64,000 nucleotides of DNA from NCBI RefSeq assembly GCF_016405885.1, contig NZ_JAEKGC010000008.1, forward strand, positions 62,001 through 126,000, written 5' to 3'. Of the stretch, positions 1 through 64,000 are shown piece by piece. This stretch comes from Arthrobacter sp. MSA 4-2 (GTDB lineage Bacteria > Actinomycetota > Actinomycetes > Actinomycetales > Micrococcaceae). Below the pieces are notes generated by a model that saw nothing but the letters and a program-made list of their open reading frames with translations, made no database searches and was not told where the DNA came from. The first letter of the stretch is position 1. Each line of letters begins with the position of its first letter. Made by a program: the position numbers and the translations under genes.

Positions 1-1
1 C

Positions 2-1636
2 CTTTCCTTCGCCGCACTCCACCCGAAGGTGTACGAGGAGATCGTGAGGATGGTCGGGGACCGCACCCCCGAGCGCGAGAAGCACCTGAACCTGATCCGC
101 GACCAGATCGATGAAGACCTGCGCGCGGTGAAGATCAAGGCCACCATCACCGGCAGGCCCAAGCACTACTACTCGATCTACCAGAAGATGATCGTCCGGG
201 GTAAGGACTTCGACGACATCCATGACCTCATGGGCGTCCGTGTCCTCGTGGACAGCGTCCGCGACTGCTACGCCACCCTCGGCTCGCTGCATTCGCGCTG
301 GAACCCGCTGCCCGGCAGGTTCAAGGACTACATCGCGATGCCGAAGTTCAACATGTACCAGTCCCTCCACACCACGGTGATCGGCCCCGGCGGCAAGCCC
401 GTCGAGATTCAGATCCGCACGCACGACATGCACCGGCGGGCCGAGTACGGTGTGGCGGCGCACTGGAAGTACAAGAACGGGGCAGGCAAGGCCGCCGAGG
501 CCCCCGACAGCGGAGACCTCGGGTGGCTGCGGAGCCTCGTTGACTGGCAGCAGGAGACGGCCGATCCCAACGAGTTCCTCGACTCGCTGCGCTTCGAGAT
601 CAACGCCCGCGAGGTGTTCGTCTTCACCCCCAAGGGCGAGGTCATGGCCCTGCCGGCCGGCTCGACCCCCGTCGACTTCGCCTACGCCGTGCACACCGAG
701 GTGGGGCACCGGACGATCGGCGCCCGCGTCAACGGCAAGCTGGTGCCGCTGAACAGCGAACTGAACCACGGCGACTGGGTCGAGATTTTCACCTCCAAGG
801 CCGAGGGGGCCGGGCCGAGCCAGGACTGGCAGGGTTTCGTCAAGAGCCCGCGGGCCCGGAACAAGATCCGGCAGTGGTTCACGAAGGAGCGCCGCGAGGA
901 GGCCATCGACAAGGGCAAGGACCTGCTCACCCGCGCCATGCGCAAGCAGAATCTGCCCCTGCAGCGGATGATGACCCATACCGCGCTGCTCTCCGTGGCC
1001 CAGGAACTCCACCACCAGGACATCGCCGCCCTGTACGCAGCGGTCGGCGACGGGCACACCTCCGCGCAGAACGTCATCGAGCACCTCGTGGCGCTCATGG
1101 GCGGCCATCAGGAGGCCGAGGAGGACCTGGCCGAGCCCGCGGTCGCCAGCCAGCCGCGCCGGCCCAAGTTCTCCGACTCCGGGGTGACGGTGCGCGGCGT
1201 CGGCGACGTCTGGGTGAAGCTCGCCCGGTGCTGCACGCCGGTTCCCCCCGATCCGATCATCGGGTTCGTCACCCGCGGCTCAGGGGTGTCGGTGCACCGG
1301 TCGGACTGCCGGAACGTCCAGGAGCTGCGGGACCAGCCGGACCGGATTGTGCCGGTCGAGTGGGCGCCGACCCAGTCAAGCGTGTTCCTCGTGGAGATCC
1401 AGGTGGAGGCGCTGGACCGGAAGAGCCTGCTCTCCGATGTGACCCGGGTGCTGTCGGAAAACCAGGTCAACATCCTCGCCGCGAGCGTCAACACCTCCTC
1501 GGACCGGGTGGCCATGTCGAAGTTCGCCTTCGAGATGGGCGACCCGAAGTACCTCAACCACGTGCTGGCCGCCGTGCGGCGGATCGATGGCGTGTTCGAC
1601 GTCTACCGGACGACCGGCTCGCAGCGGCGCACCTAG
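2..1636 (+). CDS. rel: Bifunctional (p)ppGpp synthetase/hydrolase Rel, C-terminal part (cut by left edge)
   Basis: This enzyme makes and degrades the stringent-response alarmone (p)ppGpp. The reading frame is open to the window edge, so the N-terminal HD hydrolase domain lies outside. Visible in order are the synthetase domain (nt 130-480), a TGS domain (nt 610-790), a conserved-cysteine segment with the motif ARCCTPVP (nt 1225-1310) and a C-terminal ACT domain (nt 1380-1610). The charge motif RFKD in [11 protein letters not shown] matches the bifunctional Rel/SpoT type rather than the EXDD of synthetase-only RelA. The GTG at nt 29 is internal, because family-like sequence (LSFAALHPK) continues upstream of it. 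Confidence 0.95.
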
Positions 1637-1679
1637 GACGGCCTGCCACGGTCCCGGCTGCCCGGCGCCCGATACTCTG

Positions 1680-1732
1680 TGACGGATGCCTGGTGACGGA
1701 TGCCTGGTGACGGATGCCTGGTGACGGATGCC
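1680..1732. repeat. Tandem repeat, 14-bp unit, nearly four copies
   Basis: The unit TGACGGATGCCTGG occurs three times in full and once in part, directly after the rel stop codon and up to the stop of the convergent gene. It is not codon-phased (14 bp) and looks like slippage-prone intergenic DNA. No function is visible. Confidence 0.9.
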
Positions 1733-2442
1733 TATGCCCGCCGCCCCGCATGAGGCGTTTCGGGTGGGGCGCCGTCCCGGGCACCCATGCCGTCCGTCCG
1801 GGCCTGCCCGAGCCGGGCGAGGGCACGGGCCTTGCCCGGCACCCTGCGCGTGCTCGCCAGGGCCGCCTCCACCAGCCGAAGCGGACACTCGAGCCCCGGA
1901 GCGGAGGCCAGGGCGGCCAGGATGTCGACGGCGGTCGCCTCGGGCCCGTGGATCGCGACGTCCAGGGCAGTGCGCAGCGGCGTCGTCACCGGCACGCCGC
2001 CGACGAGGTTGACGTCAAAGGGCCCAAGCGCCACCTGGTGCATCGTGGTGGCACCGAACGCCGGGACCGCGGTGGTGCGGCGGCGGTGGTCCGTGACCAC
2101 GCTCAGCAGCGGCGGCGGCGGTGCACACCCGTACACCCAGGCTGCGCATTGACGGGCCAGCGCCACCCGGCCGCGCAGCGGTGCCGGAAGCGCGTTCGCG
2201 GCGGCACGGGCACGCGCCGCCGCATCCTCCGGGCAGTCGGTGCGCCGGTAGGTCTCCCGGTAGACCCGCCGGACCAGGCCGTCGAGCGTCATTCCCTGAA
2301 GCTCGACGGCGCTGAAGAACTCGCCGGCGTGGAAGAGCACGGCCTCGCCGGGCGGCTGCCGCACAGCGGGACCGGCACGCGCCCACGTGTCCCGAACGAC
2401 CCGGACGGGCGGAACAGCGGAACCGGTGCTCAGCGGTGACAT
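1732..2442 (-). CDS. AbiEi-like antitoxin-family hypothetical protein
   Basis: This 236-residue protein has no catalytic motif that I recognise. The segment GVPVTTPLRTALDVA near residue 155 resembles the pattern found in type IV toxin-antitoxin AbiEi-like C-terminal domains, which are often annotated at this position in Arthrobacter-type genomes. No partner toxin lies next to it: the gene is convergent with rel and separated from the DUF349 gene by a hairpin. A role as a real antitoxin is therefore doubtful. The start is the ATG at 2442 with a weak GAGAG upstream. The C-terminal 30 residues are low-complexity and reach into the tandem repeat. Confidence 0.6.
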   Translation of the reverse strand: MSPLSTGSAVPPVRVVRDTWARAGPAVRQPPGEAVLFHAGEFFSAVELQGMTLDGLVRRVYRETYRRTDCPEDAAARARAAANALPAPLRGRVALARQCAAWVYGCAPPPPLLSVVTDHRRRTTAVPAFGATTMHQVALGPFDVNLVGGVPVTTPLRTALDVAIHGPEATAVDILAALASAPGLECPLRLVEAALASTRRVPGKARALARLGQARTDGMGARDGAPPETPHAGRRA

Positions 2443-2475
2443 CTCTCAAGCATTCCGAATCCCGCACGGCAGGCA

Positions 2476-2520
2476 AAAGCCCCCGGGGCCCGATGTGGAA
2501 AACCGGGCTCCGGGGGCTTT
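2476..2520 (-). terminator. Strong GC hairpin after the DUF349 gene
   Basis: The arms 2476-2492 and 2504-2520 pair over 17 bp with one G-U pair and enclose an 11-nt loop. It sits 28 bp past the stop of the minus-strand DUF349 gene and upstream of the AbiEi-like gene. The run of T on both sides is short, so it may act in either direction. Confidence 0.75.
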
Positions 2521-2548
2521 CGTTTGGACCTGACCTAGGAATTGCGTG

Positions 2549-4510
2549 CTAGGAGAAGTCCTGGGCCGACCGCTGAAGCATCTCGAGCCACTGCTCGCGG
2601 GCGGAGAGGGCTTCCTTCGCAGTGGAGATCCGCTTGGCGTCACCGGCCTTTTCGGCCGCCGTAAGGTCATCCTTCAACGTCGCGATGGTGGCCTGCAGCT
2701 GGCTCAGCGCACTGTTGGTGCGGGCCTTCGTCTCGGGATTCGTCTTGTGCCAGTGCTCGTCCTCGGCAGCCTTGACGGCGTCCTCAACGCGGCGCAGGCC
2801 GGCGTCCATCCTTCCGATGTCGGCGCGCGGCACCTTGCCCGCCTCCTCCCAGCGGTCCCGGATCGACTGCAGCGTCTTCTTGGCCACGGCGACGTCCTTC
2901 ACCGGCAGCAGCGCGGTGGCCTCCTTCAGGAGTGCCTCCTTGGCTACCAGGTTTGCGCCGTACTCCTCGTCGACCGCTTCGTTGGCCGACTTGCGGGCCT
3001 CGAAGAAACGGTCCTGAGCGGCGCGGAAACGCGCCCACAGGGCGTCGTCGTCCTTGCGGCTGGCCCGCTTCGAGGCCTTCCACTCGTCCATGAGGCGGCG
3101 GTATTCGGCCGCGGTCGCGCCCCAGTCGGTTGAACTTGAGAGGCTTTCGGCGCGGGCGATCAGCGCCTCCTTGGCGCGCTTGGCCTCGGCGTTGTCGCTG
3201 TCCAACTGGGAGAAGTACGCGCGGCGGTGCCGGTCGAAGATCGTTCGGGCGGAGCGGAAGCGCTTCCAGAGGGCGTCCTCGGTGCCTCGGCCCAGCCGCG
3301 GCCCGTTCTTCTGCGCGGCCTTCCACAGCTCGAACAGCTCGTTCATGCGGGTGCTGCTGACCTTCCACTGGACGGTCGCCGGGTCGCGGCCCGCCAGTTC
3401 CTCCGCCTCGGCGACGATCGCCTCGCGGGCGGCAAGTTCCTTGGCCTTGAGCTCGTCCTGGGCGGCCCGCTCGGCCTTCTCAAGACCCGTGATCGCCTCG
3501 GTCAGTGCGTCGATGCGCGCCTCGAGGGCCGCGACGTCGCCGACGAGCTTGCGCTCGGCCACCTGGCTGCGCAGGTGCTTGGCGGTCTTCAGCATTTCCG
3601 CCGACGGCGCCTTGCCCTTGACGCGCTGCTCAAGCAGCGCGACCTGGCTGACGACGTCGTCATACTTCTTCACGAAGTAGGCGAGGGCTTCCTCGCGGGA
3701 AGCATCGGGGTACTGGCCGACCGGGTGCTCCTCGCCGTTGAGGAGCAGGAAGACGTGTCCGTCGTCCTCGACCCGGGCGAACTTCTCCGCCTCGGCCAGC
3801 GGCGTGCTGTGTGCCGGGGGGACGGCCAGCGGGGTCTGGGCCTTCTTCAGCGGCCGCGGCGCCATCGCTGTCGGCAAGGGAGCGCGCGGGGCGGCGGGTG
3901 CGGCGGGGGCGGCGGGCCTTACCGGGGCAACGGGTGCTGCCGGGGCGGGGCTTTCCGCGGCCGGGGCAGCTGGGCTCTCCGCGGCCGGTGCCGGGGCTGC
4001 TGGGCTCTCCGCGGCCGGTGCCTCTGGAGCTGCCGTCGTGTCCGTAGCGGCCGGCGTCTCTGGAGCTGCATCGGGGGCCGGTGTCTCTGGAGCGGCCGAG
4101 GTGTCCGTAACGGCCGGGGTCTCTGGAGCTGCCGTGGTGTCGGTGGCCTCGGTTCCCGGGGTGGCCGAGGTGTCCGTAACGGCCGGGGTCTCTGGAGCTG
4201 CCGTGGTGTCGGTGGCCTCGGTTCCCGGGGCGGCCGAGGTGTCCGCAGCGGCAGCGGTCTCTGGAGCGGCCGAGGTGTCCGCAGCGGCAGGGGTCTCCGG
4301 AGCTGCCTGGGAGTCGGTGGCCTCGGTTCCCGGGGCGGCCGGGATCTGCTCCCCGGCGGCCGGGGCGGCGTCGGCCGGACCCACAGCGGCGGGGGTGTCG
4401 GCGCTGGCGGTCTCCTCCGCTGGCTCGTCAACGGCGGAATCCACGCTGGGGTCCTGGGCCACTGATTCGTCGTTGATGGTCATTTCGTCGGATTGCTGAC
4501 TGTCTGTCAC
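2549..4510 (-). CDS. DUF349 domain-containing protein with repetitive Ala/Pro/Thr-rich N-terminus
   Basis: This is a 653-residue cytosolic-looking protein. Residues 1-220 are low-complexity, acidic, rich in Ala, Pro and Thr, with recurring APETPA/TDTSA units. Residues about 230-650 are helical and charged with repeated blocks of the form WxxF...F (for example DALWKRFRSA and DALWARFRAA), which is the DUF349 pattern. The family is common beside hisS in Micrococcales; its biochemical role is not established. The start is the GTG at 4510 with a weak GAAAG upstream; an internal ATG at 4483 is an alternative. It is transcribed divergently from hisS. Confidence 0.85.
   Translation of the reverse strand: MTDSQQSDEMTINDESVAQDPSVDSAVDEPAEETASADTPAAVGPADAAPAAGEQIPAAPGTEATDSQAAPETPAAADTSAAPETAAAADTSAAPGTEATDTTAAPETPAVTDTSATPGTEATDTTAAPETPAVTDTSAAPETPAPDAAPETPAATDTTAAPEAPAAESPAAPAPAAESPAAPAAESPAPAAPVAPVRPAAPAAPAAPRAPLPTAMAPRPLKKAQTPLAVPPAHSTPLAEAEKFARVEDDGHVFLLLNGEEHPVGQYPDASREEALAYFVKKYDDVVSQVALLEQRVKGKAPSAEMLKTAKHLRSQVAERKLVGDVAALEARIDALTEAITGLEKAERAAQDELKAKELAAREAIVAEAEELAGRDPATVQWKVSSTRMNELFELWKAAQKNGPRLGRGTEDALWKRFRSARTIFDRHRRAYFSQLDSDNAEAKRAKEALIARAESLSSSTDWGATAAEYRRLMDEWKASKRASRKDDDALWARFRAAQDRFFEARKSANEAVDEEYGANLVAKEALLKEATALLPVKDVAVAKKTLQSIRDRWEEAGKVPRADIGRMDAGLRRVEDAVKAAEDEHWHKTNPETKARTNSALSQLQATIATLKDDLTAAEKAGDAKRISTAKEALSAREQWLEMLQRSAQDFS
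4095..4232. repeat. 69-bp in-frame tandem repeat in the DUF349 gene
   Basis: Two nearly identical 69-bp units (4095-4163 and 4164-4232) each encode 23 residues of the type TPAVTDTSATPGTEATDTT plus AAPE. More diverged units continue on both sides. The unit length is a multiple of three, so copy-number change would alter protein length without frameshift. Confidence 0.85.
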
Positions 4511-4645
4511 CGCTATAAGTCTTTCGCTCGATGGATGGCACGGACCGGTCCGCCGCCATTTCGTTCAGAGATAAGGAGTCTATCGTTCCGGGGGCCGCAG
4601 GGGTTCCGTGTGTAGCGGTGCACTTCCGCGGGCCTTCGCCGCGTT

Positions 4646-4675
4646 TTCGCAGGGCACCCGCTCAGCCCCTAAAAT
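4646..4675 (+). promoter_or_regulatory. Candidate hisS promoter
   Basis: A good -10 hexamer TAAAAT (4670-4675) lies 58 bp before the hisS ATG. A weak -35 (TTCGCA, 4646-4651) is 18 bp upstream. The ribosome binding site is AAGGAG just before the ATG at 4733. Confidence 0.45.
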
Positions 4676-4732
4676 GAGTGCCGCACCGGTGGAAGCGCCT
4701 CCCTGGCTGCATCGATCAAGGAGAATCGCCCC

Positions 4733-6064
4733 ATGGCTCGTAAGGCATCACTGTCCGGCTTCCCGGAATGGCTTCCGCAAGAGCGGCTGATCGAGCTGCA
4801 TGTGCTTGACACCCTGCGCCGCGTGTTCGATCTTCACGGCTTCTCCAACATCGAAACCCGGGCCGTTGAGACGGTCGACCAGCTGCTCCGCAAGGGCGAG
4901 ATCGATAAGGAGGTCTACGCCGTCTCCCGCCTGCAGGCCGATGAGGCCTCCGCGTCGGAGGCGGGCCTGGCCCTTCACTACGACCTCACCGTGCCGTTCG
5001 CCCGCTACGTCGTCGAGAACGCGGGCCACCTCGCCTTCCCCTTCCGCCGTTCGCAGATCCAGAAGTGCTGGCGGGGGGAGCGGCCGCAGGAGGGGCGGGC
5101 CAGAGAGTTCACGCAGGCCGACATCGACGTAGTCGGCGACGGCGTCCTGCCGTTCCGGTACGACGTAGAACTGGCCCTGGTGGTCGTCGAGGCGCTCGGC
5201 GCGCTGCCCATTCCCGACTTCACGCTGCGGGTCAACAACCGCAAGCTCGCCGAGGGGTTCTACAGGGGCATCGGGCTCACCGATACCGCCTCGGTGCTGC
5301 GCAGCATCGACAAGCTGGAGAAGATCGGCGCCGCCAAGGTGGGGCAGTTGCTGCGTGAGGAGCTCGGTGCCACCGACGCCCAGGTCGACGCCGCCCTCAC
5401 CCTCGCCGCGATCCGCACCCCCGATACCTCCTTCGTGGCGCAGGTGAGGGCGCTCGGGGTGTCCGACGACCTGCTGGAGGAAGGCCTGACCGAGCTCGAG
5501 CAGGTTATCGCCGAGGCGTCCAAACGGGCGCCGGGGCGCGTCGTGGCGGACCTGAGCATCGCCCGCGGCCTCGACTACTACACCGGCACCGTCTACGAGA
5601 CCGTCCTCAACGGCCACGAAAGCCTCGGCTCCATCTGCTCCGGCGGGCGTTACGACAGCCTGGCGGCGAAGGGCAACCGCACCTTCCCCGGCGTCGGGCT
5701 GTCAATTGGCGTCACGCGGATCGTCTCCCGAATTCTGAGCCAGGACTTCGCGGCGGCCTCCCGGCAGGTTCCCACGGCCGTCCTGGTGACCCTTGCCGAC
5801 GAGGATTCCTGGTCGGCCGCGCAGGACGTCGCCGCGTCGCTCCGGGCCCGGGGCATCTCCGCCGAAGTGGCTGCCAGTGCCGAGAAGTTCGGCAAGCAGA
5901 TCAAGTTCGCCGACCGCCGCGGCATCCCGTTTGTCTGGTTCACCGGCGCCGATGGCACCCACGAGGTCAAGGACATCCGTTCCGGGGCGCAGGAGGCCGC
6001 CGATCCGGATTCGTGGACCCCGCCGGCCGAGGATCTGGCCCCGCGGGTGCTGCGCGTCTCCTAG
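4733..6064 (+). CDS. hisS: Histidyl-tRNA synthetase
   Basis: The enzyme charges tRNA-His with histidine. It has 443 residues, a normal length for the family. Class II motifs are visible: HYDLTVPFARYV (residues about 80-92), the arginine-bearing motif 2 region RSQIQKCWRGERPQ, the histidine-specific ARGLDYYTGTVYE near residue 280 and motif 3 GVGLSIGVTRI. An anticodon-binding domain follows (residues 345-440). The start is supported by AAGGAG 10 bp upstream. It ends before a convergent permease gene and a strong terminator. Confidence 0.95.
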   Translation: MARKASLSGFPEWLPQERLIELHVLDTLRRVFDLHGFSNIETRAVETVDQLLRKGEIDKEVYAVSRLQADEASASEAGLALHYDLTVPFARYVVENAGHLAFPFRRSQIQKCWRGERPQEGRAREFTQADIDVVGDGVLPFRYDVELALVVVEALGALPIPDFTLRVNNRKLAEGFYRGIGLTDTASVLRSIDKLEKIGAAKVGQLLREELGATDAQVDAALTLAAIRTPDTSFVAQVRALGVSDDLLEEGLTELEQVIAEASKRAPGRVVADLSIARGLDYYTGTVYETVLNGHESLGSICSGGRYDSLAAKGNRTFPGVGLSIGVTRIVSRILSQDFAAASRQVPTAVLVTLADEDSWSAAQDVAASLRARGISAEVAASAEKFGKQIKFADRRGIPFVWFTGADGTHEVKDIRSGAQEAADPDSWTPPAEDLAPRVLRVS

Positions 6065-6111
6065 AGCCGCCGCCGCACCCGGAGACGACCGCCGCACCCG
6101 AAAACGACAGG

Positions 6112-6157
6112 CGGGCCCGTTATATGCGGCCCGGATGTCGCATTCGGGTCCGTTTTT
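6112..6157 (+). terminator. Rho-independent terminator after hisS
   Basis: The outer stem is 6112-6119 with 6145-6152 and an inner stem is ATGCG/CGCAT (6124-6128 with 6139-6143). TTTTT follows directly at 6153. It lies 47 bp after the hisS stop. Confidence 0.8.
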
Positions 6158-6202
6158 CGCCGTCGGACGTTCTCAGCGCGAGGTCAGCGGCCTACGGCAG
6201 AG

Positions 6203-7489
6203 TCAGCCGCGGGTGCCCGGCCGGTTCCGCCGCCCGAGCACGACGGCGCGGCCCGCAACGCCGACCGCGAGGATCGCCGTCATGGTCAGCACCGAGGTCA
6301 CGGGCAGCGTGAACGCCAACAGCAGGCACCCCGCGGCGCCGACGACGTTCAGGATCCTCGGGGCATACCACTGGCGCTGGGTGAGCGTCAGGGCCGCGAC
6401 ATTCGCCACCGCGTAGTACAGCAGCACGCCGAAGCTCGAGAAACTGACGACGGTGAGAACATCCGTCGTCAGCAGCAGGACGACCACGACGACGGCGGTG
6501 GCGGTATCCGCGGCCCACGGCACCCCGAACCGGGACCAGATCCCAGCGAGGGCGCGGGGCAGGTCGCCCTCCCGTGCCATGGCGAGGGTCGTGCGGCCAA
6601 CCCCGGCGATCAGCGCCAGCAGGGCACCCAGGCTCGCAAGGGCGGCGGCCAGCGTCACGGCCAGCACCGCGGTCCCGGCGGCGCTTCCCCCGGGCCCCCC
6701 GCCGGCATCACCGGCCGCCAGCACGGCGTCGCGCAGGGGTGCCGCGGAATCGCCCAGCGGCCCGGCGCCCAGGGCGGTGAGCAGCGCGGCGGCGAGGACG
6801 AGGTAGAGCACGAGGGTGAACCCGAGGGCACCGAAGATGGCCCGCGGGATGTTCTTGCCGGGCTCGCGCACCTCCTCGCCCATGGTGGCGATCCGGGCAT
6901 ACCCGGCGAACGCGAAGAACAGCAGGCCGGCCGCCTGAAGCACGCCCCACGGCCCTCCGGCCGGCGGCGTCCACGGCTGCGGGGCCGACGGTCCGGAGAA
7001 GGCCACGACGGCGGCGAAGGCCAGGACCGGCACCACCAGGGCGACGACGGCCCGCGTCATCAGGGCGGTGCGGGTGACGCCGAGCAGGTTGACCGCCGTC
7101 AGCCCCACGACGGCGGCAACCGCGGCCGGGGTCTCGTAACCGGGGGCGGCGTACAGCCCGAAGGTGAAGGCCATGGCCGCGCAGGAGGCCAGCTTGCCCG
7201 TGACGAAGCTCCAGCCGGCGATGAAGCCCGGCCACGGCCCCAGCTGGCGCCTGCCGTAGATGTAGGTGCCGCCGCTCGAGGGGTGCACGGTGGCCAGGGC
7301 GGCACTGGCAGCGGCGTTGCAGTAGGCGACGAACCCGGCCAGCACGACGGCGGCGGGAAGCAGGCTGCCGGCGGCCGCCGCGGCCGGACCGAAGACGACG
7401 AAGACGCCGGCACCGATCATCGACCCGATGCCAACGGTTGTGGCATCGAACCCGCCCATCGAACGCCGCAGCCCCGGAACGTTGCTCAT
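6203..7489 (-). CDS. APC-family amino acid permease
   Basis: This inner-membrane transporter probably imports or exchanges an amino acid; the substrate cannot be read from sequence. It has 428 residues and about 12 hydrophobic segments. The N-terminal IGSMIGAGVFVVFGP is the classical first helix motif of the APC superfamily, and EEVREPGKNIPRAI near residue 215 is the conserved loop. I start at the ATG 7489 (SNVPGLRRSMGGFDA) with GAGAGGG upstream; the longer open frame to 7639 would run across the aspS promoter and has no family similarity. It is divergent from aspS. Confidence 0.88.
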   Translation of the reverse strand: MSNVPGLRRSMGGFDATTVGIGSMIGAGVFVVFGPAAAAAGSLLPAAVVLAGFVAYCNAAASAALATVHPSSGGTYIYGRRQLGPWPGFIAGWSFVTGKLASCAAMAFTFGLYAAPGYETPAAVAAVVGLTAVNLLGVTRTALMTRAVVALVVPVLAFAAVVAFSGPSAPQPWTPPAGGPWGVLQAAGLLFFAFAGYARIATMGEEVREPGKNIPRAIFGALGFTLVLYLVLAAALLTALGAGPLGDSAAPLRDAVLAAGDAGGGPGGSAAGTAVLAVTLAAALASLGALLALIAGVGRTTLAMAREGDLPRALAGIWSRFGVPWAADTATAVVVVVLLLTTDVLTVVSFSSFGVLLYYAVANVAALTLTQRQWYAPRILNVVGAAGCLLLAFTLPVTSVLTMTAILAVGVAGRAVVLGRRNRPGTRG

Positions 7490-7589
7490 CTTCAGTGCCC
7501 TCTCGTGGAACGCGGCGCGGTGGCCGCCGGACCGCCGTGCCGGGCAGGACCGCCGGTTATGGCGCGGCTGCTGGCCGGGACAGCTGCGG

Positions 7590-7617
7590 TTGACCGGTAA
7601 ACTCGGACACGTTTGAT
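7590..7617 (+). promoter_or_regulatory. Candidate aspS promoter
   Basis: TTGACC (7590-7595) and TTTGAT (7612-7617) are 16 bp apart and lie 55 bp upstream of the aspS start. The aspS ribosome binding site is AGGAAGGA at about 7660. Confidence 0.5.
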
Positions 7618-7671
7618 CTAACACTAGGCAGGTGAACATTCGCCTGCGGTACTTCTGTAGGAAGGAATGCT

Positions 7672-9480
7672 GTGCTGCGCACGCATGAACTCGGCTCGCT
7701 CGGATCCGGGCACATTGGACAGACCGTCACCCTGACCGGCTGGGTGGCCCGGCGCCGGGACCACGGCGGCGTTGCCTTCCTCGACCTCCGGGACGCCTCG
7801 GGCGTGGCCCAGGTCGTCGTCCGCGAGGAGGAGGTCTTCCATTCCCTCCGCAACGAGTACGTCCTGCAGATCACCGGCACGGTGCAGAAGCGTCCCGAGG
7901 GCAATGAGAACCCCGCCCTGGCCACCGGCGAGATCGAGGTGATGGCCGATAAGGTTGTCGTCCTCAACACGGCCGATCCGCTGCCGTTCCAGATCGACGA
8001 GCATGTCGAGGTCGGCGAGGAGGCGCGCCTGAAGCACCGCTACCTCGACCTGCGCCGCCCCGCACCGCAGAAGAACCTGCGCCTGCGCTCCGAGGCCAGC
8101 CGGGTGGCCCGCGAACTGCTTCATGCCGACGGCTACGTCGAAATCGAGACTCCGACCCTCACCCGCTCCACCCCCGAGGGTGCGCGCGACTTCCTGGTGC
8201 CTGCCCGCCTGGCCCCCGGATCCTGGTATGCCCTGCCGCAGTCGCCGCAGCTGTTCAAGCAGCTGCTGCAGGTCGGCGGGTTCGAGAAGTACTACCAGAT
8301 CGCGCGCTGCTACCGGGACGAGGACTTCCGCGCCGACCGCCAGCCCGAGTTCACCCAGCTGGACATCGAGGCGAGCTTCGTCGAGGAGGACGACATTATT
8401 GCCCTCGGCGAGCAGCTGATCACCCGGCTGTGGAAGCTCATCGACGTCGAAATCCCCACGCCGATCCGCCGGATGACCTACGCCGACGCCATGGCCAAGT
8501 ACGGCTCCGACAAGCCCGACCTGCGCTTCGGGCTCGAGCTCACCGAACTCACCGAGTTCTTCAAGGACACCGGCTTCGGCGTCTTCAAGGCCCCCTACGT
8601 CGGCGCCGTCGTCATGCCCGGGGGAGCCTCCCAGCCCCGCCGCACGCTCGACGCCTGGCAGGAATTCGCCAAGCAGCGCGGCGCCAAGGGCCTCGCATAC
8701 GTCCTGATCGACGACGACGGCAGCCTGCGCGGCCCGGTCGCGAAGAACCTCAACGACGCCGAACGCGAAGGCCTCGCCGCCGCGGTCGGGGCGAACCCGG
8801 GTGACTGCATCTTCTTCGCCGCCGGCGAGAAAACCTCCTCCCGCGCACTGCTCGGAGCAGCACGCGTCGAGATCGGCCACCGGACCGGACTGATCAAGGA
8901 CGGCGACTGGGCCTTCGTCTGGGTAGTCGACGCACCTATGTTCGAACCCGCCTCCGCCGCGGTGGCTGCGGGCGACGTCGCCGTCGGCGCCGGCGCCTGG
9001 ACCGCGGTGCACCACGCGTTCACCTCGCCCAAGCCCGAGTTCATGGACACCTTCGACACGGATCCCGAGAACGCACTGGCCTACGCGTACGACATCGTCT
9101 GCAACGGCAACGAGCTCGGCGGGGGATCGATCCGTATCCACCGCCGCGACATCCAGGAGCGCGTCTTCGCCGTCATGGGTCTGAGCGCCGAGGAGGCCCA
9201 GGAGAAGTTCGGGTTCCTGCTTGAAGGCTTCAAGTACGGCGCGCCTCCCCATGGCGGCATCGCGCTGGGCTGGGACCGGGTCGTCTCGCTGCTCGCGGGG
9301 ACCGACTCGATCCGCGACGTCATCGCGTTCCCGAAGTCCGGCGGCGGGTACGATCCGCTGACCGCCGCTCCGGCGCCGATCACGCCCCAGCAGCGCAAGG
9401 AAGCCGGGGTAGACGCCCGTCCGAAGTCGGCCGAGCCGTCGAAGCCGGCCGAAGGCAAGACCGCGCCCGCGGAGGCCTAG
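7672..9480 (+). CDS. aspS: Aspartyl-tRNA synthetase
   Basis: This class II synthetase charges tRNA-Asp (in many actinobacteria also tRNA-Asn, for the amidation route). It has 602 residues with an N-terminal OB-fold anticodon domain ([19 protein letters not shown]), motif 2 in [18 protein letters not shown], a bacterial GAD insertion (residues about 310-420) and motif 3 [11 protein letters not shown] near residue 540. The C-terminal 30 residues are a Lys/Pro/Ala-rich tail. The start codon is GTG with AGGAAGGA 6-7 bp upstream. Confidence 0.96.
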
Positions 9481-9486
9481 CCCCCT

Positions 9487-9565
9487 GCCCAGGGGACCCG
9501 ACGCGCGGCCTCCAGGGCCCGCCGGCTCGGATCCCTAACCCCGGCCCAGGGGACCCGACGCGCGG
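9487..9565. repeat. 22-bp direct repeat after aspS
   Basis: The same 22 bases occur at 9487-9508 and 9544-9565, beginning GCCCAGGGGACC. They flank a short spacer directly behind the aspS stop. No function is visible. Confidence 0.8.
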
Positions 9566-9586
9566 TCCATGAGGCCAGCCCGCTCG

Positions 9587-9645
9587 ATTGTGCAGCTCAC
9601 CACGTTTCCGGCTCCCGGAAGCGGGGTGAGCTGCAGTTTCGGCGG
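9587..9645. repeat. Palindromic intergenic repeat, copy 1
   Basis: The arms TGCAGCTCACCACG (9591-9604) and CGGGGTGAGCTGCA (9622-9635) pair with one mismatch. An inner stem TTCCGG/CCGGAA extends the hairpin. GTTTCGGCG follows the right arm, as in copy 2. Confidence 0.85.
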
Positions 9646-9664
9646 GCATTCCTGCTTCCGCCCG

Positions 9665-9790
9665 GCCCCTGCCTTATTCGCGCCGTCGCCCGCCGTCGCC
9701 CGCCGTCGCCCGCCGCCGCCCGCCGTCGCCCCAGTCGCCGCCCCGCCGCTACCCGCCACCCAGCCGCCACCCGCCACCCGCCACCCGGCA
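9665..9790. repeat. GC-rich simple-sequence stretch
   Basis: CGCCGTCGCC and CCGCCACCCG units repeat irregularly over about 120 bp between the two palindromic repeats. It is open in several frames only because of its composition. Confidence 0.75.
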
Positions 9791-9797
9791 CCCGGCC

Positions 9798-9858
9798 GAG
9801 TGTGCAGCTCACCACGTTATACAGCCGGGCAAGCGTGGTGAGCTGCAGTTTCGGCGCG
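9798..9858. repeat. Palindromic intergenic repeat, copy 2
   Basis: The arms TGCAGCTCACCACG (9803-9816) and CGTGGTGAGCTGCA (9834-9847) are a perfect 14-bp inverted repeat around a 17-nt loop. GTTTCGGCG follows, as in copy 1. A weakly similar third copy appears at about 9938-10000. Confidence 0.88.
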
Positions 9859-10133
9859 GGGGAGCGGGGGCTGTACGCGGGCCTCGAAGGCGCCTGCGGG
9901 ACCGAAGGGCATACCCGCATTCCGCCCGCAACGGGTGTGCTGTTCGCCACATCTCCACATCGAAAAAGGGGAGTGAGCCGCCGTTTTGGCGAGCAGGAGC
10001 ATGGCAGGATGTCGGATTTCGCGCGGTTCTTTGAGCTTCTTCGGCCGCGGCCCGTCGGGAACCTCCGGCCGGTCGTCACTGGGAGGGAAATAACGCGGCC
10101 GGGTCCCGCGTTGTGGAAGAATCATACAAGTAC
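9859..10133. other. Gene-free stretch before the riboswitch
   Basis: I see no credible gene here. The part at 9938-10000 looks like a decayed version of the palindromic repeat (GTGTGCTGTTCGCCAC and GTGAGCCGCCGTTTTGGCG). The riboflavin operon promoter must lie near its end, but no convincing -35/-10 pair is visible. Confidence 0.5.
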
Positions 10134-10270
10134 GTGCTCCGGGGTCGGTGTAATTCCGAACCGGCGGTTATAGTCCGCGACCCGGTGGTGACTGCGCATC
10201 CGCGCGGGAGCCCTCGGTTGAGCCGGTGAAATTCCGGCACCGACAGTTAAAGTCTGGATGGGAGAAGCAC
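10134..10270 (+). promoter_or_regulatory. FMN riboswitch (RFN element)
   Basis: The conserved RFN blocks are present in order: GGGGTCGGTGTAATTCCGAA, CCGGCGGTTATAGTCCGCGA, GAGCCGGTGAAATTCCGGC, and ACCGACAGTTAAAGTCTGGA followed by TGGGAGAAGCA. It binds FMN and lowers expression of riboflavin genes; its position ahead of pnuX-ribDEBH fits that role exactly. Confidence 0.97.
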
Positions 10271-10284
10271 GAACAGCAGGACGT

Positions 10285-10352
10285 CGCGGATGCGTCCCCT
10301 CCTTAGGGGAACATGCCGCGAAGGTCCACGTTGGCGGCTCCGCCACGCGTGG
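10285..10352 (+). promoter_or_regulatory. Candidate expression platform of the FMN riboswitch
   Basis: Two hairpins follow the aptamer: CGCGG/CCGCG with inner CCCC/GGGG (10285-10320), and CCACG/CGTGG with inner GGCGG/CCGCC (10326-10352). Neither has a strong U tract, so control could be by folding near the start of pnuX rather than by classical termination. Confidence 0.45.
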
Positions 10353-10406
10353 CCTGAGTCGCTTCAGCTGTCGTCACCCCGAGCCGTTGAGACGGTTAGG
10401 AACGAC

Positions 10407-11096
10407 ATGGATTTACTTCAGTGGCTCTTCGAAGCCCGCATCCCCGTCGGCAGCAGTTCCCTGCTGCTGCGTGAGGTCATTGGAAACGTTTTCGGCCTGC
10501 TCAGCGTCCTGGGCGGCATGCGCCGGCGCGTCTGGGCCTGGCCCGTCGGCATCGTGGGCAACGTCCTGCTCCTGACCGTCTTCCTCGGCTCTGCCTTCGG
10601 CGGCGCCGGCACCGTTGACCTCCTCGGCCAGGCCGGCCGCCAGGTGATGTTCATCGTCGTCTCGGTCTACGGCTGGCGCCAGTGGCAGGCACGCCGGCAG
10701 GCCGCCGGCTCGGCCGTCACCCCCCGCTGGGCCTCCAGCCGGGCGCGCATCGGGCTGGTCGCCGGGATGATCCTCGGCACCGTGGCCCTCACCCCGTTGT
10801 TCCGTGCCCTGGGCTCGTACGAGCCGGTATGGGCCGACGCCTGGACCTTCGTCGGCTCCCTGCTGGCCACCTTCGGCATGGCCAAGGGCTGGGTCGAATT
10901 CTGGCTGATCTGGGTCGCCGTGGACATCGTCGGGGTTCCCCTGCTCTTCAGCGCCGGCTACTACGCCAGCGCCGTGATGTACCTGATCTACGGAGCCTTC
11001 ACCATTATCGGATTCGCCGTGTGGACCCGCGAGCGCCGGCGGGCGGAGGCCCGGCTGGTGTCCGCCGTCGATGCCCCGGTGAAGCAGATCCAGTGA
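10407..11096 (+). CDS. pnuX: PnuC-family riboflavin transporter PnuX/RibM
   Basis: This membrane protein of 229 residues has about six to seven hydrophobic segments and belongs to the PnuC (NMN transporter) fold. PnuC homologues placed behind an FMN riboswitch and joined to riboflavin genes are known riboflavin importers in actinobacteria (PnuX/RibM). The motif WPVGIVGN near residue 45 and WxxVDIVGVPLLFSAGYYASAV near residue 170 fit the family. The start is the ATG at 10407; sequence upstream belongs to the leader. The stop overlaps the GTG of ribD by 4 bp, suggesting translational coupling. Confidence 0.88.
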   Translation: MDLLQWLFEARIPVGSSSLLLREVIGNVFGLLSVLGGMRRRVWAWPVGIVGNVLLLTVFLGSAFGGAGTVDLLGQAGRQVMFIVVSVYGWRQWQARRQAAGSAVTPRWASSRARIGLVAGMILGTVALTPLFRALGSYEPVWADAWTFVGSLLATFGMAKGWVEFWLIWVAVDIVGVPLLFSAGYYASAVMYLIYGAFTIIGFAVWTRERRRAEARLVSAVDAPVKQIQ

Positions 11097-12319
11097 CGCC
11101 AGCAGCACAGGATCCGCAGGTAGGGGACCCGGCCGGGGCGGACCCGGCCGAGGTCCGCGCCATGGACCGCGCCCTCGAACTCGCCGCAGAGGGAGTGCGG
11201 GGGGCCAACCCCCTGGTCGGCGCCGTCGTGCTGAGCTCCGAAGGGCAGGTGCTCGGCTCCGGATACCACCGCGGGGCCGGTACGCCCCACGCCGAGGTCG
11301 CCGCCCTGGCCGACGCCCGCTCCCGCGGCGCGGATCCGGCCGGCGGCACCATGGTTGTGACCCTCGAACCGTGCAACCACCAGGGACGCACCGGGCCCTG
11401 TTCCGCGGCCATTCACGAGGCGGGCATCCGCAGGGTGGTCTTCGCCGCCCCCGACCGCACGGCCCAGGCCGCCGGAGGCGCCCGCTGGCTTCGAGACCGC
11501 GGCGTCGAGACCGACGGCGGGCTCCGCCAGGCCGAGTCCGAACACCTCAACGGCCGGTGGCTGCGCGCCACCGCCGAATCCCGGCCCTTCGTCACCCTCA
11601 AGACCGCGTCGAGCCTCGACGGCCGCGTCGCGGCGGCCGACGGAACGAGCCAGTGGATCACCGGCACCCAGGCCCGCGCCGACGGCCACGCCATCCGCGC
11701 CCGGGTCGACGCCGTCCTCGCCGGCACCGGCACGGTGCTCGCAGACAACCCGCGCCTGACCGCCCGGCCGGTCCCTACGGACGACGACGGAGCAGCCGGG
11801 AGCACACCCCCGGCCCAGCCGCTGCGCGCCGTCATGGGGCTGCGCCCGGTACCCCAGGACGCTGCCGTGCGCGGACCGGGCTTCCTCCAGCTGGCCACCC
11901 ACGATGTCCCCGCGGCCCTGGCCGAACTGCACGGCCGCGGTGCCCGCCACGTCCTCGTCGAGGGAGGCCCCAGAATCGCCGGTGCGTTCCTGGCGACGGG
12001 GGCCGTGGATGAGCTCGTCAGCTACATCGCGCCGGTGGTGCTGGGGGAGGGGACGCCGATGTTCCCGCCGGTCGGCGTGCCGACGCTGGCCGCCGCGCAC
12101 CGGTGGGTCCCCGACCCGGCCGGCGGAGGCGCCGTCACCCAGCTCGGGCCGGACGTGCGCCTGCGACTGCGCCCCGCCGACGACGACAACGACGGCGACG
12201 ACGACGGCACCGCAGCCGACCGCACCGCACCCGCAAGCACCGCAGCCGCAACCACCTCCGCCGGCACCACGACCGGCACACCGGCAACCCCGTCCACCCC
12301 CCAGCACAACCAGGAGTAA
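11093..12319 (+). CDS. ribD: Riboflavin biosynthesis deaminase/reductase RibD
   Basis: The bifunctional enzyme deaminates and reduces the product of GTP cyclohydrolase II. Of 408 residues, the deaminase part (about 24-150) shows the zinc ligands in HAEVAAL and [11 protein letters not shown]. The reductase part (about 165-350) shows [15 protein letters not shown] and [13 protein letters not shown]. The last 55 residues are an Asp then Thr/Ala-rich tail of unknown use. I chose the GTG at 11093, overlapping pnuX by 4 bp; the ATG at 11162, just before the deaminase domain, is a real alternative. ribE follows in the same frame after only one extra codon. Confidence 0.9.
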
Positions 12320-12322
12320 GCC

Positions 12323-12945
12323 ATCTTCACCGGAATCGTTTCAGAACAGGGACGCGTCGTCTCCCTCGACCTCGCCGCCGACGGGGAAAGCGCGGTGCTC
12401 GTCTTCGAGGCCGCCGCGACCGGCACCGACCTCACCCCGGGTGCCTCGATCGCCGTCAACGGGGTCTGCCTCACGGCGGTCCAGCTCGACGGCGCCCGGG
12501 TGGCGGTCGACGTCATGGGCGAGACCCTGCGCCGCACCACCACCGGAACCCTCACGCCGGGGGCGCCGGTGAACCTGGAACGCTGCGTCCCCGCCGGAGG
12601 CCGACTCGACGGGCACGTCGTCCAGGGCCACGTCGACGGTCTCGGCGTGCTGCGCGAACGCGAGGACCTCGGGGCGTGGCACCGCCTCCGCTTCTCGCTG
12701 CCCGCCTCCCTGGCCCGCTATGCGGCCGAGAAGGGTTCGATCGCGATCGACGGCGTCTCCCTGACGGTGACCGCGGTGAGCGCCCCCGAGGAGCAGGACC
12801 CCTGGTTCGAAGTGGGCCTGATCCCCACCACCCTCGCGGAGACCGGCCTCGGAACCAAGGTGCCCGGAGACTCGGTCAACCTGGAGATGGACGTGCTGGC
12901 CAAGTACACCGAACGCCTGCTCGGCTTCGCCCGCGGAGCGGCCAC

Positions 12946-12949
<4 letters not shown>
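12323..12949 (+). CDS. ribE: Riboflavin synthase alpha chain, apparent ATC start
   Basis: The enzyme converts two lumazine molecules to riboflavin. The 208 residues form two lumazine-binding repeats (for example [15 protein letters not shown] and [15 protein letters not shown], then [13 protein letters not shown]). The family almost always begins MFTGI; here the matching codons are ATC TTC ACC GGA ATC, six bases after AGGAG. No ATG, GTG or TTG exists before GTG 12395, which would remove 24 conserved residues, and the frame is closed upstream by the ribD stop. So either ATC is used as start, or the base is a mutation or sequencing error. The stop overlaps ribB (GTGA). Confidence 0.85.
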
Positions 12950-14105
<1,156 letters not shown>

Positions 14106-14187
14106 CCGCGGCCCTGGGGCGGAGGTTTTAGTCACACCCCGCCCTCCGGATGCGGAACCCGGCGGGGAACCCAGTAACGTTGGCACG

Positions 14188-14451
14188 GTGAAAACCTTTG
14201 ATTCCCTCTTCGAGGAGCTCAGCGCAAAGGCCACCGCCCGCCCCGCCGGGTCCAAGACCGTGGCCGAACTTGACTCCGGCGTCCACGGAATCGGCAAGAA
14301 GGTCGTCGAGGAAGCCGCCGAGGTGTGGATGGCCGCCGAATACGAGTCGAACGAGAATGCCGCCGAAGAGATCTCCCAGCTGCTCTACCACCTGCAGGTC
14401 CTCATGCTCGCCAAGGGCCTGACGCTCCAGGACGTCTACAAGCATCTGTAG
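14188..14451 (+). CDS. hisE: Phosphoribosyl-ATP pyrophosphohydrolase
   Basis: This small enzyme (87 residues) performs the second step of histidine synthesis. The family motif [13 protein letters not shown] (about 33-45) and the following [15 protein letters not shown] carry the acidic metal ligands. The start is GTG at 14188. It leads the hisE-hisG-hisF group; hisG follows after 55 bp. Confidence 0.95.
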
Positions 14452-14506
14452 CCGCACCGCGGCGCTGATCCCAGACCCCCCTCCTCTTCGAGCGAAAGAC
14501 TCCCCA

Positions 14507-15352
14507 ATGCTTCGAGTAGCAGTTCCCAACAAGGGCGCGCTGTCCGAATCGGCAACCGCCATGCTGGCCGAGGCCGGCTACCGCCAGCGCCGCGATCCGC
14601 GCGAACTGGTCCTGGTCGACCCGGACAACGACATCGAATTCTTCTTCCTCCGCCCCCGCGACATCGCCGTCTACGTCGGCTCCGGCACCCTCGACGTCGG
14701 CATCACCGGCCGCGACCTGCTGCTCGACGCGCAGGTCAAGGCCGAGGAGCTCCTGCAGCTCGGCTTCGGTGCCTCCACCTTCCGCTTCGCCGGGCCGGTG
14801 GGCGACTTCTCCTCCCTCGAGGAGCTCTCCGGCAAGCGCCTGGCCACCAGCTACGACGGGCTGCTGCGGGACTACCTCACCGAGCGCGGCGTGGACGCCA
14901 CCGTGGTCCGCCTCGACGGCGCCGTGGAATCCTCGGTCCGCCTCGGGGTGGCCGACGCCATCGCCGACGTCGTCGAAACCGGGAGCACCCTCAAGGCCGC
15001 CGGGATGGAAATCTTCGGCGAGCCCATCCTGCGCAGCGAGGCGGTCCTGATCGGCCGGGCCGAAGGCGAGGCGCCCGCCGGGCTCGACGTCCTCCTGCGC
15101 CGGCTGCAGGGCGTGCTCGTGGCCCGCCAGTACGTGATGATGGACTACGACATCCGCAAGGAACTCGTCGACGAGGCCGCCGCCCTCACCCCGGGCCTCG
15201 AGTCGCCCACTATCTCCCCGCTGCGCGACTCCGACTGGGTCGCCGTGCGCTCCATGATCAAGCGCAACCAGACCAACCGGGTGATGGATGAGCTCTACGA
15301 GCTGGGCGCGCGCGCCATCCTCGTCAGCACCATCCACGCCTGCAGGATCTAG
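14507..15352 (+). CDS. hisG: ATP phosphoribosyltransferase, long form
   Basis: This is the first and feedback-controlled enzyme of histidine synthesis. At 281 residues it is the long form with a C-terminal regulatory domain (about 210-281) and needs no HisZ partner. Motifs seen include [11 protein letters not shown] at the N-terminus, GITGRDLL, and the phosphoribosyl-binding segment [18 protein letters not shown] near 150. hisF begins 9 bp downstream. Confidence 0.95.
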
Positions 15353-15361
15353 GGGGCTTCC

Positions 15362-16132
15362 GTGGCTGTCGCAATCCGTGTCATTCCCTGCCTCGACGTC
15401 GACGCCGGCCGCGTGGTGAAAGGCGTCAAGTTCGAGGACCTCCGCGACGCCGGCGACCCCGTGGAGCTGGCGCACCGCTATGACCGCGCCGGCGCGGACG
15501 AACTGACCTTCCTCGACGTCACCGCGTCCTCCTCCCAGCGGGAGACCACGTTCGACGTCGTCGGCCGCACCGCCGAAGAGGTCTTCATCCCGCTGACTGT
15601 CGGCGGAGGTGTCCGCAGCACCGCCGACGTCGACCGGCTGCTGCGCTACGGCGCCGACAAGGCCTCGATCAACACCGCCGCGGTGGCGGAGCCCGCCCTC
15701 ATCGACGACATCACCCGGCACTTCGGCTCCCAGGTGCTGGTCCTCTCCCTCGACGCGCGCCGCACGCGGGACACGCAGACGCCGTCCGGCTTCGAGGTGA
15801 CCACGCACGGCGGGCGCACCGGCACCGGGATCGACGCCGTCGCCTGGGCCCGGGAAGCCGCCGACCGCGGAGTCGGGGAGATCCTGCTCAACTCGATTGA
15901 CGCCGACGGCACCAAGGACGGGTTCGATCTCGAACTGATCCGCGCGGTCCGCGCGGCGGTCGGGGTGCCGTTGATCGCCTCGGGCGGCGCGGGCGCACCG
16001 GAGCACTTCCCGCCGGCCGTTGCGGCCGGGGCCGATGCGGTGCTGGCGGCCTCGATCTTCCACTTCGGGCCTCCCGACGCCATCGCGCAGGTCAAGAAGG
16101 CCATCCGGGATGCCGGGTACCCCGTCCGCTAG
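15362..16132 (+). CDS. hisF: Imidazole glycerol phosphate synthase, cyclase subunit
   Basis: HisF closes the imidazole ring with ammonia from its partner HisH, which is not in this window. The 256-residue TIM barrel begins [18 protein letters not shown] and carries the catalytic Asp of PCLDVD and a second Asp in [15 protein letters not shown]. The glycine-rich phosphate sites LTVGGGVRS and [12 protein letters not shown] are present. The start is GTG. It converges with the next gene. Confidence 0.95.
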
Positions 16133-16189
16133 GACCCCCGCCCGTTACCGGCAGGCAGGGAGCCCCGGGATCCGGCAGACCGGGATCGG

Positions 16190-16852
16190 TCAGGGCCCGA
16201 CGTCGGCGCTTTCGAGCAGCGCGACGGCGTCGGGCCGGCCCTCGAAGGTAACCAGCGCCTGCCGCCGCCGCCCGTGGGCGTGGAGGAGCAGTTCTGAGGG
16301 TTCGCCGACGATCGCCACCGACACCGGCGCGCGGCGCGCCACGTGGCGGGGCCCGTCGGGGCGCACCAGCACGACGCCCACGTCCACTCCCCGGTAGAGC
16401 AGGGCGGCGCGCTTGATCAGTTCGGTCCACAGCGTCGACGAGTACCCCTCGTCAAGTGCGCGCGGCGCCCACCGGGTTCCGGCCCGCCGCACATCCTCGG
16501 TGTGGACGAAATACTCCACGAGGTTCGCATTCCGGGCGATCCCGCCGATCCGCAGGGGCGACAGCGCGGGAGGCCCGGCCCGGAACTTCTCCACCAGGGC
16601 GGTGTAGTCCTCCGGGGCCGCCGCGGCCTCGGCCGTCCTGCGCACCGCCCGGTCCGTGGCCGGCGCCAGCGGCTTCACCAGCAGGCCCAGCCCGTGGGCC
16701 GGCCGGTGCTCCCGCAGGTACAGGTGGGCCGCGAGTTCCCGGGTCCGCCACCCGTCGCAGAGCGTGGGGGAGTCCGGGCCTGCCGCCATCAGCGTTTCGG
16801 CCAGAACCTCGCGGGACGGAGTTACATAGCGCATCACTGGAAAAGCTAGCAT
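16190..16852 (-). CDS. TIGR03085-family metal-binding protein (mycothiol-dependent isomerase-like)
   Basis: This 220-residue protein belongs to the DinB/mycothiol maleylpyruvate isomerase-like superfamily. [20 protein letters not shown] near residue 30 holds the first conserved His, and [16 protein letters not shown] near 110 holds the second HxxD region typical of TIGR03085. The exact reaction is unknown. I chose the ATG at 16852 (GAAGG 8 bp upstream) over 16834. It is inserted between hisF and hisI and faces away from hisI; the 61-bp gap holds both promoters. Confidence 0.8.
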
Positions 16853-16899
16853 GAAGCGGCCTTCGTGGGGGCGCTGCGCGGGGCGCGTTGGCGCGGCAC

Positions 16900-16905
16900 T
16901 AGAAT
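16900..16905 (+). promoter_or_regulatory. Candidate hisI -10 element (leaderless)
   Basis: TAGAAT lies 8 bp before the hisI ATG and no Shine-Dalgarno is present, so the mRNA probably starts at or near the AUG. Leaderless transcripts are common in actinobacteria. No clear -35 is visible. Confidence 0.4.
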
Positions 16906-16913
16906 TGGTTCCG

Positions 16914-17375
16914 ATGTCTTCTCCCCAGTCCGGCCCCCCGACCGCCGCGGACCCCGCCCTCCGCCTCGACCCCGACGTCGCTGCCGCGCTCAAGCGCGAC
17001 GACGCCGGACTCGTCGCCGCCATCGTGCAGCAGTACGACACCCTCGAGGTGCTCATGCTTGGCTGGATGGACGAAGAGGCCCTGCGGCGCACCCTCACCA
17101 CCGGCCGCGTCACCTTCTACTCCCGGTCCCGCCGGGAGTACTGGCGCAAGGGGGACACCTCCGGACACACGCAGTGGGTGAAGTCGGTGTCCCTCGACTG
17201 CGACGGCGACGCCCTGCTCGTGGCCGTCGACCAGGTCGGCGCGGCCTGCCACACCGGCACCCGCACCTGCTTTGACGGCCGGGAACTCGACGCCGTGACC
17301 GGCAGCCGGGACGACACCGTCCCCGCCGGAAACAGTGCCGCCCGAAGCAGCGCCGACGGAAGCAAGGAAGGCTAG
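16914..17375 (+). CDS. hisI: Phosphoribosyl-AMP cyclohydrolase
   Basis: The enzyme opens the purine ring in the third step of histidine synthesis. Of 153 residues, the core (about 25-125) shows [31 protein letters not shown] and the zinc site Asp/Cys segment [20 protein letters not shown]. The last 30 residues are a Ser/Ala-rich tail. trpE follows closely, with its ribosome binding site inside the hisI end, so his and trp genes are probably co-transcribed. Confidence 0.94.
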
Positions 17376-17379
17376 TCGG

Positions 17380-18948
17380 ATGCAGCAGCTCGGAACGATC
17401 AGCCCCACCCTCGAGGAGTTCCGCCGCCTGGCCGCGGACCGCCGGGTCATCCCGGTCTCGGTGAAGGTCCTGGCCGACGCCCACACGCCCATCGGGGTCT
17501 ACCGGAGGCTGGCCGACGGCCGGCCGGGCACCTTCCTGATGGAGTCGGCCGCCGGCGGGGGAGTCTGGTCACGGTATTCGTTCATCGGCTCCAAGTCCCG
17601 GGCCACCCTGACCTCCCGCGGCGGCGAGGCGCACTGGTTGGGCGAACCGCCCGCCGGGGTCCCGACCTCCGGCAGCCCCGTGGACGCGGTCCGGCTCACC
17701 GTCGAGGCGCTGCGCACCGAACGCTTCCCCGGGCTTCCTCCGTTCACCTCCGGCCTCGTCGGATTCGTCGGCTGGGAGGCGGTCCGGCACTGGGAGCGAC
17801 TGACCAGCCCGCCCGAGGACGACCTCAACCTTCCCGAACTGGCCATGTGCCTCGTCACCGACATGGCCATCCACGACAACTCGGAAGGCTCCCTCACCCT
17901 CGTCGCCAACGCCATCAACTTCGACGGCTCCGACGAGCGGGTGGACGAGGCCTGGCACGACGCCGTGGCGCGCCTCGACCGCATGCTCGCCGCCCTCGCC
18001 GAGCCCGCCGACCAGCCGGTCTCCGTGCTCGACGCCGCCCCCGCGGCGGAACTGATGCAGCGGGTCCGCGAACGCTGGGACGAACCGCTCTACCTTTCGG
18101 CCATCGAGCGCGGAAAGCAGGCGATCGTCGACGGCGACGTCTTCCAGGTGGTGATCTCGCGGCGCTTCGAACTCGACTGCGACGCCTCGGCGCTCGACGT
18201 GTACCGGATTCTGCGCACCACCAACCCGAGCCCCTACATGTACCTCTTCAGCCTCGAGGACGCCGACGGCAGGGAGTACTCGATCGTCGGATCCTCGCCC
18301 GAGGCCCTGGTCACGGTCACCGGGGACGAGGTCATCACCCACCCGATCGCCGGATCGCGCCCCCGCGGGGCCGGCCCGGAGGAGGACCGGGCGCTGGCGG
18401 AGGAACTGAAGGCCGACGACAAGGAAAAAGCCGAACATCTCATGCTCGTGGACCTGGCCCGCAACGACCTCTCGAAGGTCTGCCGGCCGGGCAGCGTCGA
18501 CGTCACCCAGTTCATGGAGATCGAACGGTTCAGCCACATCATGCACCTGGTCTCCACCGTCGTCGGGCGCCTCGCTCCCGGTCGGAGCGCCTACGACGTC
18601 CTCGCGGCCACGTTCCCCGCCGGCACCCTCTCCGGGGCGCCCAAACCCCGGGCCCTGCGCCTGATCGATGAGCTCGAACCCCACCGGCGGGGCATCTACG
18701 GCGGCGTCGTCGGCTACCTCGACTTCGCCGGCGACATGGACCTGGCCATCGCCATCCGCTCCGCCCTGCTGCGCGACGGCAGGGCTTACGTGCAGTCCGG
18801 CGGCGGCATAGTCGCCGACTCCGTCCTCGCCGACGAGGCCCTCGAAACGGTCAATAAGGCCGCCGCCCCGCTCCGGGCCGCCCTGGCCGCCTCCGGCCTG
18901 CGCCCGGCCGGCAGCTCCGATCCCGTCTCTCCGGCGGCCGCGCGATGA
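17380..18948 (+). CDS. trpE: Anthranilate synthase component I
   Basis: TrpE makes anthranilate from chorismate together with a glutamine amidotransferase (TrpG, not in this window). It has 522 residues. The N-terminal MESAAGGGVWSRYSFIG carries the Ser region used for tryptophan feedback in the family. The C-terminal chorismate-binding domain shows GDVFQVVISRRF, NPSPYMY, HPIAGSRPRG, DLARNDLSKV and FPAGTLSGAPK. AAGGAAGG stands 9 bp before the ATG. The stop overlaps the next ATG. Confidence 0.96.
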   Translation: MQQLGTISPTLEEFRRLAADRRVIPVSVKVLADAHTPIGVYRRLADGRPGTFLMESAAGGGVWSRYSFIGSKSRATLTSRGGEAHWLGEPPAGVPTSGSPVDAVRLTVEALRTERFPGLPPFTSGLVGFVGWEAVRHWERLTSPPEDDLNLPELAMCLVTDMAIHDNSEGSLTLVANAINFDGSDERVDEAWHDAVARLDRMLAALAEPADQPVSVLDAAPAAELMQRVRERWDEPLYLSAIERGKQAIVDGDVFQVVISRRFELDCDASALDVYRILRTTNPSPYMYLFSLEDADGREYSIVGSSPEALVTVTGDEVITHPIAGSRPRGAGPEEDRALAEELKADDKEKAEHLMLVDLARNDLSKVCRPGSVDVTQFMEIERFSHIMHLVSTVVGRLAPGRSAYDVLAATFPAGTLSGAPKPRALRLIDELEPHRRGIYGGVVGYLDFAGDMDLAIAIRSALLRDGRAYVQSGGGIVADSVLADEALETVNKAAAPLRAALAASGLRPAGSSDPVSPAAAR

Positions 18949-19544
18949 GCGCCGACCGGCCCGCGCGGGGCCAGCGCCGTGGGACGGTGGTGCTCGTGAT
19001 CGTGGCGGTGGCGCTGCTGGCCTTCGGCACCACCACCCAGACCTGGCTCGAGGTGCGCCTGCCCGAGGAGGCGGTGCAGACCCCTGACCTCGCCGTGCCC
19101 GGCAGCGAGGCCGCCACCCCGGTGAGCGCTTTCGCGCTGGTGGCCCTGGCCGCTGCCTTGGCCGTCTCCATCGCCGGACGGGTGGCGCGGTGGTTCGTGG
19201 CCGCGATCCTGCTCATCGCCGGCGGAGGCATCCTCCTGACCAGCATCCGCATCGCGCTCGACCCCGCCGCGGCCGCCGCCCCCGCCATCGGTGAGGCCAT
19301 CGGCATCAGCGGCGGCGCCGGCGCGTCGGCCACCGCCACCGCCCTGCCCTGGCTGGCCGCCGTCAGCGGGCTGCTCCTTGCCGCCGCGGCGGTCTGGGTG
19401 GCCCTGGTGGGCCGGCGCTGGGAGCAGGCCCGGCGCTACGAGAGGACCACCGGGCCGGCTCCGGCGGCCCGGGCGGCGTCCTCCCACGCCACGGACATCG
19501 ACAGCTGGGACCAGCTCACGCACGGAGAGGACCCGACCCGCTGA
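18945..19544 (+). CDS. Trp biosynthesis-associated membrane protein
   Basis: This 199-residue protein has about four hydrophobic helices (residues 13-32, 60-78, 85-102, 130-152) and a hydrophilic tail. It corresponds to the actinobacterial family always placed within trp operons (TIGR02234 type); its role is unknown. The ATG overlaps the trpE stop by 4 bp. Confidence 0.88.
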   Translation: MSADRPARGQRRGTVVLVIVAVALLAFGTTTQTWLEVRLPEEAVQTPDLAVPGSEAATPVSAFALVALAAALAVSIAGRVARWFVAAILLIAGGGILLTSIRIALDPAAAAAPAIGEAIGISGGAGASATATALPWLAAVSGLLLAAAAVWVALVGRRWEQARRYERTTGPAPAARAASSHATDIDSWDQLTHGEDPTR

Positions 19545-19642
19545 CTCCGGCCCCGGAGGCCGGACGTGCAGGGGTGCGGCGGGTCGGTGGACCGGCGCCA
19601 ATAATGGCAGAATGTACGAAGACACCCAGAAGGAGAATCACC

Positions 19643-19948
19643 ATGGCACAGAACACGACCGCAGCCACGAACCGGAACTCGCCTGAGAGCCATGCCCAGA
19701 TGGGTGATGAGACGATCGGCCATGGCAACAGCCCGGCGGCGTGGACCTGCGTCCTGGTCATGATCCTCGGCGCCGCTGTGTCCTCCTTCGCGTACATCTT
19801 CGCCAGCACCGAGGGCAACCGCGACACCGGCACCGTGCTGTTCTGGATCGGCATCCTCATCATGTTCGTCGGCCTGCTCGTCGGTTTCGTGATGCGCAAG
19901 ATCGGCTACGGCGTGGGCGGATCGAAGCTCAAGAGCAACGGTCACTAG
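19643..19948 (+). CDS. HGxxPAAW-family small membrane protein
   Basis: This protein has 101 residues with the family motif HGNSPAAW at about 27-34, followed by two transmembrane helices (about 36-55 and 65-85). It is known only by this motif and by linkage to trp genes in actinobacteria. AAGGAG precedes the ATG. trpC starts 1 bp after its stop. Confidence 0.9.
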   Translation: MAQNTTAATNRNSPESHAQMGDETIGHGNSPAAWTCVLVMILGAAVSSFAYIFASTEGNRDTGTVLFWIGILIMFVGLLVGFVMRKIGYGVGGSKLKSNGH

Positions 19949-20764
19949 GTGAGCGTTCTCGACGAGATCATCTCCGGCGTCCGCGAGGACCTGAGCGTCC
20001 GGACGGCGGAGGCGCCCCTGGCGCAGGTGCGCGCCCGCGCCCTCGACCGGGCACCGGCGGCCGACGCCCTGAGCGCGCTGCGCGGCGACGGGCGCACCCT
20101 CTCGGTGATCGCCGAGGTCAAGCGCAGCAGCCCCTCCAAGGGCGCGCTGGCCGCCATCGCCGACCCGGCCGCCCTCGCCGCACGCTATGAGGCCGGCGGC
20201 GCCGCGGTGGTGAGCGTCCTGACCGAACAGCGCCGGTTCAACGGCTCCCTGGCCGACCTCGACGCCGTCCGGGCGAGCGTGGGCATCCCCGTGCTCCGCA
20301 AGGACTTCACCGTCGAGGACTATCAGATCTGGGAGGCACGCGCGCACGGCGCGGACCTGGTCCTGCTCATCGTCGCTGCCCTGAGCGACGCGCAGCTCGA
20401 GCACTTCCTCGGCCTGACCCACGAACTGGGCATGAACGCCCTCGTCGAGACGCACACCGCCGAGGAGGTCGAACGCGCCGCGGCCGTGGGGTCCCGGATC
20501 ATCGGCGTCAACGTGCGCAACCTCAAGACGCTCGACATCGACCGGTCGGTCTTCGCCGACCTGGCCCGCCGGATCCCGCAGGACGCCGTAACCGTCGCGG
20601 AGTCCGGTGTCCGCGGCATCGGCGACGTCGAGGAGTTCGCGGCCCAGGGGGCCCGGGCGGTCCTCGTCGGCGAGGCCCTCGTCCGCGGGGAGGACCCGGA
20701 GGCCGCGGTGGCGCAGTTCCGCGCGGTACCGGTGCGCGATCTTCCCGGACTGCAGCAGCGATGA
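19949..20764 (+). CDS. trpC: Indole-3-glycerol phosphate synthase
   Basis: This is the fourth pathway enzyme, a TIM barrel of 271 residues. Motifs seen are [13 protein letters not shown] (catalytic Lys), [22 protein letters not shown] (second catalytic Lys), [13 protein letters not shown] and AESGVRG. It starts with GTG directly after the HGxxPAAW gene. trpD and trpF are not in the window. Confidence 0.96.
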
Positions 20765-20821
20765 GGCGCCCGCCGCTCTGAGTCGGGTACAGGAGCCCCC
20801 GCCGGGGCCCCCGGAAGCGAA

Positions 20822-20845
20822 TCGGGCCGGCAGCAGCCGGCCCGA
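20822..20845 (+). other. Short perfect hairpin in the trpC-trpB gap
   Basis: TCGGGCCGG and CCGGCCCGA form a 9-bp stem with a 6-nt loop 24 bp before the trpB start. There is no U tract and no obvious leader peptide with Trp codons, so attenuation is not supported; mRNA processing or partial attenuation remains possible. Confidence 0.35.
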
Positions 20846-20868
20846 ATGGATCCAGAACAGGAAAGCTC

Positions 20869-22230
20869 ATGACACACCAGCACACCGGCGGCCGGGCATC
20901 CGAGCCGGCCGCGGAGATCGACGGCGACGCCGCGGCGGCCTTCCTGAGCCACGAGGGCCGTCCGGAGAGCCTGCGCCACGCGCCCGGGCCCTACTTCGGG
21001 GACTACGGCGGACGCTGGATGCCGGAGTCGCTCATCGCAGCCCTCGACGAGCTGCAGGAGACCTTCGAGGCGGCCAAGGCCGACCCCGAGTTCACCGCCC
21101 AGGTCGCAGAACTCAACGCCACCTACGCCGGACGGCCGTCCCTGCTGACCGAAGCGAAGAGCTTTGCCGCCCACGCCGGCGGCGTCCGGGTCTTCCTCAA
21201 GCGCGAGGACCTGAACCACACCGGGTCCCACAAGATCAACAACGTCCTCGGGCAGGCCCTGCTGGCCAAGCGCATGGGCAAGACCCGCGTAATCGCCGAG
21301 ACCGGCGCCGGCCAGCACGGGGTCGCCAGCGCCACGGCGGCCGCCCTCCTCGGGCTCGAATGCGTCGTCTACATGGGCGCCGAGGACACCCGGCGGCAGG
21401 CCCTGAACGTGGCCCGCATGCAGCTGCTCGGGGCGGAGGTCATCCCCGTGACCAACGGCTCCCAGACGCTCAAGGACGCCATCAACGACGCGCTGCGCGA
21501 CTGGGTGGCCAATGTCGACACCACCCACTACCTGCTCGGCACCGCTGCCGGCGCCCACCCGTTCCCGGCGATGGTCCGCTACTTCCACGAGGTGATCGGC
21601 GAGGAGGCCCGCGCCCAGATCCTTGAGCAGACCGGCAAGCTTCCCGACGCCGTCTGCGCCTGCGTCGGCGGCGGATCCAACGCCATCGGCATCTTCCACG
21701 GCTTCCTCGACGACCCCTCGGTGCGCCTCTACGGCTTCGAGGCGGGCGGCGACGGCGTCGAATCCGGCCGCCACGCCGCCACCATCACCCTCGGCCGGCC
21801 CGGGGTGCTCCACGGCGCCCGCTCCTACCTCATGCAGGACGAGTACGGCCAGACGATGGAGTCCCACTCCATCTCCGCCGGCCTCGACTACCCCGGCGTG
21901 GGCCCGGAACACGCCTACCTCGCCGACATCGGCCGGGCCTCCTACGAGCCGGTCACCGACCGCGAGGCCATGGACGCGTTTAAGCTGCTGTGCCGCACCG
22001 AGGGGATCATCCCCGCCATTGAAACCGCCCACGCCCTGGGCGGGGCACTGAAGGTCGGCCAGCGCCTGGCCGCGGACCTCGCTCCCGGCGAACAGCCGGG
22101 CGACAAGGTCATCATCGTCAACCTCTCGGGGCGCGGCGACAAGGACGTCGCGACAGCGGCGGAGTACTTCGACCTGCTGCCCGACGACAGCGCCGAGCAG
22201 GAAATCGCCAAGGAAGGGGAGCAGCTGTGA
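20869..22230 (+). CDS. trpB: Tryptophan synthase beta chain
   Basis: This PLP enzyme joins indole and serine. It has 453 residues. The PLP lysine is in [15 protein letters not shown] (about residue 117), followed by [10 protein letters not shown] and the phosphate loop [17 protein letters not shown] lies before the ATG. The stop overlaps trpA by 4 bp (GTGA). Confidence 0.97.
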
Positions 22231-23030
22231 AGACCCTGTCCTCCAAGGCCGCAGCGGCGGTCGAGAAGGCCCGCTCCGAGGGGCGCGCGGCCCTGATCGG
22301 CTACCTGCCCGCCGGGTTCCCCGACGTGCCCACCACCATCGAGGCGGCCCTGGCCATGGCGGCCAACGGCGTCGACCTGATCGAGATCGGCATCCCCTAC
22401 TCCGACCCGGTCATGGACGGCCGGGTCATCCAGGACGCCACCGTCCAGGCCCTCGCCGCAGGGTTCACCGTGCCCCAGATCTTTGACGTCGTCCGTGGCA
22501 TCACCAGCGCCACCGACGTCCCGGTCCTCGTCATGACCTACTGGAACCCCGTGATGCGCATGGGCGTGCGCGAGTTCGCCTCCCGCCTGGCCGAGGCCGG
22601 CGGGGCCGGACTGATCACCCCGGACCTGATCCCCGACGAGGCCGCCGAGTGGATGGCCGTTTCCGACGAGTTCGGCCTTGACCGAGTGTTCCTCGTGGCT
22701 CCCTCGACCTCGCCGGCCCGGATGCGCAGCACCGTCGAGGCCAGCCGCGGCTTCGTCTATGGCGTGTCCGTCATGGGCATCACCGGCGCGCGCACCTCCG
22801 TGGGTGCCGCCGCCCGCGCGGTCGTCGATGACGCCCACGCCGCCGGCGCCGAACGCGTCTGCGTCGGCCTGGGTGTCTCGAGTGCCGCGCAGGTCGCGGA
22901 GATCGCACGCTACGCCGACGGCGTCATCGTCGGCACCGCGCTGGTGGCAGCACTGCGCGACGGCGGGGTGCCCGCCGTGGCCGCCCTGTGCAAGGACCTC
23001 AGCACCGGAACCGGAAAGAACCCCTCATGA
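22227..23030 (+). CDS. trpA: Tryptophan synthase alpha chain
   Basis: It cleaves indole-3-glycerol phosphate and passes indole to TrpB. The 267-residue barrel shows the catalytic acids in [16 protein letters not shown] (Glu and Asp), then [11 protein letters not shown] and [12 protein letters not shown]. It starts with GTG overlapping trpB and ends overlapping lgt. Confidence 0.96.
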
Positions 23031-24172
23031 ACGCCGCCCCTGCCCTTTCCCTGCCGGTCCCGGCGTCGATTCCCAGCCCGCCCGCGGAGTGGGCGAGCTT
23101 TAGCCTCGGCCCGCTGACCATCCACCTCTACGCCCTGTGCATCCTGCTGGGCATCATCCTGGCCCTGTGGCTGACGCAGAAGCGGTTCGCCCGCTACGGC
23201 GGCCGGCCCGAGGCCGTCTGGGACGTCGCCGTCTGGGCCGTGCCCTTCGGAATCATCGGCGGCCGGCTCTACCACGTGTTCTCCTCGCCCGACGCCTACT
23301 TCGGACCCGACGGGGACCTCTCGCTCATTCCCCAGATCTGGCTGGGCGGCCTCGGCATCTGGGGCGCCGTGGCACTCGGCGCCGTCGGGGCGTGGATCGG
23401 CTGCCGCCGGGCGGGGATCCGCCTGTCGGCCTTCGCCGACGCCGCCGCCCCCGGCGTGCTGCTCGCCCAGGCCATCGGCCGCTGGGGCAACTGGTTCAAC
23501 CAGGAACTCTACGGCGCGCCGACCGACCTGCCCTGGGGCCTTGAGATCGACGCCGACAACCCCGCCTTCCCGGCCTCCGCCGAGCCCGGCACCCTCTTCC
23601 ACCCCACCTTCCTCTACGAGTCCCTGTGGAACCTCGCCGGGGTGGCGCTGCTGCTGCTGGCCGACCGCCGCTTCAGGCTGCGTGGCGGACGGATGTTCTG
23701 GCTGTACGCGGCCTACTACACCCTCGGGCGGGTCTGGATCGAGGCGCTGCGGATCGACGACGCCGAGATGGTCTCCCTGTTCGGGATCACCGCACGGCTG
23801 AACGTCTGGGTCTCCATCGTGGTGTTCCTCGTCTCCGTGGCCATCCTCGTCTACCTCAGCCGCCGCCTGCGCGGGGCCGGCACCCCCTCGGTGTACCTGC
23901 CCGGCCGGGAGCCGGTCGCCGACGCCGTTGGCGACGGGACGGCCGGAGCGAAGGCCGCCGCCGACGCGAAGGCCACCGGCGCGGAGAGCACCTCCGGAGC
24001 CGCGGACGACGCGGATGTCCACGGGGCGGACGCCTCGGCGACGCCGGAAAACGACCGTGGTAATCTTTCGGAAACACATGGCTCCTCAGTGACCCTCGAG
24101 TCACAGGACCCCGCGAAGGCGGAGCCACGGGACTCGGCCTCCCGAACACAGTCCCCGGGCCACCGCCCCTAA
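23027..24172 (+). CDS. lgt: Prolipoprotein diacylglyceryl transferase
   Basis: Lgt attaches diacylglycerol to the lipobox cysteine of pre-lipoproteins in the membrane. Of 381 residues, about 1-280 hold the seven-helix core with the signature [13 protein letters not shown] and HPTFLYES. Residues 290-381 form an Ala/Asp-rich hydrophilic tail. The ATG overlaps trpA by 4 bp. The last 115 bp of the coding region also fold into several stems (see the gltB leader entry), so the tail may be under RNA rather than protein constraint. Confidence 0.94.
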
Positions 24173-24407
24173 AGGACGCTTCCGGACCACACCGACGTGG
24201 CTCACCGGGTATCGGCCGGGCCACCCCTCCGGCGCCGCTACCTACGGCTTGCCAGCGCGGCACGGCGACACTTGTCTCCGCCCCGCGCCACCGCCTGCCC
24301 GGAACACCATTTCGACAAGTACGACCGGCGCCCGCCGGCTCACGTGGGCGCCCTGGGGCCAAGGCCGTCCCCTCCCGACGCTCCATTCTGGGGGAAGGAC
24401 TCTTCGA
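24061..24407 (+). promoter_or_regulatory. Candidate structured leader of gltB, overlapping the lgt end
   Basis: TAATCT at 24061 could be a -10. Downstream, three stems pair well: TGGCTCC/GGAGCCA (24079-24085 with 24121-24127) enclosing GTGAC/GTCAC (24089-24093 with 24100-24104), and GGGACT/AGTCCC (24129-24134 with 24150-24155). The gltB ATG is about 335 bases downstream of this putative promoter, and the 235 bp after lgt hold no gene. It matches no riboswitch class that I recognise. Confidence 0.4.
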
Positions 24408-27400
24408 ATGACCGCTGAACACCCGAACACCGCTCCCGTTCCGGGAGAGGCCACCGGCTCCGCTCCGTCCGACGGGGAGACCGGCACCGCTCCATCGCCC
24501 TTCGAGCGTTTCGCCGCGCTTCCGCCCGCCTCGGGGCTCTACAACCCGGAGAACGAGAAGGACGCCTGCGGGCTGGCGGTCATCGCCACCCTGCGCGGTG
24601 TGCCCGGCCACGACATCGTCGACGCCGCCCTGACCGCGCTGAGGAACCTCGAGCACCGCGGCGCCGTAGGCGCCGACGAGGGCACCGGCGACGGAGCCGG
24701 GCTGCTCACCCAGGTCCCGGACGAGTTCTTCCGCGCCGTCGTCGACTTCGAGCTGCCGCCGGCCGGCTCCTACGTCGTGGGGACGGCGTTCCTCCCGGCC
24801 GAGGACAAGGAGCAGGAAACGGCGCGCGCCGGCATCGAGTCGATCGCCGCGTCCGAAGGGCTGGCGGTCCTCGGCTGGCGGGTCGTGCCCATCGTCGCCG
24901 ACCTCGTCGGCGCCATGGCCCGGGCCTGCATGCCCCACTTCGAGCAGGTGTTCCTCGCCCCCGTCGGCGGCGCCGACACCAACCTGGACGCCATGGCGTT
25001 CCGGGTGCGCAAGCGGGCCCAGAACAAGTACGGGGTCTACTTCCCCTCGCTGTCCTCCAAGACAATGGTTTACAAGGGCATGCTCACCACCGCCCAGCTC
25101 GAGCCGTTCTACCCGGACCTTTCCGATTCCCGGTTCAAGACCCGGCTCGGCATCGTCCACTCCCGGTTCTCCACGAACACCTTCCCCTCCTGGCCGCTGG
25201 CCCAGCCGTTCCGCACCATCGCGCACAACGGGGAGATCAACACCGTCAAGGGCAACCGCAACTGGATGCGGGCCCGGCAGTCCCAGCTCGCGAACCCGCT
25301 GCTGGGCGATTCGCCCGAGGAACTCTTCCCGATCTGCACCCCCGGCGCGTCCGATTCGGCCTCCTTCGACGAGGTCGCCGAACTGCTGACCCTCTCCGGC
25401 CGGCCGATCACCCACTCGATCATGATGATGATCCCGGAGGCTTGGGAAAACCACGCCACCATGGACCCCGCCCGCCGGGCCTTCTACCAGTACCACTCAA
25501 TGCTGATGGAGCCCTGGGACGGACCGGCCGCCGTGTCCTTCACCGACGGCCGGCTCGTCGGTGCCGTCCTTGACCGCAACGGGCTGCGCCCGGCGCGGTA
25601 CTGGGTCACCGAGGACGGCCTCGTCGTCCTGGCCTCCGAGGTCGGCGTCGTCGACATCGCCCCCGGCCGCGTGGTCCGCAAGGGGAGGGTCTCCCCGGGC
25701 AAGATGTTCCTGGTGGACACCGAGATCGGCCGCCTGATCGAGGACCAGGAGATCAAGGCCGAGGTCGCCGCTGCCAACCCGTGGGCCGACTGGGTGCGCG
25801 AGAACCTGATCTCCCTCGAGGACCTGCCCGAGCGCGAGCACGTGGTCCACACCAAGGCCTCGATCAACCGCCGGCAGCGGACCTTCGGCTACACCCAGGA
25901 GGAACTGAGGATCCTGCTCGGGCCGATGGCGAGGACCGGCGCCGAACCGCTGGGCGCCATGGGCTCCGACACCCCCGTGGCGGTGCTCTCCAAGCGGCCC
26001 CGGCTGCTGTTCGACTACTTCGTGCAGTCTTTCGCGCAGGTGACCAACCCGCCGCTTGACTCCATCCGCGAGGAACTCGTCACCTCAATGGGCCTGTCCA
26101 TCGGTCCCGACGGCAACCTGCTCTCCACCGGGCAGGTCCGCTCCAAGCAGGTGGCCCTGAAGTTCCCGGTGATCAACAACGACGAGCTCGCCAAAATTGC
26201 CAACCTTGAATCCGACGACGGCGACCGCCTCACCGTCCGGGTACGCGGGCTCTACCGGCACGACGGGGGAGAGGCCTCGCTGCGGGCACGGCTGGCCGAG
26301 ATCTGCGAGCAGGTCTCGAGCGCCCTCAACCGCGGGGTGCAGTTCGTGGTGCTCTCGGACCGCGACTCCAACGCCCAGTGGGCGCCCATCCCGTCGCTGC
26401 TGCTCACCAGCGCCGTCCACCACCACCTGCTGCGCAGCGCCAACCGCACCAAGACCTCGCTGGTCGTGGAGGCCGGCGACGTGCGCGAGGTCCACCACGT
26501 GGCGGTCCTGATCGGCTACGGCGCCTCGGCCGTAAACCCCTACCTCGCCATGGAAAGCTGCGAGGAGCTGGTGCGCAACGGCGACATCACCGGCGTCACC
26601 GCCGAGGCGGCCGTCGCGAACCTCATCAAGGGCCTGGGCAAGGGCGTCCTGAAGATCATGTCGAAGATGGGCATCTCCACCGTGAGCTCCTACTGCGGCG
26701 CGCAGACCTTCGAGGCGCTCGGGCTCGCGCAGGAGCTGGTCGACGAGTACTTCCACGGCACGCAGACCCAGCTTGGCGGCGTCGAACTCGACGTGATCGC
26801 AGCGGAGGTCGCCGCACGCCACGCCTCGGCCTATCCGGAGGACGGCATCGAGGACCCGCACCGCGGCCTCGAGAACGGCGGGGAGTACCAGTGGCGCAGG
26901 GAGGGCCCGGCGCACCTGTTCAACCCGGAGACGGTGTTCCGGCTCCAGCACGCCACCCGCGAACGCCGGTACGACATCTTCAAGACCTACACCCGCGGCG
27001 TCGACGACCAGTCACGGGAGCTGATGACCCTGCGCGGGCTGCTGAAGCTGCGCGGCGGGGAGCGCCCGCCGGTGCCGCTCGAGGAGGTCGAGCCCGTCTC
27101 GAGCGTCGTGAAGCGCTTCTCCACCGGGGCCATGAGCTACGGTTCCATCTCCAAGGAGGCCCACGAGACCCTGGCGATCGCCATGAACCGGCTCGGGGCG
27201 AAGTCGAACACCGGCGAGGGCGGGGAGGACACCGACCGCCTGCTCGACCCCGAGCGCCGCTCCGCCATCAAGCAGGTGGCCTCCGGCCGGTTCGGCGTCA
27301 CCAGCCTCTACCTGACCAACGCCGACGACATCCAGATCAAGATGGCCCAGGGGGCCAAGCCCGGCGAGGGCGGACAGCTGATGAGCCAGAAGGTCTACCC

Positions 27401-29034
27401 ATGGATTGCCCGCACCCGGCATTCAACGCCGGGCGTCGGGCTCATCTCGCCGCCGCCGCACCACGACATCTACTCCATCGAGGACCTCGCGCAGCTGATC
27501 TACGACCTGAAGCGCTCGAACCCCTCGGCCCGGGTGCACGTGAAGCTCGTCTCCGAGGTCGGCATCGGCACGGTGGCCGCCGGCGTCACCAAGGCCAAAG
27601 CCGACGTCGTACTGGTCTCCGGGCACGACGGCGGCACCGGCGCCAGCCCGCTGAACTCCCTGAAGCACGCCGGAATGCCGTGGGAGCTCGGCCTTGCGGA
27701 AACCCAGCAGACCCTGATGCTCAACGGCCTGCGCGACCGGGTCGTCGTGCAGGTGGACGGGCAGCTGAAGACCGGGCGCGACGTCGTCATCGCCGCCCTG
27801 CTGGGAGGCGAGGAGTTCGGCTTCGCCACCGCGCCGCTGGTCGTCTCGGGCTGCGTCATGATGCGCGTGTGCCACCTCGACACCTGCCCGGTGGGCGTCG
27901 CGACGCAGAACCCCGAGCTGCGCAGCCGGTTCACCGGCAAGCCGGAGTTCGTGGTGAACTTCTTCGAATTCATCGCCGAGGAGGTCCGCGAGATCCTCGC
28001 CGAGCTCGGCTTCCGCACCCTCGAGGAAGCCATCGGCCGCACCGAGCTGCTCGATTTGAAGCAGGCGATCGACCACTGGAAGGCCGACGGGCTCGACCTC
28101 GAGCCGATCCTGCGCGGTGGCGAAACCGGACCGGACACCCCGCGGCGGAACCTCACCACCCAGAACCACGAGCTGGACAAGCACTTCGACAACAAGCTGA
28201 TCAGCATGAGCGCCGAGGCGCTGGCCAACCGCTCGCCGGTGCGGATCTCCGTGGACGTGGTCAACACCGACCGTTCGGTGGGCACCATGCTCGGCTACGA
28301 GGTGACGCGGCGGTTCGGCCTCGACACCCTGGCCACCGACACCATCGACGTGACCCTCACCGGGCAGGCCGGGCAGTCCCTGGGTGCCTTCCTGCCCGCC
28401 GGGATCACCCTGCGGCTGCTGGGCGACTCCAACGACTACGTCGGCAAGGGCCTCTCCGGCGGCCGGATCATCGTCCGTCCGGACCGGGCCAACCTCTTCC
28501 ACGCCGACCGCAACGTCATCGCCGGCAATGTGATCGGCTACGGCGCCACCAGCGGGGAGATGTTCCTCCGCGGGCAGGTGGGGGAGCGGTTCCTGGTGCG
28601 CAACTCCGGGGCCACGGCGGTGGCCGAGGGCATCGGGGACCATGGCTGCGAGTACATGACCGGCGGCCAGGCCCTCATCCTGGGCCGCACCGGCCGCAAC
28701 TTCGGCGCCGGCATGTCCGGCGGCACGGCCTTCGTCCTCGACCTCGACCGGACCCGGATGAACAAGCAGAGCCTCGACAGCGGGGAGCTGCAGCTTGTGC
28801 CACTTGACGCCGAGGACATCGAGATCGTGCGCCGGCTGCTGATCCAGCACTCCGAGGAGACCGAATCCGCCCTCGCGGCGAGCCTGCTGGAGCGCTTCGA
28901 CGACACCGTCGGACGCCTCACCAAGGTGCTGCCCCGCGACTACGCCGCCGTCCTCGATGCCAGGGCAAGCGCCGTCCAGCAGGGGCTCGACCCCGACGGC
29001 GAAGAAGTATGGACCAAGATCCTGGAGGTAACCG

Positions 29035-29042
<8 letters not shown>
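24408..29042 (+). CDS. gltB: Glutamate synthase large subunit
   Basis: GltB transfers the glutamine amide to 2-oxoglutarate. It has 1544 residues. The N-terminal nucleophile Cys of the glutaminase domain lies in [10 protein letters not shown] at about residue 47, so about 46 residues are removed as a propeptide. The FMN-binding synthase domain (about 800-1200) includes [10 protein letters not shown] and the 3Fe-4S cysteines in [15 protein letters not shown]. The C-terminal beta-helix (about 1270-1480) is glycine-rich. The ATG at 24408 has GGGGAAGGA upstream. gltD overlaps its end by 8 bp. Confidence 0.97.
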
Positions 29043-30492
<1,450 letters not shown>

Positions 30493-30540
30493 GAGCGCCC
30501 CTGACACTCGACCCCCCAAATCCCGACTAGGCTAGGTTTC

Positions 30541-32034
30541 ATGAGACGCGCGAAAATTGTTGCAACATTCGGTCCTGCTATTGCCAGCTATGAGAACACT
30601 CTCGCTGTGCTTGAGGCCGGAGTGGACGTGGCCCGGATGAACATGAGCCACGGGGACTACGAAGTCCATTCAAAGACCTACGAGAACGTCCGGAAGGCCT
30701 CCGCGGAGCTCGGCAAGCCCGTCGGCATCTTCGCCGACCTCCAGGGGCCGAAGATCCGCCTCGGGCGGTTCGAGGACGGACCGCACGCGCTGTCGCGCGG
30801 GGATGTGTTCACCATTACCACCGAGGACATCCTGGGCACCCAGGAGATCTCCTCCACGACGTTCAAGGGCCTCCCGCAGGACGTTAACGTCGGGGACATG
30901 CTGCTCATCGACGACGGTAAGGTCTCGCTGCGGGCGACCGCCGTTGACGACGTCAAGGTGGTCACCGAGGTCGTCGTCGGCGGCATGGTCTCGAACAACA
31001 AGGGCATCAACCTGCCCGGCGTCGCGGTGAACGTGCCGGCCCTGAGCGAGAAAGACGAGGACGACCTGCGCTGGGCCATCCAGACCGGCGTCGACATGGT
31101 CGCGCTGTCCTTCGTCCGTAACGCCTCCGACGTCAACCGGGTCCACGAGATCATGGACGAGGAAGGGCGCCGCGTTCCGGTCATCGCGAAGATCGAGAAG
31201 CCGCAGGCCGTCGAGGCCCTCGAAGAGATCATCGACGCCTTCGACGCCATCATGGTGGCCCGCGGTGACCTCGGCGTCGAACTGCCGCTCCAGGAAGTGC
31301 CGATCGTCCAGAAGCGCGCCATCGAACTGGCCCGCCGCTGGGCGAAGCCGGTCATCGTTGCCACGCAGGTGCTCGAGTCGATGATCGAAAACCCCCGCCC
31401 CACCCGCGCGGAGGCCTCCGACTGCGCCAACGCGGTGCTCGACGGCGCGGATGCCGTCATGCTCTCGGGTGAGACGAGCGTCGGCAAGTACCCGATGGAA
31501 ACCGTGAAGATCATGAACGACATCATCGAATCGACCGAGCAGCACGGCCTGGAGCGGGTACCGGCCCTGGGCAGCAAGCCCAGGACCCGCGGCGGCGCCA
31601 TCACCCGTGCCGCCGTCGAAATCGCCGACCAGCTCGACGCGAAGTACATCTGCACCTTCACGCAGTCCGGCGACTCGGCGCGCCGGCTGTCCCGGCTCCG
31701 GCCCAAGAAGCCCATGATCGCCTTCACCCCGGTGCAGTCGACCCTCAACACCATGTCGCTCATCTGGGGCATCCAGCCGCTGCTCGTCGAGTTCGTCGCC
31801 CACACCGACCAGATGACCGCACAGGTGGACCGGACCCTGTTCGACTCCGGGCTCGTCGAGGTCGACGACCTGGTGGTCATCGCTGCCGGTTCGCCTCCCG
31901 GACAGGCCGGGTCGACCAACTCGATCAAGGTGCACCGCGTCGGCGACATCACCGACGCCGGGCAGCGGCCCGGCGACCACACCTCGCCCAACAAGGAGAA
32001 GGTCGGCCCCTGGCCGGTCAAGGGCAAGAAGTAA
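30541..32034 (+). CDS. pyk: Pyruvate kinase
   Basis: This glycolytic enzyme makes pyruvate and ATP from phosphoenolpyruvate. It has 497 residues. Motifs seen are RMNMSHGDYE, FADLQGPKIRLG, the catalytic IAKIEKPQAVE (Lys and Glu), MVARGDLGVELP and the MLSGETSVGKYP loop. No Shine-Dalgarno is seen; TAGGCT ends 7 bp before the ATG, suggesting a leaderless mRNA. A terminator follows. Confidence 0.97.
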   Translation: MRRAKIVATFGPAIASYENTLAVLEAGVDVARMNMSHGDYEVHSKTYENVRKASAELGKPVGIFADLQGPKIRLGRFEDGPHALSRGDVFTITTEDILGTQEISSTTFKGLPQDVNVGDMLLIDDGKVSLRATAVDDVKVVTEVVVGGMVSNNKGINLPGVAVNVPALSEKDEDDLRWAIQTGVDMVALSFVRNASDVNRVHEIMDEEGRRVPVIAKIEKPQAVEALEEIIDAFDAIMVARGDLGVELPLQEVPIVQKRAIELARRWAKPVIVATQVLESMIENPRPTRAEASDCANAVLDGADAVMLSGETSVGKYPMETVKIMNDIIESTEQHGLERVPALGSKPRTRGGAITRAAVEIADQLDAKYICTFTQSGDSARRLSRLRPKKPMIAFTPVQSTLNTMSLIWGIQPLLVEFVAHTDQMTAQVDRTLFDSGLVEVDDLVVIAAGSPPGQAGSTNSIKVHRVGDITDAGQRPGDHTSPNKEKVGPWPVKGKK

Positions 32035-32060
32035 AGCCCTCCTGACGCCGTAGAAACAGA

Positions 32061-32090
32061 AGAACCCCGCCCGGTGGGCGGGGTCCTTCT
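32061..32090 (+). terminator. Rho-independent terminator after pyk
   Basis: ACCCCGCCC (32064-32072) and GGGCGGGGT (32076-32084) form a 9-bp stem with a 3-nt loop, followed by CCTTCT. The complementary AGAAGAA on the left means it could also serve the convergent ANTAR gene. Confidence 0.85.
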
Positions 32091-32139
32091 GCGTTGCTGG
32101 TCCTGCTGCGTTGCTGGAGGGCCGGCGGATCGGGCCGGG

Positions 32140-32742
32140 TCAGTTGACCTGGTTGATGATCGTCTCGGCGACCTCGCGCATGCTCAGGCGGCGGTCCATC
32201 GAGGTCTTCTGGATCCAGCGGAAGGCCTCGGGTTCGGTCAGGCCCATCTTTGTGGTGAGCAGGCTCTTGGCGCGTTCCACGAGCTTGCGGGTGGCGAACT
32301 GCTCCTGCAGGTCCGACACTTCGTTCTCGAGCGCGCGGATCTCCTCGTATCGGGACACGGCGATCTCAATGGCCGGCATGAGGTCCGCCGGGGTGAACGG
32401 CTTGACCACGTAGGCCATGGCCCCGGCCTCACGGGCCCGCTCCACGAGTTCCTTCTGGCTGAAAGCGGTCAGCAGCACCACGGGGGCGATGCGCGCCTTG
32501 GCGATCTGCTCCGCGGCGGTGATGCCGTCCATGACCGGCATCTTGACGTCCATGAGCACCAGGTCCGGCTTGTGTTCCTTGGCGAGTTCCACGGCCTTCT
32601 CGCCGTTGTCGGCCTCTGCCACCACGTCGTAGCCTTCGCCCTGCAGGATCTCCACGATGTCGAGCCGGATCAATGTCTCATCCTCGGCGACGACGACCCG
32701 TCGGGCGGGACGTGAGGCGGGTGATTCCTTTGATTCAGACAC
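32140..32742 (-). CDS. pdtaR: ANTAR-domain response regulator (PdtaR-like)
   Basis: This 200-residue two-component response regulator acts on RNA rather than DNA. The receiver (about 15-130) has the acidic pair VVAEDE, phospho-acceptor Asp in DLVLMDVKMP, and the Lys in YVVKPF. The C-terminal ANTAR domain (about 140-198) shows RKLVERAKSLLTTKMGLTE and the alternating aromatic/Ala pattern that binds paired hairpins in nascent RNA to prevent termination. The GTG start is supported by AAGGAG 6 bp upstream. The cognate kinase is not in the window. Confidence 0.9.
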   Translation of the reverse strand: MSESKESPASRPARRVVVAEDETLIRLDIVEILQGEGYDVVAEADNGEKAVELAKEHKPDLVLMDVKMPVMDGITAAEQIAKARIAPVVLLTAFSQKELVERAREAGAMAYVVKPFTPADLMPAIEIAVSRYEEIRALENEVSDLQEQFATRKLVERAKSLLTTKMGLTEPEAFRWIQKTSMDRRLSMREVAETIINQVN

Positions 32743-32888
32743 GGTTGCTCCTTGGTTACTACTTCGTACCGACCGGTCGGAGGCGTCCCAACCGGTTCTC
32801 CGATCCAGCCTATCGGCATGTAGAGTTGTTTCGCGCACCGATGAATATGTGACTCCCCTCATTGGGGGGTCTGCCGGGCGTGGTAGAG

Positions 32889-32970
32889 GCCCGAATGGCG
32901 GAATTGGCAGACGCGCTGCACTCAAAATGCAGTATCGAAAGGTGTGTGGGTTCGAGTCCCACTTCGGGCA
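32889..32970 (+). tRNA. tRNA-Leu (anticodon CAA)
   Basis: Acceptor GCCCGAA/TTCGGGC, D-stem GCG/CGC, anticodon stem CTGCA/TGCAG with loop CTCAAAA (anticodon CAA), an extra arm as expected for leucine, and T-stem GTGGG/CCCAC are all visible. CCA is not encoded. It decodes UUG. Its T-loop and 3' end recur three times downstream, so it looks like the integration target of the island. Confidence 0.96.
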
Positions 32971-33232
32971 CATGTTTTCCCTGGTCAGAGGCCCTTTTGC
33001 TCTCTGACTGTGGACAGCCGCCGCAGTTCTGCGGTCCGGGTGCCGGTTCCCGTGGCTGTTTGGGAGTTCTCCTGGAGGCTGGGTGCCGCCTTTCTGTCGC
33101 AAGCCCGGCTTGGGCTTTCTTACTACTTCATGGGGGAGCGGCGCGGTAGCTACATGACTGCGGTGAGGATTTTTTGGCCTGGTCATCGTCCTCGCAGAGA
33201 GCAACTCCGGCGGAGCAACCAGCGAGAGTTGA
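32950..33232. repeat. att-like repeat, copy 0 (tRNA side)
   Basis: Starting in the T-loop of tRNA-Leu, this sequence recurs at 47.15, 50.57 and 58.83 kb. It contains a 7-bp hairpin GTCAGAG/CTCTGAC (32984-33008), then TGTGGACA (33009-33016), then the conserved line TTACTACTTCATGGGGGAG near 33120, and fades at about GAGAGTTGACGAC. This copy lacks the upstream block of the other three because the true tRNA lies there. Confidence 0.88.
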
Positions 33233-33527
33233 CGACATGAGCACCGGATCACCCACGGATGCCTCATCGAACGAAATGAAGGAGAAATCTTCAAACCAGT
33301 GTCTCCCGCAACCCGCCAGCACGAGGCTTGTCCTCCAATGGGCTCGTTCACCAAAGCGGTGGGCTCTTGGGACAGTGGAGGTCCTTGATGCTCCGAAGAT
33401 TTTGGTGTTAGAGGCTGGCAGTGTGTGGTTGGCTGGTCCCAGGTCTCCATAGCAGCCTGGTGGGCCGCGGCGCTTCGTGCCGCGGGCATTTGGTTGGACG
33501 GGATGGGTGCCAGAAGGTCTCGCTCTG
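33233..33527. other. No confident gene between att copy 0 and the sigma factor gene
   Basis: A short open frame starts at ATG 33237 and runs about 70 codons to 33452 with no recognisable domain and no good ribosome binding site. I do not call it. Confidence 0.4.
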
Positions 33528-34163
33528 ATGATCACCGCCCAGTTGCCGGTCGTGTCTGCTTCCTCCCGCTCTTTGTCCGCGCCTGCGGTTGCCGGTGAAG
33601 CCCGGGAGGTGCGTGGGGTCGAATCGCTGCTGTTGGGTGTCGCGCACGGTGATGCGCGGGCTTTCAGCGAGTTGTATGCGCGCAGTGCTCCCCGGGTCTA
33701 TGATCTGGTGCGCAGGGTTGTGCTGGATGAGGAGATGAGCGCCGAGACGGTGCAGGAGGTGTTCCTTGGTCTTTGGCAGGGAGCAGCAGCCCGCTTCGAT
33801 CCTGCGCTGGGGTCCGGAATGTCATGGATTGTCACGCTCGCGCACCGCCGGGCGGTGGATAAGGTCCGCGCCGAGGCATCCCACCGGGTCCGGGACCTGC
33901 GGTGGGGTATCCGGAACCAGGACGTCGCTTACGACGGCGTTGCCGATGCTGTGATTCAGCAGGCCGAGACCGAGGCGGTCCGGGCCTGCCTCGGCACGCT
34001 GTCGGCGGTGCAGCGTGAGGCGATCCATCTTGCGTACTACGCGGGCATGACCTACGTCCAGGTCGCCGCCCATCTGGGGATCCCTGTACCGACCGCCAAA
34101 ACGCGCATTCGGGACGGCATCGGACGCCTCAGGTCGTGTCTGGGCGATCAGCCCGACAGGTAG
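33528..34163 (+). CDS. ECF sigma factor, SigK/ECF19-like
   Basis: This protein of 211 residues has region 2 at about 30-100 (AFSELYARSAPRVYDLVRRV, then EEVFLGLW with Val for the usual) and region 4 at about 140-205 (LSAVQREAIHLAYYAGMTY). The SigK-type segment AHRRAVDKVRAE joins them. In SigK systems an anti-sigma factor (RskA) is normally encoded next door; the 490 bp downstream contain none. The start is the ATG at 33528 with GAAGG upstream; a longer GTG start at 33477 is possible. It is the first gene of island segment A. Confidence 0.85.
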   Translation: MITAQLPVVSASSRSLSAPAVAGEAREVRGVESLLLGVAHGDARAFSELYARSAPRVYDLVRRVVLDEEMSAETVQEVFLGLWQGAAARFDPALGSGMSWIVTLAHRRAVDKVRAEASHRVRDLRWGIRNQDVAYDGVADAVIQQAETEAVRACLGTLSAVQREAIHLAYYAGMTYVQVAAHLGIPVPTAKTRIRDGIGRLRSCLGDQPDR

Positions 34164-34654
34164 GGCCCAGAATTCACGGTGCCGGCAACGCCCGGCGGGG
34201 GGACGAGGTGGCCGCCGACGCTGCCGCAGGGCGGGCAGAGGTTAGTGGAGGTCGCTGGCGCTGGTGTATCGGTGTCCCGTGCTTCGTGCCGGGTTGTCGG
34301 GTGTGGCGGGAGTGCTCAGTTGCTGCTGGGTGGTGAAGTTGCCTTGAGGGCGTACGGCCGGGCAGCGGTTCGGGTCCGTGCGCGGTGAGACGTTACGGCA
34401 GGACCGGACCGGCCCCGGGCAGAACCTGATCCTGAATCGGCCGGAGGAGGTTGGGGTTCATCGCCCGGTGGACGTGATGGCAACATCCCGCATGACCTCA
34501 GAGTTCCTGGAACAGATCCAGCTGAGCCCCGGTGCTGGATTGGTGCCGGTCGTGGTGGGTGAGCTGATGGGCGCGATCGACGTTTTCCTGCGAGATGACC
34601 ACGACCTTGCGGTTCATCCGTGACGGGCGAGGATTTTCCAAGGCGACTGATCCT
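34164..34654. other. Gene-free stretch where an anti-sigma gene would be expected
   Basis: Several short open frames overlap here on both strands, none with a domain, transmembrane helix or zinc motif that would suggest an anti-sigma factor. It may be decayed DNA. Confidence 0.45.
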
Positions 34655-35431
34655 TTATCCGGATGCGTCGGGTGCCCTTCGGATCGGAGCGAAGGTGGGG
34701 ACGGGGTCTTTGGTGAGGAAGTCGGTGATGAGCAGGTTGCACAGTTCCGGCTTCTCGACGAGCAGGCCGTGAGAGGTCCCGGGGACGACGGCCAGCTCGG
34801 CCTTCGGGAGTGCCCGGTACATCGCCGCGGCGTGCTCAATGGAGACCTCATCGTCATCGCCGATCATGATCAGCGTCCTTGTCGGCAGCATCGCCAGGTC
34901 CTGGGCGGTGTAGGTCGGACCGGTGGCGTGCATTTGATCGAGTTTTCCCATCACGACGTCGAAATGCCCGGCGCCATCGGGGGAGAGCTCGCCGTATCCC
35001 TGGCGGATGAAGTCGGGCACTTCCCCTGTGTCGGAGCCGTTCATCCAGCCGGAGCGGTTGAACACGCCGGCGACGCAGACAAGACGGCTGACAAGGTCGG
35101 GACGCCGCATTGCTACGGCGAGGGCAACGACCGCCCCGTCGCTGCACCCGACGAGGGACGCCGGCCCGGCGACATTGGCCTCGAGGAACGCGATGGCGTC
35201 CTCGGCCATCGCCTCGTAGGACATTGGCCCGTCCACGTCCGGTGTCCGGCCGTGGCCACGGCGCTCGGGGGTGTACACACGGAAGTAGGGGCTCATTCCG
35301 TCGACCGTCATCTGCAGGGAGCGGGCATCGACCCCGCCCGGGTGCAGCAGCACGGCTGGAGGGCCCTGCCCATACTCGGCGAACCATGTCTGCTCGACGC
35401 GGAACGGCTTTCCGGGTGTCGGTCCGTTCAT
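34655..35431 (-). CDS. Alpha/beta hydrolase
   Basis: This 258-residue protein has the usual hydrolase core. The oxyanion segment VLLHPGGVDAR is at about 28, the nucleophile Ser in the elbow GCSDG at about 95, the acid in IGDDDEVS near 195 and the His in GTSHGLL near 222. The substrate is unknown. GAGGAGA stands 6 bp before the ATG. It stands alone, convergent with the sigma gene. Confidence 0.85.
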   Translation of the reverse strand: MNGPTPGKPFRVEQTWFAEYGQGPPAVLLHPGGVDARSLQMTVDGMSPYFRVYTPERRGHGRTPDVDGPMSYEAMAEDAIAFLEANVAGPASLVGCSDGAVVALAVAMRRPDLVSRLVCVAGVFNRSGWMNGSDTGEVPDFIRQGYGELSPDGAGHFDVVMGKLDQMHATGPTYTAQDLAMLPTRTLIMIGDDDEVSIEHAAAMYRALPKAELAVVPGTSHGLLVEKPELCNLLITDFLTKDPVPTFAPIRRAPDASG

Positions 35432-35639
35432 CAGTGTCTCCTCATCCAGATAGATACATCCTGCCTCTGCCCCTCACGCCTACCAGAGGCTCAGCAGCCT
35501 CGACCAGCCACGCACTTCATCCAAGCCCTTTCCTGCGCATCCCGTAAACGGATTGCTTGCGGGCGGGGCACCTCGAATGGGAGATGGGAGGTCGATGATG
35601 ATTCTCCTACTGGTGCGTGGGCATGGTCTCCGGCGCCCA

Positions 35640-35702
35640 GCCAGCTCCGTCTAGTCAGGAGTTTGGGAAACCCGGGGCGGTCCCCAGAGTCGGTATCGCT
35701 AA
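35640..35702. repeat. Island motif: GCTCCGT..GGTCAGGAGT-like block, copy 1
   Basis: The block CAGCTCCGTCTAGTCAGGAG followed by a GGGGCGGTCCCC stretch resembles blocks at about 47565-47630 and 59095-59145. All three lie downstream of an att-like repeat, at 2.7, 0.4 and 0.25 kb. Confidence 0.55.
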
Positions 35703-35720
35703 GGTAGGTGCAGCATTGGA

Positions 35721-35954
35721 GTGTTCAGTGGTGCAAAGATGGGGGTTGAGATGGTGGTAACAGCTGAGGATAGTTTGAATCCGGTGATTCCGAATGCGCG
35801 GGAGCTCCGCGCGCAGGGAGTCGGTGCGCTTGCTGTAGCCCCTGTCGTGGTGGCCCTCATCAGCATCTCGCGGTCCCGCCACCTAACCAGAATGACGCAG
35901 GCTGTATGGGTTCTGATTGTGCTCGCTTTTCCTATCCTCGGTCCGGCTTCCTGA
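35721..35954 (+). CDS. Short PLD-nuclease N-terminal-like membrane protein, possibly truncated
   Basis: This protein of about 77 residues has two hydrophobic helices: VGALAVAPVVVALISI and AVWVLIVLAFPILGPAS. The pattern ending in PILGP matches the small PLDc_N domain found in two-helix actinobacterial proteins. In that domain one expects a few more residues (FVVGR); these are encoded directly after the TGA stop, so the stop looks premature. The start is uncertain (35721, 35739 or 35751). Confidence 0.5.
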   Translation: MFSGAKMGVEMVVTAEDSLNPVIPNARELRAQGVGALAVAPVVVALISISRSRHLTRMTQAVWVLIVLAFPILGPAS

Positions 35955-36484
35955 TTCGTCGTTGGCCGGTGTAGCGCCGCACCCACCTCGAGCCACCTGT
36001 ACAGCATTGCGCCAACGACCGGGAACCACGACGGCCGATAGGCGCTCTGAGGAATCGCTTAGCGGGCGGTTTTCCGGGCGGGCCAAACACGACCTGGGCA
36101 GTTCAGCTTCCGCCCTTGGCGGGCAATCCCGCCTTATGGGCGGGCGTTGAGGTTGTAGATTTCGTTCTTTTCGGCGACCGTGAGGTCCGAGCCCGCCAGG
36201 AGGTCCTGCAGCACCGCGGATTTTCCCGCTATGTACCGGCTGATGTCCATGTTCGGCTCGGCTGCGAGCCGGAGCTGCGGTGTCCCGTGTGTTGGCGGCT
36301 GGCCTAGTGGCGGACGGTGTCCCGAACGTCGGTGTCCCAGCGACGGTGACTTCGGCCGTGTGGTGTTCGAGGACTGCATCCAAGCAGGGGCTCTGGCCGG
36401 TATTAACCTGTAGCGCATCTCCTTGATGCGGCAGTTGGCTTGAAAGGGCGTACGGCTGCGGCCTTCCGGGCGGGACGTTCCCGG
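35955..36484. other. Mostly gene-free stretch with a possible small remnant
   Basis: On the minus strand a frame ending at 36134 could encode about 38 residues from ATG 36250 (DISRYIAGKSAVLQDLL, then DLTVAEKNEIYNL), which reads like real protein but matches nothing I know and has no clear ribosome binding site. The rest shows no gene. Confidence 0.35.
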
Positions 36485-36715
36485 TCAGGGGACCGCCGGG
36501 ACGGGTGCGGTGCGTTGCCGCGCGAGGAAGGCGGGGGCGAGGACAGCGCTGAGGGCGAAGAGTCCGACGAGGGGCCAGAGCGCCGTGAGGATGTCGAAGC
36601 TCGCCGCGAGGAACCCGATGAGGGGCGGGCTGATCAGGTTGGCGACGTAGCCCAGGCCCGCCTCGGCCGATACCCGGGCCCCGTCGTTTCGCCCTTCCGC
36701 CGCTGCGGACATGCC
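36485..36715 (-). pseudogene. MFS transporter C-terminal remnant
   Basis: About 75 residues on the minus strand read as the last two helices of a major facilitator protein: LGYVANLISPPLIGFLAASF, then ALWPLVGLFALSAVLAPAFL. The upstream 10 helices are absent. Confidence 0.65.
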
Positions 36716-36749
36716 GAGCGGGAAACCCCTGGACACCCCCACGGACCAT

Positions 36750-36846
36750 AGGACCACCCGTGGCACTCGGAGTGGCCGGCCTGGCCCTGATCGCGGGGAT
36801 GGTTGTCCTGACCCGGCGGAACCTGACCACCGCGCTGAAGAGGTGA
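36750..36846 (+). pseudogene. Second MFS-like C-terminal remnant, opposite strand
   Basis: About 30 residues, VALGVAGLALIAGMVVLTRR followed by NLTTALKR and a stop, look like the final helix and tail of a transporter. It points away from the minus-strand remnant. Confidence 0.4.
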
Positions 36847-37036
36847 CTGGGCCTCTGCGTCGGTGGGTGGGTGTAGCGAATACGTTCGATTGGGCTGCAT
36901 CCCTTCTCGGGACCAGGAAGGGATCTGTCGTGCCCGGAGCCAGACCAGGGAGTGGAGCAACCCTCATGAGCTTCGGCTTCGAATAGGTCATGATGTCTTC
37001 GGATCCTTCTGCGGCGTCGCCTATGAGGAGGGTTGC

Positions 37037-37690
37037 ATGTCCACCGCATTTACCTGGTCTCGCAGCACAATGTTCACTGTTGTCTTGGGCGTCGGGCTGT
37101 CGCTGACAGCCTGCGATGGCGATTCAGCGGCCCCTGTCAGCGAACCGACCACTTCGGAGGCTCCGTCGATGACGGCTTCGGCGGAACCGACGGCCGAGCG
37201 CGTCGAGCCGACGCCGGCGTCGTCGGATGCACCGGCCGCGAACCTGCAGATTCCGGCGCCGCCCGCAGAGGCGGAGGAGGAGTCGCGGGAGGGGCTGGAA
37301 GCGTTCACTGCGCATTGGCTGAAACTGCTGTCGTATTCCTACGAGGCGAACGACCTCGAGCCCCTGCAGGCGGTCAGCGACCCGGCGTGCACCTTCTGCA
37401 AGGATGTCGGAACGGCCATGGCGCAGACCTACCAGGTGGGGTGGGCTACCGGAGGAGCGACCACCCTGACGGACTTCACCACCGATTTCACCCCTGATGC
37501 CGACGGCGCCTACACCGCGGACATCACGACCACCCAGACGGAAATCTTCTACTTCTCCGATGAGGGGTGGCTTGGATCGAGTGAGTCCAAGCCGGACACA
37601 CCGCACCTGGTTACCGCCCGCTACATCGGTGTCGGATGGCAGATGATCAACTACTCGACACCACCTATCACCGAGGCGCCGACGGGATAG
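37037..37690 (+). CDS. DUF6318-like lipoprotein
   Basis: This 217-residue secreted lipoprotein has a signal peptide with lipobox LTAC (Cys at about 25), then a Ser/Thr/Pro-rich linker to about 75. The C-terminal domain (about 80-215) contains LQAVSDPACTFCKDVG, the cysteine-pair motif common in DUF6318 proteins of Arthrobacter. Function unknown. GAGGAGGG precedes the ATG. It is a single-gene unit; the CmtR-like gene follows after 53 bp. Confidence 0.8.
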   Translation: MSTAFTWSRSTMFTVVLGVGLSLTACDGDSAAPVSEPTTSEAPSMTASAEPTAERVEPTPASSDAPAANLQIPAPPAEAEEESREGLEAFTAHWLKLLSYSYEANDLEPLQAVSDPACTFCKDVGTAMAQTYQVGWATGGATTLTDFTTDFTPDADGAYTADITTTQTEIFYFSDEGWLGSSESKPDTPHLVTARYIGVGWQMINYSTPPITEAPTG

Positions 37691-37715
37691 GGGCTGCGTA
37701 AACAGCGCCTCGTTT

Positions 37716-37735
37716 AGTACATGATTGTGTGTACT
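37716..37735 (+). promoter_or_regulatory. Candidate operator of the CmtR-like repressor
   Basis: AGTACA and TGTACT form a perfect inverted repeat with an 8-bp spacer, 8 bp upstream of the GTG start of the regulator. The placement fits autorepression of the regulator and the transporter behind it. Confidence 0.65.
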
Positions 37736-37743
37736 GTTGCGGT

Positions 37744-38088
37744 GTGGAAACTCTTGCCCAGCACTCGGTCCTCGCGCGGTTCGGATACGCCCTGTCGGAT
37801 CCGGTGCGCGCCCGGGTCTTGTTGGTTCTGCGGGACGCTCCGTCCTACCCGGGTGAGCTGGCTGAACTGGCCGGAGTGAGCAAGCAGCGCCTGTCGAATC
37901 ATCTGACGTGCCTGCGCGGCTGTGGGCTTGTCGTCGCCGTTCCCGAGGGGCGGCGGGTCCGGTATGAGCTGGCGGATCGGAAGCTCGGTGACGCGCTGAC
38001 CGCACTGCTCGGGGTCGTGGCCGTTGGCGACGCCGAGTGCTGCTGCACCACCCGGGCGAACCACATCGAGGGAAAGGCTTGCTGCTGA
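37744..38088 (+). CDS. ArsR/SmtB-family metal sensor, CmtR-like
   Basis: This 114-residue winged-helix repressor probably releases DNA on binding a soft metal. The recognition helix region VSKQRLSNHLTCLRGCGLVV has two cysteines at the positions of the CmtR Cd/Pb site, and a Cys cluster AECCCTT plus KACC lies near the C-terminus. RRVRYELAD is the wing. The GTG at 37744 is preferred to the one at 37729, which lies inside the operator. The stop overlaps the transporter start by 1 bp. Confidence 0.85.
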   Translation: METLAQHSVLARFGYALSDPVRARVLLVLRDAPSYPGELAELAGVSKQRLSNHLTCLRGCGLVVAVPEGRRVRYELADRKLGDALTALLGVVAVGDAECCCTTRANHIEGKACC

Positions 38089-38987
38089 TGAGCACCCACA
38101 CCTCACCCGCATCGGTGCAGATCGCCCGTCCAGCGCCGAGTGTGCAGCGGCGGGCGGTCCTGTCCCGGCGGATCCGTCTTCTCGTCGGCGCGACGATCAC
38201 CTACAACGTTATCGAAGCGGGCGTCGCGATCAGCGCCGGCACGGTGGCGTCCTCAAGCGCGTTGATTGGGTTCGGCCTGGACTCGATCGTGGAGGTTCTC
38301 TCCGCGGCCGCCGTGGCCTGGCAGTTCGCCGGGCGCGACCCGGAGGCCCGGGAAAAGACCGCCCTGCGCCTGATCGCCTTTTCCTTCTTCGGCCTCGCCG
38401 CGTTCGTGACCTTCGACGCCGTCCGCACCCTGCTCGGCGCGTCCGAACCCCAGCACTCACTGGTTGGAATCGTTCTGGCCGCGGTGAGCCTGGCGGTCAT
38501 GCCGTTCCTGTCCTGGGCGCAGCGCCGGGCCGGTCGTGAGCTCGGGTCCCGGTCCGCTGTCGCGGACTCCAAGCAGACCCTGCTGTGCACCTACCTGTCC
38601 GGGGTCCTGCTGGTGGGTCTGCTGCTCAACAGCACCCTCGGGTGGTCCTGGGCCGACCCGGTCGCCGCCCTCATCATCGCCGCCGTCGCCATCAAAGAAG
38701 GCCACGAGGCATGGAAGGGCGACTCCTGCTGCGCACCATCCTTCGGAAACCTCGACGACGACCAAAGCGTTGACACCTGCGGAAGCGCCCCGGGCGGCGG
38801 CTCGGAATCCTGCTGCAGCACTGGCACCACGACAGGCGCGCCCGTAGCAGTGACGAACACCTCCGTAGAGCCTGCTGCGTTGACACTGACGGTGCGGCCC
38901 GCAGGAACCAACACCCCGGAAAGCAGCCCAGCAGATCCTGAATCGAAAACAGCTGATGCGTCCTGCGCCTGCTGCACACATCACTAG
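38088..38987 (+). CDS. Cation transporter with Cys-rich tail
   Basis: This 299-residue CDF-like membrane protein has about six hydrophobic helices in residues 30-215. Metal-site-like segments are GFGLDSIVEVLSAAAVAW and WADPVAALIIAAVAIKEGHE. The C-terminal 85 residues are hydrophilic with many cysteines (GDSCCAP, ESCCSTG, ASCACCTHH), suited to bind thiophilic metal ions. Coupling to the CmtR-like sensor suggests efflux of cadmium, lead or a similar ion; this is inference. Confidence 0.85.
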   Translation: MSTHTSPASVQIARPAPSVQRRAVLSRRIRLLVGATITYNVIEAGVAISAGTVASSSALIGFGLDSIVEVLSAAAVAWQFAGRDPEAREKTALRLIAFSFFGLAAFVTFDAVRTLLGASEPQHSLVGIVLAAVSLAVMPFLSWAQRRAGRELGSRSAVADSKQTLLCTYLSGVLLVGLLLNSTLGWSWADPVAALIIAAVAIKEGHEAWKGDSCCAPSFGNLDDDQSVDTCGSAPGGGSESCCSTGTTTGAPVAVTNTSVEPAALTLTVRPAGTNTPESSPADPESKTADASCACCTHH

Positions 38988-39078
38988 AGCACTCCAGCAA
39001 ACCCTGATCCACCAATGGTCCCCTGCAATCGGCCGGGAACCAGCAGACCATGCAGTCAGTTGACGAGGAGACACCACC

Positions 39079-39798
39079 GTGCCGACCCCCGCCCCAGCTC
39101 CCAACACGACCCCTGACACGAAGCAGGGCCTGAGCCTGCAGAACCGGATAACGCTCGGCCTACTCGCCGCTGTTGCTCTCGTCGTCGGCTTGGCGATTTT
39201 CTTCAACAGCCTCGGCAACGACCCCTCGCAGGCTGAGGGCACCGACACCGGCACCGGCGCGGGCACGGCAGAGGTCGTCCGTGAGGACAGCCACCGCCTG
39301 TCCCAGGCGTCGGACGAGAAGGCCATCCTGGTCGAGTTCCTCGACTTCGAATGCGAAGCCTGCCTCGCCGCGTACCCGCTCGTGGAAGAGCTCTCCGAGG
39401 AATACGGGGAGAACCTGACCGTCGTCTCCCGGTACTTCCCGCTGCCCGGGCACCCCAACTCCGAGACTGCGGCCGCCGCCGTCGAGGCAGCAGCCCAGCA
39501 GGACAAGTTCAAAGAGATGCACGCCCGCATGTATGAAACGCAGACCGAGTGGAGCCACACCAACGAGGACCGGTCACCGGTGTTCCGCGGCTATGCCAAG
39601 GACCTGGGCCTGGACATGGCTGCGTACGATACGGCGATCGCAGACCCGGCAACCATGGAGCGAGTGAACATCGACAAGAGCGACGGCATGGCCCTGAACG
39701 TCGAGGGAACCCCGACGTTTTTCCTCGACGGCGAGAAGATCCAGCCCGCCACCGCCGAGGAGTTCCGCAGTCTCATCGAAACCGCTATCGCGGACTGA
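39079..39798 (+). CDS. Membrane-anchored DsbA-like thioredoxin-fold protein
   Basis: This 239-residue protein has one transmembrane helix (about 25-43) and an extracytoplasmic DsbA-type domain. The active site is CEAC in FLDFECEACLAAYP near 95 and the cis-proline loop is VEGTPTFFLDG near 212. It would introduce disulfides into exported proteins, re-oxidised by the VKOR encoded next. The start is GTG at 39079 with GAGGAG upstream. Confidence 0.9.
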   Translation: MPTPAPAPNTTPDTKQGLSLQNRITLGLLAAVALVVGLAIFFNSLGNDPSQAEGTDTGTGAGTAEVVREDSHRLSQASDEKAILVEFLDFECEACLAAYPLVEELSEEYGENLTVVSRYFPLPGHPNSETAAAAVEAAAQQDKFKEMHARMYETQTEWSHTNEDRSPVFRGYAKDLGLDMAAYDTAIADPATMERVNIDKSDGMALNVEGTPTFFLDGEKIQPATAEEFRSLIETAIAD

Positions 39799-39828
39799 TT
39801 CATGACTCCCGGCGAAGGACCACCCACC

Positions 39829-40473
39829 ATGTCGCACCGAACGACGAATAACATCTCCTCGATCCAGGAACCCGCCCAGGATGACGCGGCCTCAGTGCCC
39901 GGATTCGCACGCCGGGTCCCGTTCGGGATCATGTTTGTGGCCGCCGGTGTCATCGGGTGGGTTGCGGCCGGGATCCTGATCCTCGAGAAGCTCGAGTTGT
40001 ACCGGGACCCGGACCATGTCACGAGCTGCGACATCAACCCCTGGGTGTCCTGCGGGCAGGTCATGGAGACATGGCAGTCCGAGCTCTTCGGCTTCCCCAA
40101 CCCCTTCATCGGCCTCGTCGGCTTCACCGTCATCATCACCACCGGCATGGCACTGCTCGCCGGAGCCCGGTTCAGCCGCTGGTACTGGGCCGGCCTGCAG
40201 GCAGGCATCACGCTCGGAGCCGTGTTCGCCACCTGGCTGTGGAGCCAGGCCCTCTTCGACATTTACATCCTGTGCCTCTACTGCATGATCGTCTGGGCGG
40301 CGATGATCCCCCTGTTCATCCTCACCACCGTCCGCAACATGGTTCACGGCATCATCCCCGCACCCGCCGGCCTCACCCGCGGGCTCGCAGCGTGGGTCGG
40401 ACCGATCATCGTCCTCACCTACATCGCCGTCGCCGCCTCCGTGTTCTTCCGCTTCCTCCACGTCTTCACCTGA
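39829..40473 (+). CDS. Vitamin K epoxide reductase family protein
   Basis: This 214-residue membrane protein has four to five helices. It carries the conserved loop cysteines in SCDINPWVSCGQVM and the active CxxC in LCLYCMIVW. Bacterial VKORs re-oxidise DsbA-type proteins and pass electrons to quinone. It sits 30 bp behind the DsbA-like gene. I chose ATG 39829 (CGAAGGA upstream); ATG 39802 is possible. Confidence 0.9.
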   Translation: MSHRTTNNISSIQEPAQDDAASVPGFARRVPFGIMFVAAGVIGWVAAGILILEKLELYRDPDHVTSCDINPWVSCGQVMETWQSELFGFPNPFIGLVGFTVIITTGMALLAGARFSRWYWAGLQAGITLGAVFATWLWSQALFDIYILCLYCMIVWAAMIPLFILTTVRNMVHGIIPAPAGLTRGLAAWVGPIIVLTYIAVAASVFFRFLHVFT

Positions 40474-40555
40474 GACTCCACACCGCACCGGACCGGCAGC
40501 CGCCCACCCGCGCTTTCCCACACACCGCCGATCATCACGGAAACCGAGGCCAACG

Positions 40556-41188
40556 ATGGAACCACCAACAGCTGCAGCGCTTGCCCTGGGCCTGTACACC
40601 GCAGGTGTCATCACGACCTTTGGAGTGAGGTCCTGGATCCACCGGCGCAGGACCGGATCCACGGGCTTCCGTGGCCTCAGCGGCGCACCGGGCTCGGCCG
40701 AATGGTGGGGCGGGGTCCTGTTCATCGCGGCCCTGCTGCTCGGCGCGGCCGGACCCGTCCTCGCCCTCACCGGGGCCCTAGTTCCGCCTCGGGTGCCCGG
40801 ACTCGCGTGGATAGGACTGATCGTGACTGTGCTGGGTTTCCTTGGCGTGCTGGCCGCCCAGACCGGGATGGGGTCCTCCTGGCGCATTGGGGTCGACACC
40901 GCCGAACGTACAGACCTGGTCACCACCGGGCTGTTCGCCGTGGTCCGCAACCCGATCTTCACTGCCATGCTCACAGCCCTGGCCGGGCTGGCGCTCATGG
41001 TTCCCGCAGCCGTCAGCGCAGCGGCGCTGCTGTGTCTGTTCCTCGCCGTGGAACTCCAGGTGCGCCTCGTCGAAGAGCCATACCTAAACCGCACCCACCA
41101 ACACGCCTACGCCGACTACACCGCAAAGGTCGGCCGCTTCCTGCCAGGCATGGGCCGGACACAGGCACGCGATACCGCGTCGCGCTGA
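40556..41188 (+). CDS. Isoprenylcysteine methyltransferase-family membrane protein
   Basis: This 210-residue protein has about five hydrophobic helices. The C-terminal part shows LVTTGLFAVVRNPIFTAML and EEPYLNRTHQHAYADYTAKVGRF, the SAM-binding region pattern of the ICMT/PEMT membrane methyltransferases. The substrate is unknown. It closes the group of metal sensor, transporter, DsbA, VKOR and methyltransferase, a gene set that tends to travel together in actinobacteria. Confidence 0.85.
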   Translation: MEPPTAAALALGLYTAGVITTFGVRSWIHRRRTGSTGFRGLSGAPGSAEWWGGVLFIAALLLGAAGPVLALTGALVPPRVPGLAWIGLIVTVLGFLGVLAAQTGMGSSWRIGVDTAERTDLVTTGLFAVVRNPIFTAMLTALAGLALMVPAAVSAAALLCLFLAVELQVRLVEEPYLNRTHQHAYADYTAKVGRFLPGMGRTQARDTASR

Positions 41189-41546
41189 CCACACCGCAAC
41201 ATCACAGAAGCAGCCACTCCCTCTGCCTATAACGACATAGCCCCGCCAATTCCGCGTGAAAAACCCGCCACCTTCGAAGAAGCTCAGAGTTATGGACGAC
41301 TCGAGTTCCTTGCGTGGTCGTCTGGCTGTTGTCACCGGCTGGATGCGGCGGATAGGGGACTTTCGGTCAGGTGATGACGAGGAGTCCGGTGGCGAACATG
41401 AAGCCGAGGCCGGCGCGGTCAGGGCATTCGCATGGGCCAGGCGCAGCAGGGCTTCGGTGAGTTCGATCGCCCGTCAAGATACTGAAGTGAAACCTGAGTT
41501 TGAAACAGACAAAACTTCCTATAAGTACTCCCGACGTCTCGCCACT
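41189..41546. other. Gene-free stretch upstream of the pst operon
   Basis: No convincing gene. A minus-strand stretch near 41370-41460 reads as possible decayed coding DNA. The pst promoter region follows directly. Confidence 0.45.
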
Positions 41547-41580
41547 ATTCACCCCGTGTTCACCTATGGCGCTTTGTATT
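41547..41580 (+). promoter_or_regulatory. PHO-box-like direct repeat and promoter of the pst operon
   Basis: ATTCACC (41547-41553) and GTTCACC (41558-41564) are 11 bp apart, matching the 11-bp direct repeat units bound by PhoP in Streptomyces. TGTATT at 41575-41580 is a plausible -10 at the right distance after the box. Confidence 0.6.
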
Positions 41581-41650
41581 GATGTGTCGGCACCGCCGAT
41601 CTCTCCCATCACCTGCGCGGCCCAGGCCGCCGTTGGAAGGAATTCACACA

Positions 41651-42619
41651 GTGCAAAAAACTCTTTCACGACGCGCCGGTGTCACGTCGCTTGCGGTTCT
41701 CGCCCTTCTGCTGAGCGCCTGCGGCGGACAGCAGGAGAGCGCAGGAGGATCCGGAGCCAGCGGTGAAGCCGTCTCCGGCTCGGTTGTCGCCGATGGGTCA
41801 TCAACCGTTGCGCCGCTGACCGAAGCGGCCGCCGACATGTTCCGCGATGTTGAGTCCGGCATTGATGTTTCCGTCGCCACCTCCGGCACCGGTGGAGGCT
41901 TCAAGGCCTTCTGCGCCGGTGAAACCGACATCTCCAATGCTTCGCGTCCGATCAAGGACGAAGAAATTGCGGAATGCGAGACAAACGGCATCGACTATAC
42001 CGAGGTCGTCATGGCCAACGACGGACTGTCCGTCGTGGTGAACCCCGAAAATGACTGGGCCGAGTGCCTGACCGTAGAGCAGCTGGCCACCATCTGGGGT
42101 CCGGACTCCGAAGGCAAGGTCACCAATTGGAACCAGGTCGATCCGTCCTTCCCGGACCAGGAAATTGCCCTTTTCGGTGCCGGCACTGACTCGGGAACCT
42201 TTGATTATTTCACCGACGCTATCAACGGTGAAGAAGGCGCTATCCGCACCGACTACAGCCCCTCCGAGGACGACAACGTCACCGTTCAGGGCGTGGAAGG
42301 CAACGAAGGGGCCATCGGCTTCTTCGGCCTGTCTTACGCCGAAGAGAACCCGGACGCCGTGAAGATTGTCGACGTCGACAACGGCGAAGGTTGCGTCACT
42401 CCCTCCGAGGAGACGGTCCAGGACGGCACCTACGCACCCCTGGGACGTCCCCTGTTCATCTACGTTGCCAACGCCTCCTACGCGGACAAGCCCGAGGTGA
42501 AGTCCTTCGTGGATTACTACGTGGAGAACGCGAACGAGGTCGCCGAGGCTGCCCTGTTCATCGGGCTCACCGAGGAGCAGAACGCCACGGCTACCGAAGA
42601 GCTCGCCTCCATCGGTTAG
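41651..42619 (+). CDS. pstS: Phosphate ABC transporter substrate-binding protein
   Basis: PstS is a surface lipoprotein that captures phosphate. It has 322 residues, signal peptide with lipobox LLSAC at about 20-24, then the phosphate-binding motifs [37 protein letters not shown] and [16 protein letters not shown]. The GTG start has GGAAGGA 9 bp upstream. pstC follows after 49 bp. Confidence 0.95.
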
Positions 42620-42668
42620 CAGGCCGTTCCACCGGTACGACCAGAGCTCGAGGAGAACGGTTCCCGTT

Positions 42669-43622
42669 ATGACAGCTGTACAGGAAAAGGGCGGTCCGGC
42701 CAGCGCGCCGGGCCGCCCGGCCCCCTCCCCGTTCAAGGGCAAAAAACGGCCCGGTGAAGCGATCATCATTCTGGTCCTGCGCCTTGCGGCTGTGGTGACG
42801 GTGCTGACCACCATCGGGATTCTGCTGGCCCTGCTGATTCCCTCCCTCGGATTCTTCCGGGAAGTGCCCGTCACCGAGTTCCTGTTCGGCGACCGGTGGT
42901 CCCCGAGGTTCGCCGATGCCTCCTTCGGGGTGCTGCCGCTGATCTCGGCGACACTGTGGACCACCGGGATCGCACTGCTCATCGCGGTCCCGCTCGGGCT
43001 CGGTGCGGCAGTGCTGCTCTCGGAGTACGCCAGTCCGCGCCTGCGCCGGATCCTCAAGCCGATCCTAGAGATCCTCGCCGGAGTCCCCACCGTGGTGTAC
43101 GGATACTTCGCCCTGACCTTCGTCCAGGCCACGGTGTTGCGCGAATGGGTGGGCCTGGACACCGGAGCCTTCAGCGTCCTGGCCGCTGGCCTGGTGATGG
43201 GCGTCATGATCGTCCCGACCGTGGCCTCCATCTCCGAAGACGCGATGAGCGCGGTCCCCGGTGCCCTGCGCCAAGGCTCGGCGGCTCTGGGCGCGAACCG
43301 CATGCAAACCAGCATGCGGGTCGTCTTCCCCGCCGCCCTGTCCGGCATCGTCGCAGCCATTGTCCTCGGCGTTTCCCGGGCTGTCGGTGAAACCATGATC
43401 GTCGCCCTGGCCGCGGGCAGCCAGGCCCGCGTCGTGGGCAATCCCCTCGAACAGGGTCAGACCATGACAGGGTTCATCGCCAACGCCGCCCTGGGCGACT
43501 CCCGGGTCGGTTCCATCGAATACGACACCCTCTTCGCGGTAGGCCTTCTCCTGTTCCTGATCACCCTGCTGGTGAACTTCATCAGCATCCGCTTCGTTCG
43601 CCGCTTCAGGGAGGCCTACTGA
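42669..43622 (+). CDS. pstC: Phosphate ABC transporter permease PstC
   Basis: This membrane subunit has 317 residues and six helices; the permease loop reads ALGANRMQTSMRVVFPAALS, the contact site for PstB. The first 40 residues are cytoplasmic and Pro/Lys-rich. The stop overlaps pstA by 1 bp. Confidence 0.95.
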   Translation: MTAVQEKGGPASAPGRPAPSPFKGKKRPGEAIIILVLRLAAVVTVLTTIGILLALLIPSLGFFREVPVTEFLFGDRWSPRFADASFGVLPLISATLWTTGIALLIAVPLGLGAAVLLSEYASPRLRRILKPILEILAGVPTVVYGYFALTFVQATVLREWVGLDTGAFSVLAAGLVMGVMIVPTVASISEDAMSAVPGALRQGSAALGANRMQTSMRVVFPAALSGIVAAIVLGVSRAVGETMIVALAAGSQARVVGNPLEQGQTMTGFIANAALGDSRVGSIEYDTLFAVGLLLFLITLLVNFISIRFVRRFREAY

Positions 43623-44524
43623 TGCGCTCCATCGTCGACACCGTCCAGCCCCTAGGACACCGCAGATCCAAATACAGCGGCGAGAAAAGCCCCACCTCCC
43701 TGATCTTCCTGCTGCTGATCTGGGCGTGCCTGGCCTTCTCGTTCCTGTTCCTCGTCGTGCTGATCGTCACCACCATCATCGACGGATCCAATAAGTTCAC
43801 CTCCACGCTGTTCACCGAATACCCGGCCTCCTCACCGGAGCGCGCCGGAGCCCGGCCGGCCATCCTAGGCTCGGTCTGGGTCATCGCCACCACGGCCGTG
43901 CTGACCATCCCGCTCGGGGTCGCCGCCGCGGTGCACCTTGAGGAATTTGCGGACAAGAAACTGTGGATCAACCGGGTCATCGAACTCAACGTGCAGAACC
44001 TCGCCGCCGTCCCGGCAATCGTGTACGGGTTGCTCGCGCTGGCGTTCCTGACCCTGCTCGGGGTGCAAAACAAAAACATCGTCATCGGCGGAGCGCTGGC
44101 GTTGAGCCTGCTGATCCTGCCGGTCATCATCATCTCCACCCGTGAGGCCATACGCTCGGTCCCGTTGGAAATCCGGCAGGGCTCCATGGCCCTGGGCGCC
44201 TCCAAATGGCAAACCGTGTGGCGGCAGGTGCTGCCCGCCTCGGTACCCGGCATCGCCACCGGCTCCATCCTGGCCCTCTCCAGGGCCCTCGGCGAGGCCG
44301 CGCCCCTGCTGGTCCTGGGCGCCCTGGTGTTCGTCAGCTTCGACCCCAACGGCATCCTGAGCGGATTCACGACCATGCCCATCCAGATCTTCAACTGGAC
44401 CGGCCGGCCCCAGGCCGGATTCCAGGAACTAGCCGCCGCGGCGAGTATCCTCCTGCTCGGACTGCTCGTCCTGATGAACGGCCTGGCCATCTACATCCGC
44501 AACCGCTTCCAGACACGGTGGTAA
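43622..44524 (+). CDS. pstA: Phosphate ABC transporter permease PstA
   Basis: This second membrane subunit has 300 residues and six helices. The ATPase contact loop is [20 protein letters not shown]. It overlaps the pstC stop and is followed by pstB after 7 bp. Confidence 0.95.
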
Positions 44525-44531
44525 GAACCCT

Positions 44532-45449
<918 letters not shown>

Positions 45450-45457
45450 GTGCCTCC

Positions 45458-46225
45458 GTGGTCGAACAAACAGACCGCACCCCCACCTCTTCCCAGCCTC
45501 GGGAACGTAACCGCCCCCGCAGCTCGGCGGTGCGTTGGCCCTGTCACACGGCGGCCGTCGAATCCCCCTCCACTCCGACGTGCCAGGACGACCCGGCGGA
45601 GCTGCTCAACCGCGGCATCGAACTGCACCGGTATCAGGATGGTCCCAGTGCACTTGTCGGCATCGGGGCCTCCAACCCGCAGATCGTGATCGTCCCGACC
45701 GACCTGACCGGGATCGGAGTTCAGGAGTTCGTCCATACCGTCGTCGACCTGACCGGGACCCCCGTCCTGATCGGGGATCTGGGAACCGAAACCAGCCATC
45801 GGCTTGGTTTCACGTGCCTGGAGCTCGGAGCGCGGGGGCTCATACCCCTGCCCGCCACCGCTGAAGAAATCGCCTCGGCCATCACCCGGCTTGGGGTGCT
45901 CCGATCCGATGCCGCTGCCGAACTGCGCGCCGGGGACCTTTTCCTGAACCCTCAGTCCCTTCGGACCACCATCGCCGGTGTCAACGTGGATCTGGCGCCC
46001 AAGGACTTCGAAGTCCTGCGCTACCTCATGATGGAAGCCCCGCGGGTCGTCGGGGTCGAGGAAATCAGCGCCCACATCAGGGATACCGCGGCCGGGGGCA
46101 CCACCCGCACCAGAATGGCCATCGCACGGACCCGGAAGAAGCTCGCCAAAGCCTCACCGGCAGGAAGCTCCTACATCGAGACCGTCCGCGGCATGGGATA
46201 CCGGCTAGGCATAGAGGAGGTGTGA
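45458..46225 (+). CDS. Winged-helix response regulator with degenerate receiver (PhoB-like)
   Basis: This 255-residue protein has a C-terminal OmpR/PhoB DNA-binding domain (about 165-253) with VDLAPKDFEVLRYLMMEAP and YIETVRGMGYRLG. The middle part looks like a receiver fold, but the phospho-acceptor position reads PQIVIVPTDLTG and the Lys position reads ARGLIPLP, so key residues are missing. It may sense phosphate status without phosphorylation. The GTG start has no strong ribosome binding site. It is probably co-transcribed with pstSCAB; no histidine kinase is present. Confidence 0.8.
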   Translation: MVEQTDRTPTSSQPRERNRPRSSAVRWPCHTAAVESPSTPTCQDDPAELLNRGIELHRYQDGPSALVGIGASNPQIVIVPTDLTGIGVQEFVHTVVDLTGTPVLIGDLGTETSHRLGFTCLELGARGLIPLPATAEEIASAITRLGVLRSDAAAELRAGDLFLNPQSLRTTIAGVNVDLAPKDFEVLRYLMMEAPRVVGVEEISAHIRDTAAGGTTRTRMAIARTRKKLAKASPAGSSYIETVRGMGYRLGIEEV

Positions 46226-46404
46226 ACCTACCGCATTCGTTCGGGGCGGTGCCGCGGCGAGGAGGCCACAAGTTTGCCAAGGCACCACAGCATTGACTGC
46301 TATCAAAGTTGAGAGTGATGTGCGTCGCCGGCTACTTAAGGCCTGAGCGACGCATGGTGGAACCTGATTCCCCGGTCCACTTCTCCGCCGTCGTTCTTCT
46401 TTCC

Positions 46405-46725
46405 CTATCCCGGGGTGGGCGCCTCGAAGTTACCATCGCAAGCAGGAATGGAGGCCGGAGCGCCTTGAGATTCAGCCTCAACATTTTCCATCATGGTCTG
46501 GACGTGACGGAGGATTGGACGCAGTTCCCTTTGACGTAACTCCCGTAACGAGGTGATCGAGCGGCCGGTGCACACCTCGATCCCCCTGGCAAGTTCGGGA
46601 CGGGTACGAACGCGCGCGTTGTAAAGGCTCTGCTGCAGCATGAGTAACTGACGTTCACGCAGCGGACTATCCGCACGAAGAACAGGCAGCGCGTGAACCT
46701 CACACAGGTCGATATCCGGACTCAT
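46405..46725 (-). CDS. Hypothetical small protein
   Basis: This open frame of 106 residues is charged and probably helical (RTRPELARGIEVCTGRSITS, then LRELRQRELRPILRHVQTMM). I do not recognise a family. No Shine-Dalgarno precedes the ATG at 46725; TAGGCT at a short distance upstream would fit a leaderless transcript. Confidence 0.4.
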   Translation of the reverse strand: MSPDIDLCEVHALPVLRADSPLRERQLLMLQQSLYNARVRTRPELARGIEVCTGRSITSLRELRQRELRPILRHVQTMMENVEAESQGAPASIPACDGNFEAPTPG

Positions 46726-47043
46726 AATCCGAGCCTAAGCTCCCGCGGTGTCCGATCGGTTGGCGCAGCATGAAAGTCCCGTGAACATCCCGGTCAATCC
46801 CACGCATTGGAGGAAGCCGTTATCAGGTGCGTCCTGTGGAAGGGGTGAAAGTCTTGGTTACCGACAATCCGTGAAGCGCGACCGGAACCGGACACGCCGA
46901 CCCTTACAGCTGGAGGCTTCCCGTCATCGGATCCCGGTCCGGCGCGACGGGTCACCCGCACCAGTCCGGCCGCTTCGAACCTATCCGCCACCCAGGGACC
47001 GCCCTCATGCGCCTCGGTGAGCCGCTCGCGACCCGCTACCCGG
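46726..47043. other. No confident gene before att copy 1
   Basis: A minus-strand frame crosses this stretch (for example WVADRFEAAGLVRVTRRAG) and may be the end of a decayed gene, but it runs into the att-like repeat and matches no family I know. Confidence 0.35.
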
Positions 47044-47430
47044 GTGGGGACAATGTCCACACTTTGGATCTCGGACTGGGCCGTACCGGTGCCGGACTGG
47101 TCCGGATTGCGGATGTTTTCGGGGGAGTGGCGGATATCAAGGGCTGGAGTCCGGTTCGAGTCCCACTTCGGGCACATGTTTCCCCTAGTCAGAGGCCCTT
47201 TTGCTCTCTGACTGTGGACAGCCGGCCCAATTCTGCGGTCCGGGTGCCGGTTCCGGTGGCTGTTTGGAAGTTTCCTGGGGGCTGGGTGCCGCCTTTCCGT
47301 CGCAAAGCCCGGTTTGGGCGTTCTTACTACTTCATGGGGGAGTGGCCGTGTGGCTGCATGACTTTGGCGAGGGTTTAGGACCTGGTCATCCTCCTCGCCG
47401 AGCGGCCCAGGCGAGGCAGCCACTGAGAGT
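47044..47430. repeat. att-like repeat, copy 1
   Basis: The block starts with a degenerate form of the palindrome (GGACAATGTCC), followed by GGGCCGTACCGGTGCCGGAC. The tRNA-Leu 3' core is at 47154-47174, identical to the tRNA from the T-loop to the discriminator base. Then come the GTCAGAG/CTCTGAC hairpin, CTGTGGACAGCC and the TTACTACTTCATGGGGGAG line. It closes segment A and opens segment B. Confidence 0.9.
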
Positions 47431-47564
47431 TTTCCACTTGTGGGCGTCATCACCTCGAACCGACTTAGGTTGCGGCGACATCTCTGCTCGGGGGCGGATA
47501 CGGAGACACCGAACGCGGGCGCGGGAGATTCGGGTGTCGGCCCTCAGGGCCCGTCATATGAGCA

Positions 47565-47630
47565 TCGGCCCCAGCAAGCTCCGTGTGGTCAGGAGTCAAC
47601 CAAACTCGGGGCAGTCCCCACTGTGATCGC
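47565..47630. repeat. Island motif: GCTCCGT..GGTCAGGAGT-like block, copy 2
   Basis: CAAGCTCCGTGTGGTCAGGA followed by a GGGGCAGTCCCC stretch resembles the block at 35640. The broken IS30 transposase frame ends inside it. Confidence 0.55.
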
Positions 47631-48462
47631 CGGGCAGGTGGATGAGCATGGTGAACCGTGTCTGGCGCTCTACGAGGGTGGCGATGGCTGAGCGGCAGTT
47701 CGATCCCAGCACCAGATCCCCCTCCCAGTGACCGGGCACGGCGCGGTCTGCAACCTCGGCGGGCCGTTCACTGATCAGGATCATGTCCGGGATCTTCCCC
47801 GAACTTTTAGCAGCTGTGGAGCGCCTGGGCCGCCTCGCGACGCGGCCGGTACGCAGGTGTTGGTGCAGGTCAGCCCTTAGATGGCCGCGTCCCTGGACGT
47901 AGAGGGCCTGGTAGATCGTTTCGGGACTCACCTGCATCTCCGCTCGGTCACTGAAAGCCGTGGCCAGGTGGTCGCTGATCTGTTCCGGGCTCTATTTCAC
48001 ACACAACCTGGCCTGTACCAAGGATGCCAGTTCCAGGTCATCGAACTTACTGGCCTTGGGCCGGCGGCCGGATAGCTCCGCCTGTTTCTGGGCTGCGTAC
48101 GGGGCGTACTTCACCTGCATCAACGCTCGTCTCCGCGCACCTGTTGGCTGTCCGTTCCGGCGCAGCTCACGGCTGATCGTCGAAGGACACCGGCCGATCT
48201 CTCGTGCGATCGCCCGAACACCACGACCTGCCAGGTGCAGGTCCGCTATCAATAGTCGTTCCTCCAAACAGAGGTACCGGCCTGAAGGCTCCGGCTTGGC
48301 GCGTGGAATACGGCCGCCGATTGCTTGGCGCCAACGTTGTCCGGTTCGTCGATTCACGCCTACAGCATCACAGGCTGCAGCCAGCGTCGATCCCTGGGCC
48401 ATCACGACCCAAAATCGCGCTTCCCTATCGATCCGTTCCTTCTTCGACAATACGCACAACAC
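47625..48462 (-). pseudogene. IS30-family transposase, frameshifted and 3'-truncated
   Basis: The N-terminal part (from 48462 down to 47992) has two helix-turn-helix segments, GVNRRTGQRWRQ and AREIGRCPSTISRELRRN, the second typical of IS30. After a stop and frame change near 47990 the catalytic part resumes (MQVSPETIYQALYVQGRGHL, then GHWEGDLVLGSNCRSAIATL with the first Asp). The frame ends at about 47625 before the second Asp and the Glu of the DDE triad. It cannot be active. Confidence 0.85.
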
Positions 48463-48545
48463 CTCACTTCGTAGAGGTGTTGCAACGACCGCTTGAGCTC
48501 ACCATCCCTTACCGCAAGGAGGAGATAGTTCGCTGTCGGCCTTAG
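47625..48545 (-). mobile_element. IS30-family insertion sequence, degraded
   Basis: An IS30-type transposase frame with one frame break fills the interval. At the right end, AACACCTC and GAGGTGTT flank a 8-nt loop at about 48464-48487, probably part of the terminal region. The left end is missing, replaced by the island motif. Confidence 0.75.
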
Positions 48546-48672
48546 CAGGGCGGGGAGGTGGAGCCGTTGTCTGGTGTGGCTGTGCTCGGGGAGCTTCTTG
48601 GGCGTCGCGGTCGTGAAAAAGTACTTTATCGAGGTCCTCCGGGAAGATGGCGGGGTTGGGCGCGCACAATGC

Positions 48673-48707
48673 GGCACCCCCGACGACGTGTTCCCGCCGG
48701 GGGTGCC
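48673..48707 (-). terminator. Hairpin after the chloroperoxidase-like gene
   Basis: GGCACCCCCG and CGGGGGTGCC pair perfectly over 10 bp, 23 bp past the stop of the minus-strand hydrolase gene. There is no T tract, so termination strength is uncertain. Confidence 0.55.
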
Positions 48708-48729
48708 GGACACCGGACTATCGCATCGG

Positions 48730-50455
<1,726 letters not shown>

Positions 50456-50456
50456 G

Positions 50457-50850
50457 TGTGGACAGTGTCCACACTTTTGGTCTCGGTCTGGGCCGTACCG
50501 GTGCCGGACTGGGCCGGATTCTGGATGTTTACCGGGGAGTGGCGGATTTCCAGGGCCTGGAGTCCGGTTCGAGTCCCACTTCGGGCACATGTTTCCACTA
50601 GTCAGAGGCCCTTTTGCTCTCTGACTGTGGACAGCCGGCGCAATTCTGCGGTCCGGGTGCCGGTTTGGTGGCTGTTTCGAAGTTTTCCTGGGGGCTGGGT
50701 GTCGCCTTTCTGTCGCGAAGGCCGGTTGGGCGTTCTTACTACTTCATGGGGGAGTGGCGGGGTAGCTGCATGACTGTGGTGGGAATTCTTGACCTGCTCA
50801 CCCTCCTCGAGCAGCTCAGGCGAAGCAGCTACCGGGAGTCGACACCCCTG
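50457..50850. repeat. att-like repeat, copy 2
   Basis: It starts with the perfect palindrome GTGGACAGTGTCCAC (50458-50472) and GGGCCGTACCGGTGCCGGAC. The tRNA-Leu 3' core is at 50567-50587, identical to the tRNA end. The hairpin, CTGTGGACAGCC and TTACTACTTCATGGGGGAG line follow as in the other copies. It closes segment B and opens segment C. Confidence 0.92.
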
Positions 50851-50988
50851 AGCACCATCAAGACAAGCGCACGTAGGTTGCTGCGACGTCCGGTGTGGTC
50901 GCTGGCGGCTATGGGGAGCCGGGCGTCCCCGTCGGAACGGAAAGGGATGCGCAGGGGAAACTTGGGGGTAGCGCACCGGCCCGGTTTT

Positions 50989-51693
50989 CTACTTGTGAAG
51001 CTCGGCGTACATCGCCTCTACCGGTTCGGAGAGGCGGCCGTGGATGTCCCGGGTGATCTGGTCTGCGAGTATCTCATGACGGCCGTCACGGATGCCGTCC
51101 AAAGCGATGCGCACGATGTCCGCGGGTTCATTCATGTCCCCGGGCAGACCCTCGGTCATGGTCGTGCGGGTGAAGCCCATATACAGTCCGATGACGGTGG
51201 TTCTGGAGGGAACGAGTTCGAGGCGGAGGGCGTTGGTCGCGGACCAGAGGGCCGCCTTCGATGCGGCATAGGCCCCGCCGCGGTGGTACCAGGCCCCAAC
51301 TGAAACGACGTTCAGCAGTGTCCCGCCACCGTTAGCGGCAAGGACTGGGGCGAATGAGCGCGCGACCCGCAGGGCGCCGAAGAAGTTCGTCTCGAACATG
51401 CTGTGGATGGCGTCGAAGTCGACGGACGTGATGGGCTCCAGCGCGGCGATGCCGGCACTGTTGATGACGATGGTCGTGTCTGCTGCCGTTGCCGTGGCTG
51501 CTTCGACAGACGCATCGCTGGTGATGTCCAGCTGCACTGGCACAACCTTCGGGTCATCCCCGCGGACGGGCGCGCGGGATGCCGCGTACACCCGGTCGGC
51601 TCCGCGGCCGAGGGCCTGTAGGACGAATTCGGTGCCCAGGCCTCCGCTCGCTCCGGTAACGAATACGACGTCACCGTCAAAGGACCGGTTCAT
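50989..51693 (-). CDS. Short-chain dehydrogenase/reductase
   Basis: This 234-residue protein has the NAD(P)-binding TGASGGLG (about 14-21), the NSAG motif (about 82) and the catalytic YAASK (Tyr and Lys, about 145-149) with the Ser before it. It probably oxidises or reduces an alcohol or ketone of unknown identity. It is the most downstream gene of the segment C minus-strand cluster. Confidence 0.9.
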   Translation of the reverse strand: MNRSFDGDVVFVTGASGGLGTEFVLQALGRGADRVYAASRAPVRGDDPKVVPVQLDITSDASVEAATATAADTTIVINSAGIAALEPITSVDFDAIHSMFETNFFGALRVARSFAPVLAANGGGTLLNVVSVGAWYHRGGAYAASKAALWSATNALRLELVPSRTTVIGLYMGFTRTTMTEGLPGDMNEPADIVRIALDGIRDGRHEILADQITRDIHGRLSEPVEAMYAELHK

Positions 51694-51796
51694 AATGTGT
51701 TCCTCTCGTTGGCCGCTCCATTCAGGAGTTGCCGGATTAGGGTGTTTGGCTGGACGGCTGGGGCGACTGTGCAGCCCCAGCCGTCCTCGTGTTGCG

Positions 51797-52639
51797 TCAA
51801 TGGGTTCCGTCGATGGCCCGGTCGATCAGGTCGACTACCTTGGACGGACGGGACATCATGGGCACATGGGAGCTCTTGACCTCCACAGTGGTGGCGCCGG
51901 CCCGATCTGCCATCACCCGTTGCGCCTCCAGGGGGATGATGTTGTCATTGCGGGCGACCATGTACCAGGAGGGAATTTCCTTCCAGGCGGGCGCGCCCGA
52001 GGGCGTGACGAGTGAGGCCAGGGCGCCGGGCCGCTGGCTGACGCCCATGAAGTCGGTGACCTGCGCGGGGAGATCCTGGGCGAACAGGCGGGCGAAGTGG
52101 GCCGGGTCGATGTAGGCGTCGGCGTCGCCTTCCTGGGCGCCGGGGAAGGGCCGGATCACCAGGTGGTTGGTAACTTCCGTCTGGCCGCCGCCAAGGGTGT
52201 TCGCGGCCTGTACCGTCTCCTTCCCGTCCAGTGCGTAGGCGGCAACGTAGACCAGGGCTTCGACGTTCGGATTCCCGGTGGCGGCGTTGGTTATCACCGT
52301 GCCGCCGTAGGAATGTCCGATGAGCACGACGGGCCCTTTCATGGTGGCCAGGTAGCTTTGCAGGTAGGCGCTGTCGTACTGGATCCCGCGCAGCGGATTG
52401 GAAACGGCGTGCACCGGGTATCCCGCGTTCAGGTAGCGGCCGGCTACTTCCGCCCATCCTGAGGAGTCGGCGAAGGCCCCATGAACGAAGACGAGGGTGG
52501 GTTTTTGCTCATCGTGGCCCGAGGTGGCGGGCAGGGAAGCGGCTGCGGGTGCGGCGATGACGGCCGCCGCGATGATTGCGGCCAGGAGTGACCGGAGGCT
52601 GAGCCACCGTTTGATGCGGTGGAGGACGGGCGTGATCAT
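51797..52639 (-). CDS. Secreted alpha/beta hydrolase
   Basis: This 280-residue protein has a signal peptide (arginine-rich start, hydrophobic stretch about 16-36, AAASLPA cleavage region). The hydrolase core shows FVHGAFADSSGW, nucleophile Ser in GHSYGGTVI (about 127), acid in ARNDNIIP and His in SSHVPMM. The ATG at 52639 with AAGGAAG upstream overlaps the stop of the metallo-hydrolase gene, indicating an operon. The substrate is unknown. Confidence 0.88.
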   Translation of the reverse strand: MITPVLHRIKRWLSLRSLLAAIIAAAVIAAPAAASLPATSGHDEQKPTLVFVHGAFADSSGWAEVAGRYLNAGYPVHAVSNPLRGIQYDSAYLQSYLATMKGPVVLIGHSYGGTVITNAATGNPNVEALVYVAAYALDGKETVQAANTLGGGQTEVTNHLVIRPFPGAQEGDADAYIDPAHFARLFAQDLPAQVTDFMGVSQRPGALASLVTPSGAPAWKEIPSWYMVARNDNIIPLEAQRVMADRAGATTVEVKSSHVPMMSRPSKVVDLIDRAIDGTH

Positions 52640-53478
52640 GGTGATCTTCCTTCGGGGCTGGTTCCGGTGGTGGCGGGCCGGGTTGATCTGAGCGGGATGG
52701 GGACGGAGCGGCCGGGGGGCAGCCAGAGGACCTCCGTAACCCCATCGGGTGCGACCCGGAGATGTTTGAGGGCGAGATCGCGGCCTTCGCTGAAGTGGCT
52801 CCAGCCTTCGTAGTGGACTGGTATCGCCACCTGGGGGCGGATGAGTTTGAGCAGCCGGGCCCCCTCTCTGGCGTTCATGGTGTACCTGACCGGTCCGGTA
52901 ATCCCGAACCGGACAGCGCCCAGGTGCAGCAGCGCGACGTCGATCTCGAACCGCCGCGCGACGTCCTTGAGGCCGCGGTAGAGGACGGAGTCCCCCGACA
53001 TCCAAAGGGCGATGGTGTCCGCCCCGGGGCGCTGGAGTGCGAAACCGAGAGTCTGGCCCACGACAGGCAGGCTAAGGGCGGGCCCGTGACGGCCCGGGGT
53101 GGCGATGATGCGAAGCGGTGAGATACCGGGATTGCGCAGCGTCATCTGCTCCCAGGGGCGAAGCCCATGGGTATTGGGCAATGCCAACCGTTTCGCACCA
53201 CTTCTGGTGGTCAATACCGTTGGCACGGACGGGAGCATCTGGCGTCCGAGGCTGTCCAGGTTGTCCGCGTGGTGATCGTGTGAGAGCAGAACCGCGTCGA
53301 CCGGCCCGAGGTCGGCGGGCTGCAGCGCCGGGCGGCCGGTTTTCACCGATGACGTGCCGAGTCCAAAGCGGTACCGGCGGCCCGGATCATCAAAGGTCGG
53401 ATCGGTGAGGATCCTCCACCCGTCCAGTTCGATCAGGGCCGTCGGTCCGCCGATGTGGGTGATCCGGAGCTGTTCCAC
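52636..53478 (-). CDS. Metallo-beta-lactamase-fold hydrolase (UlaG-like)
   Basis: This 280-residue protein has the metal motif HDHHADN at about 66-72, further ligands in ATPGRHGPA and WMSGDSVLY, and a C-terminal His in IPVHYEGW. It resembles the UlaG/MBL-fold group that opens lactones or hydrolyses phosphoesters. It starts at ATG 53478 and overlaps the downstream secreted hydrolase. Confidence 0.9.
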   Translation of the reverse strand: MEQLRITHIGGPTALIELDGWRILTDPTFDDPGRRYRFGLGTSSVKTGRPALQPADLGPVDAVLLSHDHHADNLDSLGRQMLPSVPTVLTTRSGAKRLALPNTHGLRPWEQMTLRNPGISPLRIIATPGRHGPALSLPVVGQTLGFALQRPGADTIALWMSGDSVLYRGLKDVARRFEIDVALLHLGAVRFGITGPVRYTMNAREGARLLKLIRPQVAIPVHYEGWSHFSEGRDLALKHLRVAPDGVTEVLWLPPGRSVPIPLRSTRPATTGTSPEGRSP

Positions 53479-53493
53479 ACTCCCGGGACCTGA

Positions 53494-54333
53494 CTATTGG
53501 TGGTGTTGGGTGTCACGGGCGGCCGCATGCTGCAGCGACCAGGTGAGGGCGTAGTCCGCGACTTCTTCCCAGCCCTCCTGGCTGACGATGCGGTGGGTGC
53601 GTCCCGGGAACTCGACGCGTTCGACGACCGACGGTCCCTGCGCGTATTTTTTGAGCGCCGCTTTTTGGATCGCCGGCGGGGCAACGTGATCGATGCCGCC
53701 GGAGATGAGCAGGAGCGGGGCCCGGTCCGGCTTGCGGAAGTCGACTTTGGTGATGCCGGTCTTCTGCTTTGGCAGGGAGAGCACGCCTTCGAAGAAGACC
53801 CGGTTCACGGAGTTGATGGCGCTTAATTCCCACTCCCTGTCGGATTCGGCTCGGCTGAGGTCGTTTCCGAAGGTGTAGTGGAAGTGGCGTTTGGTGAACC
53901 GGCTGGCCTTATTAATCCGGAACGGATTCGACAGGATCGGCAGGCCGGTTCGCAGCGTCGAGAACGGCAAAGCGAGCACCCCTGCGGGCTGTCCGGGTTC
54001 GACTCCGACCCCGGCGATCCCAAGTCCGCGGTCAAGGAGCATCTGAACGAAGATTCCGCCGAAGGAGTGGCCGATGATGATCGGTTGCTCGGGCATAGCC
54101 CGGATGATCCGGTCATAATGGTCGACGATCTCTTTGATGCCGACGCCTTCAAGGGCACTGGGGTCGTAGCGGACGCTGTCCGGGGACCGGTCATCGACAC
54201 CCGGCCAGCCCGGAACGATGACCTCATGGCCGAGACCGCGGAATCTTGCGGCCCAGGTGGCCCAGCTGGACGGGGTCATCCATAGTCCATGGATAAGGAC
54301 GATCGGTGGTTTGGGTTCAGTCGGCAGGTTCAT
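53494..54333 (-). CDS. Alpha/beta hydrolase
   Basis: This 279-residue cytosolic protein has the motifs VLIHGLWMTPSSW, nucleophile Ser in GHSFGGIFV (about 93), Asp in SGGIDHVAPP and His in GRTHRIVS. It lies 15 bp upstream of the metallo-hydrolase gene on the same strand, so they are probably co-transcribed. Confidence 0.9.
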   Translation of the reverse strand: MNLPTEPKPPIVLIHGLWMTPSSWATWAARFRGLGHEVIVPGWPGVDDRSPDSVRYDPSALEGVGIKEIVDHYDRIIRAMPEQPIIIGHSFGGIFVQMLLDRGLGIAGVGVEPGQPAGVLALPFSTLRTGLPILSNPFRINKASRFTKRHFHYTFGNDLSRAESDREWELSAINSVNRVFFEGVLSLPKQKTGITKVDFRKPDRAPLLLISGGIDHVAPPAIQKAALKKYAQGPSVVERVEFPGRTHRIVSQEGWEEVADYALTWSLQHAAARDTQHHQ

Positions 54334-54356
54334 TTCGGGTGCCTTTCACTGCGGGC

Positions 54357-55184
54357 TCAAGAACGGATGAAGTCGAGGAGGTCACGAGAGAGGCGTTCCA
54401 TTTCGGTGTCGGGCAGCGCATGACCGGCGTTGTCATAGACCTTTAGGTCGGCGCCGGAGATGAGCTTCGCGGAGCGCTGGCCGCCGACCTCGAACGGAAC
54501 GATCTGGTCGTCGTCGCCGTGAATGACGAGGGTGGGCACGTTGATCTTGGCCAGGTCCTCGCGGAAGTCGGTTGCCGAGAAGGCTGCGATGCATTCAAAC
54601 GCGGCGCGGTGGCCCGAGGCCATTCCCTGCAGCCAAAAGGCGTCCCGTATGCCCTGCGGGACGTCGCCGCGCCGGTTGTGACCGAAGAACGGGCCGTCGG
54701 CCAAGTCCCGGTACAGCTGGGAGCGGGACGCGCGTTCCCCTGCCCGGATATTGTCGAACACCTCCACCGGCAGGCCTTCGGGATTGTCATCGGTCCGCAC
54801 CATGAGCGGAGGAACTGCTGAAACGAGCACGAGCTTCGCGACCCGTGCCGGGCCGTGCCGGCCCACATAGTGGGCAACCTCCCCTCCACCGGTGGAGTGG
54901 CCCACGAGAGTGACGCCGTTGAGGTCGAGCGAGTCCAGTACCACGGCAAGGTCGTCGGCGTAGGTGTCCATTTCATTGCCGGCCCAGGTCTGCGTCGAAC
55001 GGCCGTGCCCGCGGCGGTCATGGGCAATGACGCGGCATCCGTTTTCGGCGAGGAAGAGGGCCTGGCTGTCCCAGGCATCGGCGTTCAACGGCCAGCCGTG
55101 GCTGAGCAGGACGGGGGTTCCATCGGCCGGTCCCCAGTCCTTGTAGAAGATCTGCGTTCCATCTTCGGTGGTCACGTAGCTCAT
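54357..55184 (-). CDS. Alpha/beta hydrolase, chloroperoxidase type
   Basis: This 275-residue protein has the motifs [16 protein letters not shown], nucleophile Ser in GHSTGGGEV (about 98), Asp in HGDDDQIVP and His in NAGHALPD. It is of the same general type as the segment B hydrolase at 48730. The start is the ATG at 55184 with GAAGGA upstream. It heads the minus-strand hydrolase cluster, 23 bp before the next gene. Confidence 0.92.
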
Positions 55185-55440
55185 GGAGATGTTTCCTTCA
55201 GTTCGGCGCCAGCAGGGTCCCTTCCGAAGATCCCACGGCGAGGGAACAACGCGCATCGCGTGCGGTGCACAGTCCGAAGACGCACGTCGCGCTTCGGGGC
55301 TACAGGCTTGGACTGACCAGCTGCCCACTTACTGCGCGGCACCCTACGCGATTGTGGCAGGAGCACTACGAACCCATCCAGGCCTGAAGTGGTGGCGGTG
55401 TTCTCTGAGGCCGCGGCGGTCCGCAACCAGGCGGCGCAGC

Positions 55441-58209
55441 TCAGCCGAGGTTGATTTTGTGAAGCTGCCTCCGGGAAGTCACACCGAGCTTTCGAAACAC
55501 CTTCCGCAGGTGGTAGTCCACGGTGTGGGAGCTCAGGAACAGTTCGGCCCCGATGTCGGCGTTGGTGTTGCCCGCTGCAGCAAGTCTTGCAACGGACAGC
55601 TCCTGCGGCGTAAGTGTCGCAGCGAGGGTCTGTTTGTTGTGCCCGAGTGTTTCTCCGAGAGCGGCAAGTTCCCGGCGCGCCCGTGCCGACCAACCCAGCG
55701 CGCCAAGCCGTTGGAATATCTCAAACGCATTGAATAGGTGAGCGGCGGCTTCGGTCCGGCGGCGCCGGCGGCGAAGCCATTCCCCGTACAGCAGATGTGT
55801 GCGCGCGGCATCCATTTCCAGAGCGGGCCCGGTAAGCAATTCCAGGGCGCGTTCGAAGTGCGGGGCGGGTGTGTCCTCGTCGAGATGGGTCATGCTTCGT
55901 TCTTCAAGCCCTTCCGCCCACCTACTCCTGGAGTGGTGGCTCTCCTCCCGCAAGCGCAGAAGGAGAAGGTTCGCCGATTTATGATCGCCGGCGCGTGCCG
56001 CACATTCAATAAGGTCAGGCAGGTACAAGGCTCCGGTGAAGAACGGGTCATCATGCCTGATTTGGCGGCCGGCGATCCACGCTTCGACATAGCGGCTTTC
56101 CGCTGCGCGGAGCAGAAGGGTCCCGACGAGGCGGGAGGCACCGCTTAAGCCATATCCGAAAGTTCGTGCCTCGGCGGAGACCTCGTCCTCCCTGGTAATT
56201 GATTCATCGTCGAGCCATCCCCGGAGTACCGGCAGGGACGTGACCATGTCGGCCCACACCTTCGGAAGTCCCATGAAAGAGATAATTTCCGCTGCGCTGT
56301 TGAGACGCTCGCTGCCCTCACGGATCCTGCCTTGCCGCATATTGAGGTACGCGCCGAGGAGAAGGATGCGGCAAAGGACAAGGGTGGCGCCGAGGTTTCG
56401 TGCAGCGTGTTCCGCGCGCTGAAGAACCGCTTCGCTTGATTCCGGGTCCCGAAGAAGGCACGCGGCATATGCAACGGAAATGAAGGACTGCAGGATGTCC
56501 TCGTCGGGAATTCCAGGTGCTGATGCCTGCTCGATTGTCGCGCGGACGAGGGAGGCCGCCGCCGCAGGCCCGTCAAGGACGAGGGTGCTCAAAGCGATGA
56601 GGGCCTGAGTGGGCAGATCGCTACCCGGGGCCATTTCGCAGATTCGACGCGCTTCCTCGGCAACCTCCCGGGAGGACGTCCCCTGCACCATCTCGTCGGC
56701 CTGAACCAGCGCCCAGTAAGCGCTGGCAATGGCCTGTTTGGCCCGCGCCGGGGCGGTGGAACGGAAGAGCCGGGCCGCAACCAACAGTCGTTGAGGGCGA
56801 TGCGCGTAGATAGGACCCGGCACGGGCGCAAGAGTGTCCAGATCGCAGCTGGCCATGAAGAGCCGCCCTCGAGCCAAATCGTCGAGTCCCTCGGGCTCCA
56901 ATGCCCCGAGCAGCGCTCCTGCCTGCGCAGGTGCGCCTGCCGCGATTGCCGATTCCGCGGCAGCCAGAAGGCGCAGGTTCTTGACTGTTTGGGCGGAAGT
57001 GAGGGCCGCTGAACGAACGAGCAGGTTCGTTCGAGTCATATAGCCGCCGCGCTTCATTGCCATATCCGCTGCTTCCTCAAGCTTGTCTGCAACCTCATCG
57101 TCCGGTCCGATGGTGGCCGCCGCCCGGTGCGTCACCCACCTGTAGGTATCACCCCGCCGCTCGGCTGCGTGCGCGAGTTGCAGGTGCATGGCTCGGATGT
57201 CATGGCTGGGCGAACCGTTGTATATGGCTGAACGCACGAGCGGATGGCGGAACGTCACGGTCGAATTGACGCGAACCAGACCGGCCAGTTCTGCTGCGCG
57301 TGAAGCATTATCCCGGAGACCCAAGGCATCGCTGGCAGCTGTGATCGCCTCAAGGTCCCCCTCTGGCTCGGTGGCTGCTGCCAGCAGCCACATCTGTGTC
57401 TCCTGCGGCAGCTGGCGGCCCTGCCTGAGGTAATGCGCTTCCAGGTGCTTCCCCAGCGGTACCGGCTCGGGAAGAAGATCCTCACCGCGGAGCTGGCGTT
57501 CCGTGAGGTCCGTAAGCAGATCCACCAGGGCGAGTGGGTTGCCCCCTGTCGCGTCGACGATCTGGTCAGCGACACGCGGGTCCAGTGTCTGTGGGGATGA
57601 GGTCTCGAGCAGCGTCAAGGCGTCGGCGTGGCTGAGGCCCGCGAGGGTCCGTGCGGGGAGGTCGTCCAAAGGAGTTGGCTCCGCGTCATTGCTCCGGACG
57701 GCAAACAACAGCACGAGCCGTTCGGCCAGGATGCGCCGCGCTACGAAGGCGAATGCGTCCAGTGACTCGCGATCCACCCACTGCCCATCGTCAATAAAGC
57801 ATACGAAGGGGGCTTCATCCGAGACTCGCGCAAGGAGATTCAACAACCCAAGGCCGACCAAGGATTTGGAGGCTGGAGGGCCGCTTGCCAGCCCGCACGC
57901 TACGAGGAGCGCTGCGCGCTGGGCTTCAGTGAGGTCATCAAGGGCCGCCCGGTGGGCCAGGATCATTCTCTGGAGCGCAGCATACGGAAGGTCAGCTTCT
58001 GCTTCGACCCCGGCTATCAGCTTCATCGGGAGCTGTGGATGCTCGGCCAGGACTGAGGATATGAGGAAGGTTTTGCCGACACCGGCGTCTCCACGTAGGA
58101 CCCCGGCTGCTCCGTGGCCTTCAACCGCTGCCCTGAGAAGACCAGTGAGCCAGGCTTTGTCGGCGGATCGTCCAATAAGGCTGATCGGCGGCTCCAGCCT
58201 GTCCATCAA
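55441..58209 (-). CDS. Large LuxR-family ATPase regulator (LAL/MalT type)
   Basis: This 922-residue protein has an N-terminal AAA-like domain with Walker A LRGDAGVGKTF (about 39) and Walker B VCFIDDGQW (about 136). A long helical, TPR-like middle (about 350-840) would sense a ligand. The C-terminal LuxR helix-turn-helix reads LSVARLAAAGNTNADIGAEL and HTVDYHLRKVFRKLG. It is oriented like, and lies 256 bp upstream of, the hydrolase cluster, so it is the likely activator; that link is inference. Confidence 0.9.
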   Translation of the reverse strand: MMDRLEPPISLIGRSADKAWLTGLLRAAVEGHGAAGVLRGDAGVGKTFLISSVLAEHPQLPMKLIAGVEAEADLPYAALQRMILAHRAALDDLTEAQRAALLVACGLASGPPASKSLVGLGLLNLLARVSDEAPFVCFIDDGQWVDRESLDAFAFVARRILAERLVLLFAVRSNDAEPTPLDDLPARTLAGLSHADALTLLETSSPQTLDPRVADQIVDATGGNPLALVDLLTDLTERQLRGEDLLPEPVPLGKHLEAHYLRQGRQLPQETQMWLLAAATEPEGDLEAITAASDALGLRDNASRAAELAGLVRVNSTVTFRHPLVRSAIYNGSPSHDIRAMHLQLAHAAERRGDTYRWVTHRAAATIGPDDEVADKLEEAADMAMKRGGYMTRTNLLVRSAALTSAQTVKNLRLLAAAESAIAAGAPAQAGALLGALEPEGLDDLARGRLFMASCDLDTLAPVPGPIYAHRPQRLLVAARLFRSTAPARAKQAIASAYWALVQADEMVQGTSSREVAEEARRICEMAPGSDLPTQALIALSTLVLDGPAAAASLVRATIEQASAPGIPDEDILQSFISVAYAACLLRDPESSEAVLQRAEHAARNLGATLVLCRILLLGAYLNMRQGRIREGSERLNSAAEIISFMGLPKVWADMVTSLPVLRGWLDDESITREDEVSAEARTFGYGLSGASRLVGTLLLRAAESRYVEAWIAGRQIRHDDPFFTGALYLPDLIECAARAGDHKSANLLLLRLREESHHSRSRWAEGLEERSMTHLDEDTPAPHFERALELLTGPALEMDAARTHLLYGEWLRRRRRRTEAAAHLFNAFEIFQRLGALGWSARARRELAALGETLGHNKQTLAATLTPQELSVARLAAAGNTNADIGAELFLSSHTVDYHLRKVFRKLGVTSRRQLHKINLG

Positions 58210-58716
58210 GCCCCAATTCCAGCGCGAGGAGATTGTCGTTTGAGAGAACGATAGCCAATGTCACCGACTCGGGAGGGAAAGTTACTGCCACATTTCGGCC
58301 TACGGCGCAGATTCGCTCAGAGAGGTGCAGGCAGTGGGCTCGAAGGTACAAAGGGACCCCGCAGCCGTGCGAATCCGGGCGCACAGCGCATATCAAGAGT
58401 GCTCCTGCCATAGAGTTCAGCGGCGGCTCGGGCAAATCAACAGCAGCAGAATTCGAGAGCGAAGCAAGTTGGGAACGTAGGTGCCAAAGTACTCCGCGGC
58501 CTCGACACTCGTGCCGTGCCGCAGGAGCAAGGGCAGGGGAGGACGGGGGCTGACCGAGGCTCGTCGGCGTTCGCCGGTGACGACCGATAGCCCCTGGCGG
58601 ATCGGATGTGAATACGCCCGGTTCGACAAGCTCGCTTCGTCCTGGAAAGAAGTGCCGCACCCTGTCCATACGGGGTGTGGCTCGTCGGGGAGGCCTTCGG
58701 CGGGGAGAAACGGAGG
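58210..58716. other. Gene-free stretch upstream of the LuxR-type gene
   Basis: About 500 bp with no credible gene; it must hold the promoter of the minus-strand regulator gene. It ends at att copy 3. Confidence 0.5.
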
Positions 58717-59065
58717 TGTGGACAGTGTCCACACTTCGAGCCTCGGACTGGGCCGTACCGGTGCCGGACTGGATCGGATCCGAGATGTTTTCGGGGGAGT
58801 GGCGGATTTCCGGGGCCTGGAGTCCGGTTCAAGTCCTACTTCGGGCACATGTTTCCACTAGTCAGAGGACGTTCTGCTCTCGGACTGTGGACAGCCGGCC
58901 CAGTTTTGCAGTCCGGGTGCCGGGTCTGGTGGCTAGGTTGGGGGTTTGCCGGGGTGGGTGCCGCCTTTCTTGCGCGAAGCCCGGGTTGGGCTTTCTTACT
59001 ACTTCATGGGGGAGTGGGGGTGTAGCTATATCACTGTCGTGAGGTTTTTGGCTGGCTATCCTCCT
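58717..59065. repeat. att-like repeat, copy 3 (most diverged)
   Basis: The palindrome GTGGACAGTGTCCAC is perfect (58718-58732) and GGGCCGTACCGGTGCCGGAC follows. The tRNA core at 58827-58847 carries two substitutions relative to the tRNA end, and the downstream hairpin and line are also more diverged. It closes segment C. Confidence 0.88.
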
Positions 59066-59094
59066 TGCCCTTAGCCCCCGTCATATGGCCACAG

Positions 59095-59150
59095 CTGCAG
59101 CGTGCTCCGTCCGGTCAGGAGTGATGAGAGCCCAGGGCAAGGATCGCCGG
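59095..59150. repeat. Island motif: GCTCCGT..GGTCAGGAGT-like block, copy 3
   Basis: GTGCTCCGTCCGGTCAGGAG resembles the blocks at 35640 and 47565; here the following GGGGC..GTCCCC part is decayed. CCCGTCATATG upstream is shared with copy 2. Confidence 0.5.
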
Positions 59151-59245
59151 GTCTTGGGGTGTGAGGTCCCAGTTGCCGATCGGTCAGCGGGAATGAGGCG
59201 GCGGGTACTCCGGCCGAGCCGATGTTCAGCCCCTAAAGTGTCGCC

Positions 59246-59878
59246 ATGGTGACGATCGCATTGTTCGGTGGGACGGGAAGAACCGGACATCGGGTGCTGG
59301 CCCGCGCGCTGGCCGCGGGCTACGAGGTGCGGGCGTTGGTGCGTGACCCGGGCCCGCTCACGGTGTCATCGCCGGCGCCGACCGTCATCGGCGGGGATGT
59401 GTTGGACCCGCGGGCGGTTGGAGATACGGTGGCCGGGTCCGATGTCGTCCTCAGCCTGTTCGGCCAGGTGAAGGGTTCTCCGCCGGCGCTTCAAACGGAC
59501 GGCACGCGCAATATTGTTGATGCGATGAAGCGGCATGGCGTGGGGCGAATCGTGACCCTGTCCGGCGGTGGGCTGTCAGCGCCTTTGGACCGGCCAAAGC
59601 TCCCGGACCGGATCATCCGGTTCTTACTCAGGAAGTTTTCCGGCCCTGTCCTCGCCGATGCAGAAGGTCACCTTGAGGTGCTCGAGGCTTCAGGGTTGGA
59701 GTGGACGGTGGTACGTGGCCCGAGACTGACGGAGAAACCAGGCAGCCAGTCCTACCGGGTGGGATGGGTCGGAGTTGACGCGTCGACGCAGATCAGCCGG
59801 GATGATCTGGCCGACTTCATCCTCACCCAGGCCGAGGACCGTACGTATGTCCGACAGATGCCGTTTGTGAGCACGTGA
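59246..59878 (+). CDS. NAD(P)H-binding atypical SDR protein
   Basis: This 210-residue protein has the dinucleotide motif FGGTGRTGHRV at the N-terminus (about 7-17), an acidic end of strand 2 replaced by Arg (LVRDPG, suggesting NADP), and IVTLSGGGLSAP at the catalytic Ser position. It resembles flavin reductase or NmrA-like proteins. TAAAGT lies 6 bp before the ATG with no Shine-Dalgarno, suggesting a leaderless transcript. The stop overlaps a GTG of the MarR remnant. Confidence 0.85.
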   Translation: MVTIALFGGTGRTGHRVLARALAAGYEVRALVRDPGPLTVSSPAPTVIGGDVLDPRAVGDTVAGSDVVLSLFGQVKGSPPALQTDGTRNIVDAMKRHGVGRIVTLSGGGLSAPLDRPKLPDRIIRFLLRKFSGPVLADAEGHLEVLEASGLEWTVVRGPRLTEKPGSQSYRVGWVGVDASTQISRDDLADFILTQAEDRTYVRQMPFVST

Positions 59879-60089
59879 GCACGCACGGCCTCACCCCCCC
59901 CCCGGGCGGGAACGTCAGGTCAGCACGATCCTGGACAGGATTGTGCGTCTCTCCCGGGCGATGGCCGGCCCACGGTCCGCGCCCTTTGGGGGGACGGCGC
60001 TCACCCGGACCCAATTAGACATCCTGTTCCTGCTCGCCCGCGCCGGCGGGACCGTCACTCCAGGGGAGCTCGCAGAGGCCCAGGAGTAG
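59875..60089 (+). pseudogene. MarR-family regulator, frameshifted and truncated
   Basis: From about 59919 the frame reads ILDRIVRLSRAMAG, then LTRTQLDILFLLARAGGTVT and GELAEAQE, which is the first half of a MarR winged helix, and then stops. The natural start (GTG 59875, overlapping the previous stop) is out of frame with it across a run of ten C. The recognition helix and the wing are missing. Confidence 0.65.
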
Positions 60090-60163
60090 TCGCAGGGCCG
60101 TGGCCTATTGGGCAGTCGGTCACTGGGAGATTCGTGACGTGATCTCACAAATGCTCGAATCAC

Positions 60164-60196
60164 TGTCGATGTGGCCGGACCCCGCGTGTCGTATAA
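60164..60196 (+). promoter_or_regulatory. ECF42-type promoter candidate
   Basis: TGTCGA at 60164-60169 matches the -35 reported for ECF42 sigma factors, and the GTGTCGTATAAG region about 16 bp downstream can supply the -10. It stands 46-78 bp before the DGPF gene, fitting autoregulation by the sigma factor encoded behind it. Confidence 0.55.
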
Positions 60197-60241
60197 GTAG
60201 AGGGGTCGAGAATCGATCCCCGATGACCGAGAGGAACAGCT

Positions 60242-60589
60242 ATGTCCCAGTACATGATCCTGATCTACGAAACCGAGACCTCGTACGCCGAGGCGCCGTC
60301 CGGGCTGATGGAGGAGATCATGCGCGAGCACGAGGCCTTCGCCAGCGGCGTGCCTGCGCTGGGCGCCAGCATGGTTTCCGCAGCGTGGCTGCACCCGACC
60401 ACAACGGCCACCAGCGTCCGCGGCGGGTCCGAGGTGACCGATGGCCCGTTCGTCGAGACCAAGGAGGCCCTGGGCGGCTACTACCTTATCGACGCCCCGG
60501 ATCTGGACACGGCACTGGCCGTCGCCAAGACCGTCCCGGCCCGCTTCGGCGGCGTCGAGGTCCGGCCCGTCATCGACTTCGGCAGCTGA
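60242..60589 (+). CDS. YCII/DGPF-domain protein
   Basis: This 115-residue dimeric alpha+beta barrel type protein has the family motif TDGPFVETKEALGGYYLID at about 66-84. DGPF proteins are the regular partners and targets of ECF42 sigma factors; their activity is unknown. GAGAGGA precedes the ATG. The sigma gene follows after 16 bp. Confidence 0.92.
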   Translation: MSQYMILIYETETSYAEAPSGLMEEIMREHEAFASGVPALGASMVSAAWLHPTTTATSVRGGSEVTDGPFVETKEALGGYYLIDAPDLDTALAVAKTVPARFGGVEVRPVIDFGS

Positions 60590-60605
60590 GCCCGGGCCGG
60601 ACGGG

Positions 60606-61874
60606 ATGACCGGTCAGGACACGTCCAGCGTTTCGGCCGCCGTCGCCGACGCGCACCGCCGCGAGTGGGCCTTCGTGCTCGCAGCGACGGTGCGCGTCAC
60701 CCGCGACCTCGACCTCGCCGAGGAGTGCGTGCAGGACGCCTTCGCCTCCGCGCTCACGGACTGGCGCCGCACCGGTGTGCCCTCCCGCCCAGGGGCCTGG
60801 CTGACCACCGTGGCCCGACGCCGGGCGCTTAACGTGCTGCGCCACCGGCAGGTCGAGGCCAGGTATCTTCCCCTGCTGGTCGAGGACGAGGCCGAACCCG
60901 GTCCCGAAGACACCGTCGACGGCGGTGAGGCGGCATCGATCCCTGATGACCGGTTGCGTCTGGTGGTGACATGCTGCCATCCGGCGCTGGACCGTGCCGC
61001 CCAGGTCGCCCTGACGCTGCGGCTGCTGTGCGGCATGTCCACTGCCGAAGTGGGGCGGGCCTTCCTGGTGAGCGAGGCGGCGATGGCCGCGCGCATCACC
61101 CGGGCGAAGAAGAAAATCGCCGTTGCCCGTATCCCTTACCGGGTGCCTTCGGTAGCTGATCTGCCGGGCAGGGTCGACGCCGTGCTCCTGGTGATACACA
61201 GCCTCTTCACCACCGGTCATACCGCCCCTGCCGGGGACGAACTGGTACGCCGCGACCTCGTGGAACGATCATTCGAGCTGTGCCGCTTGCTGCGCAGGCT
61301 GTTGCCGCGCGATCCCTCCGTGGCAGGCCTGCTGGCCCTGCTCCTGCTCACCGATGCGCGCCGCGACACCCGCACGACACCTGAGGGACGCCTGCTGCTG
61401 CTGGAGGAGCAGGACCGGATGCGCTGGGACCGCGCCGCCATCGCCGAGGGCGTGATCCTTGTCCGGGAGGCGTTGGGTGCCCGGCCGCCGTCGCGGTACG
61501 CGCTGCAAGCAGCGATCGCGGCCGTGCACGCGGAGTCGCCCAGTTGGCAGGAGACCAACTGGCGGGAGGTACTCGCCCTGTACGACGTGCTCGTGCGGCT
61601 GTGGCCCTCTCCGGTAGTGGCGCTCAACCGGGCCGTGGCCGTCGGATTCGCACTCGGTCCTGCTGCCGGCCTGGCCGCCCTCGATGCCCTCTCCGGGGAA
61701 CCGCAACTCGCCGGATACGGCTACCTGCCCGCCGCGCGGGCGGATATGCTCCGGCGGCTCGGGCGAACCGGTGAGGCGCGCCTGGCCTATACCGAGGCGC
61801 TGCTGCTGACCGAAAATAGCGTCGAGCGTGCCTTCCTCGAGAACCGGCTGCACATGGTGGTGGAGGACGGGTGA
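60606..61874 (+). CDS. ECF42-family RNA polymerase sigma factor
   Basis: This 422-residue protein has sigma-2 (about 15-85; LAEECVQDAFASALTDWRR) and sigma-4 (about 110-180; LRLLCGMSTAEVGRAFLVS) regions, then a C-terminal extension of about 230 residues with a TPR-like end (YLPAARADMLRRLGRTGEA). Such an extension, together with an adjacent DGPF gene and no anti-sigma factor, defines ECF42. The extension is thought to control activity. The ATG start is at 60606. Confidence 0.92.
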   Translation: MTGQDTSSVSAAVADAHRREWAFVLAATVRVTRDLDLAEECVQDAFASALTDWRRTGVPSRPGAWLTTVARRRALNVLRHRQVEARYLPLLVEDEAEPGPEDTVDGGEAASIPDDRLRLVVTCCHPALDRAAQVALTLRLLCGMSTAEVGRAFLVSEAAMAARITRAKKKIAVARIPYRVPSVADLPGRVDAVLLVIHSLFTTGHTAPAGDELVRRDLVERSFELCRLLRRLLPRDPSVAGLLALLLLTDARRDTRTTPEGRLLLLEEQDRMRWDRAAIAEGVILVREALGARPPSRYALQAAIAAVHAESPSWQETNWREVLALYDVLVRLWPSPVVALNRAVAVGFALGPAAGLAALDALSGEPQLAGYGYLPAARADMLRRLGRTGEARLAYTEALLLTENSVERAFLENRLHMVVEDG

Positions 61875-61880
61875 CACCGG

Positions 61881-61915
61881 ATGCCTGCCCCCTATGACTT
61901 CGGAGGTGGCAGGCA
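61881..61915 (+). terminator. Hairpin after the ECF42 sigma gene
   Basis: ATGCCTGCC and GGCAGGCAT pair perfectly over 9 bp directly after the stop, with partial extra pairing inside. No T tract follows. Confidence 0.5.
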
Positions 61916-62076
61916 TGGAATGAGTAAAAGCAGCCCAACGGTCGATAAAGACCAAGCTTCCTCTACGTTCTTAATGGTGGAGATTGTGCATACGTGCTCA
62001 TTCCGCCTCGCAGGCGGCCAAGTGGTGGCTCCATCGCTGATGATGGTCGTCTGACCGACAGGGATCAAACGAATTC

Positions 62077-62660
62077 CTACTGGGGTTCCTCGGGTCCTGG
62101 AAGAACTCCCGCCCAAGTAGCTCCACCCTTGTCTGGAAGGACGGCCTCCTTCATGGCGGAATCGCCGTAAACGCCACCTGATTCATAGTAGGAATTCAGG
62201 TCAGGGACATTCGGGTTGAATGGTGTGTACAGGCCGAGACCGAGTGCCACGACCTGCCCGTCAACGAGTTTGCCCTCGAACGAGTTGGCGACCCTGTAGT
62301 CCATTGATGCGACGTTCACGATCCGGGGATAGCTGGGATAAGCGGCGCTGATCGCAGCAGGTGAGCCATTTCCTCCGATGCGTGCTCGGCTAGACCGCCC
62401 ACCGCCTCGTTTAGGATCCGTGCGTTCTCCACTGTGGTCGCTTGGTCGGCTGTCGCATCCGGTTCCGCGACGGAGCTGATCGCTTTGAACAGCGGGCCGT
62501 CGTCGTTGGTGCCCACGAGCTGTGTGCACGTCGTTTGCTCAGATACTTGGAATGCGGTTGCAGTCTCTTCAGTGGTCGTCGACGGTGCCGGTGTCGGGGT
62601 CTGAGAGTGGGCGATCGAGTCATTTGCTCGAAGACCCGTCAATAACCCCTGAATGCGAGT
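62077..62660 (-). pseudogene. Hypothetical exported-type protein, frameshifted
   Basis: Two minus-strand frames together read as one protein. The first gives STTTEETATAFQVSEQTTCT, QLVGTNDDGPLF and GGLAEHASEEMAHLL, a pattern seen in small secreted actinobacterial proteins of unknown role. Near 62350 the sense continues in another frame as AYPSYPRIVNVASMDYRVAN, then FEGKLVDGQVVALGLGLYTP to the stop at 62077. No signal peptide is visible, so the 5' end is also damaged, or a base error is present. Confidence 0.5.
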
Positions 62661-62950
62661 CTTTCATGAAGAATATTCTCCACGTTTCGTGGCCATAAGG
62701 ACGAGAAGCACCTGCGCGGCTTCGCGGTGGGCTCCTGCCGGAATTTTAGGGTAGTTTCGGCCGCGGTGACCGTACGCGTCCGCTGGCGCAATAGTCTGGG
62801 TCCAGTCGGCTTCCCTTGGAACCACCATCACCTGCAAATCGACTGGTGCGCGCGCGGCCTAAGTGATACCGCCTGCCGTTAGGAATTGGTTGCGTCGGAA
62901 GAGTCGGGCGGAGGTGGTCCATACCGGCATTTCCGCATCGACGTGCTGGA
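62661..62950. other. No gene visible
   Basis: About 290 bp between the frameshifted protein and the UDP-sugar dehydrogenase gene without a credible coding region or RNA gene. Confidence 0.5.
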
Positions 62951-64000
62951 TCAGATCACGACTGTGGGTGTCTCGTCCCGCGCATCGGAGGCCAGCTCAA
63001 CCGTAGCGGCCTGGGCGGGTCGGCCAAGTGCCCGGTACTGCCAGCCCTTGGAGGTGTAGTCGTTTGCGTTCAGCGCGTGGCGTCCATCGAGGATGCGGCG
63101 GTGGCTGACGAGGGCACCGAGCGTGTCTGGGTCCGCGTTGCGGAACTCGGACCATTCCGTGAGTAGTGCGACGACGTCCGCCCCGTCCACGGCCTGCGCC
63201 ATGGAGTCCACGTAGTTGAGGTCGGGGTAGGCGCGGTGTGCGTTCTTGTTGGCCTCGGGATCGTATACCGAGACTACCGCGCCCTCAAGGTACAGCAGAC
63301 GGGCAACGTCGAGTGCGGGCGCGTCGCGTACGTCGTCTGAATTGGGTTTGAATGCGGCGCCGAGAGCGGCGACTCGAACCCCGGTGAGGTCTCCGCCTAC
63401 CAGCTCGCGGATCAGGTCCACCGTGCGCACGCGACGGCGGTTATTGATCGAGTCGACCTCGCCGAGGAAACTCACGGCCTGCCCGACGCCGAGCTCCTCC
63501 GCACGGTACTTGAAGGCGCGGATGTCCTTCGGTAGGCATCCGCCGCCGAACCCGAGACCCGGCTTTAAGAAGCGGCCGCCGATGCGATCGTCCAGGCTCA
63601 GCGCCTTTGCGAGGTGGTTGACGTCCGCGCCGGTGGCTTCACAGATCTCGGCCATCGCGTTGATGAAGGAGATCTTTGTGGCGAGGAAGGAATTCGCGGC
63701 GACCTTCACCAGCTCGGACGTAGCGAGATCCGCGACGATAACCGGGCTGTCGAGGTCCAGGATGGGTTTGAAGACCCGACGAAGCTGCTCCTCGGCCCAC
63801 GGGGAGCTGACACCGAAGACGAGGCGGTCCGGGTAGAGAGTGTCCTGTACGGCGAAGCCTTCGCGTAGGAATTCCGGGTTCCACGCGAGTTCGAGCTCCG
63901 TTCCGAGCGGGGACATGGCCTGCACCATCGAGGTGATGCGGGAAGCCGTGCCGATGGGAACGGTGGACTTGCCGACAAGCAGGGCTTTGCGGTTGATCCG
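62951..64000 (-). CDS. UDP-glucose 6-dehydrogenase family protein (cut by right edge)
   Basis: The enzyme oxidises a UDP-sugar (most likely UDP-glucose) to the uronic acid for cell-surface polysaccharide. The visible C-terminal 349 residues contain WNPEFLREGFAVQD, the central-domain ELVKVAANSFLATKISFINA, the catalytic cysteine loop PGLGFGGGCLPKDIRAFKY, and the third-domain AALGAAFKPNSDDVRDAPAL. The N-terminal NAD-binding domain lies beyond the edge; ATG 63928 is internal because family sequence (KALLVGKSTVPIGTA) continues upstream. GDP-mannose dehydrogenase is a less likely alternative. Confidence 0.93.
   Translation of the reverse strand, partial: RINRKALLVGKSTVPIGTASRITSMVQAMSPLGTELELAWNPEFLREGFAVQDTLYPDRLVFGVSSPWAEEQLRRVFKPILDLDSPVIVADLATSELVKVAANSFLATKISFINAMAEICEATGADVNHLAKALSLDDRIGGRFLKPGLGFGGGCLPKDIRAFKYRAEELGVGQAVSFLGEVDSINNRRRVRTVDLIRELVGGDLTGVRVAALGAAFKPNSDDVRDAPALDVARLLYLEGAVVSVYDPEANKNAHRAYPDLNYVDSMAQAVDGADVVALLTEWSEFRNADPDTLGALVSHRRILDGRHALNANDYTSKGWQYRALGRPAQAATVELASDARDETPTVVI

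Follow-up and report, generated by a model that had tools for sequence, protein, structure and literature searches.

Behind a single tRNA-Leu(CAA) gene of Arthrobacter sp. MSA 4-2, accessory DNA is stacked in segments separated by copies of an attachment (att) site. The locus is probably a site-specific accretion island of CIME-like, integrase-less elements, which would be served in trans by a family of integrases borne by phages and islands. The window, i.e. the whole stretch of 64,000 nucleotides analysed, corresponds to C34:62001-126000 of the 3.59-Mb, 35-contig assembly (G000, the window genome); coordinates without a contig or genome prefix are those of the window. Its features are collected in Table 1.

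The att core consists of the last 23 nt of the tRNA gene (32949-32971), with the sequence GGTTCGAGTCCCACTTCGGGCAC. In a pattern scan the exact sequence was found at 32949, 47153 and 50566 and, with two mismatches, at 58826, giving core spacings of 14,204, 3,413 and 8,260 bp; no core repeat appeared in 100 shuffles of the sequence. The preliminary description, made from the sequence alone, had the 3' end of the tRNA repeated at three further places and segments of 14.2, 3.4 and 8.3 kb between them, and both statements are borne out. Copies 2 to 4 also share about 110-136 bp upstream of the core, a stretch which the tRNA copy lacks. Within this stretch lies a palindrome of 19 bp, at 47044 (with one base off), at 50456 and at 58716; on the + strand of the 64 kb these are also the only places with a loose form of it. 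The inner copies have the form P-core-P' and the tRNA copy the form tRNA-core-P'. Serial insertion by a tyrosine integrase into the 3' end of a tRNA gene leaves tRNA-core-P' at the tRNA and P-core-P' inside, and the arrangement is thus as expected for serial site-specific integration. Attachment sites flank each element and hold their core in common with the target gene, save for a few copies that lack a P arm. Similarity downstream of the core extends over about 250-300 bp in most copies of the window genome and up to about 470 bp in some, and these copies are mostly 80-90% alike. The repeat unit first described was accordingly real in its core and P' arm; its extent of about 260 bp behind the core falls short for some copies, and the P arm had been overlooked. 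The P' arm was also considered as a small gene, which was ruled out since indels break the frames and no ORF is held in common. An Rfam scan of 32700-59200 returned the tRNA as its sole match.

Table 1. Features of the tRNA-Leu(CAA) locus in the window
Feature	Position	Strand	Evidence or content
tRNA-Leu(CAA), integration target	32889..32971	+	ARAGORN; Rfam RF00005; core pattern
P' arm, segment 1, non-coding	32972..33253	+	hairpin-like GTCAGAG..CTCTGAC; arm box TGTGGACA at 33009-33016
Segment 1 cargo, 14.2 kb core to core	33254..47041		Pfam; plasmid DNA matches
P arm, segment 1 (copy 2)	47042..47149	+	palindrome GTGGGGACAATGTCCACAC at 47044-47062
att core copy 2	47153..47175	+	core pattern
P' arm, segment 2	47176..47453	+	box TGTGGACA at 47213-47220
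Segment 2 cargo, 3.4 kb core to core	47454..50426		alpha/beta hydrolase and ORFs without Pfam match
P arm, segment 2 (copy 3)	50427..50562	+	palindrome GTGTGGACAGTGTCCACAC at 50456-50474
att core copy 3	50566..50588	+	core pattern
P' arm, segment 3	50589..50860	+	box TGTGGACA at 50626-50633
Segment 3 cargo, 8.3 kb core to core	50861..58686		Pfam
P arm, segment 3 (copy 4)	58687..58822	+	palindrome GTGTGGACAGTGTCCACAC at 58716-58734
att core copy 4, two substitutions relative to the resident tRNA	58826..58848	+	core pattern
P' arm, segment 4	58849..59065	+	box TGTGGACA at 58886-58893
Segment 4 start	59066..64000		NAD(P)-binding protein, YCII, sigma factor with DUF6596, UDP-glucose/GDP-mannose dehydrogenase

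The GC content of the segments is 63-66%, and that of the backbone 70.4%. By Pfam, segment 1 encodes a sigma-70 factor, an alpha/beta hydrolase, cation efflux, DsbA-like and VKOR proteins, a PstS/C/A/B-like transporter and a protein with a response-regulator DNA-binding domain, and segment 3 an SDR, hydrolases, a metallo-beta-lactamase fold and a LuxR-type regulator with an AAA domain. Pfam detected no recombinase, integrase, excisionase, relaxase, transfer, replication or phage gene among the 30 window ORFs scanned, nine of which have no Pfam family, and for these ORFs the earlier remark that no integrase, excisionase or replication gene is visible holds. Family PF00589 matches at four places in the whole window genome, none within the array, and no integrase remnant was detected in its array at E<=1. 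The genome-wide hunt proposed earlier, for a tyrosine recombinase matching the repeat, yielded those four places only and no match at E<=1e-60 to P0001, the same-site integrase of Arthrobacter sp. Bz4 discussed below. The absence of integrase and transfer genes, on the evidence of the 30 ORFs and the genome-wide PF00589 search, agrees with CIMEs. Assignment to ICEs or IMEs was rejected, as the scanned ORFs include no integrase, relaxase or conjugation gene and the array contains no PF00589 match; by gene content the window segments are also not prophages or satellites, since the Pfam scan of the 30 ORFs revealed no phage structural or hijacking genes. A hidden recombinase or excisionase was sought among ORFs within 3.5 kb (1.5 kb for 30 loci) of the sites in 87 site windows. 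The 45 largest ORF clusters were inspected, and the candidate was dropped: clusters drawn from at least three labels represented att DNA, chromosomal genes upstream of the tRNA, or genes of few genomes, and no shared mobility gene was among them.

The array continues beyond the window. Further att copies lie at C34:141794, 174410, 183919 and 187519, the third without a recognisable P arm and the fourth with only a partial P' arm, and seven intervals of 3.4-32.6 kb together cover 92.6 kb of the contig. Segment 4 measures 21.0 kb core to core and ends at C34:141794, outside the window. Additional copies occur on contigs C8 and C17, and the joining order of C8, C17, C34 and C35 is presumptive. 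The polA gene of the window genome is on C35, on the same strand as, and 58 kb from, an orphan P-arm fragment (C35:177206-177297), which is perhaps the worn far end of the island. The preliminary description had divergence from the tRNA rising with distance, the most diverged copy lying farthest away; over the longer array this trend is not significant (Spearman rho -0.6, n=6, p=0.21). Within segment 4, C34:136004-137098 comprises two adjoining 549-bp stretches that are 99.8% identical, the result of a recent tandem duplication or an assembly effect, and a diverged copy of the stretch (about 84%) is present at C34:109619-110502.

Among relatives the site is found both bare and filled. Within the genus, 8 of 38 genomes, including the window's own, match past the bare core at E<1e-20, and the remaining 30 match over 23-44 bp only; three of those 30 (G005, G020 and G032) have a second short match, which marks a diverged site. 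In two of these the diverged P-core copy closes a small element beginning at tRNA-Leu, of 1.4 kb in G005 (C1:1674378-1675770) and of 2.0 kb in G020 (C7:39660-41691), the latter keeping the first 62 or so integrase codons. In the family sample, 32 of 295 genomes match at E<=1e-8. A P-core model built on sequence only (R1) matches 222 of 395 family genomes at E<=1e-3, bare tRNAs included, and about 80 of the 395, counted by eye, have a best E<=1e-20. At the level of the order, 10 of 396 genomes match at E<=1e-8, all of them Micrococcaceae and belonging to 2 of 109 genera. A pattern scan of named genomes yielded at least 117 stretches, and the 80 matches listed come from Arthrobacter, Pseudarthrobacter, Paenarthrobacter or 'Micrococcaceae bacterium'.

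Of the thirteen genomes searched fully, ten do not belong to the window's genus; nine of these ten consist of one or two contigs, and G263 of four. In these ten array-bearing genomes, and likewise in the closed genome G028, every copy detected at E<=1e-6 is on one strand downstream of tRNA-Leu. The arrays of the ten span from 51 kb (G352) to 387 kb (G387, where the last copy is weak, E 5e-9), and the 68 intervals of the ten genomes and the window contig measure 1.3-193 kb, with a median of 20 kb. Copies without a P arm were also seen in G009 (27625) and G028 (2141880). The only exception seen to the single strand is the draft genome G046, in which two P-core copies separated by 6 kb (C15:66063 and 72022) differ in strand. 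tRNA-Leu and polA are 1.0 kb apart in G013, G031 and G037 and 4.7-10 kb apart in G025, G004 and G020; the gap widens to 60 kb in G032 and to 166-534 kb in 12 genomes that bear an array or an integrase (G352, G360, G168, G205, G354, G366, G028, G281, G251, G267, G368 and G387). These figures do not include G263, whose polA is 786 kb off on the opposite strand, G000 and G009, where the two genes are on separate contigs, and G234, where the tRNA was not located. Between the last copy and polA there are 58-197 kb without detected copies, and the array thus accounts for only part of the interval. The window genome and G009 have blocks in common, mostly at 83-95% identity and a few at 70-74%, in scrambled order, and G033 carries the segment 4 junction with about 2.8 kb behind it at 93-97% identity to the window. 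Relatives therefore differ in the number of their segments and some have an empty tRNA-Leu site, as had been predicted. Neither of the findings named at the outset as speaking against insertion was encountered: gene order is not identical in all relatives, and repeats were not seen at unrelated sites, the array copies lying behind tRNA-Leu, those on C8 and C17 being unplaced and the fragment on C35 being an orphan.

The arm sites are under constraint. The 117 sites examined were selected by the pattern GTGTNNACA-N-TGTNNACAC, followed by 80-110 bp and the core; this pattern fixes the other bases of the palindrome and leaves its NN dinucleotides and the spacer free, and 116 of the 117 sites are distinct. 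The two NN positions are complementary in 106 of the 117, compared with a mean of 47.3 and a maximum of 67 in 10,000 shuffles, a test that ignores kinship although several sites come from one genome. There are three main solutions, GG/CC, GC/GC and TG/CA. The P-arm spacer is 93 bp in 100 of the 117 sites, and 93 sites have a TGTNNACA box in the 110 bp that follow the core (0.06 expected per site). The palindrome looks like an inverted protein-binding site with switched specificity, and the integrase may bind it, recognition of the arms being suggested by adjacency. In 69 of 71 copies, chosen by a core-like expression, the core is closer to the tRNA of its own host than to other tRNA variants; this fits exchange with the tRNA, and inheritance could also account for it. 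Core copy 4 of the window carries GTTCAAGTCC, as do the tRNA genes of G028, G024, G027 and G015, together with a second change that these four genomes lack in their tRNA, and the site may derive from a host with the GTTCAAGTCC variant. Agreement in box type exceeds expectation both within elements (20 of 43, 12.8 expected, p 0.008) and at junctions (21 of 52, 15.0 expected, p 0.03), and box types therefore do not separate elements from junctions.

An integrase is present at the same site in relatives. In Arthrobacter sp. Bz4 (G024), a member of the window's genus, and in G032, a tyrosine integrase gene lies directly behind tRNA-Leu with TGTNNACA boxes in between; such boxes separate tRNA and integrase in all six elements inspected (G024, G032, G263, G267, G368 and G387). 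Relatives of the Bz4 integrase, P0001 (PF00589), were detected at E<=1e-60 in 69 of the 395 family genomes, and many of these relatives are distant. At all 21 loci fetched, an integrase 70-87% identical to P0001 starts about 90 bp behind the tRNA, and coordinates place it likewise in G024, G032, G260, G155 and G098. The same-site integrase matches general phage integrase families. In G032 the element occupies the 49 kb between the tRNA and a P-core copy and encodes portal, terminase, head, tail and tape-measure proteins; chromosomal sequence returns 2 kb past that copy, starting with the gene found next to the tRNA, on its downstream side, in G004 and G025. This same-site element is a prophage. 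The closed, integrase-less array genomes G205, G251, G281, G328 and G350 have two high-scoring PF00589 matches each, presumably XerC and XerD, and G352, G354 and G366 have 3, 4 and 9, all of them outside the array. One further integrase, next to a copy in G028, was set aside, being interrupted and of another kind, presumably Tn554-like.

In the mechanism proposed, tyrosine integrases of islands, and of one prophage, in relatives would recombine attP with tRNA-Leu(CAA), attP being composed of a P arm with the palindrome, the tRNA 3'-end core and a P' arm with TGTNNACA boxes. Each integration would restore the tRNA and add one P-core-P' junction, and the elements would thus stack in a single orientation. 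The window segments, which retain att sites and show no integrase, would be non-autonomous integrative elements, able to move only if a phage, an island or perhaps a plasmid brings in a compatible integrase. Recognition of these arms by the integrase, excision, transfer from cell to cell and the order of arrival would all be parts of this scheme. The part of the earlier interpretation that invoked tandem accretion at the tRNA gene is upheld by the variable segments, the bare tRNAs, the scrambled blocks of G009 and the integrase with like arm boxes. The suggestion that the system works without a recombinase is not, as an integrase family uses the same site in relatives, once in a prophage, and the window genome is merely without it.

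A strong rival is plain accretion followed by decay, whereby every segment brought in an integrase of its own and lost it once newer elements had pushed the segment inward, with no mobilisation in trans at any time; this reading has a sizeable, though lesser, chance of being correct. The tRNA-proximal position of the integrase in all 21 fetched loci favours it, as do the integrase remnants behind P' arms in G020, G032 (1776351) and G281 and the partial genes in G388, 98 kb farther in, and in G113, behind a P-core copy. The evidence on the other side comes mainly from the P' arms. When these were typed with the tRNA core removed, leaving out 17 sites missed by the core expression, 79 copies fell into four families without an intact integrase (29 copies in 11 genomes, 27 in 8, 15 in 8 and 8 in 5). 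One further family includes integrase-bearing sites (13 copies in 7 genomes), and there are also two pairs and single copies. The families are common to several species, and integrase similarity was found in only one of the 79 integrase-less-family windows, at the G281 remnant, these windows being at most 700 bp long, so that an integrase farther in would escape. Independent deletions would hardly leave one identical non-coding P' arm ahead of different cargo, and the array of the window genome shows no remnant at the threshold given above. Five interior copies of G263 carry the P' type of the integrase-bearing family, as decay would have it, and a single ancient loss of the integrase per P' family would still fit. 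With regard to an origin of these CIME-like elements by decay from ICEs or IMEs, remnants are present in some genomes, but the integrase-less P' families are shared between species. On balance the evidence leans towards integrase-less elements that spread as such.

A more far-reaching version of trans mobilisation is possible, though it is put forward tentatively: the Micrococcaceae may possess a tRNA-anchored cassette platform in which families of integrase-less, multi-gene elements have evolved attachment modules of their own and depend for good on integrases that islands, prophages and possibly conjugative plasmids provide in trans. This version builds on the four P'-arm lineages and on arm boxes with at least three dinucleotide specificities.

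It is unlikely that the platform is integron-like, with a resident tRNA-proximal integrase inserting multi-gene cassettes at the inner junctions. The proximal integrase of the 21 loci would suit such a device, integrase-less segments do lie behind an integrase in G263, G267, G368 and G387, and the integrase-free arrays resemble CALINs; yet the P' arm of the integrase-bearing element is mostly of a separate family, and late arrival of integrase-bearing elements would give the same picture.

Phage satellites, in which a temperate phage uses the integrase family and a helper phage mobilises and packages the short segments, appear more doubtful still. The G032 prophage occupies the same tRNA with the same site anatomy, and many of the 68 intervals are phage-sized or smaller. 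Against this, the window ORFs scanned with Pfam include no phage-like gene, some intervals are far above the usual size of a phage genome, the att unit matches none of 50,697 phage records and, by exact pattern, nothing in IMG/VR, and the best phage integrases among the matches listed are only about 38% identical. Dispersed or MITE-like repeats, spread by transposition or homologous recombination unconnected to site-specific integration, are highly improbable: the copies are multiple and alike to the degree such repeats may be, but in each of the ten genomes they share one strand downstream of a single tRNA gene, the P arm is missing at the tRNA, in line with integration, palindrome, spacer and core are constrained, and an integrase resides at the same site.

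Relatives of the integrase (55-63% identical to P0001, in alignments without stops) are also encoded on five plasmid records of Paenarthrobacter and Arthrobacter (CP000476.1, NZ_CP014572.1, NZ_CP136442.1, NZ_CP094492.1 and NZ_CP053546.1), four of which are typed as conjugative; in three of the five the annotated gene start lies inside the match. No tRNA core (up to 6 mismatches), palindrome or arm box was found alongside the five integrase stretches, and 50,000 of the 50,535 bases of one plasmid contain no palindrome and nothing closer to the core than a place with 6 mismatches. Plasmid records gave no match to the att unit. The plasmid integrases could act in trans.

Accretion itself is already known from Streptococcus, Dehalococcoides and Streptomyces; new here are the scale, the spread across a family and the integrase-less elements whose P'-arm lineages (79 copies, four families) are common to several species. 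A literature search, in which subscription journals were poorly covered, returned no account of this island in Arthrobacter or the Micrococcaceae. The attC sites of integrons are folded single-strand sites of small cassettes, unlike the present P-core-P' sites, which contain a tRNA core and delimit multi-gene segments of 1.3-193 kb. Integrons and CALINs are, in the available text on them, cassette arrays with att sites and with or without an integrase, as here (PMC11389934); membership was rejected, the same-site integrase matching general phage integrase families and the sites being P-core-P'.

The closest of the published systems compared, as far as the accessible part of its description goes, is the ssrA array of Dehalococcoides, where islands lie in tandem behind one small-RNA gene with its 3' repeat between them, 15 of 31 islands lack an integration module, cis-mobilizable elements and accretion are suggested, and the islands adjoining ssrA are suggested to be the most recent (PMC3146451). 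That system, according to the same portion of text, involves a serine recombinase (a CcrB homologue) and a 20-bp repeat, with repeats within 100 kb (PMC3146451), whereas the present arrays involve a tyrosine integrase and long P-core-P' sites, reach 387 kb and occur in several genera. CIMEs, in the text available, lack integration and transfer genes, keep their att sites and stack at the same target, as here, and are described as decay products (PMC5704250); in contrast, P'-arm lineages here cross species, which hints at spread as integrase-less elements. In Streptomyces, another actinobacterium, one to three AICE/DAICE elements and a remnant are stacked at tRNA-Arg, and a helper integrase is suggested for defective elements in the portion of the report available (PMC9513070, which cites Zhang and Loria 2017); the view that accretion would be new for an actinobacterium is thus superseded. 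The Streptomyces elements carry traB (same partial source), whereas the window ORFs scanned have no transfer gene and the arrays are longer. The mycobacteriophages Omega and Gaia integrate at tRNA-Leu(CAA), attB-11, and show that phage integrases use this gene in an actinobacterium, albeit in Mycobacterium hosts; the accessible text mentions no arrays (PMC10865867), which the present system forms.

If trans mobilisation at this site is correct, a single tRNA gene explains 51-387 kb of accessory DNA stacked in the ten measured genomes, as well as the metal, phosphate and redox genes of the window, and the locus would show how long arrays can grow from elements unable to move themselves. Arm sites with switchable dinucleotides would constitute a readable code that might predict the pairing of integrases and elements, and the spread of integrase-less islands, an old question, would thereby become directly testable. 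As an additional observation, a small ORF with an MNLRVPE-like start is located 0.2-1.2 kb before the core, ahead of the P arm, in four genomes (G018:C1:297272, G205:C1:1916672, G352 and G368). Its product presumably resembles ribbon-helix-helix proteins, and could be an antitoxin or a directionality factor.
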